From NCBI GenBank assembly GCA_903881215.1, contig CAIRSO010000657.1, forward strand, positions 1-36,615: DNA of 36,615 nucleotides. The letters are read 5' to 3'. Every line of letters starts with the position of its first letter. The stretch's first letter is position 1. The notes beneath the pieces were generated by a model. That model did no database searches, was not told the DNA's origin, and saw only the letters and a program-made list of their open reading frames with translations. This DNA is from an uncultured Bacteroidia bacterium. GTDB lineage: Bacteria > Bacteroidota > Bacteroidia > Bacteroidales > Prolixibacteraceae. Positions 1-36,615 of the stretch are shown piece by piece. The position numbers and the translations under genes are program-made.

Positions 1-361
1 ATCTCTTCGTCCGACCAACTCTTGTCGCCCAATTTCAGGATATTAATTTTTATCCCTTTCGATTTGAACATTTTTTTTATCTCCCGGAACTTATCCATTG
101 AAACCGAAGTATGGCGGATCAATCATTGAATGCGGTATTGAACTATGTCGTTCAATCGGGATTAAGCTCAGTAGAATTAATGGGAGATGTGGCTGAGCGT
201 TATGCAGGTGTTCCTCAGTCCAAAGACCCATTGGTAATCCGCCAATGGCGAACTTCGGTTTCAATGGATAAGTTCCGGGAGATAAAAAAAATGTTCAAAT
301 CGAAAGGGATAAAAATTAATATCCTGAAATTGGGCGACAAGAGTTGGTCGGACGAAGAGAT
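1..361. repeat. Perfect 110-bp inverted repeat at window edge (fold-back)
   Basis: Bases 1-110 are the exact reverse complement of bases 252-361 (110 of 110 match by eye), leaving a 141-base spacer at 111-251. The right arm lies inside the coding sequence of the gene at 111-869, while the left arm has no reading of its own. The hexamer CGAAGT at 105-110 abuts the continuing gene and fits both the inverted copy and the expected upstream codons (Arg-Ser before Met-Ala-Asp). That is a microhomology junction, typical of a template-switch chimera at a contig end. Confidence 0.95.
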
Positions 362-869
362 CGATTATGCTTTCAATGCCTGCGAAGCCGTTGGGGCTAT
401 TGGCATCAGTATGGAGATATCCGAGGAAGCTGCCAAGCGCTTTGAACCCTTTGGCGAAAAGCACAAGAAATATGTAATTTTTCACAACCACGGACAACCC
501 GGTGATCCCAATTTTAGTTTCGACAAAGTTCTGGCTTACGGACCTAAGCTGATGCTGAATTTTGATGCGGGGCATTATTTCGGTGCGACAGGATTGCATC
601 CAAATGGCCTGATAGAAAGGCTCCACGATCGAATCATCAGTATTCATATCAAAGACAAAACGGGACCTAAGGCTGCCGATCCCAACAAAAATCAGCCTTT
701 TGGAAAAGGAGAGACTCCTGTTGGAGAAATGCTGAAACTGATTCAAAAGAACAATTGGCCGATCTCCTGTGACATTGAACTTGAGTATACTGTTCCCAAA
801 GAATCAGATGCGGTAAAGGAAGTAGTCAAATGTGTTGCTTTTTGCAAAGCAGTATTGGTGGTTAAATAA
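111..869 (+). CDS. Sugar phosphate isomerase/epimerase-like TIM-barrel protein, 5'-truncated
   Basis: The 252 residues match the xylose isomerase-like/AP endonuclease 2 TIM-barrel family (PF01261), which binds divalent metal and acts on sugars or sugar phosphates. Visible family motifs are VELMGD near the start, the metal-site strand ending in FHNHG, NFDAGHYFGATG and SIHIKDKTGP, then a C-terminal Glu in CDIELEY. Family members usually have 20-60 more residues, often with a Tat or Sec leader and a Y-S-F-R-S strand before this point. Here the reading meets the inverted repeat at base 110, so the ATG at 111 is probably an internal Met and the real N-terminus is missing. Substrate cannot be told. 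The next gene starts 17 bp downstream but is unrelated in function. Confidence 0.75.
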   Translation: MADQSLNAVLNYVVQSGLSSVELMGDVAERYAGVPQSKDPLVIRQWRTSVSMDKFREIKKMFKSKGIKINILKLGDKSWSDEEIDYAFNACEAVGAIGISMEISEEAAKRFEPFGEKHKKYVIFHNHGQPGDPNFSFDKVLAYGPKLMLNFDAGHYFGATGLHPNGLIERLHDRIISIHIKDKTGPKAADPNKNQPFGKGETPVGEMLKLIQKNNWPISCDIELEYTVPKESDAVKEVVKCVAFCKAVLVVK

Positions 870-886
870 CCTAAAATCATTCTATT

Positions 887-2182
887 ATGAGCATTCTTTC
901 AGACCTTCATGAGCTGGTCTCCTCCAATGTTATTTCTGACGAAACGGCTCATCAAATTTCGGACTATTACAAGAAGAAGCAGTCCGGCTCAATGAGCGGT
1001 AAAAACAGGCAGCTGTTGCTTTTCGGTATCCTAGGTGCATTCCTGGTAGGAATTGGTCTGCTGTTTATCGTTGCCAATCAATGGGAAGACCTTCCCCGAA
1101 GTGTTAAAACAGCCTGCGCATTTTTATTACTGATCGTGCCTCAGATGGCATGTGTTTATGCGATGTATAAAAAGCCGGATAAGGTTGTATGGCTTGAAAG
1201 CACTGCTCTGATTTTGTTCTTTGCGGTCAGTGCCAACATATCGTTGGTCAGCCAGATCTACCACATCAATGGCGATGCCAGCACTTTTATCCTTACCTGG
1301 ATGCTGCTGACCGTTCCATTGGTCTACATCATGAACTCTTCGGCTGTATCTATTGCCTATCTGATCGGTATCCTCTCATACAGTTTTGCCATCCGTACCG
1401 ATGGCTCGGCACTATGGAGCAATCATCTTCCCTGGTTTCTCTTTCTGGTAGTAGCTCCGCATTATTTCAAGTTGATAAGGAGTTCTTCGGATGGTCCGCT
1501 AACTAAATTGTTACACTGGGTAGTGCCGGCCGTTCTAACCTTAAACTTGACTACGGTTGTTCACAATTTTGGGTTGTTGATGCCTCCGGTCTATTTTACC
1601 ATATTTGGAATCTTCTATTTTATTGGGAAGAGCAATTATTTCCAATACCGAACAACTGAACAAAACGGATATCTGCTAATAGGTACAATGGGTTCAATCA
1701 TTACCCTGATTTTCATGTCCTTCAAATCAAATTGGGAAAAATTGTCATCAAAGTCTTTCCCTTTTGACACCGTTTCGGTCTCTCCCGAGTTTATAGCTTT
1801 TGCTTTGTTATTTGCCCTTGCGGCCGGATTGTTGTATCAGGAGATTCGCAAGCGGGGATTGGCAGAGCTAAAAATTATGGAGTTCTCCTGGGTGTTGTTT
1901 CTTTTCATTTTTGTCCTCGGATTTTTTACTACTGTATCCGTCTATTTGATTAATCTGGCAGTCTTTGCGACCGGTGTCATAATGATCAGGGAGGGTGCCG
2001 GGAAAAACAATCTCAGCACACTGAATTCAGGAATGATGGTGATCACGATCTTGCTGATATGTAGGTCGTTCGACATCGATCTGACCTACGTTGTTAAGGG
2101 ATTGATGTTTGTCTGCGTTGGGATCGGATTCTTTATCACCAATTGGTGGATGCTTAAAAAACAAAGGAAAAATGAAGCGTAA
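887..2182 (+). CDS. DUF2157 family polytopic membrane protein
   Basis: This 431-residue protein has a short cytoplasmic N-terminus (about residues 1-42) with the pattern seen in DUF2157 proteins: a small helical segment reading VSSNVISDETAHQISDYY, then many hydrophobic helices from about residue 43 to the end. The segment GLLFIVANQWEDLP after the first helix is typical of the family. About ten to twelve spans can be counted. The molecular role of DUF2157 proteins is not known. The following gene, a GDYXXLXY-type protein, overlaps its end by 11 bp; this pairing is common for the family and suggests the two products act together in the membrane. Confidence 0.75.
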   Translation: MSILSDLHELVSSNVISDETAHQISDYYKKKQSGSMSGKNRQLLLFGILGAFLVGIGLLFIVANQWEDLPRSVKTACAFLLLIVPQMACVYAMYKKPDKVVWLESTALILFFAVSANISLVSQIYHINGDASTFILTWMLLTVPLVYIMNSSAVSIAYLIGILSYSFAIRTDGSALWSNHLPWFLFLVVAPHYFKLIRSSSDGPLTKLLHWVVPAVLTLNLTTVVHNFGLLMPPVYFTIFGIFYFIGKSNYFQYRTTEQNGYLLIGTMGSIITLIFMSFKSNWEKLSSKSFPFDTVSVSPEFIAFALLFALAAGLLYQEIRKRGLAELKIMEFSWVLFLFIFVLGFFTTVSVYLINLAVFATGVIMIREGAGKNNLSTLNSGMMVITILLICRSFDIDLTYVVKGLMFVCVGIGFFITNWWMLKKQRKNEA

Positions 2183-2735
2183 TAAAATGATGTTCGTTGC
2201 GTTTGCCGTGGTAGCCATGGCGCAACTTTTTGTTCCCGGTTGGATGATCAGCACCATGGCTGATATCGCCAAAACCGGGAATGAATTTAACTTCAAAGTC
2301 AGTCACAATCGTGCCGGAGCCTCCTTGCAAGGGAGCTACATCTGGCTTAGTTTTGAAGCCAATAAATTTAAGGTGGACAAGAAGGATTGGGACAACAACC
2401 AAAGTGTTTTCGTGATCTTCGACAAAGACAGCGAGGGTTTTGCGAGGGTCAAATCTGTCACCAAAGAAAAACCGGCCGGCACCAATGACTGGGTGAAAGC
2501 CATGGCATATCTGAATCGCAAAGACTCCAGCTTTCTAAGGCTTACCTATCCTTTTAGCAACTATTACGTACCGAATGCAAACACGAGCGAGGCAGAAAAA
2601 GCATTCGATAAAGCGATGAATGACAGCTTTAAAACCATCACCCTAAAAATAAATATTCGTGAGAACCAGTTTCTTGCCGGTGATCTGATGGTTGACAGTG
2701 TGAAAGTCAGTGAATTCTTGAAAGGGATTAAGTAG
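2172..2735 (+). CDS. GDYXXLXY-type membrane-anchored protein
   Basis: With the ATG at 2172 the product is 187 residues: MKRNKMM, one N-terminal hydrophobic segment (about residues 6-24, signal anchor or signal peptide), then a soluble extracytoplasmic domain. The stretch GSYIWLSFE near residue 55 corresponds to the GDYxxLxY signature of the family (PF14345), with Ser in place of Asp. I chose this start because upstream in-frame sequence lies inside the DUF2157 gene and lacks a leader, whereas MKRNK begins a clear hydrophobic segment. The gene overlaps the upstream DUF2157 gene by 11 bp, so the two are probably translationally coupled. Biochemical role unknown. Confidence 0.65.
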   Translation: MKRNKMMFVAFAVVAMAQLFVPGWMISTMADIAKTGNEFNFKVSHNRAGASLQGSYIWLSFEANKFKVDKKDWDNNQSVFVIFDKDSEGFARVKSVTKEKPAGTNDWVKAMAYLNRKDSSFLRLTYPFSNYYVPNANTSEAEKAFDKAMNDSFKTITLKINIRENQFLAGDLMVDSVKVSEFLKGIK

Positions 2736-2768
2736 CCGAAAGGAAGCAACCAACTTTCATAGATTTCG

Positions 2769-3755
2769 CTAATCTTTTATACATCTGACAGACATCCCAA
2801 TTTTTTTGCTGAAGTTGGAGCCTGTAATTCCATTGCTGCTGAAGCCAATGAGGTATGCTACGGTGCTTGCTGTTCCATTGTCAGCTGAGCTCCACAAATA
2901 AATATTTGAGCTTCCAAGGGAATAAGTACCATCGAACGACCGGGTTCCACCAGGCAGTGCAGAAAATCCTGAGGTATCTGAACCATTTCCGTTGCTGTAC
3001 CATCCGGAGGTAGCTTTTAGTTTACCACCCGCTACATCAATCCCACCCAGATAGTTGATTAAGTTGGTCCATTCAGCGTACGATGGTAAATGCCATCCTG
3101 TCGGACAAAGTTTTCCATTGGTGTTGGCAAACCAGTTGTACAAGGCTCCATAGATATTCTTGTTGCTGGCATCGTTGCCGTACCAGCAATATGCACCGCT
3201 TGTAAGTGAATTCCATGCAGTAGGATCAGATACGATGGCTATGGCAGTATTGTCTTTGTATTTTGTTGTTTTCAGGTTTTCTGCCATCCAGACCTGGGTG
3301 CCGATCGTGGTGGTCTTATATACATTTCCATCGGCATCAGTTACAGTTAACGCCACCGCAGCTGCCGGAGTAGTAAAACTTACCTGATTTCCATAGAATG
3401 TACCCTGGCTATTGATAGCATAAGCTCTAACATAATAAGTGGTCTTTTCCGTCAGACCTGTTACACTCGAAGAAAAGGTACCAAGACCAAGGCCATTGGG
3501 TGATTTGGTATTGTTTGTGGTCGGATTTAGGGAGGTAGCATAGACGACTCCCCGCTCAGTTACCGCATTGTTCCCATCACTGGTAACATTCCCGCCCAGA
3601 ATCGCGACACTGCTTGTAAGGACGTTGGCGGCATTGGTTGTTAGGGTAGCAGAGGAGGTAGGTTCCGACTCATCCTTCGGTGGCTGACAGCTAAACATGA
3701 GAGCCATAATAACTGCACAAAATACCAACATGGGGGACAATTGTTGCTGTTTCAT
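2769..3755 (-). CDS. FISUMP-domain surface lipoprotein
   Basis: The 328-residue product begins with a lipoprotein signal (hydrophobic stretch ending MFSC, lipidated Cys23). It continues with a Ser/Thr-rich segment and a fibronectin-like beta domain (about residues 35-130, with GVVYATS and TTYYVRAYAINSQGTFYG). The C-terminal half (about 137-328) is a Fibrobacter succinogenes major paralogous domain (TIGR02145): VYKTTTIGTQVWMAENLKTTKY, YGALYNWFA, LCPTGWHLPSYAEWTNL, SALPGGTRS and a final SVRCIKD. These proteins are exported and surface anchored; their ligand is unknown. The gene is convergent with the preceding pair and stands alone. Confidence 0.88.
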   Translation of the reverse strand: MKQQQLSPMLVFCAVIMALMFSCQPPKDESEPTSSATLTTNAANVLTSSVAILGGNVTSDGNNAVTERGVVYATSLNPTTNNTKSPNGLGLGTFSSSVTGLTEKTTYYVRAYAINSQGTFYGNQVSFTTPAAAVALTVTDADGNVYKTTTIGTQVWMAENLKTTKYKDNTAIAIVSDPTAWNSLTSGAYCWYGNDASNKNIYGALYNWFANTNGKLCPTGWHLPSYAEWTNLINYLGGIDVAGGKLKATSGWYSNGNGSDTSGFSALPGGTRSFDGTYSLGSSNIYLWSSADNGTASTVAYLIGFSSNGITGSNFSKKIGMSVRCIKD

Positions 3756-3922
3756 AGCCTATTTAATATAAAGATAAATATATCGATATGTTAATACATA
3801 TTTCATTGAACTGCAATACATCTAAGGTAAAAAAAATATCTTCTTAATCCAAATATTGGAAACCTAATTTGTATTGAAGTCAAAATTACCCGGACTCACA
3901 TATCTGTGAAAGTCTTTTTTTG

Positions 3923-3930
3923 TAGTTTTG
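3923..3930 (+). promoter_or_regulatory. Candidate Bacteroidota -7 box
   Basis: TAGTTTTG matches the TAnnTTTG consensus of the primary Bacteroidota sigma factor and lies 70 bp before the oligopeptidase start. No good TTTG is seen 19 bases upstream, so the assignment is weak. Confidence 0.3.
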
Positions 3931-4000
3931 CAAGGATGGTTTTGCGACAGACGCAGTTCAAAAGCCAATGTATTTGATATATAAAAACTCTTTTATTACG

Positions 4001-6130
4001 ATGAAAAAGTCCATAGTATTGATAACCCTTTTCGTTTACGTATTATCCGTTAATGCCCAATTTATGAAAGCAAAAGCTCCGATTGCAGAGAAAAAAGAAC
4101 ACTGGCGTACTTTGCACGGTGACAAGGTGCTGGACAATTATTACTGGATGTACGATTTTTTCGGGAAAGGCCCGGACAGTACGAAAGTGGTAGATTATCT
4201 CAAGGAAGAGAATGCCTATCTGGACAATGTGATGAAAGGAACCAAACAGTTTCAGGCTGATTTGTTCACAGAGATGAAGAACAGAATCAAGGAGAAAGAT
4301 GAAAGTGTACCAGTATTTAAAAACGGATATTATTATTATTCAAGGACTGAGGATGGCAAACAGTATTACAAATATTGCCGGAAGAAGGGAAGCCTGACTG
4401 CCAATGAGGAGATTCTGCTGGATGTCGATAAAATGGCGGAAGGTCATGCCTATTATGCCGCTTCCGGATTCGACATCAGTGAAGACAACCGTTACCTGGC
4501 TTTTGGGGTGGACCTGGTGAGCAGAAGACAATACACCATCCACATCAAAGACCTTCAGACCGGACAGATGCTGACAGATGCCATCGAAAATACGGAGGGT
4601 GACCCATGTTGGGCCAATGACAACAAGACCATCTTTTATACTGCCAAGAACCCGGTAACGCTGTTGTCTGAAAAAATCCAGCGACATACCATGGGAACGG
4701 ATGCCAAAAAGGATGTATTGGTATATGAGGAGACCGACAAAAGCAATTACATCAGCATAGGGAAAAGCAAAAACAGCCGCTACATCTTCATCGCTTCAAC
4801 TGCAACACTCTCCTCCGAATACAGGATGATTGATGCAGACAAGCCCTCTGCTGCATTTAAAGTCTTTGCTCCCAGGATGAAAGATGTCTTGTACGATGTT
4901 ATTCCACTAGCTGATAAATTCCTCATTTTGACCAATAAGGATGATGCGAAGAATTTTAAACTGATGGAAGCTCCTTTGAATAGTACTTCGGCAGCTTCGT
5001 GGAAAGAGGTAATTCCCGTCAGGAAAGATGTTTTACTCCAAAGTGTAGCAGAGTTCAAGGATTTTATCGTGATCAACGAACGCAAAGACGGGTTGGTTAA
5101 ATTAAGGGTGAGAAGTACAAAAGATCTGACTGAACACTATATTGATTTCGGCGAGCCGGCCTACATGGCCAATATTGGTGCCAATCCTGAATACAACAGC
5201 ACAACCTTGCGTTATGGCTACACTTCCCTGACAACTCCCTATTCTACTTTCGATTACAACATGGTGACCAAAGAAAAAACCCTAAAGAAACAACAGGAGG
5301 TATTGGGTGGCTATGATTCAAAGCAGTATGTTACCGAGCGTCTGTATGCAACAGCAAAAGATGGCACAAAAGTTCCTATTTCCCTGGTTTACAAAAAGGG
5401 ATTCAGGAAAGATGGAAATGCACCCTTGCTGCTTTATGGTTACGGAAGTTATGGTGCCAGCATGGATGCCAGTTTCGGAGGTACCCGGCTAAGTTTGCTG
5501 AACAGGGGTTTTGTATATGCCATTGCACACATCCGCGGCGGACAGGAGATGGGACGTCTCTGGTATGAAGACGGAAAACTGATGAAAAAGATCAACACGT
5601 TTACCGACTTTATCGATTGTGGCGAATTCCTGGTCAAGGAAAAATATACAAGCAAATCGCATCTGTACGCCCAGGGTGGCAGTGCCGGAGGTCTGCTGAT
5701 GGGCGCAGTGGTCAACATGGCTCCGGAATTGTGGCATGGAGTTATCGCGCAGGTTCCGTTTGTGGATGTCATAAATACCATGTTGGACGAAAGCATACCG
5801 CTTACTACCAACGAGTTTGACGAATGGGGCAACCCCAAAAATAAGGATGCCTATTCCTACATGAAAAGCTATTCGCCTTACGAAAATGTTGAGAAGAAAA
5901 ATTATCCGAATATGCTTGTCACAACCGGGTTGCACGACAGTCAGGTGCAATATTTTGAACCTTCCAAATGGGTGGCCAAACTTCGGGAAATGAAAACGGA
6001 TAAAAATATGCTACTCCTGCACACCAACATGGAATTCGGTCATGGTGGCGCCAGCGGCCGGTTCGATTATCTGAAAGACCTTGCATTGAATTACGCATTT
6101 CTTTTTACTTTGGAAGGAATCTCGAAATAG
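4001..6130 (+). CDS. Secreted prolyl oligopeptidase (S9A/oligopeptidase B-like)
   Basis: From the ATG at 4001 the product is 709 residues, the usual size for the family. It starts with a Sec signal peptide (MKKSIVLITLFVYVLSVNAQF), so it should act in the periplasm. The N-terminal domain opens with HGDKVLDNYYWM (about residues 38-49) and forms the seven-blade propeller that restricts substrates to peptides. The hydrolase domain shows YAIAHIRGGQEMGRLWYEDGK, the nucleophile in GGSAGG (Ser561), the acid in TGLHDSQVQY (Asp646) and the base in FGHGGASGR (His681), so all three catalytic residues are present. It would cleave short peptides after proline or basic residues; which of the two is not clear. 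A longer start at 3968 is possible but would bury the leader. Confidence 0.92.
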   Translation: MKKSIVLITLFVYVLSVNAQFMKAKAPIAEKKEHWRTLHGDKVLDNYYWMYDFFGKGPDSTKVVDYLKEENAYLDNVMKGTKQFQADLFTEMKNRIKEKDESVPVFKNGYYYYSRTEDGKQYYKYCRKKGSLTANEEILLDVDKMAEGHAYYAASGFDISEDNRYLAFGVDLVSRRQYTIHIKDLQTGQMLTDAIENTEGDPCWANDNKTIFYTAKNPVTLLSEKIQRHTMGTDAKKDVLVYEETDKSNYISIGKSKNSRYIFIASTATLSSEYRMIDADKPSAAFKVFAPRMKDVLYDVIPLADKFLILTNKDDAKNFKLMEAPLNSTSAASWKEVIPVRKDVLLQSVAEFKDFIVINERKDGLVKLRVRSTKDLTEHYIDFGEPAYMANIGANPEYNSTTLRYGYTSLTTPYSTFDYNMVTKEKTLKKQQEVLGGYDSKQYVTERLYATAKDGTKVPISLVYKKGFRKDGNAPLLLYGYGSYGASMDASFGGTRLSLLNRGFVYAIAHIRGGQEMGRLWYEDGKLMKKINTFTDFIDCGEFLVKEKYTSKSHLYAQGGSAGGLLMGAVVNMAPELWHGVIAQVPFVDVINTMLDESIPLTTNEFDEWGNPKNKDAYSYMKSYSPYENVEKKNYPNMLVTTGLHDSQVQYFEPSKWVAKLREMKTDKNMLLLHTNMEFGHGGASGRFDYLKDLALNYAFLFTLEGISK

Positions 6131-6138
6131 ATCAGTTA

Positions 6139-6240
6139 GTTGGACGAATTCGTTTTTTCCTGCTTCATCCAACAAATTTTTATGCTAAATTTAGCTGATC
6201 CTTCTCCATCCTGTTTGAGGAAGAGGGTCAGCTTTAATTT
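6139..6240 (+). terminator. Two consecutive hairpins after the oligopeptidase gene
   Basis: Hairpin one pairs GTTGGACGAA (6139-6148) with TTCATCCAAC (6164-6173), 9 of 10, and is followed by AAATTTTTAT. Hairpin two pairs AGCTGATCC (6193-6201) with GGGTCAGCT (6225-6233) and is followed by TTAATTT. Both have long loops, so termination is plausible but not certain. Confidence 0.4.
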
Positions 6241-6251
6241 ATTGTATATCA

Positions 6252-9200
6252 ATGAGAGGATTGGATGTTCGGAATATTGATAAGAAGAATCAGGTGAACT
6301 CTTACCTGCTTTTTGAGCGGGATGTCTTGATTGGCAAAACCATAGAAATTCTGGCTAACGGAGTGGATATTAGAACTTCCCTGCAACAGGTATGTGAAGC
6401 CTTTTACGCATGCGTTGTGACTGGCAATTCGTTTTCTGTCAGGATTTTATTTGACGAACAGGTTTTTACAAATCACCCGTTTCAAGAAACTTCTGTTGTC
6501 GTTAAAAGCGATTTTCATCTGCCGGATGGGCAATCTGGCACTACGGAGCTATTTCTGGCGCCACAAGTGCAGACATCTACATCAATAGCAATCGTTGAAG
6601 AGGCTGAGAAGACATTGCGGGTTATCAATCCTCTGCTTGTGGGAATGATCGCTAAAACGAAACTGGAACGGTTGACTTTCGATATCGGCGAACGCCGGAA
6701 AGAGTTGCACGGAATCAACCGAACGACAGAAATTCTTCAATCAAACAACCCACTCGGAGAATCTCTCCAAAAGATTTGTTCTATTTTGCCTGATTCGTGG
6801 CAATTCCCCGAACACACCGTAGCCCGTATCTCTTTTGGAAAAAGTGTGTTTGAAAGTGAAGGATTCAGGGAAACGCCCTGGAAAATGGAGCAGGGATTTG
6901 AAGCTCCTGACCACCGGAAGGGGTTGATAGAGGTCTATTATCTAAAGCAATTTCCGGAGGCTGATGAAGGCCCGTTTCTGAAAGAGGAGCGCGATTTGCT
7001 GGTCAATCTCTCCAACCTGATTGCAGGATCTGCCATGCGCGACGTCTTTATTAAATTGCAGCATGAAAATACCGAGCGACTGAAAGAGCTTAGGGCCATC
7101 AACCAAACCACTCTCATCATTGAAGAGGGGAAGATGGTTGAAGAAACCATGCAGGAGATATGCGACATCCTTCCAAAATCCTGGCAATATCCAAAGTATA
7201 CCGTTACCCGGATACGATTCGAGGGGAAATCCTACCTGAGCGAGCACTTTGCTGAGACAGACTGGGTTCAATCTGAAAATTTTGTCACAATAGACAACAA
7301 AAAGGGTTCCATCGAGATTTTTTATCTGAAAAAATTCCCAAAAGAAGATGAAGGACCCTTCTTACAGGAGGAACGCAACCTTTTGATCAACATTGCCTTG
7401 ATGATCAGCGGTTATCTGAATAATTACAAAGGCCGGGAAATCATTCACCGCAAAGGAGTTCCCATTAGCACCATACATCCTTCTGATGATTTCAGAAACT
7501 CTCTGACAAAAAGCAAAAAGCCGCTTCAGCTGTATTTCAACCAGCAATCTATCGACAAGTATGTCTATCTGGATATGATGCGGTTCAAAATCAAGCACAT
7601 CCTGTTTGTTGCTACCTTGTACGATGCTTTTATCCTGGAAAGTGAAGACTCATTTTTTGAGAAATTCATGGGGGAAGCCTACCAGTACAGCCTCTTTTCA
7701 GTACCCAGGATTACGGGTGTTTCATCAGCCGAAGAGGCACTTAACCTGTTGGAAACCACGAATTTTGATTTGGTTATCCTAATGGCGGGAATGGATCGTG
7801 AGGGACCGGTCATCCTGAGCGAACAGATCCGTGCAAAAAAAGAGTCACTCCCCATTTACCTGCTTCTGAATAAAAAGAGCGATATCAAGTATTTTGAAGA
7901 GCTGGTACCCACCATCCGGTCGGTTGACAAGCTGTTTGTCTGGAATGGTGATTCCCTGATTCTCTTTGCCATTGTAAAATCTACTGAAGACAAAGTCAAT
8001 GTGGAGAACGATACCAAAATTGGATTGGTCCGGGTTATCCTGCTGATTGAAGATTCACCGTTGTACTACTCCAAATACCTTCAGTTTTTGTACGACATTG
8101 TCTTCAGTCAGGTCCAGCAACTTTTGCCGGAGGTGGAGAAAAATGAGCTGGACAAGATTTCCAAAATGCGATCGAGGCCCAAAATCCTGCTGGCAAGAAA
8201 TTACGAAGAGGCGGTTGCCATCTTCAACAAATACAGGGACTTTATGCTCTGTGTGATTTCTGATGTGGAGTTCGACCGGAACGGTAAGATGGACAAGCAT
8301 GCCGGAGTCAATTTTATCAAATATGTCAAATCGCACATTTCAAAAATTCCGATCATCCTGCAATCCTCAGAGAACAGGAACGAGCAGATAGCGAAAGAGC
8401 TGGAAGTAGCCTTCATCAACAAAAATTCGGAGTCACTGCTGAAAGATTTGAGGCATTACCTGGTTAGTTACCTTGGCTTTGGGAATTTTGTCTTCAGGGA
8501 CAAAGAGGGCAACACCATCGGAATAGCTAAATCATTGCGCGAGTTTGAAACTTTGCTGCAGGAAGTTCCAGACGAATCGCTGTACCTGCATGCATCAGAG
8601 AACCAGCTCTCCTTATGGCTGATGTCGCGCGGAGAAATCCAGCTGGCTAAAACGCTTAATCCGGTGTCGGCCAATACATTCAAGGATATGGATGAGATGA
8701 GGCAGTTCTTCCTGGATTCCATCAAGCACTACCGTGAAGAGAAGAAGAAAGGGAAAATTCTGAGTTTCGACGAAACATCCACCCTGGATGAAAAGAACAT
8801 CGTCTCCTTCTGCGGTGGGTCACTTGGAGGAAAGGGACGCGGTCTGGCATTTATCAACACGCTGATTTACAATCTTGAATTTCCAACGTTAACAAACAAA
8901 ATCAATATTCTGGCTCCGATTACAGTTGTCATCGGAACGAATGAATTCCAGCATTTTATCTCAAAAAACAAGCTTTTTGATAAAATCATAGTACCGGACG
9001 TCTCCTTCGCTGAACTCAGGCGCCATTTTGTGGAGGCCCAGCTTTCCAGTTCTTTGCTGAAAAAATTGAAGGTATTTGTTTCACAGATCGACAGGCCCAT
9101 CGCGGTCCGGTCGTCCAGCACTTCTGAAGATTCCATTACGCAACCTTTTGCGGGCGTCTTTGATACCTATATTGTCCCAAATGGTAAAGGCAACAAGAAG

Positions 9201-10484
9201 CAGGTTTTGGAGCAACTGTGTGACGCCATCAAGCTGGTATTTGCCTCCACTTTTTCGGAGAAAGCCAGAAATTATTTTTCCATTATCCACCACAAAGTGG
9301 AAGAGGAAAAGATGGCAGTTGTTCTGCAGGTGCTTGTCGGGAATCAGTATGGCGATTATTACTATCCGAATATCAGCGGAGTGGCACAATCTTATAATTA
9401 CTATCCTGTAGCGAGTATGAAACCGGAAGAGGGTTTTGCCGTGGCAGCAATAGGTTTGGGAACTTATGTGGTGGATGGCTGGAAATCGTATCGGTTTTCG
9501 CCAAAATATCCCAAAGTGACCATTTACAGCATCAAAGATTTGCTGGTTAGTTCCCAGGTTCAGTTTTATGCGCTGGATTGTAAAACAAAAGAGGTTGATT
9601 TTTTAAAGAACGGCGAGCTCGCAACACTTAAATTGCTGAATATCAGTGAGGCCGAAAAGCACGGAACGCTCACGCATTGCGCCTCTGTTTACAACGCCAA
9701 CAACGATCGTGTTGAACCCGGATTGGCTGCCTACGGTCCCAGGATTATCAATTTTGCCGATATCCTTCAATACAATTATGCACCGCTTGCCGAAACCATC
9801 AGCGTCTTGCTGAATGCGGTCAAGGAGGCATTTGGTTCTCCGGTCGAAATTGAATATGCCGTTGATCTGGAGCGCTCTCAAAATGGATTACCTACCTTCT
9901 ATCTACTGCAGATTAAACCGTTGATAGGAAACCAGCTGACCCAAAATATTGTTGTTGACAAGATGGACAAGACACAAATGGCCCTTTTTACCCGGTCAAG
10001 CCTTGGGAATGGGGAAGTTAAAGATGTGAAGGACGTAATATTTGTGGATACATCAGCCTTCAACAAACTGAAAACAATAGAGATGGCTGTTGAGATTGAG
10101 AAGCTGAACAACATGATGATTAAAGCCAACCGTCCGTACATCCTGATAGGTCCGGGCAGATGGGGAAGCAGAGACAGGTTTGTGGGGATTCCTGTCAACT
10201 GGTCTCAAATTTCGAATGCGAAGGTAATTGTTGAAATAAGTCTTGACAATTATCCGTTGGATTCCTCTTTGGGATCGCACTTTTTCCACAACGTTACCTC
10301 TATGAACATTGGCTATTTCTCCATCAAGCACTCCTCTCCAACTGATTTTATCCGCTGGGATGTGCTGAACAGGCAGCGGGTAGTGCACAAAACCAATTTT
10401 TTCAAACACGTGCAATTCAATAAGCCTCTGACGATATTAATGGACGGAAGGCTTAAAACCTCAGCAGTCATCGTTCATGAATAA
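6252..10484 (+). CDS. Multidomain receiver/PEP-synthase-type ATP-binding signalling protein
   Basis: This 1410-residue protein has an unusual build. Residues about 25-135, 147-262 and 276-391 are three related sensor-like repeats. The second and third are clearly alike (SLQKICSILPDSWQFPEHTVARI against TMQEICDILPKSWQYPKYTVTRI, each ending in EADEGPFLKEER or similar); the first is degenerate. Residues about 448-550 form a receiver-like domain without a phospho-acceptor Asp. Residues about 593-740 form a second receiver with acidic pair Glu600/Asp601, acceptor Asp671 and Lys724. From about 850 onward lies a pyruvate phosphate dikinase/PEP synthase-type ATP-binding domain with RPIAVRSSSTSEDS (about 948-961) and PFAGVFDTY. 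No phosphohistidine or PEP-binding domain follows, so it is unlikely to be a metabolic PEP synthase. A LuxR regulator lies 31 bp downstream. I infer a signalling role; the reaction is unknown. Confidence 0.72.
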   Translation: MRGLDVRNIDKKNQVNSYLLFERDVLIGKTIEILANGVDIRTSLQQVCEAFYACVVTGNSFSVRILFDEQVFTNHPFQETSVVVKSDFHLPDGQSGTTELFLAPQVQTSTSIAIVEEAEKTLRVINPLLVGMIAKTKLERLTFDIGERRKELHGINRTTEILQSNNPLGESLQKICSILPDSWQFPEHTVARISFGKSVFESEGFRETPWKMEQGFEAPDHRKGLIEVYYLKQFPEADEGPFLKEERDLLVNLSNLIAGSAMRDVFIKLQHENTERLKELRAINQTTLIIEEGKMVEETMQEICDILPKSWQYPKYTVTRIRFEGKSYLSEHFAETDWVQSENFVTIDNKKGSIEIFYLKKFPKEDEGPFLQEERNLLINIALMISGYLNNYKGREIIHRKGVPISTIHPSDDFRNSLTKSKKPLQLYFNQQSIDKYVYLDMMRFKIKHILFVATLYDAFILESEDSFFEKFMGEAYQYSLFSVPRITGVSSAEEALNLLETTNFDLVILMAGMDREGPVILSEQIRAKKESLPIYLLLNKKSDIKYFEELVPTIRSVDKLFVWNGDSLILFAIVKSTEDKVNVENDTKIGLVRVILLIEDSPLYYSKYLQFLYDIVFSQVQQLLPEVEKNELDKISKMRSRPKILLARNYEEAVAIFNKYRDFMLCVISDVEFDRNGKMDKHAGVNFIKYVKSHISKIPIILQSSENRNEQIAKELEVAFINKNSESLLKDLRHYLVSYLGFGNFVFRDKEGNTIGIAKSLREFETLLQEVPDESLYLHASENQLSLWLMSRGEIQLAKTLNPVSANTFKDMDEMRQFFLDSIKHYREEKKKGKILSFDETSTLDEKNIVSFCGGSLGGKGRGLAFINTLIYNLEFPTLTNKINILAPITVVIGTNEFQHFISKNKLFDKIIVPDVSFAELRRHFVEAQLSSSLLKKLKVFVSQIDRPIAVRSSSTSEDSITQPFAGVFDTYIVPNGKGNKKQVLEQLCDAIKLVFASTFSEKARNYFSIIHHKVEEEKMAVVLQVLVGNQYGDYYYPNISGVAQSYNYYPVASMKPEEGFAVAAIGLGTYVVDGWKSYRFSPKYPKVTIYSIKDLLVSSQVQFYALDCKTKEVDFLKNGELATLKLLNISEAEKHGTLTHCASVYNANNDRVEPGLAAYGPRIINFADILQYNYAPLAETISVLLNAVKEAFGSPVEIEYAVDLERSQNGLPTFYLLQIKPLIGNQLTQNIVVDKMDKTQMALFTRSSLGNGEVKDVKDVIFVDTSAFNKLKTIEMAVEIEKLNNMMIKANRPYILIGPGRWGSRDRFVGIPVNWSQISNAKVIVEISLDNYPLDSSLGSHFFHNVTSMNIGYFSIKHSSPTDFIRWDVLNRQRVVHKTNFFKHVQFNKPLTILMDGRLKTSAVIVHE

Positions 10485-10515
10485 AACAGGTACCTATTTT
10501 AGAAAAATACGATGA

Positions 10516-11169
10516 ATGATTGACATCGCCATTTTTGATGAACACAAGCTGGTTCTGGAAGGCCTTTCGGGCATGTTGTCAGGGGTCTCTGATTTCAGGG
10601 TGGTTCTGGTATGCAGCGATCGGAATGTGCTGACGGAAAAATTGAAGTCCTTTCAGGTGCATGTTCTGGTCCTCAATATGTACGATATCTCTGTAAGAAA
10701 CCTTAACCTGATTGTGCAGCTGAATTTCAGCCACACCAAACTGAAAATTCTCGTTACATCCGTCATCGACAGCGAGGAAATTGTTCTGAGGACCATCAAA
10801 GCCGGAGCGAAAGGATTCCTTGGAAAGGATTCAGACCGTAACAGTCTGGTAGAGGCCATTTATACCTTGCGGAATGGACATGACTACTACAGTGCCTCTA
10901 TCACCCACTTACTGCTCAACAGGTATATTTCAAGCCTGAAATCCGGTGAGCAGAACCAGCGTGCAGAGACTGCCAACCTTAGTACACGACAGATTGAAAT
11001 TCTCAAACTCTGGGGCGAAAGTTACACCAATCAGGAAATTGCCGACCGATTTTTTATCAGTGTCCGCACGGTGGAGTCACACAAGAACCACATCATGCAG
11101 AAATTGAACCTGAAAAGCACGGTGGACATGATCAAGTTTGCCATTAAGAACAATATAATTGAGATATAG
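10516..11169 (+). CDS. NarL/LuxR-type response regulator with degenerate receiver
   Basis: The 217-residue product has an N-terminal receiver domain (about 1-120) and a C-terminal LuxR helix-turn-helix (about 150-217: LSTRQIEILKLWGESYTNQE, IADRFFISVRTVESHKNHIM). The usual phospho-acceptor Asp is Asn54 (VLVLNMYD). The N-terminal acidic site keeps Asp8 and has Glu9, and the conserved Lys is kept in GFLGKDS. It therefore probably does not signal by normal Asp phosphorylation. The gene starts 31 bp after the large receiver/ATP-binding protein, so the two are likely an operon and a functional pair. The ATG at 10516 was preferred to the overlapping ATG at 10512, which opens only three codons. Confidence 0.85.
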   Translation: MIDIAIFDEHKLVLEGLSGMLSGVSDFRVVLVCSDRNVLTEKLKSFQVHVLVLNMYDISVRNLNLIVQLNFSHTKLKILVTSVIDSEEIVLRTIKAGAKGFLGKDSDRNSLVEAIYTLRNGHDYYSASITHLLLNRYISSLKSGEQNQRAETANLSTRQIEILKLWGESYTNQEIADRFFISVRTVESHKNHIMQKLNLKSTVDMIKFAIKNNIIEI

Positions 11170-11171
11170 AA

Positions 11172-11216
11172 GTGCCTAAAGTGCCTAAAGTGTCTAAAGT
11201 GCCTAGAGTGCCTAGA
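11172..11216. repeat. Short tandem repeat, 9-bp unit, five copies
   Basis: Five consecutive copies of GTGCCTAAA or close variants (GTGTCTAAA, GTGCCTAGA) begin three bases after the stop of the LuxR gene. The rest of the 11170-11396 gap holds no gene that I can support. Confidence 0.9.
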
Positions 11217-11396
11217 GTTATGGGGCCGCTTTGATTGCGTAGAAGTGGTTTGCCTTACGTGAAACACGTAAATGAGACATGGTTTGGCTGAAGCGTGGGT
11301 GATGGATGTTATTTTTATTGCAAAAGCCGGTTGGTGTCCTGACCATCGGCTGAAACAAGCAATTTTTTCTATCATTCATAACAAAAAAGCACGACG

Positions 11397-12749
11397 ATGG
11401 CCGACATTTTAGATGTAAAAGTAAACGAGTTTATGGCAAAGGTAATTGCCAAAAATCCGGGAGAATCTGAGTTTCACCAGGCAGTAAAGGAGGTAGTTGA
11501 ATCCCTCATGCCTTTCATTGATGAAAATCCCAAATATCACTATTCCAAAGTTTTGGAAAGAATGGTAGAACCGGAGAGGGTGATGATGTTCAGGGTTCCA
11601 TGGGTTAATGATGATGGGGAGATCCAGGTAAACAGAGGCTTTCGCATTCAAATGAACAGTGCGATCGGACCCTACAAAGGGGGATTGCGTTTCCACCCGA
11701 CTGTTAACCTTGGTATCCTTAAATTCCTGGCCTTTGAGCAGGTATTCAAGAACAGCCTCACAACCCTGCCAATGGGTGGTGGAAAAGGTGGATCAGACTT
11801 TGATCCAAAAGGAAAATCAGACAACGAAGTGATGCGTTTTTGTCAGAGTTTTATGACTGAATTACAGCGTTATATCGGATCTGACACCGATGTACCTGCA
11901 GGTGACATAGGCGTTGGAGGCAGGGAGATAGGTTATCTGTACGGTCAGTACAAACGCATCCGGAATGAATTTACAGGTGTTTTGACAGGCAAAGCCATCG
12001 AGTGGGGTGGCAGTCTGATCCGTCCTGAAGCAACAGGCTACGGGGCTGTCTATTTTGCGGATCAGATGCTGAAGACGCGCGGACAGGATTTGAAAGGAAA
12101 GATCGCCGTGGTTTCCGGTTCCGGGAATGTCTCCCAATATGCCGTGGAGAAATTGATACACATGGGTGCCAAGGTCGTTACCTTGTCTGATTCGGCCGGA
12201 TTTGTCTACGATGCAGCCGGTTTCAACGAAGAGAAACTTGCCTTCATCCTGGAACTGAAAAACATCCGCCGTGGACGCATCAAAGAGTATGCCGACAAAT
12301 ACAACGCAGAATATTACGAAGGTCAGACTCCATGGGGAATCAAATGTGATGCGGCATTTCCTTGCGCAACACAGAATGAAATCAACGAGGAAGATGCCAA
12401 ACTGCTCGTCCGAAACGGTTGTTTCGTCATCTCCGAGGGAGCCAACATGCCTTCGACGCCTGAAGCTGTTGAAGTATTTCTTGGTGCAAAAATTCTTTAC
12501 GGACCGGGCAAAGCGGCCAATGCCGGAGGAGTGTCAACATCCGGACTCGAAATGGCACAAAATTCCATGCGTTTGCCATGGACTAGGCATGAGGTGGATG
12601 CCCGACTGCACCGTATCATGATCGACATTCACGAAACCTGTGTGAAATATGGCACGGAGAAAGATGGATTCATCAATTACGTCAAAGGTGCCAACATTGG
12701 CGGTTTCATCAAAGTGGCTGATGCCATGATCGCTCAGGGAGTGGTATAA
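11397..12749 (+). CDS. gdhA: NADP-type glutamate dehydrogenase
   Basis: The 450 residues match the hexameric bacterial glutamate dehydrogenase family (about 450). It makes glutamate from 2-oxoglutarate and ammonium with NADPH in the cytoplasm, and links carbon and nitrogen metabolism. Visible signatures are GPYKGGLRFHPTVNLGILKF (substrate Lys94), LTTLPMGGGKGGSDFDPKGK with the catalytic Lys130, DVPAGDIGVGGREIGYLYGQ (Asp170), and the coenzyme Rossmann motif VVSGSGNVSQYAVEKL. The C-terminal NAGGVSTSGLEMAQNS is also typical. It is a single-gene unit with its own terminator. NADP use is inferred from the family branch and not shown by a single residue. Confidence 0.97.
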   Translation: MADILDVKVNEFMAKVIAKNPGESEFHQAVKEVVESLMPFIDENPKYHYSKVLERMVEPERVMMFRVPWVNDDGEIQVNRGFRIQMNSAIGPYKGGLRFHPTVNLGILKFLAFEQVFKNSLTTLPMGGGKGGSDFDPKGKSDNEVMRFCQSFMTELQRYIGSDTDVPAGDIGVGGREIGYLYGQYKRIRNEFTGVLTGKAIEWGGSLIRPEATGYGAVYFADQMLKTRGQDLKGKIAVVSGSGNVSQYAVEKLIHMGAKVVTLSDSAGFVYDAAGFNEEKLAFILELKNIRRGRIKEYADKYNAEYYEGQTPWGIKCDAAFPCATQNEINEEDAKLLVRNGCFVISEGANMPSTPEAVEVFLGAKILYGPGKAANAGGVSTSGLEMAQNSMRLPWTRHEVDARLHRIMIDIHETCVKYGTEKDGFINYVKGANIGGFIKVADAMIAQGVV

Positions 12750-12770
12750 TCTAATCCAAAATTATTTTTT

Positions 12771-12812
12771 ACCGGGCCGTCTCAATGAATTTTGAGGCGG
12801 CCCGGTTTTTTT
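12771..12812 (+). terminator. Intrinsic terminator of the glutamate dehydrogenase gene
   Basis: ACCGGGCCGTCTCAA (12771-12785) pairs with TTGAGGCGGCCCGGT (12792-12806) over 15 positions with one G-U pair, and is followed by a run of seven T (12806-12812). It sits 22 bp after the stop, and 10 bp before the end of the convergent repressor gene. Confidence 0.9.
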
Positions 12813-12821
12813 AGGAGTCAA

Positions 12822-13592
12822 TTAATCGGGAACCTGATTCCTGATCCCAACGATCTCTTTCTGAATCTCTTCCAGCTTTTTAAAGATCTGTTGGTTGTCG
12901 GCGGGTTCTGGAATCTCGTCGGTGATGTACAGCACAAATTTCCATACCTCCCTGATCTCGCTTACCGGCAGGTCGTAGGGAACATATTCGGTGTTCATGG
13001 AGATCATCTTCAGACTGCCCTTTTCCTTTAATTCATTTTTTATTTTCTTGAAGACCACCCCTTCGTTCAGAGTCAAAATGATGTAGGGGTGATCGTCTTT
13101 GATGGAGTTCAGATCCTGCACATATTCGCCCACCACCCAGCTTTTGTCGCGGATCGGGAGCATCGAATCGCCAGAGATCTGGAAGGCGCGGTATTTCTTG
13201 TCACGGGTTAAGATCGGAAGCTGAAAATTGGGCAGCGCGGAGATAAATTCCGGATCGAAATAGCCTGTCGTATACCCGGCCTTCGCCTTGATGGATACAA
13301 TCTCGATGTTGTCCTTGTTGCGCGAATCCACGGTAGTTGCCAGTACCCGCACCTCATTTCCCCTAACAAATACATCCGATCCGTGCTCGATGACGTACAT
13401 CTGGCTCTCCCGCAATCCGGACAGGTTGATGCGCACCAGCGTGTCGATGGAGAGGTGAAACAGGTCGGAGAGGCCGATCAGGATGCTGACAGGCGGGAAG
13501 GTCGTCCCGTTCTCATAATTGTTGATGCTCGACCTCTTGGTATTCAGCGTCTCTGCCAGGTCCTGCTGCGTGAGCTTCCTTCTTTTTCGCAA
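12822..13592 (-). CDS. LexA-like repressor: Xre helix-turn-helix plus S24 peptidase
   Basis: The product (256 residues from a TTG at 13592) has an Xre-type DNA-binding domain (about 1-58: LTQQDLAETLNTKRSSINNY) and a C-terminal S24 self-cleaving domain. The cleavage site is Ala105-Gly106 (KAKAGYTTGY), the nucleophile Ser143 (ISGDSM), and the general base a Lys in VVFKKIK (182/183). Such repressors cleave themselves on RecA filaments during DNA damage. It is divergent from the Pol IV and DnaE genes, which it probably controls. No ATG opens this frame. Reading upstream gives ATG (13619-13617), Phe, Leu, then TAA (13610-13608), then E-N-L-K-F-L-R-K-R-R, the usual N-terminal sequence of this family. 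The natural start thus seems to be cut by a stop at codon 4, and only a TTG restart would give protein. Confidence 0.85.
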   Translation of the reverse strand: MRKRRKLTQQDLAETLNTKRSSINNYENGTTFPPVSILIGLSDLFHLSIDTLVRINLSGLRESQMYVIEHGSDVFVRGNEVRVLATTVDSRNKDNIEIVSIKAKAGYTTGYFDPEFISALPNFQLPILTRDKKYRAFQISGDSMLPIRDKSWVVGEYVQDLNSIKDDHPYIILTLNEGVVFKKIKNELKEKGSLKMISMNTEYVPYDLPVSEIREVWKFVLYITDEIPEPADNQQIFKKLEEIQKEIVGIRNQVPD

Positions 13593-13650
13593 AAATTTTA
13601 AATTTTCTTAGAGAAACATGTACCAAATGTTTTAAAATAGTTTATATTGT

Positions 13651-13679
13651 AGTCGTACGATTGACATTTATATAGTCAA
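13651..13679. promoter_or_regulatory. Candidate operator(s) between repressor and Pol IV genes
   Basis: AGTCGTACGATT (13651-13662) is a near-perfect 12-bp palindrome with core TCGTACGA. It runs into TTGAC-N9-GTCAA (13661-13679). Both are centred in the divergent intergenic region between the S24 repressor and the polymerase genes, where an SOS-type operator is expected. No family consensus is known to me for this repressor. Confidence 0.4.
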
Positions 13680-13715
13680 AAGTAAACAATTATTTCGAAT
13701 GAACCAAATAAATAT

Positions 13716-13812
13716 GACACAGAGTTACACAGAGGAGTCACGGAGAGCCACAGAGATCATAAAAGAATAATTTTTCTGTGTAACTCTGTGCTCCTCTGTG
13801 TAGCTCTGTGTC
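13716..13812. repeat. Inverted repeat of ACACAGAG type
   Basis: The arms 13716-13737 (GACACAGAGTTACACAGAGG and two more bases) and 13791-13812 are reverse complements at 21 of 22 positions. The sequence between them carries further copies of the same CACAGAG/CTCTGTG words. It occupies the space just before the Pol IV start and could form a long hairpin in the leader. Elements with this word content are common between genes in Bacteroidota. Confidence 0.85.
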
Positions 13813-13840
13813 GCATTTTAGAACGAGCAAAATAAGGGAG

Positions 13841-15022
13841 ATGCAACTGCTGGACCGCACAATATTACACATGGATCTGGATACATTTTTTGTATCCGTT
13901 GAGCGGTTGCTCAACTCGGATCTCATTGGGAAGCCTGTGGTCATTGGTGGAATCTCCGACCGCGGCGTGGTGGCCAGCTGCAGCTACGAAGCCCGGCGGT
14001 TCGGTGTTCATTCTGCCATGCCAATGAAGATGGCCCTGAACCTCTGCCGCGAAGCCGTCGTGATCCGCGGCGACATGGATTCCTACAGCAAATACTCCAA
14101 ACTGGTGACGGATGTGATCGCCGAAAAGGCTCCCACGTACGAAAAGGCCTCCATCGATGAGCACTACATCGACATCACCGGGATCGACCGCTACTGGGGA
14201 TCCCTTAAATGGTCGCACGAGCTGCGCCAATCCATCATGGACGAAACGGGACTGCCTATCTCATTTGGATTATCCGTCAATAAAACCGTCAGCAAGATTG
14301 CCACGGGAGAAGCCAAGCCCAACGGGGAGAAGTATGTGGTCAAAGAGTCTGTCCAACCCTTCCTGAATCCGTTGTCGATCAAAAAAATTCCCGGGGTCGG
14401 CAGCAAGACCTATCAGCTGCTGCGGTCGATGGGGGTGTCCACGATCCAGACCCTGGGTGCTGTTCCGGCCGAGATGGTACAGAGTGTGCTGGGCAAGAAC
14501 GGGATCGAGATCTGGCGGCGTGCCCACGGCATCGACTTTACCCCGGTGGTGCCCTACAGCGAGGAGAAATCTATCAGCAAGGAGCGGACTTTCGAAACCG
14601 ACACCATCGATGTGCTCATGCTCGACCAACTTCTGATCGCGATGACGGAGAAACTCTGCTTCAAACTGCGCAAAAATGAGAAGCTTACCTCCGTGGTAAC
14701 GGTCAAAATCAGGTATGCCAATTACGATACGCACACGCTGCAGAAGAAGATTACCTATACCTCTTTCGACCACGTCCTGATCGGGGTTGTCAGGGAGCTG
14801 TTCAGGCGGTTGTATGAACGACGGATGCTGATACGGCTGATCGGGGTGAAGCTCGGCGGACTGATTCACGGGGTGCAGCAGCTGGATCTGTTCGACAACA
14901 ACGAGGAGCAGATCAAACTTTATCTTTCCATGGACAAGATCAGGCTTCGATTTGGTGCCGGAGCGATCCGACGTGCCTCAGGGATGCCTGCGTTAAACAC
15001 CTGTCAGGTTTCGAAAACCTGA
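13841..15022 (+). CDS. dinB: Y-family DNA polymerase IV (translesion)
   Basis: From ATG 13841 the product is 393 residues. It copies past damaged bases at the fork, without proofreading. Palm-domain metal ligands are present: Asp12 and nearby Asp14 in HMDLDTFFVSVE, and Asp106-Glu107 in SIDEHYIDIT. Other motifs are CSYEARRFGVHSAMP, GLSVNKTVSKIATGEAKPNG and the helix-hairpin-helix KKIPGVGSKT. Near the C-terminus QLDLF (347-351) is a beta-clamp binding motif. The intact catalytic site argues against the inactive ImuB type. The last residues (NTCQVSKT) are encoded by an intergenic-type hairpin repeat, so the original C-terminus may have been altered. It likely forms one damage-inducible unit with the downstream DnaE and is controlled by the divergent S24 repressor. 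Confidence 0.93.
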   Translation: MQLLDRTILHMDLDTFFVSVERLLNSDLIGKPVVIGGISDRGVVASCSYEARRFGVHSAMPMKMALNLCREAVVIRGDMDSYSKYSKLVTDVIAEKAPTYEKASIDEHYIDITGIDRYWGSLKWSHELRQSIMDETGLPISFGLSVNKTVSKIATGEAKPNGEKYVVKESVQPFLNPLSIKKIPGVGSKTYQLLRSMGVSTIQTLGAVPAEMVQSVLGKNGIEIWRRAHGIDFTPVVPYSEEKSISKERTFETDTIDVLMLDQLLIAMTEKLCFKLRKNEKLTSVVTVKIRYANYDTHTLQKKITYTSFDHVLIGVVRELFRRLYERRMLIRLIGVKLGGLIHGVQQLDLFDNNEEQIKLYLSMDKIRLRFGAGAIRRASGMPALNTCQVSKT

Positions 15023-15027
15023 CAGGT
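14999..15027. repeat. Perfect hairpin with 12-bp arms overlapping the Pol IV stop
   Basis: ACCTGTCAGGTT (14999-15010) and AACCTGACAGGT (15016-15027) are exact reverse complements around a TCGAA loop. The Pol IV stop codon (15020-15022) lies in the second arm. This word is a familiar dispersed hairpin of Bacteroidota genomes; it could also act as a weak terminator, but lacks a T run. Confidence 0.9.
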
Positions 15028-15040
15028 CTTTACAACTGCC

Positions 15041-15072
15041 CTCCCATCTTCCCACCCTCCCATCTTCCCACT
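15041..15072. repeat. Two 16-bp direct repeats, pyrimidine-rich
   Basis: CTCCCATCTTCCCACC and CTCCCATCTTCCCACT follow each other directly (15 of 16 identical), 13 bp before the DnaE start. The whole 15036-15085 spacer is nearly pure pyrimidine on the plus strand. Confidence 0.85.
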
Positions 15073-15085
15073 CTCAACTTTCCCC

Positions 15086-18025
15086 ATGTACCTCAACACC
15101 CACTCCTACTACAGTCTCCGCTATGGCACCATGGGCATCGATCAGCTCCTGGACCAGGCCGTGGTGAATGGGATCTCCGTGCTTGCACTGACGGATATCA
15201 ACACCTCCATGGGGATTCCCGAATTCATCAAAAAGGCGAAGGAGCGGAGCATCAGACCCATTGCCGGGGTGGAGTTCAGGAACGAGGATGAACTGCTTTT
15301 TGTCGGGATCGCCAAAAACAGGGAAGGGTTGAGAGAGCTCAATGAATATCTGACCCAACACAACCTGAACGGGAAAAAGTATGCAGAGGAGGCGCCGGAT
15401 TTCAGTCAGGTATTTGTGGTCTATCCGTTTGGAAAGATGCCGGGTTCGGTGCTGGCCGAACATGAGTTCATCGGCGTCAGGCCGCATCAGATCAACAAGC
15501 TCATCACCTCCGAATATCTCAGTTATCCGGAGAAGCTGGTGGTTTGGCAGCCCGTTACCTTTCTGGACGACAAATCGTTGCTGATCCACAAATGTCTGCG
15601 TGCGATCGACCACAACACCCTGCTGAGCAAGCTGCAACCGCATCAGTTTGCCGATCCCGATCAGGTGATGCAGGCTCCCTGGAAGCTGCACGAGCTCTTT
15701 CAGTACTACCCCGAAATCATCGAGAATACGGAGTGGCTGATGGAGCAGTGTGCCATCGACATCGAATTTAAAGTGAGCAAGAACAAGCGCACTTACAGCA
15801 AGACCAAAGAGGACGACCGGCTACTGCTGCAGAAGCTGGCCAACGACGGGATGCTCTACCGTTATGGTAAAAATAACCAGACGGCAAAAGAACGGATCAA
15901 GCATGAACTGGAGATCATCGACAACCTCGGCTTCTCCTCCTATTTTCTGATTGCCTGGGACATCGTCCACTACAGCATGTCGAGGGGATTTTACCATGTG
16001 GGAAGGGGGAGCGGTGCCAACAGCATCGTGGCCTACTGCCTGCGCATCACCGATGTGGATCCCATCAAACTCGACCTCTATTTCGAACGCTTCCTGAACC
16101 CAAAACGGACCAGTCCGCCCGATTTCGACATCGACTTCTCCTGGAAAGACCGCGATCAGGTGCAGGACTACATCTTCAAAAGGTACGGGAAGAACCATGC
16201 GGCTCTGCTCGGTGCCACCTCCACCTTCCGTGACAAGTCCATCCTTCGGGAGCTGGGCAAGGTGTTCGGATTGCCCAAGGAGGAGATAGACCTACTGGTG
16301 AACGATCCCGCGAACAGCTACAACAACTACGAGACGGCCAATCTGATCAAGACGCTGGGGCAGGAGGTGCTCGATTTTCCCAACATGCGCACGATCCACG
16401 CTGGCGGCATGCTCGTAACCGAAGAGCCCATCAGTTATTATTGTGCTTTGGACATGCCGCCCAAGGGGTTCCTGACCACCCAGTGGGACATGTACATCGC
16501 CGAGGAGATGGGTTTTGAGAAGCTGGATATCCTCAGTCAGCGGGGGATCGGCCACATTAAAGAGGCGGTAGAGATCATCGTGGAGAACGGAGGCAAGGAG
16601 GTAGACATCCACCAGGTGGACAAATTTTTTGCGGATCCAAAGGTTAAGCAGCAGCTGAAAGATGGCGAGACCATCGGCTGTTTTTACATTGAGAGTCCCG
16701 CCATGCGCGGACTGCTGAAGAAGCTGCGGTGCGACAATTACATCAGTCTGGTGGCGGCCAGTTCGATCATCCGGCCCGGGGTGGCCAAATCGGGGATGAT
16801 GCGCGAGTACATCAAACGGTTTCACCACCCGAACGATTTCACCTACCTCCATCCCATCATGAAGGAGCAGCTGAGTGAGACCTATGGCGTGATGGTGTTC
16901 CAGGAAGATGTGATCAAGGTGGCCCACCATTTTGCCGGACTGGACCTTGCCGACGCCGATGTGCTCCGGCGCGCCATGTCGGGGAAATACCGGTCGCTCA
17001 GAGAGTTCAAGCAGATCGAAGAGAAATACTTCTCCAACTGCAGGGAGATGGGCCATTCTGATGAGTTGGCCGGGGAGGTATGGCGGCAGATCGAATCCTT
17101 CGCGGGCTACTCTTTTTCGAAGGCCCACTCCGCCTCATACGCCGTGGAGAGTTTTCAGAGCCTCTATCTGAAGGCACATCATCCGCTTGAATTCATGGTG
17201 GCCGTGATCAACAATTTCGGCGGATTTTACCATACCTGGGTCTATTTCAACGAGGCGCAGCGGCAGGGGGCCACCATCGAGCTGCCCTGCATCAACCGGA
17301 GTCTGAACCTTACCAGGATTGTCGGCAAGACCATTTTCATGGGATTTGTCCACGTTCAGAATCTGGAAAGTGTGACGATCGACCTGATTGTGAGTGAACG
17401 CAAGTGCCACGGGGCCTACCGCTCCATCCATGAGTTCATCGACCGTGTGCCCATCGGCAAGGAGCAGCTGGTGATATTGGTCCGCCTGGGAGCCTTCCGC
17501 GACCTGGAGCCCAACAAATGCTCCCTTTTGTGGGAGTCGCAGCTTTATCTGAGGAAGGCCCCGGTCAGGGTTCATTCGGGCAGCATGTTTCCCACAGAGC
17601 ACAAGAGCTTTGAGATGCCGGTGCTGGACTATTCCCCCATCGAGGATGCCTACGATGAGATTGAGTTGCTGGGTTTTCCGGTCACCATAAGCATGTTTGA
17701 TCTGCTCCAGACCAGCTTCAGGGGAGAGGTGATGGCCGGGCAACTTTTGCAGCATCTGGGTAAAAAGATCAGGATGGTGGGGCGGATGGTCACCATTAAA
17801 TACGTACGGACCAGCAAAAGGGAGATCATGCATTTTGGCACCTTCATCGACCACACCGGCAATTTCTTCGACACGGTGCACTTCCCGGATTCATTGAAGA
17901 ATTACCCGTTCAAAGGGCCGGGCGTCTACCTGATTCTGGGCAAGGTTGTACAGGAGTTTGGGTTCCCCTCGCTGGAGGTCGAGAAGATGGCAAAGCTGCC
18001 GTACAAGGCGAATCCGAAAGGGTGA
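15086..18025 (+). CDS. dnaE: Error-prone DnaE-type DNA polymerase III alpha subunit
   Basis: The 979 residues form a C-family polymerase, shorter than the replicative DnaE (about 1160 or more). The PHP domain is at the N-terminus (NTHSYYSLRYGTMG, ALTDINTSMGIPEF). The polymerase core has GRGSGANSIVAYCLRITDVD and the catalytic acids Asp346 and Asp348 (with Asp350) in PPDFDIDFSW. The C-terminal region ends with an OB-fold (IRMVGRMVTIKYVRTSKREI), and the usual tau-binding tail is absent. Its place after a Y-family polymerase and an S24 repressor matches damage-inducible mutagenesis cassettes, where a short DnaE works with the Y-family enzyme. GC content is visibly higher than in the 20-36 kb region. 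A housekeeping dnaE is expected elsewhere. Confidence 0.9.
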   Translation: MYLNTHSYYSLRYGTMGIDQLLDQAVVNGISVLALTDINTSMGIPEFIKKAKERSIRPIAGVEFRNEDELLFVGIAKNREGLRELNEYLTQHNLNGKKYAEEAPDFSQVFVVYPFGKMPGSVLAEHEFIGVRPHQINKLITSEYLSYPEKLVVWQPVTFLDDKSLLIHKCLRAIDHNTLLSKLQPHQFADPDQVMQAPWKLHELFQYYPEIIENTEWLMEQCAIDIEFKVSKNKRTYSKTKEDDRLLLQKLANDGMLYRYGKNNQTAKERIKHELEIIDNLGFSSYFLIAWDIVHYSMSRGFYHVGRGSGANSIVAYCLRITDVDPIKLDLYFERFLNPKRTSPPDFDIDFSWKDRDQVQDYIFKRYGKNHAALLGATSTFRDKSILRELGKVFGLPKEEIDLLVNDPANSYNNYETANLIKTLGQEVLDFPNMRTIHAGGMLVTEEPISYYCALDMPPKGFLTTQWDMYIAEEMGFEKLDILSQRGIGHIKEAVEIIVENGGKEVDIHQVDKFFADPKVKQQLKDGETIGCFYIESPAMRGLLKKLRCDNYISLVAASSIIRPGVAKSGMMREYIKRFHHPNDFTYLHPIMKEQLSETYGVMVFQEDVIKVAHHFAGLDLADADVLRRAMSGKYRSLREFKQIEEKYFSNCREMGHSDELAGEVWRQIESFAGYSFSKAHSASYAVESFQSLYLKAHHPLEFMVAVINNFGGFYHTWVYFNEAQRQGATIELPCINRSLNLTRIVGKTIFMGFVHVQNLESVTIDLIVSERKCHGAYRSIHEFIDRVPIGKEQLVILVRLGAFRDLEPNKCSLLWESQLYLRKAPVRVHSGSMFPTEHKSFEMPVLDYSPIEDAYDEIELLGFPVTISMFDLLQTSFRGEVMAGQLLQHLGKKIRMVGRMVTIKYVRTSKREIMHFGTFIDHTGNFFDTVHFPDSLKNYPFKGPGVYLILGKVVQEFGFPSLEVEKMAKLPYKANPKG

Positions 18026-18056
18026 AGAGGAAGCTATTGTTGCTTTGGCTTAGGCG

Positions 18057-18072
18057 AAGGTTTAAAAACCTT
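18057..18072 (+). terminator. Weak hairpin after the DnaE gene
   Basis: AAGGTTT (18057-18063) and AAACCTT (18066-18072) form a short AT-rich stem followed by GAAGCTTTTTAATT. It may mark the end of the polymerase transcript. Nothing else is seen in 18026-18195. Confidence 0.3.
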
Positions 18073-18195
18073 GAAGCTTTTTAATTATCCGATACGAAAT
18101 GTTCTGATTAAACAATAATCTCATGAGGCATGCTGCAATTTATGTTCTTTATCAGCTACATAGGCAAGACATGCTTTTATACCATCAACAGTCAA

Positions 18196-18696
18196 TTAAA
18201 TGAACAAAAGTTCAATTTTCTTCATAGAAAGTAACATCTTACCACTATCAGGCAGTGTGATGAAGCCATATTTGATATAAAAACTTTCTGCCTGCTGATC
18301 CAAAGGATCCACTACCACAGCAAATGACCCTATTGTTTTTGAAGTATCGTAACTGCGATGAAAGGCGTCCAACAGCAATAATTTGCCAATTCCTTGATTT
18401 TGGTATGGTACGTTGATTGCCAGTCGACCCAATAAAGTTGCCGGGATACTTTTATATGATTTTGGCAGTTTTTCCCGCAGGAGCCCTGGCACCAATTCCA
18501 GCGGGATACCGGCATTTGAAAGCGTATAGTATCCCTTTACCAGATTACATTCCAGATCGGGCAATACAAAACAGGCAGAGAGTTTGCGCTTGATGTCCTG
18601 TGATGCCTGATTTTTAAAATAGTGGTCTAAGGATTCTTTGCCACAAGAGAATTCAGACCTGTTATGGGTCGAATCCAGGCTTTTGGTTAGGTACAT
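18196..18696 (-). CDS. tacT: GNAT acetyltransferase toxin, TacT family
   Basis: The 166-residue product has the GNAT fold. It contains the acetyl-CoA loop YQNQGIGKLLL (about 98-108) and the conserved Tyr140 in FYIKYGF, which matches the catalytic Tyr of characterised TacT toxins. The opening LDSTHNRSEFSCGKESLDHYF is typical of the family. TacT toxins acetylate the amino group of aminoacyl-tRNA and stop translation; that activity is inferred here. Its start ATG shares one base with the antitoxin stop (TAATG), so translation is coupled to the DUF1778 antitoxin. It is in reverse orientation to the polymerase genes. Confidence 0.9.
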   Translation of the reverse strand: MYLTKSLDSTHNRSEFSCGKESLDHYFKNQASQDIKRKLSACFVLPDLECNLVKGYYTLSNAGIPLELVPGLLREKLPKSYKSIPATLLGRLAINVPYQNQGIGKLLLLDAFHRSYDTSKTIGSFAVVVDPLDQQAESFYIKYGFITLPDSGKMLLSMKKIELLFI

Positions 18697-18983
18697 TACT
18701 TTTGGATTGCTTTTTTATATTCCAGCGCAGCGGCAACCAAACTATCGTTGGGATTGCTACTGTCCATCAGTGCATTAAAGAAAATCTCTGCATCCCTCTG
18801 GGAGGCAATGATAGTTTCTCTCTCCAGGATGATTTGTTTTGCCTTTTCCTGAGCGGAAAGGATAACAAAATCCGACAGGTTTCTGTATCCCCCAATAGAG
18901 GCAGCACGCTCAAACAAAAGCTTTTGTTCTTTTGGTAGACGTGTATCAAACCTCGCTTTTTCAGTTGTTGTTCTAGTTGTCAT
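18696..18983 (-). CDS. tacA: DUF1778 antitoxin, TacA family
   Basis: The 95-residue product begins with a ribbon-helix-helix DNA-binding domain (about 6-50: KARFDTRLPKEQKLLFERAA, then YRNLSDFVILSAQEKA) and ends with a flexible toxin-neutralising tail that includes IFFNALMDSSNPNDSL. This is the DUF1778/TacA layout. It binds and blocks the GNAT toxin encoded directly downstream and should repress its own promoter with it. Length is normal for the family. The ATG at 18983 lies about 20 bp after a strong promoter match. Confidence 0.93.
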   Translation of the reverse strand: MTTRTTTEKARFDTRLPKEQKLLFERAASIGGYRNLSDFVILSAQEKAKQIILERETIIASQRDAEIFFNALMDSSNPNDSLVAAALEYKKAIQK

Positions 18984-19004
18984 ACTTTGTGCAGATTATT
19001 ACCA

Positions 19005-19035
19005 CAAATATACGGTCATTATCCGTACAAACAAA
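19005..19035 (-). promoter_or_regulatory. Promoter and operator of the toxin-antitoxin pair
   Basis: On the minus strand TTTG (19035-19032) and TATATTTG (19012-19005) are separated by exactly 19 bases, a perfect fit to TTTG-N19-TAnnTTTG. Between and touching the boxes is the inverted repeat TACGG-N7-CCGTA (19011-19027), a likely TacA binding site where a bound repressor would block the polymerase. The transcript should start about 15 bases before the antitoxin ATG. Confidence 0.75.
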
Positions 19036-19039
19036 AATT

Positions 19040-19328
19040 TTGGTCTTTTTCTTCAGAGGAAAGTCCGGGACAAAAAATTACAGGTCTGCCAATTCCTATT
19101 TCGTAATAAATATGATTTGATTTGTCTTGCAATAAAATTTCTTTTTTCGCATAGGAGGGAAGTCTTCTGATTGATGGTTAATTGGGAGAAATAAAATTAG
19201 AAATCTTTTAGATACATAATTGTTATTTCAAAAAAATAGTGTCTCCTACGAGAATTGCAAATTCTTACCATTTGAAGGACTATTACAAATCCGCACCAGC
19301 GAATTCAGAAAAGTAAGAAAAGGACGTC
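19040..19328. other. AT-rich intergenic stretch with no gene seen
   Basis: I find no supported coding region, RNA gene or strong hairpin between the toxin-antitoxin promoter and the short repeat at 19329. It separates two divergently read units only in the sense that both neighbours are on the minus strand, so it lies downstream of the SRAP gene and upstream of the antitoxin. Confidence 0.5.
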
Positions 19329-19360
19329 GCTAACAGCTAACAGCCAACAGCTAACAGCTT
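19329..19360. repeat. Short tandem repeat, 7-bp unit
   Basis: The 32 bases are successive copies of AGCTAAC with one variant (AGCCAAC), about four and a half units. It ends five bases before the stop codon end of the SRAP gene. Confidence 0.9.
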
Positions 19361-19364
19361 CTCC

Positions 19365-20183
19365 CTAAAACAACTTCCCCTGCTCCGGCGGTGGATCCTG
19401 CTTGCGTTTGCCGCTGCCCATGCCCTGAAGCTTCAGATCCTGCTTGACGATTGCTCCATATTCGGTGGGTCCGTTGGTGTCGATCGGGATGATGTAATCC
19501 TTGCTTTTGTTATGCGGATCCTTGATTTTGATAGAGATGGCTTCCGCCTTAAAGCTTTCCCCGGGATAGGGTTTGAGCAGTCCCAGCACCTCCTCCAAAG
19601 GCAGAGAGTCGTCGAGCCATTTCTGCTCATCTTTTTGGTCCAGAACGACCGGCGAACGATGGTGCCCGATCTCCTGCGTGATGGAGTTGGCCACTGTCGT
19701 GATGATGGTAAAGGAGTTGGTCAACTCACCGGTGGTATTGTTAACCCAGGTATCCCAGATACCGGCAAAACAGAAGATCTCCCCGGTTTTTTTCCGGATC
19801 AGAAAGGGTTTGTTCAGTCGTTCTTTTTCCGGTCCTTCGATGTAGCCACTGGCAAGCACAAGACATCTTTTGGAACGGATGGAAGTGCGGAAGGAAGGCT
19901 TGTTGACGATGCCCAGCTGTCCCGAATAGTTAACATCATTTTCAGGATTCAGATCCCCTTCCGAACGGGCATTGATCAGGTACATCTGTTTCGGAGCCCA
20001 GGAAGGGGTGAGGCCAAACCGGAAAGCCTGGAGATCAGTGGGTTTGTCATTGGTGATGACATAGGCCAAATCGCCAACAGCCACATTGAAATTCGACGAA
20101 AGATTGATCTCCGGTGCACTGCTTACGCCAAACCGTTTCACAAACAGCTCAATGTCTATAACTTGTACAAATCGTCCGCACAT
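19365..20183 (-). CDS. yedK: SRAP-family abasic-site shield protein (YedK/HMCES)
   Basis: The 272-residue product starts MCGRF, so removal of Met leaves Cys2, which forms a covalent thiazolidine link with abasic sites in single-stranded DNA. Other active-site residues are visible: Asn71 in INARSE, Glu116 in GYIEG and His in GHHRSPVVL (174/175). The family usually reads GFYEW and HxRMP, so this copy is a variant around both motifs. The last residues QGKLF form a beta-clamp binding motif (QxxLF type); the tail from about 250 is low in structure. The SRAP protein shields abasic sites during replication, which fits its place near the S24 repressor and translesion polymerases. It is transcribed alone from the minus strand. 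Confidence 0.92.
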   Translation of the reverse strand: MCGRFVQVIDIELFVKRFGVSSAPEINLSSNFNVAVGDLAYVITNDKPTDLQAFRFGLTPSWAPKQMYLINARSEGDLNPENDVNYSGQLGIVNKPSFRTSIRSKRCLVLASGYIEGPEKERLNKPFLIRKKTGEIFCFAGIWDTWVNNTTGELTNSFTIITTVANSITQEIGHHRSPVVLDQKDEQKWLDDSLPLEEVLGLLKPYPGESFKAEAISIKIKDPHNKSKDYIIPIDTNGPTEYGAIVKQDLKLQGMGSGKRKQDPPPEQGKLF

Positions 20184-20475
20184 AAGGTAAAAATAATAAA
20201 AGTGTAGATATAGAGTGATGGTGATTACAAACTTATGTACTTCAGGAGAAAAATTACCATTCTATTCCTATGCGAAAAATAGAGAACCCGATTGAATGTG
20301 AAATTGCTGCAAAATAAAATAATCCAACCAACTTTTTTGCTTCTACAACATACTTCAAATAAATAACATCTAAAACATCAACATTAACGCAATCAAATGA
20401 ACAAATCCACTGGTTATTTGCTTACTAGGCAAGGGACATCTCCTGGCTTGAGAATAAATCCTTTGCTGTTGAGGA
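20184..20475. other. Divergent intergenic region, SRAP gene / sigma factor gene
   Basis: It must hold promoters for both directions. No clear TAnnTTTG box or inverted repeat could be assigned. GAGGA directly before the sigma ATG at 20476 is a possible ribosome site. Confidence 0.4.
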
Positions 20476-21030
20476 ATGAAAGAACAAGAACAAGTTATTA
20501 TCGAAAGCATCCTGGCGGGTCAGATTGACCAATACAGGATCCTGGTTGAAAAATACCAGAATCCTGTCTTTAGACTTATTATGAAAATTGTAGGCAATTA
20601 CGATGATGCAAAAGATTTGACCCAGGATGTGTTTGTAAAGGCATTTGAGTCCATGAAGCAATACAAGCCTCAATATAAATTTTTTAGCTGGATTTACAGA
20701 ATCGCTATAAATGAGGCTTTGTTTTTTGTGAAGCGCAAAAGAAATTTCCGGCAGATTGAAAGTGTTACTGATCCCGCGTGTCATCAGCCTGATCAAACTC
20801 CGGATTATGAGAGTCGTGAGAAACTACTGAATAATGCGATCAACGACCTTGCAGAAAGTTACAAATCGGTGATACTGCTTAAATACTATTCTGATCTTTC
20901 CTATACTGAGATGGCAGAAACACTGAGTCTCCCTGAAAAAACTGTCAAATCCAGATTGTTTGATGCCCGCAAAATGCTTCGGGAAAAATTGATAAACAAT
21001 GATTTTTTTACGGCAGTTCAGAACAATTGA
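20476..21030 (+). CDS. ECF RNA polymerase sigma factor
   Basis: The 184-residue protein has the two-domain layout of extracytoplasmic function sigma factors. Sigma region 2 covers about residues 10-85 (YQNPVFRLIMKIVGNYDDAK, DLTQDVFVKAFESMKQYKPQ, FFSWIYRIAINEALFFVKRK) and region 4 about 112-172 (NDLAESYKSVILLKYYSDLS, YTEMAETLSLPEKTVKSRLF). It recruits RNA polymerase to a specific promoter set. The membrane protein encoded 18 bp downstream is its likely anti-sigma factor. It is the first gene of a long plus-strand cluster of signalling and envelope genes. Its target promoters cannot be told from this window. Confidence 0.93.
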   Translation: MKEQEQVIIESILAGQIDQYRILVEKYQNPVFRLIMKIVGNYDDAKDLTQDVFVKAFESMKQYKPQYKFFSWIYRIAINEALFFVKRKRNFRQIESVTDPACHQPDQTPDYESREKLLNNAINDLAESYKSVILLKYYSDLSYTEMAETLSLPEKTVKSRLFDARKMLREKLINNDFFTAVQNN

Positions 21031-21048
21031 AATAAAATTATTATACCG

Positions 21049-21801
21049 ATGGAAGCGCTAGAACCCAAAGATGAGCTGATCATTCAAAATAAGATCGATG
21101 GTAATTTGTCGGTGGAGGAAGAAATTTGGTTTAAAGAACTGATCGAAAACTCCCCTCCGGCACGAAAATTTTACGAAGACCTGTTATCCCTTCAGCATGT
21201 TTTAGGAATGGATTCAAAAAGCATTCCCCCAGTTGATTTTGCTGAGGAAATTTTACCTGTTGTGAAAAGCAAACAAAAGCCACCAAAGCATGAGATGGAT
21301 ACAAGGCAATTTTGGGCCTTTTTATCCTCGGTAAACTTTATGGCCTATGCAGCTATCTTGATGGTCGGCCTATTTATTGGCAGCCTCATGACTTATCTTG
21401 GAAATTCAAACAATCAGCCAGCCGATGAACGTCAATTTTCTGGCACTATTTCAGCCCTGCCTGCGATGAATTTTGATTACAATAAGGATGGGACCCAAAT
21501 AAAAATACAGGAGCTTTTAACCCCAAAAGTAAAAATAGCCACAGTCTTTATTCACACTGAGGAACCTGTTCAATGCAGCATCTTGGGTAGCAATGCGAAG
21601 GTTATCGGGGAAAACATCCAGCTTCAGTTTTCTGATGGGAAATTTCTTCCGGTAGTGTCAGGCAACGATGCACTTCAATACTCTTGCATTGGCTGGATTG
21701 TCTTTCAAATCAAGGGAACGACTGACACCAATTCGCCCAATCGATTATCACTTGTATTTACTAAAAATGGCATGGTCATAAAACAATTAAACCTAAACTG
21801 A
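21049..21801 (+). CDS. Membrane anti-sigma factor, unassigned family
   Basis: The 250-residue product has a cytoplasmic N-terminus (about 1-90) with a small helical segment (DELIIQNKIDGNLSVEEEIW) of the kind that binds ECF sigma factors. It has one membrane span (about 96-116, ending GSLMTYLG) and a periplasmic domain of about 130 residues rich in beta strands. It lacks the His-x3-Cys-x2-Cys zinc motif. The assignment rests mostly on position, 18 bp after the sigma gene, and on topology. A PrsW-like protease gene lies 9.3 kb downstream in the same strand and could release the sigma factor by cutting this protein. Confidence 0.75.
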   Translation: MEALEPKDELIIQNKIDGNLSVEEEIWFKELIENSPPARKFYEDLLSLQHVLGMDSKSIPPVDFAEEILPVVKSKQKPPKHEMDTRQFWAFLSSVNFMAYAAILMVGLFIGSLMTYLGNSNNQPADERQFSGTISALPAMNFDYNKDGTQIKIQELLTPKVKIATVFIHTEEPVQCSILGSNAKVIGENIQLQFSDGKFLPVVSGNDALQYSCIGWIVFQIKGTTDTNSPNRLSLVFTKNGMVIKQLNLN

Positions 21802-21890
21802 GAACAGAAGAAATTATTTTCACATTTCTTCCAACTTTTTTCGCACTCAATTGTACTTATCATAAACGATTTTCACAAATAATTAAGGAA

Positions 21891-22985
21891 ATGAAAAAAT
21901 CAGGCAATTTATTTGTTGTTCTCGGAATCATCGCAGCGCTGGTCGTTGGTTTCTTAATCGGTATTTCTGTCGATTTTCCAAAGCTGAACAACCAAACCCT
22001 CTCTGGAACCATTGGAAAAGTAAAGAATTACAGAAATACCCAGGTTTCAGAGGTGGATATCCAACTTAAAAATGAGTTGGTAACCGATACTGCAAAGCTT
22101 AAAAATCTTCGCAGCTACTTCAATTTCTACTATGTGGGTGCCCTAAAAATGTCATTCGATGCAGATATGGCTGTCAAAGAGGCGGTTGCTGTTGGACCTT
22201 TCCAAAATGCAAACAAAACATTGATTGCCAGTATGGAGAGCTATGGAGAATTTCTTCTTTCAGCCAGAAGCGACTTGATGCTTGCCCTTTCGGCCTGCAG
22301 CTCAGTTGGTGATACCGATCCTATTCAGCTGAGAAACGCTCTCAACCAGGCAAAGAATGTGGTAGCCCAGATTAATTACCGCGACAGGGTTGTGCTTGAT
22401 TTCGTTAAAGCGCTTTCATCTTTTATCATGTTAGAAAAGGCAGGTCAATACAAGGGCCTTGAACAAGCGCATGATATTCTGGTTGCCAATGAGATTTTTA
22501 CTGCGGCAATTACAAAAAATAAAGTTGTGCTAAAGTATCTGGATAAAACTACTTTTTTTGCCAAATCCAGAGAGAATCATAAAGGCATTGATCAACAAAA
22601 ATTGAGCATGATGATACAGCAGGATATGGAAAACCTGGGGTTGGAGAACAGATTAATGGATACGGAGAAATTAAACTCCACTGATGCCGAAAAATTGGGT
22701 GGAAAGGATTCTGAACAGCTAGGATTTTATCAAGATGCATCAAAGCTGAGTTCGATTTCCGCAGATGCCGAGAGGTTGGGTGCTGTTTTAACTAACGACG
22801 TAGAGAAACTTGCCTGGGGCTGTGGCGATGCTGAAAAACTTGGACTTACAGATATAGAAAAACTGGCCTTCAGTTCACGTGTTAATGATTCTGAAATATT
22901 GGGAAGGATTTTGGATTCGGAGGCTTTAGGTTTTGATCCAAATGGTCAGGTGTTCAATCCTCCTCCTGGTCCCATAAAACCGTGA
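21891..22985 (+). CDS. Single-span membrane protein with 11 DxEKLG-type motifs (paralogue A)
   Basis: I do not recognise a named family. The 364 residues comprise a short basic N-terminus, one membrane span (about 8-26), a conserved junction FLIGISVDFPKLN, and a helical extracytoplasmic domain (about 38-245). The tail carries eleven motifs of the form D-x-E-K-L-G (starts at residues 245, 257, 265, 273, 282, 292, 303, 313, 321, 333 and 342), then a Pro-rich end (NPPPGPIKP). Residues 1-250 are clearly homologous to the next gene's product, and the first 70 also to that of 32197-33507. It lies 89 bp after the anti-sigma gene. Unlike the other two paralogues it is not followed directly by a protease gene. 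Confidence 0.85.
   Translation: MKKSGNLFVVLGIIAALVVGFLIGISVDFPKLNNQTLSGTIGKVKNYRNTQVSEVDIQLKNELVTDTAKLKNLRSYFNFYYVGALKMSFDADMAVKEAVAVGPFQNANKTLIASMESYGEFLLSARSDLMLALSACSSVGDTDPIQLRNALNQAKNVVAQINYRDRVVLDFVKALSSFIMLEKAGQYKGLEQAHDILVANEIFTAAITKNKVVLKYLDKTTFFAKSRENHKGIDQQKLSMMIQQDMENLGLENRLMDTEKLNSTDAEKLGGKDSEQLGFYQDASKLSSISADAERLGAVLTNDVEKLAWGCGDAEKLGLTDIEKLAFSSRVNDSEILGRILDSEALGFDPNGQVFNPPPGPIKP
22623..22931 (+). repeat. Protein repeat region: eleven D-x-E-K-L-G motifs
   Basis: The motifs start every 8-12 residues with irregular spacers. Codons differ between copies (for example GATGCCGAAAAATTGGG and GATGCTGAAAAACTTGG), so the peptide and not the DNA is conserved. Variants include DSEQLG, DASKLS, DAERLG and DSEILG. 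Confidence 0.9.
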
Positions 22986-23055
22986 CGGAAGATTTTATCT
23001 GCTTCTTGTGACAAATATTTATTTCATCAGTAGCAATTCATATTAGATCAAAAAA

Positions 23056-24213
23056 ATGTCAAAACAAAAGTCTCTTTTAATTGGAATCGGAATCGTTGCT
23101 GCACTGGTCATCGGATTCTTGATTGGTATTTCTGTGGAGTCTCCTCGATTGAACAAACGATCCGTTTCAGGGACCATCGGAAAGGTGAACAATTACAGAA
23201 ACACTCAAGTTTCGGAAGCGGATATTCTGCTTAAGGATGAACTTCTAACCGACACAGCCAAAGTAAAAATGCTTCGCGGTTACTTCAACTTCTACTATGT
23301 CGGTGCGTTAAAAATGACAGCCGATGTTGAGTTGGCGGTGAAAGAAGCCACGTCCATTGAAGCTTTTCAAGTCAGTAACAAATCGCTGACCACAAGTCTG
23401 GAGAGCTATGGAAAGTTCCTTCTGTTGGCCAGGACTGATCTGCTAATGGCCCTCGCGGCTTGCAAGTCTGTCAAGGAAGCAAATCCGATCCTGCTGAGAA
23501 ACACGCTGAACCAGGCCAGGAATGTGGTGGCTCAGATCAATTACCGCGACCGGGTCGTACTTGATTTTGTGGATGCACTTTCGACTTTCATCAAATCAAA
23601 TGAACCGGTTCAGTTCCACGGACTGGAAAAAGCGCATGACCTGCTGATGGCCAATGAAGTTTACATTGCTATGATCACAAAAAACAAAGCGGTGTTGAAA
23701 TTTCTGGATAAAACAGTTTTGTTCAGCAAATCTCAGGAGAGCCCGAATACTTTCGATCAGCAGAAATTGAGCACAATGATCCAACAGGATGTGGAAAAGC
23801 TATCTCATATAGATATAACCTTTTCCGATGCCGAAAAATTGGCTCAATATAATGATGCTGAAAAATTGAATGTAGGCGACGCCGAAAAACTAGGTCATTA
23901 CACATTGGATTCTGAGAAACTGGGAATATATGGCGATGCGACAAAACTGGGTCAGGTTGCCGGGGATGCAGAGAAGTTAGGTATTGTTTACGTGGCAGAT
24001 AATGAGAAACTGAGATGTGATGTGGAGAAACTGGGGGTTACGGATATGGAGAAACTGGGTAGAATGATGATCAATGATGCTGAAGTACTAGGTGGCTATC
24101 AAATGTTTGCTTTTGATTCCGAAAAATTGGGTTTTGATGATTCGGAGAGTTTGGGCAGTCAGGCATCCGGCTTGACAAATGATGCAGAAAAAATGGGTGT
24201 TCGTAATAACTAA
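23056..24213 (+). CDS. Single-span membrane protein with 14 DxEKLG-type motifs (paralogue B)
   Basis: This 385-residue protein repeats the layout of its upstream neighbour: span at about 8-26 (LLIGIGIVAALVIGFLIG), junction ISVESPRLN, and a helical domain to about 245 with blocks shared almost word for word (YRNTQVSEADI, YFNFYYVGALKM, INYRDRVVLDFV). The tail has fourteen motifs starting at residues 245, 258, 267, 275, 285, 294, 304, 315, 322, 330, 341, 354, 362 and 376. Function is unknown. The tail is predicted to face the periplasm. The gene is 70 bp after paralogue A, from which it probably arose by duplication, and 43 bp before a secreted metalloprotease gene. Confidence 0.85.
   Translation: MSKQKSLLIGIGIVAALVIGFLIGISVESPRLNKRSVSGTIGKVNNYRNTQVSEADILLKDELLTDTAKVKMLRGYFNFYYVGALKMTADVELAVKEATSIEAFQVSNKSLTTSLESYGKFLLLARTDLLMALAACKSVKEANPILLRNTLNQARNVVAQINYRDRVVLDFVDALSTFIKSNEPVQFHGLEKAHDLLMANEVYIAMITKNKAVLKFLDKTVLFSKSQESPNTFDQQKLSTMIQQDVEKLSHIDITFSDAEKLAQYNDAEKLNVGDAEKLGHYTLDSEKLGIYGDATKLGQVAGDAEKLGIVYVADNEKLRCDVEKLGVTDMEKLGRMMINDAEVLGGYQMFAFDSEKLGFDDSESLGSQASGLTNDAEKMGVRNN
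23788..24198 (+). repeat. Protein repeat region: fourteen D-x-E-K-L-G motifs
   Basis: Motif starts are 7-14 residues apart. The first position is always Asp, the third Glu (Thr once), the fifth Leu (Met once). The fourth is usually Lys and the sixth usually Gly. Synonymous codons vary freely between copies, which points to old duplication held by selection on the peptide. Confidence 0.9.
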
Positions 24214-24256
24214 AAACTGCGAGACTAGAGGCGCGGAGCAATTTAAATTTGATACT

Positions 24257-27217
24257 ATGAGCATAAAAAAAATCGGAATAGCTTTCCTGGCGTCTTTTGT
24301 GATGCTTATTGGCTCACTGAAGGTTTCAGCCCAGCAGATCAACCACATGAAAGTGGATAATCTTGACTTAATCTATTTTGGGAAAGGCTATTCCTATTTG
24401 TTGCCCCACGTTTCTCGAACCTTCGACAATGCGATTAAATTTGACCGGAAATTCTGGGATTACAAAGACAAAACTACCTACGTCGTACTTAACGATTTCG
24501 AAGACATCGGCCATGCCGGAGCCATTGCCATGCCGTTGAGCCAGATTCAGATCGGCATTGAACCCTATGGCTTTGCCTTTAGTATCATTCCTTCTAATGA
24601 ACGGTTTCAATGGTTGTTTAACCACGAACTTACCCACATTGTGATGGCTGATAAAGCGAACAAGCAGGATGAATTTTTTCGCAAAATGATGATGGGAAAG
24701 ATCCGGAGGGACGAAGAAAAACCCCTGTCTGCCATGTGGAGCTATCTTACTGTCCCACGTTGGTATGCTCCCCGATGGTACCACGAAGGGATAGCTTGTT
24801 TTATGGAGACCTGGATGTCGGGCGGATTGGGTCGCGCCATGGGGACCTACGATGAAATGTATTTCCGGAGTATCGTTAATGAAAAGGAGCCCATTTATTC
24901 GCTCGTCGGACTCGAAACGGAAGGATCATCCATCGATTTTCAGGTTGGGGCAAATGCTTACCTGTATGGTTCCCGTTTTGTAACATACCTCGCAAGCCAA
25001 TATGGCGTTAATAAACTGAAGAGCTTTTACGCACGGACCGACAGTAGCAAGACTTATTATGCCAGCCAGTTTAAGCAAGTCTATGACCGTCCTATTCGGA
25101 GAGTATGGGACGAATGGACCAAATGGGAATATGAATTTCAACAGGAAAACATTGGCCTGATTAAAAAATACCCACTCACTCCATTCAAGGCCATCACCTC
25201 AAAACCGCTTGGGAACGTTTCAAACTATTGTTACAACGAGAAGACCCAGAAGATTTATGCGGCTATCAATTACCCGGGTGCTATTTCTCAAATTGCCGAA
25301 ATTGACAAGAACACAGGCAAAATCCGCAAGATTGCAACACTCGATTCACCTCTCTTGTATCTTTCAACCTACCTTGCCTACAATCCAGTTAACGAAAAGA
25401 TTTACATCAGCGAACAAAACGCCAAATTTCGCAACCTGGTTGAAATAGATGTTAAAACCGGGAAGAAGAAAATATTGATTGCGACAACCAGAACCGGTGA
25501 CCTGGTTTTTAATTCGGCCGACAAAAGTATCTGGGGTGTTCGCAACAACAATGGCTACTCCATCCTGGTGAAAATTCCTGAACCCTATACTGAGGTGCTC
25601 CAGATGTACACCGCCCCCTTTGGCAAAACCCTGTTCGACCTCGACATTTCGAAAAAGGGAGATCATTTGAGCGCCTCCCTGTCCGGCGTCAAAGGTGAAC
25701 AATCCCTTATTTTGTTCGATTTAAACAAAATGGAACAGGGCAATAACAATTTCAGTACAGTTCATTCACTTGAAGACAATACCCTGAACCAGTTTAAATT
25801 TTCGAACGATGACCAATATCTGATTGGAACATCTTATTTTACCGGAGTTTCCAATGTTTGGCGAATCAAGCTTTCAGACAAGAAATTTGAATTGCTGTCG
25901 AATACAGAAACCGGATTGTTTATGCCATTGCAACTCAACAACGATTCACTCTTTGTGTTAAAATTTTATCGTGATGGAATGGTTCCCGGTATAATTCCCG
26001 TTAAAGTACTGGAAGATGCCAGTGCCATAAATTACATGGGGAATCAGGTTCATCAAAAATATCCCGAAGTTGAAAAATGGGCACTACCTCCTGCGTCTGC
26101 CATCAAAACTGATTCCGCTTCCGTCTTGGAGGAAGCCTATCTTCCAAAGAAAAAGCTGAAGTTAATCAACGCTTATCCCGATTTAGCAGGGTTCAAAAAA
26201 ACGATCGCTGTCGGATACCGGCTCAACTGGCGCGACCCGCTGGGGGTTAATAATGTTGATCTTTTCATCGCAGGTTCGCCCTGGAGCAACTATGAGGACA
26301 AGCAAAAAATTCATGCGATGCTCAACTGGAGCTACTGGGACTGGCATTTGACAGCCTCATTCAATCCGACCAATTTTTACGACATTTTCGGACCTACGAG
26401 AAGGAGCCGTGCAGGCTATTCTCTTGGGATCAATTACAAACGGGTGCGTACGAATAAAACCCCACTTAATTCTTATTATGACCTTGGTATTTATACCTAT
26501 GGCAACCAGGAAGTTTTGCCATCCTACCAGAACATCACTTCACCAATAAGCGACTTTCAGCTAGTAACAGCTACTTATGGTGTGTCGAAGTTGAGGAGAA
26601 CACTGGGTGGCGTGGTTGATGAAAAGGGATTTTAATGGGACATAAATACCACTTCTTACCTTGCCAAAGGCGACATCTTCCCATCGATAGTTTCAAATCA
26701 GGATGTGGGATTTCTAATTCCCAACACAAGAAATACCAGTTTCTGGATCAGGAACAGTATTGGACAATCTTTTGGAGACAGAAGTTCGGGGCTTTCCAAT
26801 TTTTACTTCGGTGGATTTCGCAACAATTATGTTGATTGGCAATCCCCTGAGCAATACCGCTCTGCTATTGCATTTCCCGGGGCAGAGATTGACGAAATCC
26901 CAGCTTATAATTATTTGAAAACAATGGGTGAGCTCAATTTACGACCGATCAGGCTACGCAATGTTGGTGGAACGTGGATGTACCCCACTTATATTAAATC
27001 ATCTGTGTTTGCGACACATTTGATGACCAACTTTGACAAGGCTGCAGACTTGGCCCATATTTTTAATGTCGGCGCACAGATGGATATTCAGTTGGTGATG
27101 TTTTCTTACCTGAAAACTACCTGGTCTGTGGGTTACGCCAAAAAAATCGAGAATGGGCTGCCGGCGACAAATCAATGGATGTTATCTTTAAAATTACTAG
27201 GTGATTTGACCAAGTAG
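24257..27217 (+). pseudogene. Secreted gluzincin-type metalloprotease/outer-membrane protein, split by in-frame TAA
   Basis: From ATG 24257 there is a signal peptide (MSIKKIGIAFLASFVMLIGS, cleavage after VSAQ). A zinc-protease domain follows with HELTH (His123, Glu124, His127) and a downstream WYHEGIA Glu177 as third ligand, then a beta-propeller-like region (about 320-600) and a C-terminal region like an outer-membrane barrel. At 26633-26635 a TAA interrupts codon 793, but the same frame continues for 193 codons to 27217 and aligns without gaps to the protein at 33570-36515, which has Glu793 there. GAA to TAA is one base. The short product would be 792 residues and lack the end of the barrel. 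It could be a true mutation, a sequencing error or an active truncated protein. It follows repeat protein B by 43 bp. Confidence 0.85.
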
Positions 27218-27420
27218 TTTCTGAGGTCGCATTTGATTATAGGAATGGAAAGCCCCCACACCCCCTGAGATTATTGCTTTGTAATAAAAAGCACAGATTT
27301 ATTATATTAAACAAAACCAACTTTTATTTGTTTCAATCATATTTAAAAAGAAGCAATTTATTTACAAATTCCATGGGAATTATTCATAATTTTAAAACCC
27401 AGTTTTATATTTGCCTAAAA
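27218..27420 (+). other. Intergenic region before the binding-protein gene
   Basis: A weak hairpin (TGCTTT near 27275, AAAGCA near 27290) may end the upstream unit. TATATTTG at 27406-27413 matches the -7 consensus but lies only seven bases before the ATG and lacks a TTTG at the right distance, so it may be chance. A separate promoter for the signalling block is likely somewhere here. Confidence 0.35.
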
Positions 27421-28401
27421 ATGAGAAATTTGAATCATTACATTTTAAAATTTACTGCCACAGTACTTTTTTGTTTTATTTCGCTTTTCGCTGGAGCTCA
27501 ACTTCCGAAGCTCATTTTTTCACCACAATGGTTACCTCAGGCACAATTTGCAGGTTACTATATTGCCAAAGAGAGGGGTTTTTACAAGGAGGCGGGTATT
27601 GATGTTGAAATTGTTCACCCAACAACATCACTGCAAGTAACCGCCATGCTTAAAAGTGGGAAAGCTGATGTAATATCTCTTTTCTTAACAACGGCCATGA
27701 CTTGTAAAAACCAGGGGCTGGACATCGTAAATATTGGCCAAATATCCCAGCATTCTGCTATTCTGATCGTGACGAAGAAGTCAAGTGGCATCAGCGAACT
27801 GAAACAATTGAACGGGAAAAAAATTGGTGTTTGGAAAAGTGGGTTCGATGAATTGCCAAAAGCGCTAATCGCCGAAAAGAATCTAAAAGTTGAATGGGTT
27901 CCAATTTTATCAACGGTGAATTTGTTTATGCTGGACGGAATTGATGCGATGACCGTTATGTCTTACAATGAATACGATCAAATAATCAACAGCGGATTGG
28001 ATGAAAATGAGCTCAATGTTTTTCCTCTGGCTGATTTAGGGTATGATATTCCTGAAGACGGACTGTACTGCTTGCGATCAACCTATGAAAAGAAAAAATC
28101 GGAGCTGAACAAATTTCTTATTTCAACTTTAAAGGGATGGCAATATACAACTGAGAATAAGGATTCTGCACTTAACATTGTTCTGCAAACCATGCAGCTT
28201 GCCCATGTGCCAGCAAACAAGGCGCATCAGGATTGGATGTTAGGCAAAACATTGGAATTGATCAATCCGGGCCATAAGACGGTAAAGCCTGGAGAGCTGT
28301 TGGAAACTGACTTCATGAACGCTGCCACTATTATAAACAAGCGTGACAAGAGTAGTTCCACCTACTTGTTTACTGATTTCTACAAAAAACCGATCGAATA
28401 A
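27421..28401 (+). CDS. NMT1/THI5-like periplasmic binding protein (orphan)
   Basis: From ATG 27421 the product is 326 residues with a Sec signal peptide ending in FAGAQ. The family signature of NMT1/THI5-like solute-binding proteins is plain: PQWLPQAQFAGYYIAKERGF, then YKEAGIDVEIV, AMLKSGKADVISLFLTTAM and LNGKKIGVWKSGFDELPKAL. Relatives bind thiamine precursors, aromatic or sulfonate compounds for ABC uptake. No ABC permease or ATPase gene is present in the window, and the Cache-HAMP phosphatase gene starts 20 bp downstream. I therefore infer a sensor role, handing ligand or the bound state to the phosphatase. The longer frame upstream to 27274 has no leader and no ATG at its start. Confidence 0.85.
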   Translation: MRNLNHYILKFTATVLFCFISLFAGAQLPKLIFSPQWLPQAQFAGYYIAKERGFYKEAGIDVEIVHPTTSLQVTAMLKSGKADVISLFLTTAMTCKNQGLDIVNIGQISQHSAILIVTKKSSGISELKQLNGKKIGVWKSGFDELPKALIAEKNLKVEWVPILSTVNLFMLDGIDAMTVMSYNEYDQIINSGLDENELNVFPLADLGYDIPEDGLYCLRSTYEKKKSELNKFLISTLKGWQYTTENKDSALNIVLQTMQLAHVPANKAHQDWMLGKTLELINPGHKTVKPGELLETDFMNAATIINKRDKSSSTYLFTDFYKKPIE

Positions 28402-28421
28402 ATATTTTGAAAACAGAAAAA

Positions 28422-30365
28422 ATGAAAAATAGAACCTTGGCTGCTACTATCATACGCAGCGTATTACTTTTCTGCATCGGAATATTTGCAGTTATTTTCT
28501 CGATCTATTATTACTACACGCGGGAGACGATCAAAGAGACAACCCGCGAAAATGCAATCTTTTTGGCCAACAATACTGTCAATCAAATTGAACAAGTCTT
28601 AAATCCGATTGAAAAAATCCCTGACATTATTGCCCGAATGATGGAATCTTCTTTCCTAACGGAGGATTCACTCATTCCATTTTTACAGTCTATTTTAAAG
28701 AACAACAAAACAATTTTTGCCTCTGCAATTGCTTATGAACCGAGTTATTTTCCCGAAAAGGGACTATATTATGCTCCATATGTATTTCGTCAGGGTGATT
28801 CAATTAGCACGACCTCTCTGGGAGGTGAGAATTATGAGTATTTTTTTATGGATTGGTACCAAATTCCAAAGATGACCAATTCATCCTATTGGTCCGAACC
28901 CTATTTCGATGAAGGGGGTGCCAATATTTTGATGACGACTTATTCGACTCCTTTTTATACATACAAAAATGGCGTAAGAACTTTTTCCGGTGTAGTTACA
29001 ATCGATGTTTCACTGGAGTTTCTTAAGCAAATTATGTCAAAATTGAAGATTCTGGATACAGGCTATGCATTTCTCATTTCAAGAAATGGTGTAATCATTA
29101 CGCATCCGAACCAAAAATATGTGATGAATGAGAGTATTTTCTCCATTGCAAAGGCAAACAATCAACCCGGAATGCGCAGCGTGGGCCGGAATATGGTGCA
29201 GGGGAAAAGTAATTTTGCTTCTGCCGATTTTAAGAGCAAGTTTAAGTCTGGTAAACTATGGATTAACTATATATCACTTCCATCAAGTCATTGGTCCATC
29301 GGGGTAATTTATCCTGAAAGTGAGATGTTCGCCTCGTTGCGGAAAATTAACATCATCCTTATGCTTTTGGTGGTTTTCGGACTGTCATTATTGTCTGTTT
29401 TTATTACAAGGATCATTAACAACATTACCAAACCGCTTAAACTTTTGGCAAGTTCTGCCAGACTGATTGCTTCCGGTAATTTTAATGTTAAGTTGCCAGA
29501 GATCAAAACGCATGATGAAATGGAGGAGCTTTGCGATTCTTTTATCTATATGCAGAAAGAGTTGGCCGAGTATATCGTCACATTGAAAGACACGACTTCC
29601 GCCAAGGAAAAAATCGAAAGCGAATTACGCATTGCGCGGGAAATCCAGATGGCGATGATTCCTCATATTTTCCCGCCATTCCCGGATCTTCCTCAGATAG
29701 ATGTTTTTGCAGTATTAAAATCTGCCAAGGAAGTCGGGGGAGACTTATATGATTTCTTTGTCATAGACGGAGATAAATTCTGCTTTGCCATTGGTGATGT
29801 CTCCGGGAAAGGCGTTCCGGCCTCCTTATTTATGGCCGTTACCCGTACCCTGGTGCGTTCGATTTCCGATAAGGAGACATCTCCTTCAGTGATTGTGACC
29901 TCTCTTAATAAGTCATTGTCCGACAACAACGAGTCGAGTATGTTTGTAACCTTCTTCCTGGGTGTACTGGATTTGAAAACAGGATTGTTGAAATATTGCA
30001 ATGCCGGTCATAATCCACCGGTCATAATCCATGGCAACGGAGAGGTGACTATGTTTGAAAAGACAAAATATATCCCGGTAGGGCTGTTTGAAGATTTCGA
30101 TTACCAGGAGATATCCCTTCAGCTGGAAGATGGAGATAAAATTTTCCTATACACCGATGGCGTGAGTGAAGCAGAAAACGTTGACAATAAATTGTTCGGA
30201 GATGATACCCTGATGAACATCGTTTCTCAAAATGCAAAAGCCACACCACGCGATTTAATTCACAGAATGGAAGAGGAGATAGCAACGCATGTAAATGGAT
30301 TTACACAATCGGATGATATTACCATGATGACAATTGTTTACGATGGAAAACATAACAGAAGTTAA
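28422..30365 (+). CDS. Cache-HAMP-SpoIIE (RsbU-like) serine phosphatase
   Basis: From ATG 28422 the product is 647 residues. It has a membrane span at about 8-33, a periplasmic double Cache sensor domain (about 35-300, with PYFDEGGANILMTTYSTPFY and TGYAFLISRNGVIITHPNQK), a second span at about 306-327, HAMP (about 328-380), a short coiled linker ending ELRIAREIQMAMIP, and a PP2C/SpoIIE phosphatase domain. Metal-binding acids are present: Asp441 in VGGDLYDF, Asp459 in IGDVSGKG, and Asp631/Asp632 in QSDDIT. Such enzymes dephosphorylate STAS anti-anti-sigma proteins, and one is encoded two genes later. The next gene overlaps the end by 23 bp. A TTG start at 28407 is possible but the ATG is preferred. 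Confidence 0.93.
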   Translation: MKNRTLAATIIRSVLLFCIGIFAVIFSIYYYYTRETIKETTRENAIFLANNTVNQIEQVLNPIEKIPDIIARMMESSFLTEDSLIPFLQSILKNNKTIFASAIAYEPSYFPEKGLYYAPYVFRQGDSISTTSLGGENYEYFFMDWYQIPKMTNSSYWSEPYFDEGGANILMTTYSTPFYTYKNGVRTFSGVVTIDVSLEFLKQIMSKLKILDTGYAFLISRNGVIITHPNQKYVMNESIFSIAKANNQPGMRSVGRNMVQGKSNFASADFKSKFKSGKLWINYISLPSSHWSIGVIYPESEMFASLRKINIILMLLVVFGLSLLSVFITRIINNITKPLKLLASSARLIASGNFNVKLPEIKTHDEMEELCDSFIYMQKELAEYIVTLKDTTSAKEKIESELRIAREIQMAMIPHIFPPFPDLPQIDVFAVLKSAKEVGGDLYDFFVIDGDKFCFAIGDVSGKGVPASLFMAVTRTLVRSISDKETSPSVIVTSLNKSLSDNNESSMFVTFFLGVLDLKTGLLKYCNAGHNPPVIIHGNGEVTMFEKTKYIPVGLFEDFDYQEISLQLEDGDKIFLYTDGVSEAENVDNKLFGDDTLMNIVSQNAKATPRDLIHRMEEEIATHVNGFTQSDDITMMTIVYDGKHNRS

Positions 30366-30771
30366 AAAGTTATTGATTGACAATCAAATTGATGAGTTGA
30401 GTCGTGTCGCAACATGGCTGGAGGAACTCGGGGAAGAGTGGGAATTCCCTATGTCGTTGGTGCTCTCATTGAACCTGGTTTTGGAAGAGGCCTTAACCAA
30501 CACTATCTTATATGGATATGAGGATAAGTTACGGCATTCTATCGAGATTCTCTTCTCAAAATCCGGAGACTTGCTAAAGGTTTCCATTGTTGATGATGGA
30601 CTGGCTTACGATCCTACTACTAAACCCGACCCTGACATTACGTTATCAGTTGAGGACCGGCCTATCGGTGGATTGGGCGTATTCCTGATTAAGAAAATAA
30701 TGGATACTGTTGAATACCAACGAATCGAAAATAAAAACCATTTAACGCTCACAAAAAATATCAAACCATGA
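30343..30771 (+). CDS. RsbW-like anti-sigma serine kinase
   Basis: The 142-residue protein is a single GHKL ATPase domain of the RsbW/SpoIIAB kind. The N-box is LNLVLEEALTNTILYGYED with Glu49 and Asn53, the G1 motif VSIVDDGLAYDPT, and the G2 loop GGLGVFLIKKIMDTVEYQ. Such kinases phosphorylate a STAS protein and, when not bound to it, hold their target. The start overlaps the phosphatase gene by 23 bp and its stop overlaps the STAS gene (ATGA), so the three are translated together. No SigB-type sigma factor is present here, so its target may be another protein. ATG 30343 was preferred to a TTG three codons upstream. Confidence 0.92.
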   Translation: MENITEVKKLLIDNQIDELSRVATWLEELGEEWEFPMSLVLSLNLVLEEALTNTILYGYEDKLRHSIEILFSKSGDLLKVSIVDDGLAYDPTTKPDPDITLSVEDRPIGGLGVFLIKKIMDTVEYQRIENKNHLTLTKNIKP

Positions 30772-31097
30772 ATGTAGAAATTTTAGCAGCTGCCGATTAC
30801 TCTTTAGTTACCGTGGAAGGCCGTGTTGACACCACAAACGCAAACGAATTTGAAAAATCGATGTTAAGTGTTGTCGACGGAGGAGCCACGAAAATAGTGC
30901 TGGATTGCGCCGGACTTAATTACATCAGCAGCTCCGGCCTTAGGGTTTTCCTGATAGTTCAGAAAAAAATGATTGCCATAAAAGGCAAATTTGCCTTGTG
31001 TTGTCTGCAACCTGAGATCAAGGAAATTTTTGATATTTCAGGGTTTTCTTCCATCTTTTCAATTTATGCTGACAAAGAAGCCGCCATTAAGGGATAA
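30768..31097 (+). CDS. STAS-domain anti-anti-sigma factor (RsbV/SpoIIAA-like)
   Basis: The 109 residues make one STAS domain. The phosphorylation loop reads LNYISSSGLRVFL. By alignment with SpoIIAA, where Asp57-Ser58-Ser59-Gly60 carries phosphoserine at 58, Ser55 is the likely site; the preceding Asp is replaced by Ser54. It would be phosphorylated by the kinase encoded directly upstream and dephosphorylated by the SpoIIE enzyme. The start codon overlaps the kinase stop by ATGA. It is the third part of a partner switch controlled by a periplasmic signal. Confidence 0.93.
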   Translation: MNVEILAAADYSLVTVEGRVDTTNANEFEKSMLSVVDGGATKIVLDCAGLNYISSSGLRVFLIVQKKMIAIKGKFALCCLQPEIKEIFDISGFSSIFSIYADKEAAIKG

Positions 31098-31126
31098 TTG
31101 AAGAGAATGTCTTTGGATTAAGTAGG

Positions 31127-32152
31127 ATGTTCCGGACCTCTTTAAACCAATCTGGTATGAATATTGTTTTCAATTTTTTTCCCGTATTGCTCTTTCTGGC
31201 ATTTCTCTTCTTGCTGGACAGCTTTCAATTAGTTCGCGTTAAGACGCTAATTATGTGTTTGTTGTGGGGAGCAGTATGTGCGGTATTTGCCTATTTTCTA
31301 AATACCCTGGTAGCTGAAAAATGGGCAGTGGAATTTTCTACTCTTTCCAGATATGTCGCACCTGTGATCGAAGAAATGATGAAGGCACTTTTCATCTTTT
31401 TCCTGATCTCGAAGAAGAAGATTGGTTTTATGATCGATGCTGCTATTTACGGATTTGCCGTTGGAGCAGGATTCTCCCTGACAGAGAACATTTACATTTT
31501 GTTCAATTCACCTCCTGAGTATAACCTACTTACCTGGATCATCAGAGGATTTGGCACCGCCATCATGCATGGTGGATGCACTTCATTCTTTGCTGTCCTT
31601 TTTGTAGGAGGCATCAACAGGTCAGGGAACAGATTATTTGCAGCCTTTCCGGGTCTCTTGCTGGCGATCCTGTTTCATTCCGGATTCAACCATTTCCCCT
31701 TGAACCCAGTTTTACAAACTTTACTGATCGTAGCCTTGCTTCCTGTTGCGTTCGTGCTTGTTTTCAGATTAAGCAACAAGAAACTGCAGCAGTGGCTGGA
31801 AATTGAATTTAACAGCGAGGTGAAAATTCTGAACATGATCCGCAAGGGCGATTTCGGTTCAACCAAAGCAGGAGAATATTTAAAATCTCTCAAAGAGCAG
31901 TTTAAACCTGAAACAATAGTCGACATGTATTGTTATATTGGTTTGTACCTCGAGCTTTCAATTATTGTTAAGCGGAATCTGATGCTGAAAGAAAATGACT
32001 TTGAGATAATTGTTGAAGACGATGTCCAACCCAAACTGAATGAGCTGGTTCAATTGCGGAAGCAAATCGGAAAAGTTGGAGAATTGGCTCTGTCACCTTT
32101 GATCCGGATGGATTATAGAAATCTTTGGAAGCTTAATCAGCTGCAAGGATAA
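31127..32152 (+). CDS. prsW: PrsW-family intramembrane metalloprotease
   Basis: The 341-residue protein has about eight membrane spans up to residue 215 and a soluble tail (about 216-341). The PrsW motifs are present: APVIEEMMKALF (Glu82, Glu83, Lys86), GFAVGAGFSLTENI (Glu120, Asn121), His148 in IMHGG, and His184 and His189 in LFHSGFNHF. PrsW of Bacillus subtilis makes the first cut in the anti-sigma factor RsiW and so frees SigW. Here a membrane anti-sigma factor is encoded in the same cluster, which makes it a candidate substrate. The cytoplasmic tail is an addition to the core family. ATG 31157 is an alternative start. It follows the STAS gene by 29 bp. Confidence 0.88.
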   Translation: MFRTSLNQSGMNIVFNFFPVLLFLAFLFLLDSFQLVRVKTLIMCLLWGAVCAVFAYFLNTLVAEKWAVEFSTLSRYVAPVIEEMMKALFIFFLISKKKIGFMIDAAIYGFAVGAGFSLTENIYILFNSPPEYNLLTWIIRGFGTAIMHGGCTSFFAVLFVGGINRSGNRLFAAFPGLLLAILFHSGFNHFPLNPVLQTLLIVALLPVAFVLVFRLSNKKLQQWLEIEFNSEVKILNMIRKGDFGSTKAGEYLKSLKEQFKPETIVDMYCYIGLYLELSIIVKRNLMLKENDFEIIVEDDVQPKLNELVQLRKQIGKVGELALSPLIRMDYRNLWKLNQLQG

Positions 32153-32196
32153 ATGATTGAAAAAAGCAACCATTTTATAGAATTAAAAATTACGTT

Positions 32197-33507
32197 ATGA
32201 AAACTAAAGTCAAAATGATCTTCGCGATAAGCTTGATCGCTGCTTTATTTATTGGTTTTATGATCGGAGTCAGTGTTGATTATCCGAACCCAAATAAGTC
32301 TGACCTTGCTGGCACCTTTGGAAAAGCGGAAAAATTCAGAAAAGTACAAATGACCGAGAAAGACCTTCAGCTTCGGAGCGATTTGGTGAAAGATACTGCC
32401 AGGTTGAGAAGCATGATACAAGGACTGGTCTATTTTTCACTGTTCACGGAAGAGCTCCGAACGAATCTTGATATGTGTACCATCTCATTCTCGGCCCAGG
32501 GAATGGGTACACAAGCCGACGAATCCGGGAAAATCAAAGTCATGAAGGATTATTCCGATTTTATCCGAAACAACAATGCATCGCTGAATGCCACCATTGT
32601 CATGCTCACCGCTTTTTACGGAAAAGATGGGGGTGATGCCTCACAGGATGTCGAAAGGACCCTCCAGGATTTCGGGAACTATGTGAGTAACATGAGCAAA
32701 AAGGATTCGATTCTAAGTCAGGTGCTTGTCAACATGGATGAATACCTGCTTAACTCCAAAACACTGCAGTCCAGGGAAGCTGAATTCAGGCAACTGAAGT
32801 CGATTCGAGATCAACTGTTGGTCAAAGGGATTCAATTTGGCGGATTACTCGGCAACAAGGGAGTAGTCGTCAGCAGGATGAAATATGCCATGGATACGCA
32901 ATTGAAGTATACTGGTGTCAGTTCTATGGATTTTCATCCTTTATTGGCAAATCCTGCAACAGCGGGTAATGCTAGCCTTTTTTCAGGCATGAGTGCACAA
33001 AACCAGATGAACGTTCAGCTGGAGGGTTTTTATAATGCCCAGGTTGCTTCCCAGGTTGATTCAAAAGTATCGGCAGTTGTATACGATAGCAAGGCGCTGG
33101 AATTTAAGGTGGTGGATTTGCAAGCGTTAACTGCTCTCAAGCAATCGCTTGACGGGGCATTAAAAGCTGGCGGACTCGAAGGCGCATTAAAATCTGGCGG
33201 ACTCGAAGGTTCATTAAAATCCGGTGCAATGGATGCTGCCTTGTTACAGTCGAAAGGATTGAACTCGATGGCCGCTCAGCCCATTTTAATGATTAAAGCG
33301 GGCGGAGATTTGCAGGTTATTTTGAGTCAATTCTCAGTAGGTCAAATGGTATCGTCCAGTTTACTGTCAGGTTTAAGTATGGAATCATCCCTAAAGCTCT
33401 GCCAAATTAGCTCAATGAACGCAATGAACGCACAAGCATTGGAAGCGATGAACCCTTTGAATATGTTTCATTCTGCACTCGAATCCTCATTATTGCAAGC
33501 TCATTAG
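32197..33507 (+). CDS. Single-span membrane protein with Ala/Gly/Leu repeat tail (paralogue C)
   Basis: This 436-residue protein shares the N-terminal layout of the proteins at 21891 and 23056: basic start, one span (about 7-25), GVSVDYPNPN, then GTFGKAEKFRKVQMTEKDLQ and LVKDTARLR, which align with GTIGKVKNYRNTQVSE and LVTDTAKLK of paralogue A. After residue 80 it diverges. The tail (about 285-436) lacks D-x-E-K-L-G motifs. It has instead three units of the type G-A-L-K-S-G-G-L-E (residues 320-346) and a Met-, Ser-, Leu- and Gln-rich end. Function unknown. The gene lies 44 bp after the PrsW-like gene and 62 bp before the second metalloprotease, repeating the order seen for B and its protease. 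Confidence 0.82.
   Translation: MKTKVKMIFAISLIAALFIGFMIGVSVDYPNPNKSDLAGTFGKAEKFRKVQMTEKDLQLRSDLVKDTARLRSMIQGLVYFSLFTEELRTNLDMCTISFSAQGMGTQADESGKIKVMKDYSDFIRNNNASLNATIVMLTAFYGKDGGDASQDVERTLQDFGNYVSNMSKKDSILSQVLVNMDEYLLNSKTLQSREAEFRQLKSIRDQLLVKGIQFGGLLGNKGVVVSRMKYAMDTQLKYTGVSSMDFHPLLANPATAGNASLFSGMSAQNQMNVQLEGFYNAQVASQVDSKVSAVVYDSKALEFKVVDLQALTALKQSLDGALKAGGLEGALKSGGLEGSLKSGAMDAALLQSKGLNSMAAQPILMIKAGGDLQVILSQFSVGQMVSSSLLSGLSMESSLKLCQISSMNAMNAQALEAMNPLNMFHSALESSLLQAH
33154..33234 (+). repeat. Three 27-bp in-frame direct repeats
   Basis: Units 33154-33180, 33181-33207 and 33208-33234 encode G-A-L-K-A-G-G-L-E, G-A-L-K-S-G-G-L-E and G-S-L-K-S-G-A-M-D. The first two are close at the DNA level, so this is a recent expansion, unlike the old motifs of paralogues A and B. 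Confidence 0.92.
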
Positions 33508-33569
33508 AAGTTAGTCCGGAATAGTTATAGCCAGTTGTTTGATTCTCATAGCATCTTCAAAAATTTATC

Positions 33570-36515
33570 ATGCGTTTATTAGCAAACTCATTGGTTTCAT
33601 TGTTGTTCTTACTCCCTGTTTCTCTTTCTGCGCAAAAGAAAATTTTGCTGCAAAAGTATGAAACACCGAACATGAAACTGGTTTTCCTGGATAAAAACAC
33701 CTCATACCTAGTCCCTCATACGGCCAGATCGTTCGAGAATGCGCTGGTATTTCACAAGAATTTCTGGAATTATACCCCTTCAGGAGGAACCAATATTCTC
33801 TTTAATGACTTCTCTGATGTTGGCAATGGCGGAACCATGGTTCTTCCCTGGAACTTTCTGAATATAGGTGTATCTCCTTTCGATTATACTTATTCGGTGG
33901 TTCCTTCCAATGAAAGGATGCAGTGGCTGATGAGCCACGAGCTGGCACATCAGGTGATGTGCGACCAGGCTTCAAAAACAGACAATGTATATCGCTCCAT
34001 CCTGGGAGGCAAAGTGATGGCGGATAACCGCGATCCCATTTCGATGGCATACAGCTACTTCACCACACCACGATGGTATTCCCCAAGATGGTATCATGAA
34101 GGAATAGCTGTTTTCATGGAAACCTGGATGTCCGGGGGTGTTGGTCGGGTTATGGGCGGATACGATGAAATGGTTTTTCGAACCATGGTTCGCAACAATT
34201 CCTTTTTTTACAATGTTATTGGTCTCGAGACAGAAGGGACAACGATCGACTTTCAGGTTGGTGTAAATTCGTACCTCTACGGCACCAGGTTTGTGAGTTA
34301 CCTGGCTAATACCTACGGAATCCCCAAGCTGAAGGAGTTTTACGCGAGAACTGATTCCAGCAAGCGCTTTTATGCCAACCAGTTTGAGAACGTGTATAAC
34401 GTTCCTATTCAAAAGGAATGGGACAAATGGATTGCCTGGGAAAAGGAGTTTCAACTGAATAATCTGAAGGAGGTTAATAAAAACCCTATTACTGGATACC
34501 GGAAAATTACCCCAAAACCATTGGGTTCGGTCTCGCGTCAATTTTACGACCCGGCATCTAACAAACTTTTACTGGCGGTCAACTATCCTGGTAAGCTGGC
34601 GCACATTACTGCCATTGATGTGAACTCCGGCAAGATGTCGCCCATAGCCAGGGTTGAAAGTCCCAGCTTGTTCATGGTAACAAGTTTGGCATATGACGAT
34701 TCAGCCAAAACAATTTTTGCCTCTACCCAGAACAAAGACTGGCGCGGACTCGAATCGATTGATGTGAACAGTGGAGAAGCCAAAAACCTTATCAAATACA
34801 CGCGATGCGGCAACCTGGTTTTTGATCAGAAAAGCAGTGCATTGTGGGGCATTCAGAGCATGAGCGGTCGATCGAACCTGATGCGGTTTTTGCCTCCGTA
34901 TGACAAATCCGAAACAATTTTGACGCTTCCTTTTGGTCAGGATCTCTCCGATCCTACGATTTCACCCGATGGAAAGCTTCTTGCAGTGACACTTTCAGAT
35001 GTGGCAGGAGTTCAAAAATTGGTCGTCTACAAAATGTCTGATCTGGATGCTGGGAAAACCGATTATCAGATCATCTATGAATTTGAAGACAATCCGGCTG
35101 CCAATTTTGTCTTTTCGCCGGATGGTAAATACCTTTATGGGACCTCTTATTATACGGGTGTTTCCAATGTTTTCCGCATATCGCTGGAAACACACAAGGC
35201 GCAGATTCTCACCAATGCCGAGACCGGATTCTTCAGGCCGCTGCCAATTTCTGCCGATTCGATGGTCGTCTTTAGTTATACGCCTGAAGGAATGATTGCC
35301 GGCATGATGAAAATTGATACGGTAGCAAACGTGAATCCAATCGCCTATTTGGGTCAGGAAATATATAACAAGAATCCAACTATCGAAAGCTTGACTTTGC
35401 CTTCGCCGTTAAAAATTAGTCTGGATTCATTGCATGTTGTGGAAAAACCTTACAATCCTGTGAAAGAACTCAAGTTGGCAGGTGCTTATCCCATTGTTCA
35501 GGGGTACAAAAATTATGTTGCAGCAGGCTATCGGCTCAATTTTATGGATCCTATGGGACTGAATTCATTGGTTTTGAAATTCTCATTTACCGCCACTGAC
35601 AGTTTGCCTAAAAAGCAGATTCCACACCTTTCGGCCGAATACAACTATTGGAACTGGACTTTCAACGCAAATTACAACTACGCTGATTTCTACGATCTTT
35701 TTGGACCGACAAAATTTAGCAGGGCAGGTTACTCTTTTTCAGCCAAATACTACAAACTGATCAACCGGCTCTCACCGAATAAAACTGATTTCTATGCCAA
35801 GGTTAGCGTTTATGGTGATTTGGAAACCCTTCCAGGTTATCAAAATATTGCTTCCGATTACAAAAATCTTTTTGTAGGAACCATCAATTACCACAAGAGT
35901 TACCTGCGCAAATCCCTTGGGGCGATCGAACCTGAACAGGGTTATGAGTGGAATGTATATGGCTACAGCACTTTGGCCAAACAAAGTTTCTATCCGCAAT
36001 TAATCAACAATTATGATTTTGGATTTTTATTGCCGTTGAGGAACACTTCTCTATGGTTTAGATCATCCCTTGGACAATCATTCGGCGATTCAGACAAATC
36101 AAACTCCTATTTCTACTTTGGAGGGTTTGGAAACAATTACCTGGACTATCGTTCAGCTCAGCAATACCGTGAGATGTCTAGTTTTCCGGGCATGAATATC
36201 GACGAAGTATCTGCCATCAATTATGGCAAAATGTCTATGGAAGTAAATCTAAAACCACTTCGCTTCAAGAAATTTGGGTTCAAAGGTCTGTACACCACTT
36301 ATGCCAGGATGTCGCTCTTTGGCATGGGACTGTTCACCAATCTTGGTTATGATCAACCACAGCTTAAACAGCTCAATTATTATTCTACTGGAGCTCAGTT
36401 GGATGTCGAGATTGTTCTCTTTTCTTTGCTCAAGTCAACACTCTCTTTAGGCGTTGCGCGAGCCTATGGACCAGAGTCATCTAAAAATCAATTTATGGTT
36501 TCTTTAAAACTATAA
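33570..36515 (+). CDS. Secreted gluzincin-type metalloprotease with propeller and outer-membrane barrel
   Basis: The 981 residues start with a signal peptide (MRLLANSLVSLLFLLPVSLS, AQ). The protease domain (about 25-310) has HELAH (His123, Glu124, His127) and, 49 residues on, WYHEGIAVFMETW with Glu177, the likely third zinc ligand of a gluzincin, as in peptidase MA-like proteins. Residues about 320-620 have blades such as ISPDGKLLAVTLSD and FSPDGKYLYGTSYYTG, a WD40/TolB-like propeller. From about 635 the alternating aromatic strands, the block SYFYFGGFGNNYLDYRSAQQ (about 848-867) and a last residue context VSLKL suggest an outer-membrane beta-barrel. It is the intact paralogue of 24257-27217 and follows repeat protein C. 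It probably acts at the cell surface or in the periplasm; substrate unknown. Confidence 0.85.
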   Translation: MRLLANSLVSLLFLLPVSLSAQKKILLQKYETPNMKLVFLDKNTSYLVPHTARSFENALVFHKNFWNYTPSGGTNILFNDFSDVGNGGTMVLPWNFLNIGVSPFDYTYSVVPSNERMQWLMSHELAHQVMCDQASKTDNVYRSILGGKVMADNRDPISMAYSYFTTPRWYSPRWYHEGIAVFMETWMSGGVGRVMGGYDEMVFRTMVRNNSFFYNVIGLETEGTTIDFQVGVNSYLYGTRFVSYLANTYGIPKLKEFYARTDSSKRFYANQFENVYNVPIQKEWDKWIAWEKEFQLNNLKEVNKNPITGYRKITPKPLGSVSRQFYDPASNKLLLAVNYPGKLAHITAIDVNSGKMSPIARVESPSLFMVTSLAYDDSAKTIFASTQNKDWRGLESIDVNSGEAKNLIKYTRCGNLVFDQKSSALWGIQSMSGRSNLMRFLPPYDKSETILTLPFGQDLSDPTISPDGKLLAVTLSDVAGVQKLVVYKMSDLDAGKTDYQIIYEFEDNPAANFVFSPDGKYLYGTSYYTGVSNVFRISLETHKAQILTNAETGFFRPLPISADSMVVFSYTPEGMIAGMMKIDTVANVNPIAYLGQEIYNKNPTIESLTLPSPLKISLDSLHVVEKPYNPVKELKLAGAYPIVQGYKNYVAAGYRLNFMDPMGLNSLVLKFSFTATDSLPKKQIPHLSAEYNYWNWTFNANYNYADFYDLFGPTKFSRAGYSFSAKYYKLINRLSPNKTDFYAKVSVYGDLETLPGYQNIASDYKNLFVGTINYHKSYLRKSLGAIEPEQGYEWNVYGYSTLAKQSFYPQLINNYDFGFLLPLRNTSLWFRSSLGQSFGDSDKSNSYFYFGGFGNNYLDYRSAQQYREMSSFPGMNIDEVSAINYGKMSMEVNLKPLRFKKFGFKGLYTTYARMSLFGMGLFTNLGYDQPQLKQLNYYSTGAQLDVEIVLFSLLKSTLSLGVARAYGPESSKNQFMVSLKL

Positions 36516-36593
36516 AAACGCTTTTATTTTATTATTTACTTTCTTATCTTGTACCAAAAATTTAGTAATATACTGACCAAAAGAATTATAATT

Positions 36594-36615
36594 ATGTTTA
36601 AGAAAAAGATTTCTC
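36594..36615 (+). CDS. Possible start of a further gene, cut by the window end
   Basis: ATG at 36594 opens M-F-K-K-K-I-S, which looks like the basic start of a signal peptide. Only seven codons are visible. The 78-base gap before it is AT-rich, with a weak ATAAAA-ACGC-TTTTAT hairpin just after the preceding gene. Confidence 0.3.

Follow-up and report, generated by a model that had tools for sequence, protein, structure and literature searches.

RsbU-RsbW-RsbV and SpoIIE-SpoIIAB-SpoIIAA are known partner switches, and in SigW-RsiW-PrsW-RasP of Bacillus subtilis the anti-sigma factor RsiW bears a zinc-finger anti-sigma domain. To our knowledge, the EcfG-NepR-PhyR system includes neither STAS, RsbW or SpoIIE parts nor PrsW. 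EcfG-NepR-PhyR is described as a partner switch that acts on an ECF sigma factor through a response-regulator sigma mimic (PMC8103513). In B. subtilis, PrsW is reported to be the site-1 protease that clips the extracytoplasmic part of the anti-sigma factor (PMC3498285, PMC10202637).

Here, we describe a gene array that joins elements of these systems in one locus. The window, that is, the whole stretch of DNA analyzed, is 36,615 nucleotides long and constitutes an entire contig (C657, ending at 36615) of a MAG of 881 contigs that is 85% complete. ORF prediction and Pfam profile search recovered all the parts named in the initial annotation on the plus strand within positions 20476-36515. An ECF sigma factor, a membrane anti-sigma factor and a PrsW-family protease are the elements shared with SigW-RsiW-PrsW-RasP. 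Unlike in that system, PrsW is encoded within the cluster and is of a subfamily that has a conserved extra C-terminal part, the anti-sigma factor has no recognizable zinc-finger domain, and the locus further includes a repeat protein, a secreted protease and a partner switch. Two logics that have been studied separately, regulated proteolysis of ECF anti-sigma factors and partner switching, are found in a single cross-phylum locus. Their union in one locus, as first proposed from the window alone, is supported by conserved gene order and strand, and the proposal that the system is undescribed agrees with searches of open-licence full text, in which no published description with this composition was found (most subscription journals lie outside that scope).

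The ECF sigma factor (20476..21030, plus strand, as are all genes below) matches Pfam Sigma70_r2 (1.3e-14) and r4_2 (3.8e-13), and an ECF gene lies upstream of PrsW in relatives as well. It is followed by the membrane anti-sigma-like factor (21049..21801), with one membrane span at residues 97-115, which matched no Pfam family above cut-off and, among NCBIfam models, only 'antisigma' at E 0.0033; zf-HC2 gave no match in this protein at E 0.1. One zf-HC2 match is present elsewhere in the window genome. In an alignment of 40 family members, the near-invariant columns are M1, G107, G111 and G132, the last of these within the juxtamembrane motif S-G-T-I (residues 131-134; 21439..21450, coordinates derived from the ORF translation).

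Three repeat proteins without any Pfam or NCBIfam match are encoded in the array: A (21891..22985), with a membrane span, the SGTI motif and a DAEKLG-type tail; B (23056..24213), 60% identical to A; and C (32197..33507), 23% identical to A, with a membrane span, the motif AGTF at 32308-32319 and a variable tail. The AF2 model of repeat protein B consists of a membrane helix (residues 3-26), a low-confidence linker that bears the motif (27-53), a helical bundle (54-218) and a tail that is also of low confidence. Foldseek returned no match to this fold at E 0.001 (best 0.029), and in VIA the best Z of 10.2 is to designed helical bundles, within the stated range for common bundle arrangements.

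The repeat proteins and the anti-sigma factors, which are otherwise unrelated, share a motif beyond the membrane anchor, a new observation. After removal of similar sequences (anti-sigma factors from 47 to 43, repeat proteins from 98 to 81, control ORFs from 119 to 106), the pattern G-[TSA]-[IMFLV], with the consensus G-T-[IMFL], was found in 39/43 anti-sigma factors and 77/77 repeat proteins, the four repeat proteins of the 81 without a detectable span having been left out (L025, L035, L072 and L100, the first three cut at contig ends). By comparison, it occurs in only 4/106 other single-span ORFs, which are mechanical ORFs of at least 120 aa with one span rather than curated genes, and in 1/29 FecR proteins (L155, with no ORF, was dropped). 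Fisher p values against the single-span ORFs are 1e-26 for the anti-sigma factors and 2e-47 for the repeat proteins, and 1e-14 for the anti-sigma factors against FecR, all of them rough values from related rows. The anti-sigma factors that lack the pattern all belong to second pairs, those of L055, L056, L058 and L101, and for three of these four the second pair is unrelated; L118, L208 and L101 read QATM, GTA and GATI, respectively, in place of the motif, and the repeat protein of L122 reads GSGIGG, outside the pattern. The motif lies about 11-17 residues past the span, and its glycine is the sole invariant column in 76 repeat proteins; an invariant glycine within a low-confidence linker is what would be expected of a linear recognition site. 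A profile comparison of the two families aligned 33 columns at E 1e-4 with a probability of only 57%, so that we do not claim common descent of the shared segment.

The two families are also joined physically: 21/21 tested anti-sigma/repeat fusion proteins match both profiles, 19 of them in loci selected through PrsW, and two more outside the 21 (L121, L125) were recognized by eye. The strongest link, which the initial annotation had missed, is the shared motif together with these fusions, and the natural fusions make the connection of the repeat protein to sigma control directly testable. The motif could be a docking site through which the repeat protein binds the anti-sigma factor or PrsW as a co-inhibitor or shield, by analogy with RseB, which plays this role for RseA. 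Such docking would be in line with the GxxxG in the membrane spans of both proteins of the window family and with the repeat proteins of L055-L059, which by eye resemble lipoproteins yet carry the motif. We consider it unlikely, however, given that the fusions carry the motif in a single protein and that 7/8 PrsW loci without repeat protein and protease retain it in the anti-sigma factor. This persistence points to PrsW as the reader of the motif.

The window PrsW (31127..32152; probable start 31157) scores 81 bits against Pfam PF13367 (1e-22), above the cut-off of 23.5, whereas it reaches 33.4 bits against the NCBIfam PrsW equivalog NF033739, far below the cut-off of 225, and thus represents a divergent subfamily rather than the equivalog. 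This subfamily, with its conserved extra C-terminal part (about residues 225-331), separates from generic PrsW, and the best sequence relative of the family in the PDB is only at E 0.62. Residues E82, E83, E120, N121, H148, H184 and N188 are present in 78/78 sequences (near-copies included); we take the conserved EE, E and H residues to be the active site. The window array has a single PrsW of this subfamily, with ECF-type and partner-switch-type units around it; the ECF unit has no adjoining PrsW of its own.

With moderate confidence, we lean towards PrsW-centered envelope signaling of the following kind. The single-span anti-sigma factor would hold the ECF sigma factor, and one or more membrane- or lipid-anchored repeat proteins with hypervariable extracytoplasmic tails would present the same juxtamembrane motif. 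PrsW would recognize this motif and cut at or beside it, in the anti-sigma factor and in the repeat protein alike. The secreted protease may work with the repeat protein at the envelope to set when the site is exposed, or the protease may instead be the effector. A second input would run from the NMT1 binding protein through the Cache-SpoIIE phosphatase and STAS to the RsbW-like kinase; acting in the cytoplasm, it may target either the same sigma/anti-sigma pair or PrsW. The motif thereby becomes a concrete candidate, testable by one residue, for what a PrsW-family protease recognizes here. Several observations count against this model: the lipoprotein-like repeat proteins of L055-L059 would offer no membrane span to cut, the motif is altered in L118, L208, L101 and L122, L122 has a generic PrsW, the window's ECF unit has no adjoining PrsW, and, as given below, six PrsW loci show neither an ECF gene nor a motif-bearing neighbor, a promoter search gave no shared ECF promoter, and the system is dispensable.

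The initial annotation had listed two secreted HEXXH proteases. Both are present, 43% identical to each other, with one correction for protease A: ORFs 24179-26635 and 26705-27217 are one frame of protease A (24179..27217; probable start 24257) broken by a single in-frame TAA (26633-26635), so that protease A may be defective or the stop may be a MAG consensus error. Inspection of signal peptides and homologues by eye gave the probable internal starts of protease A, the NMT1 protein and PrsW within their mechanical ORFs. Protease B (33570..36515, 981 aa) has a signal peptide and an AF2 model with a pLDDT of 90, in which a gluzincin part (about 28-305), a TolB-like propeller (about 316-581) and a C-terminal beta-strand region (635-980) can be delineated by eye. 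Four residues, H123, E124, H127 and E177, are invariant in 58 protease sequences, giving the gluzincin HEXXH and downstream Glu; Pfam Peptidase_MA_2 remains below cut-off for protease A (16.9 bits vs 32.4) and is unlisted for protease B, no curated family in Pfam or NCBIfam exceeds its cut-off except the PD40 repeat, and there are no PDB sequence relatives at E 0.01. The protease and the repeat protein are thus two protein families for which Pfam and NCBIfam gave no curated name. As in TolB/Pal, the propeller is of the TolB type (3iax_A: Z 23.4, rmsd 2.8, 244 residues), the difference being that here it lies between the gluzincin part and the C-terminal region, which is predicted to be a barrel; the fold matches listed for protease B cover about 307-586, that is, not the barrel region. 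On this model, the secreted protease is probably an outer-membrane protein with propeller and gluzincin parts.

Such a protease could itself cut the motif, with PrsW acting afterwards. Thermolysin-like proteases favor a bulky hydrophobic P1', which the consensus would supply as I, M, F or L, and in 74/84 protease loci the gene immediately upstream of the protease, in the same orientation, encodes a repeat protein or fusion (from 94 distinct loci, with the class-2 relatives L123 and L124 excluded; the script count misses the L122 repeat protein, visible by eye). We nevertheless hold this to be distinctly unlikely: the 7/8 loci cited above that keep the anti-sigma motif are protease-less, and the predicted barrel would place the protease in the outer membrane, distant from the motif, which lies some 15 residues off the inner membrane. 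A site-1 cut by signal peptidase, with PrsW doing something else, would follow the precedents of Bacillus RsiV and RsiP (PMC10202637), and the motif does contain small residues. This appears highly improbable, as PrsW is kept in most loci and, by the general rule, 11-17 residues past the span is far for a signal peptidase site.

The tails of the repeat proteins diverge rapidly. Significant periodicity was detected in 57/107 tails, the best period falling mostly between 6 and 27 residues (near-copies included) and the units being unrelated between taxa, and up to four paralogues occur in tandem (L015, L054). These features would suit precursors carrying multiple peptide copies, which the protease/propeller/barrel protein would mature and export, with the sigma factor sensing the peptide. 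That is very unlikely in our judgment, because the tails in the window have degenerate repeat units, 50/107 tails are without significant periodicity, and the fusion of a tail to an anti-sigma factor suits a sensor better. Pfam matches of tails to STI1-HOP_DP (1e-13 in L129, 4e-8 in L128, 5e-4 in L125) and to MgtE_N and LED_rpt (L065, L067) were set aside as possible composition effects rather than homology. The fast turnover of the tails beside an invariant anchor-proximal glycine calls for explanation.

The partner switch comprises a dCache-HAMP-SpoIIE (PP2C) phosphatase (28407..30365; SpoIIE 2e-53), an RsbW-like kinase (30334..30771; HATPase_c_2 2e-24) and a STAS antagonist (30768..31097; 4e-21). 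The key residues are in place: E52, N56, D87, G113 and G115 of the kinase are kept in 34 or 35 of 35 sequences, and STAS Ser55 (codon 30930-30932) in 48/48 (near-copies included in both), next to a PP2C phosphatase called by Pfam. The same three components, including the conserved Ser, make up RsbU-RsbW-RsbV and SpoIIE-SpoIIAB-SpoIIAA; here, in contrast, in most PrsW-selected loci they directly precede an ECF sigma factor and its own membrane anti-sigma factor. The NMT1-type periplasmic binding protein (27274..28401; probable start 27421; NMT1 3e-40) lies directly before SpoIIE in 9/9 loci in which NMT1 is labeled, and its description as an orphan stands, with no transporter gene among the Pfam-scanned proteins of the window array.

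Conservation was traced in two sets of loci. In the best 80 of 252 loci chosen through the protease, the one-strand array RsbW-STAS-ECF-anti-sigma-repeat protein-protease-PrsW recurs in records named Bacteroidota, Ignavibacteriota, Latescibacterota, Krumholzibacteriota, Eiseniibacteriota and KSB1; PrsW is present in 41/46 protease-selected loci, and all seven genes in 17, both counts including the L070 PrsW added by hand (40/46 by script). The PrsW-selected set is free of protease-selection bias and covers the window's phylum only. It comprises 55 loci (56 minus L196, with a partial PrsW), 16 of which have short context: in 12 the contig runs out just past protease, repeat or anti-sigma genes; the other four (L119, L120, L186, L190) show other genes. 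An ECF gene lies upstream of PrsW in 37 of the 39 loci with enough context, or 37/43 with these four added, and these 37 ECF-bearing loci contain STAS in 34, RsbW in 31 and the protease in 29 (28 by script plus L130, missed by the overlap rule); the L194 anti-sigma factor, overlooked after the ECF in the script count, was read separately. Six of the 55 have neither an ECF gene nor a motif-bearing neighbor within the upstream sequence present, which exceeds 9 kb in L115 and L117 and is 1.7 to 4.3 kb in L119, L120, L186 and L190.

Across 395 genomes, the PrsW subfamily and the full-length protease co-occur in 14, and only one of the two is found in 6 and 2, respectively (p 2e-19; the genome samples of 395, 195 and 197 overlap). 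The protease class was set at the observed score gap and takes in matches of about 930 bits or more, or an adjacent fragment; 14 further genomes with matches of 488-615 bits were not counted, and two of their loci, when examined, had no cluster. The linkage of the cluster genes is beyond chance. The repeat protein is patchy within the family (12/100 genomes) and found in 0/7 other genomes of the window's genus, so the system is dispensable, and this patchiness would fit chance adjacency or general operon drift. That explanation has a negligible probability and is rejected by the genome co-occurrence and by the order conserved in protease- and PrsW-selected loci. The components are therefore not scattered in relatives: order and strand persist across phyla in the protease set and within the phylum in the PrsW set.

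More tentatively, and with less than even confidence, the locus might represent a new signaling class. The hypervariable, rapidly diverging tandem-repeat tail would act as an interchangeable sensor, either bait or molecular ruler, extending toward the outer-membrane protease/propeller and anchored at the inner membrane through a protease-recognition tag that the anti-sigma factor shares; PrsW processing would fire an ECF that is also gated by the partner switch, a two-input lock older than the split of several phyla that later divided into two Bacteroidales sub-systems.

A gapped 5-mer/4-mer pair search for a common ECF promoter, run over 52 upstream regions, yielded no signal exceeding that of shuffled sequences. 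In L090 (Bacteroidales bacterium CF, a complete genome) the cluster reads PrsW-repeat-protease-STAS. In L122, the repeat protein and protease are paired with a generic PrsW, and in L120 an ECF and a fusion lie on a different contig of the same genome (L121). In Bacteroidales, most clusters are of one of two forms, ECF or partner-switch; the window has both. In partner-switch-type loci without a labeled anti-sigma factor (e.g., L026, L080, L082, L104), PrsW and a motif-bearing repeat protein are still found together.

The array under study occupies positions 20476-36515 of the window on the forward strand and comprises, in order, an ECF sigma factor, an anti-sigma factor, repeat proteins A and B, protease A, an NMT1-like protein, a Cache-HAMP-SpoIIE protein, an RsbW-like kinase, a STAS protein, PrsW, repeat protein C, and protease B. 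The gene content and order of this one-strand array of ~16 kb, in which the initial annotation had joined an ECF/anti-sigma pair and PrsW to repeat proteins, proteases and a partner switch, read as claimed. Adjacent genes overlap or are separated by 5 to 89 bp, except upstream of NMT1, where the largest intergenic gap measures 56 bp for the mechanically called ORF or 203 bp from the likelier start, a spacing that would be compatible with one or two transcripts. The frame of protease A is broken in its C-terminal part by a single in-frame TAA (26633-26635), both sides being otherwise intact. The window spans one entire contig of a metagenome-assembled genome (MAG), and a profile search of that genome for the A8 subfamily of PrsW detected one copy.

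Within the same family, the repeat protein was identified in 12 of 100 genomes, one of them the source of the window; no other member of the genus has it (0 of 7). Among related loci in contigs of other genomes (L-numbers), three from this family (L015, L021, L022) have the order PrsW-ECF-anti-sigma-repeat (1, 2 or 4 copies)-protease, and two (L026, L027) RsbW-STAS-PrsW-repeat-SpoIIE-protease. A protease alignment was then used to scan the genomes of 84,980 species; it detected 252 relatives, and the 80 best were retained. Conservation of gene order in distant genomes, proposed at the outset as the check on a genuine system, was borne out: the full array RsbW-STAS-ECF-anti-sigma-repeat-protease-PrsW was found in records named for Latescibacterota (L065, L110), KSB1 (L066), Eisenbacteria (L067), Ignavibacteria (L068, L092), Krumholzibacteriota (L101), and Bacteroidota (L074, L085, L097, L098), as well as in L070 and L073, although certain record titles are doubtful and individual phylum names are to be taken cautiously. 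Two contigs titled Alphaproteobacteria and Thioalkalivibrio (L038, L102), with proteases or clusters closely resembling, or grouping with, those of Bacteroidales, are probably misbinned.

Architecture was counted over 94 distinct protease-selected loci, with two class-2 relatives set aside. Immediately 5' of the protease and in the same orientation, 74 of the 84 loci with enough sequence carry a repeat protein or its fusion with the anti-sigma factor; among the ten exceptions, SpoIIE intervenes in six, the order is swapped in L108, the repeat protein was overlooked by the profile in L122, and no repeat protein was seen in L075 and L079. For 46 protease loci the sequence extends at least 6 kb upstream and at least 2 kb downstream; among these, PrsW is nearby in 40 (41 with L070 corrected), ECF in 29, the anti-sigma factor or fusion in 29, STAS in 21, RsbW in 17, and SpoIIE in 10; 36 contain an ECF or partner-switch gene. 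All seven components occur on one strand in 16 loci, the window included (17 with L070). A second protease class (488-615 bits, some ~1200 aa) was present in 14 of 395 genomes, and no cluster genes surrounded it in the two loci inspected (L123, L124).

With PrsW as bait, profile A8 separated a subfamily with a conserved C-terminal part, scoring 301-493 bits over almost the full model, from generic PrsW, scoring below 100 bits mostly over the first 225 positions, across 395 genomes of the window's phylum. Subfamily PrsW and the full-length protease were both present in 14 genomes, only one of them in 6 and 2, and neither in 373 (p 2e-19); two further class-level samples contained A8 matches in 37/195 and 19/197 genomes, one match being partial. 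From 55 loci with full PrsW, 39 were kept that either showed an ECF or extended at least 7 kb upstream. In this PrsW-selected set, for which the protease was not bait, ECF lies upstream of PrsW in 37 of 39 loci (37/43 if the four of the 16 omitted loci that carry other genes within their 1.7 to 4.3 kb of upstream sequence are included), and these 37 contain STAS in 34, RsbW in 31, and the protease in 29 cases (L130 corrected). Eight loci combine ECF, anti-sigma factor, PrsW, and partner-switch genes without repeat protein and protease; one of them, L205, has two STAS-labelled genes and lacks RsbW. The regulatory core is therefore RsbW-STAS-ECF-anti-sigma-PrsW, and the repeat protein and protease are an insertion between anti-sigma factor and PrsW, present in most PrsW-selected loci.

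Profile comparison of anti-sigma factors and repeat proteins indicated one common stretch, in which the membrane span ends and a G-T follows several residues later; in the sequences listed, G-[TSA]-[IMFL] mostly falls 11-17 residues past the span in both. Counted as G-[TSA]-[IMFLV] inside a fixed window after the span, this juxtamembrane motif occurs in 39/43 anti-sigma factors and 77/77 repeat proteins, against 4/106 other single-span ORFs from the same loci and 1/29 FecR-type proteins of related genomes. Three of the anti-sigma factors lacking it come from an additional ECF/anti-sigma pair, unrelated to the first, that neighbours the cluster near 3900-5340 in L055, L056, and L058; the fourth is that of L101. 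The anti-sigma alignment (n = 40) has four near-invariant columns, namely the start, two span glycines, and the motif glycine, which is also the sole invariant column in 76 repeat proteins. In the AlphaFold2 model, the repeat-protein motif falls in a low-confidence linker that joins the confidently predicted span to a helical bundle. Judged by eye, the repeat proteins of five Bacteroidales loci, L055-L059, look to have been converted to lipoproteins: their span ends in Cys after small residues, and the motif is kept 11 residues past that Cys.

In many PrsW-selected loci, the protein following ECF is one chain of 373-619 residues; all 21 such chains tested match the anti-sigma profile N-terminally, and their match to the repeat profile starts near residue 100 (at 170 in L178, which has an N-terminal extension), with the motif at the junction. 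The motif accompanies PrsW, not the protease or a separate repeat protein, because anti-sigma factors in loci without repeat protein and protease retain it (SGTM in L114 and L179, SGSM in L116 and L188, TGTI in L194 and L195, SGSI in L205), except L118, with QATM in its place. PrsW and a motif-bearing repeat protein also co-occur in four partner-switch-type loci with no ECF or anti-sigma factor labelled (L026, L080, L082, L104). Given this association with and without repeat protein and protease, PrsW is the best candidate for the putative reader of the motif.

Under the mechanism we propose, ECF would be held by the anti-sigma factor at rest; an envelope event, sensed via the repeat tail together with the secreted protease/propeller protein, would expose the juxtamembrane site, PrsW would cleave it once freed, and a general site-2 protease would complete cleavage. 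No site-2 protease is annotated in the window's array; the model for this step is Bacillus RasP, which performs the final cut (PMC3498285, PMC10202637). The NMT1/Cache/SpoIIE-STAS-RsbW chain would supply a second condition. In searches of the open-licence literature, no listed paper names this gene composition; the ECF group itself may already appear in the main ECF reclassification. The novelty lies in the gene combination and in two families named in no curated library examined; the general kind, ECF regulated proteolysis, is known.

The protease model (pLDDT 90, pTM 0.87) comprises a signal peptide, a helical HEXXH part, a propeller matching TolB (Z 23.4, rmsd 2.8, 244 residues), and long C-terminal strands, read as a barrel. 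A weak Pfam match of the terminal part of protease A to Omp85_2 (E 0.012) points the same way, and the model suggests an outer-membrane location. Conserved positions include STAS Ser55 (48/48), E52, N56, D87, G113, and G115 of the RsbW-like kinase (34 or 35 of 35), and E82, E83, E120, N121, H148, H184, and N188 of PrsW (78/78). Because NMT1 immediately precedes SpoIIE in all nine loci where it is labelled, and no ABC permease was detected among the Pfam-scanned proteins of the window's array, NMT1 is suggested to be a putative binding protein presenting a ligand to the Cache sensor. Further long proteins (751-790 aa) with a STAS-like match lie beside partner-switch genes in L026, L033, L032, L050, and L051.

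Tail periodicity is significant in 57 of 107 repeat-protein entries, and periods and units vary among taxa, being DAEKLG-like in the window's family and DARFAELMK, ATLQEKA, SNLSNT, and others elsewhere. Tails in L125, L128, L129, and L122 have repeats of 9-10 residues, such as SPNFAQLMA and DARFAELMK; STI1-HOP_DP (Pfam) scored in the three tested (L128, L129, and, under the cut-off, L125), which may reflect either convergence or a chaperone-like helical repeat.

A protease tree of 86 rows (short search, midpoint root) divides into a group of 35, many from other phyla (20 combined, 2 ECF-only, 2 partner-switch-only, 11 untyped or cut), and a second of 51, almost all titled Bacteroidota (18 ECF-only, 11 partner-switch-only, 3 combined, 19 untyped or cut). 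At least 11 changes of cluster type are required among typed rows. One reading, with the root only a midpoint, is that the combined type is ancestral and later split into ECF and partner-switch types.

Elsewhere in the window, an SOS mutagenesis-like cassette (12822-18025) encodes an S24/LexA-like repressor, a Y-family polymerase, and a DnaE-type polymerase, with G+C up to 0.55, well over the remaining window (~0.38-0.45). On the reverse strand (18196-18983), a TacA1-type antitoxin precedes a GNAT-like acetyltransferase, and the two probably form a toxin-antitoxin pair.
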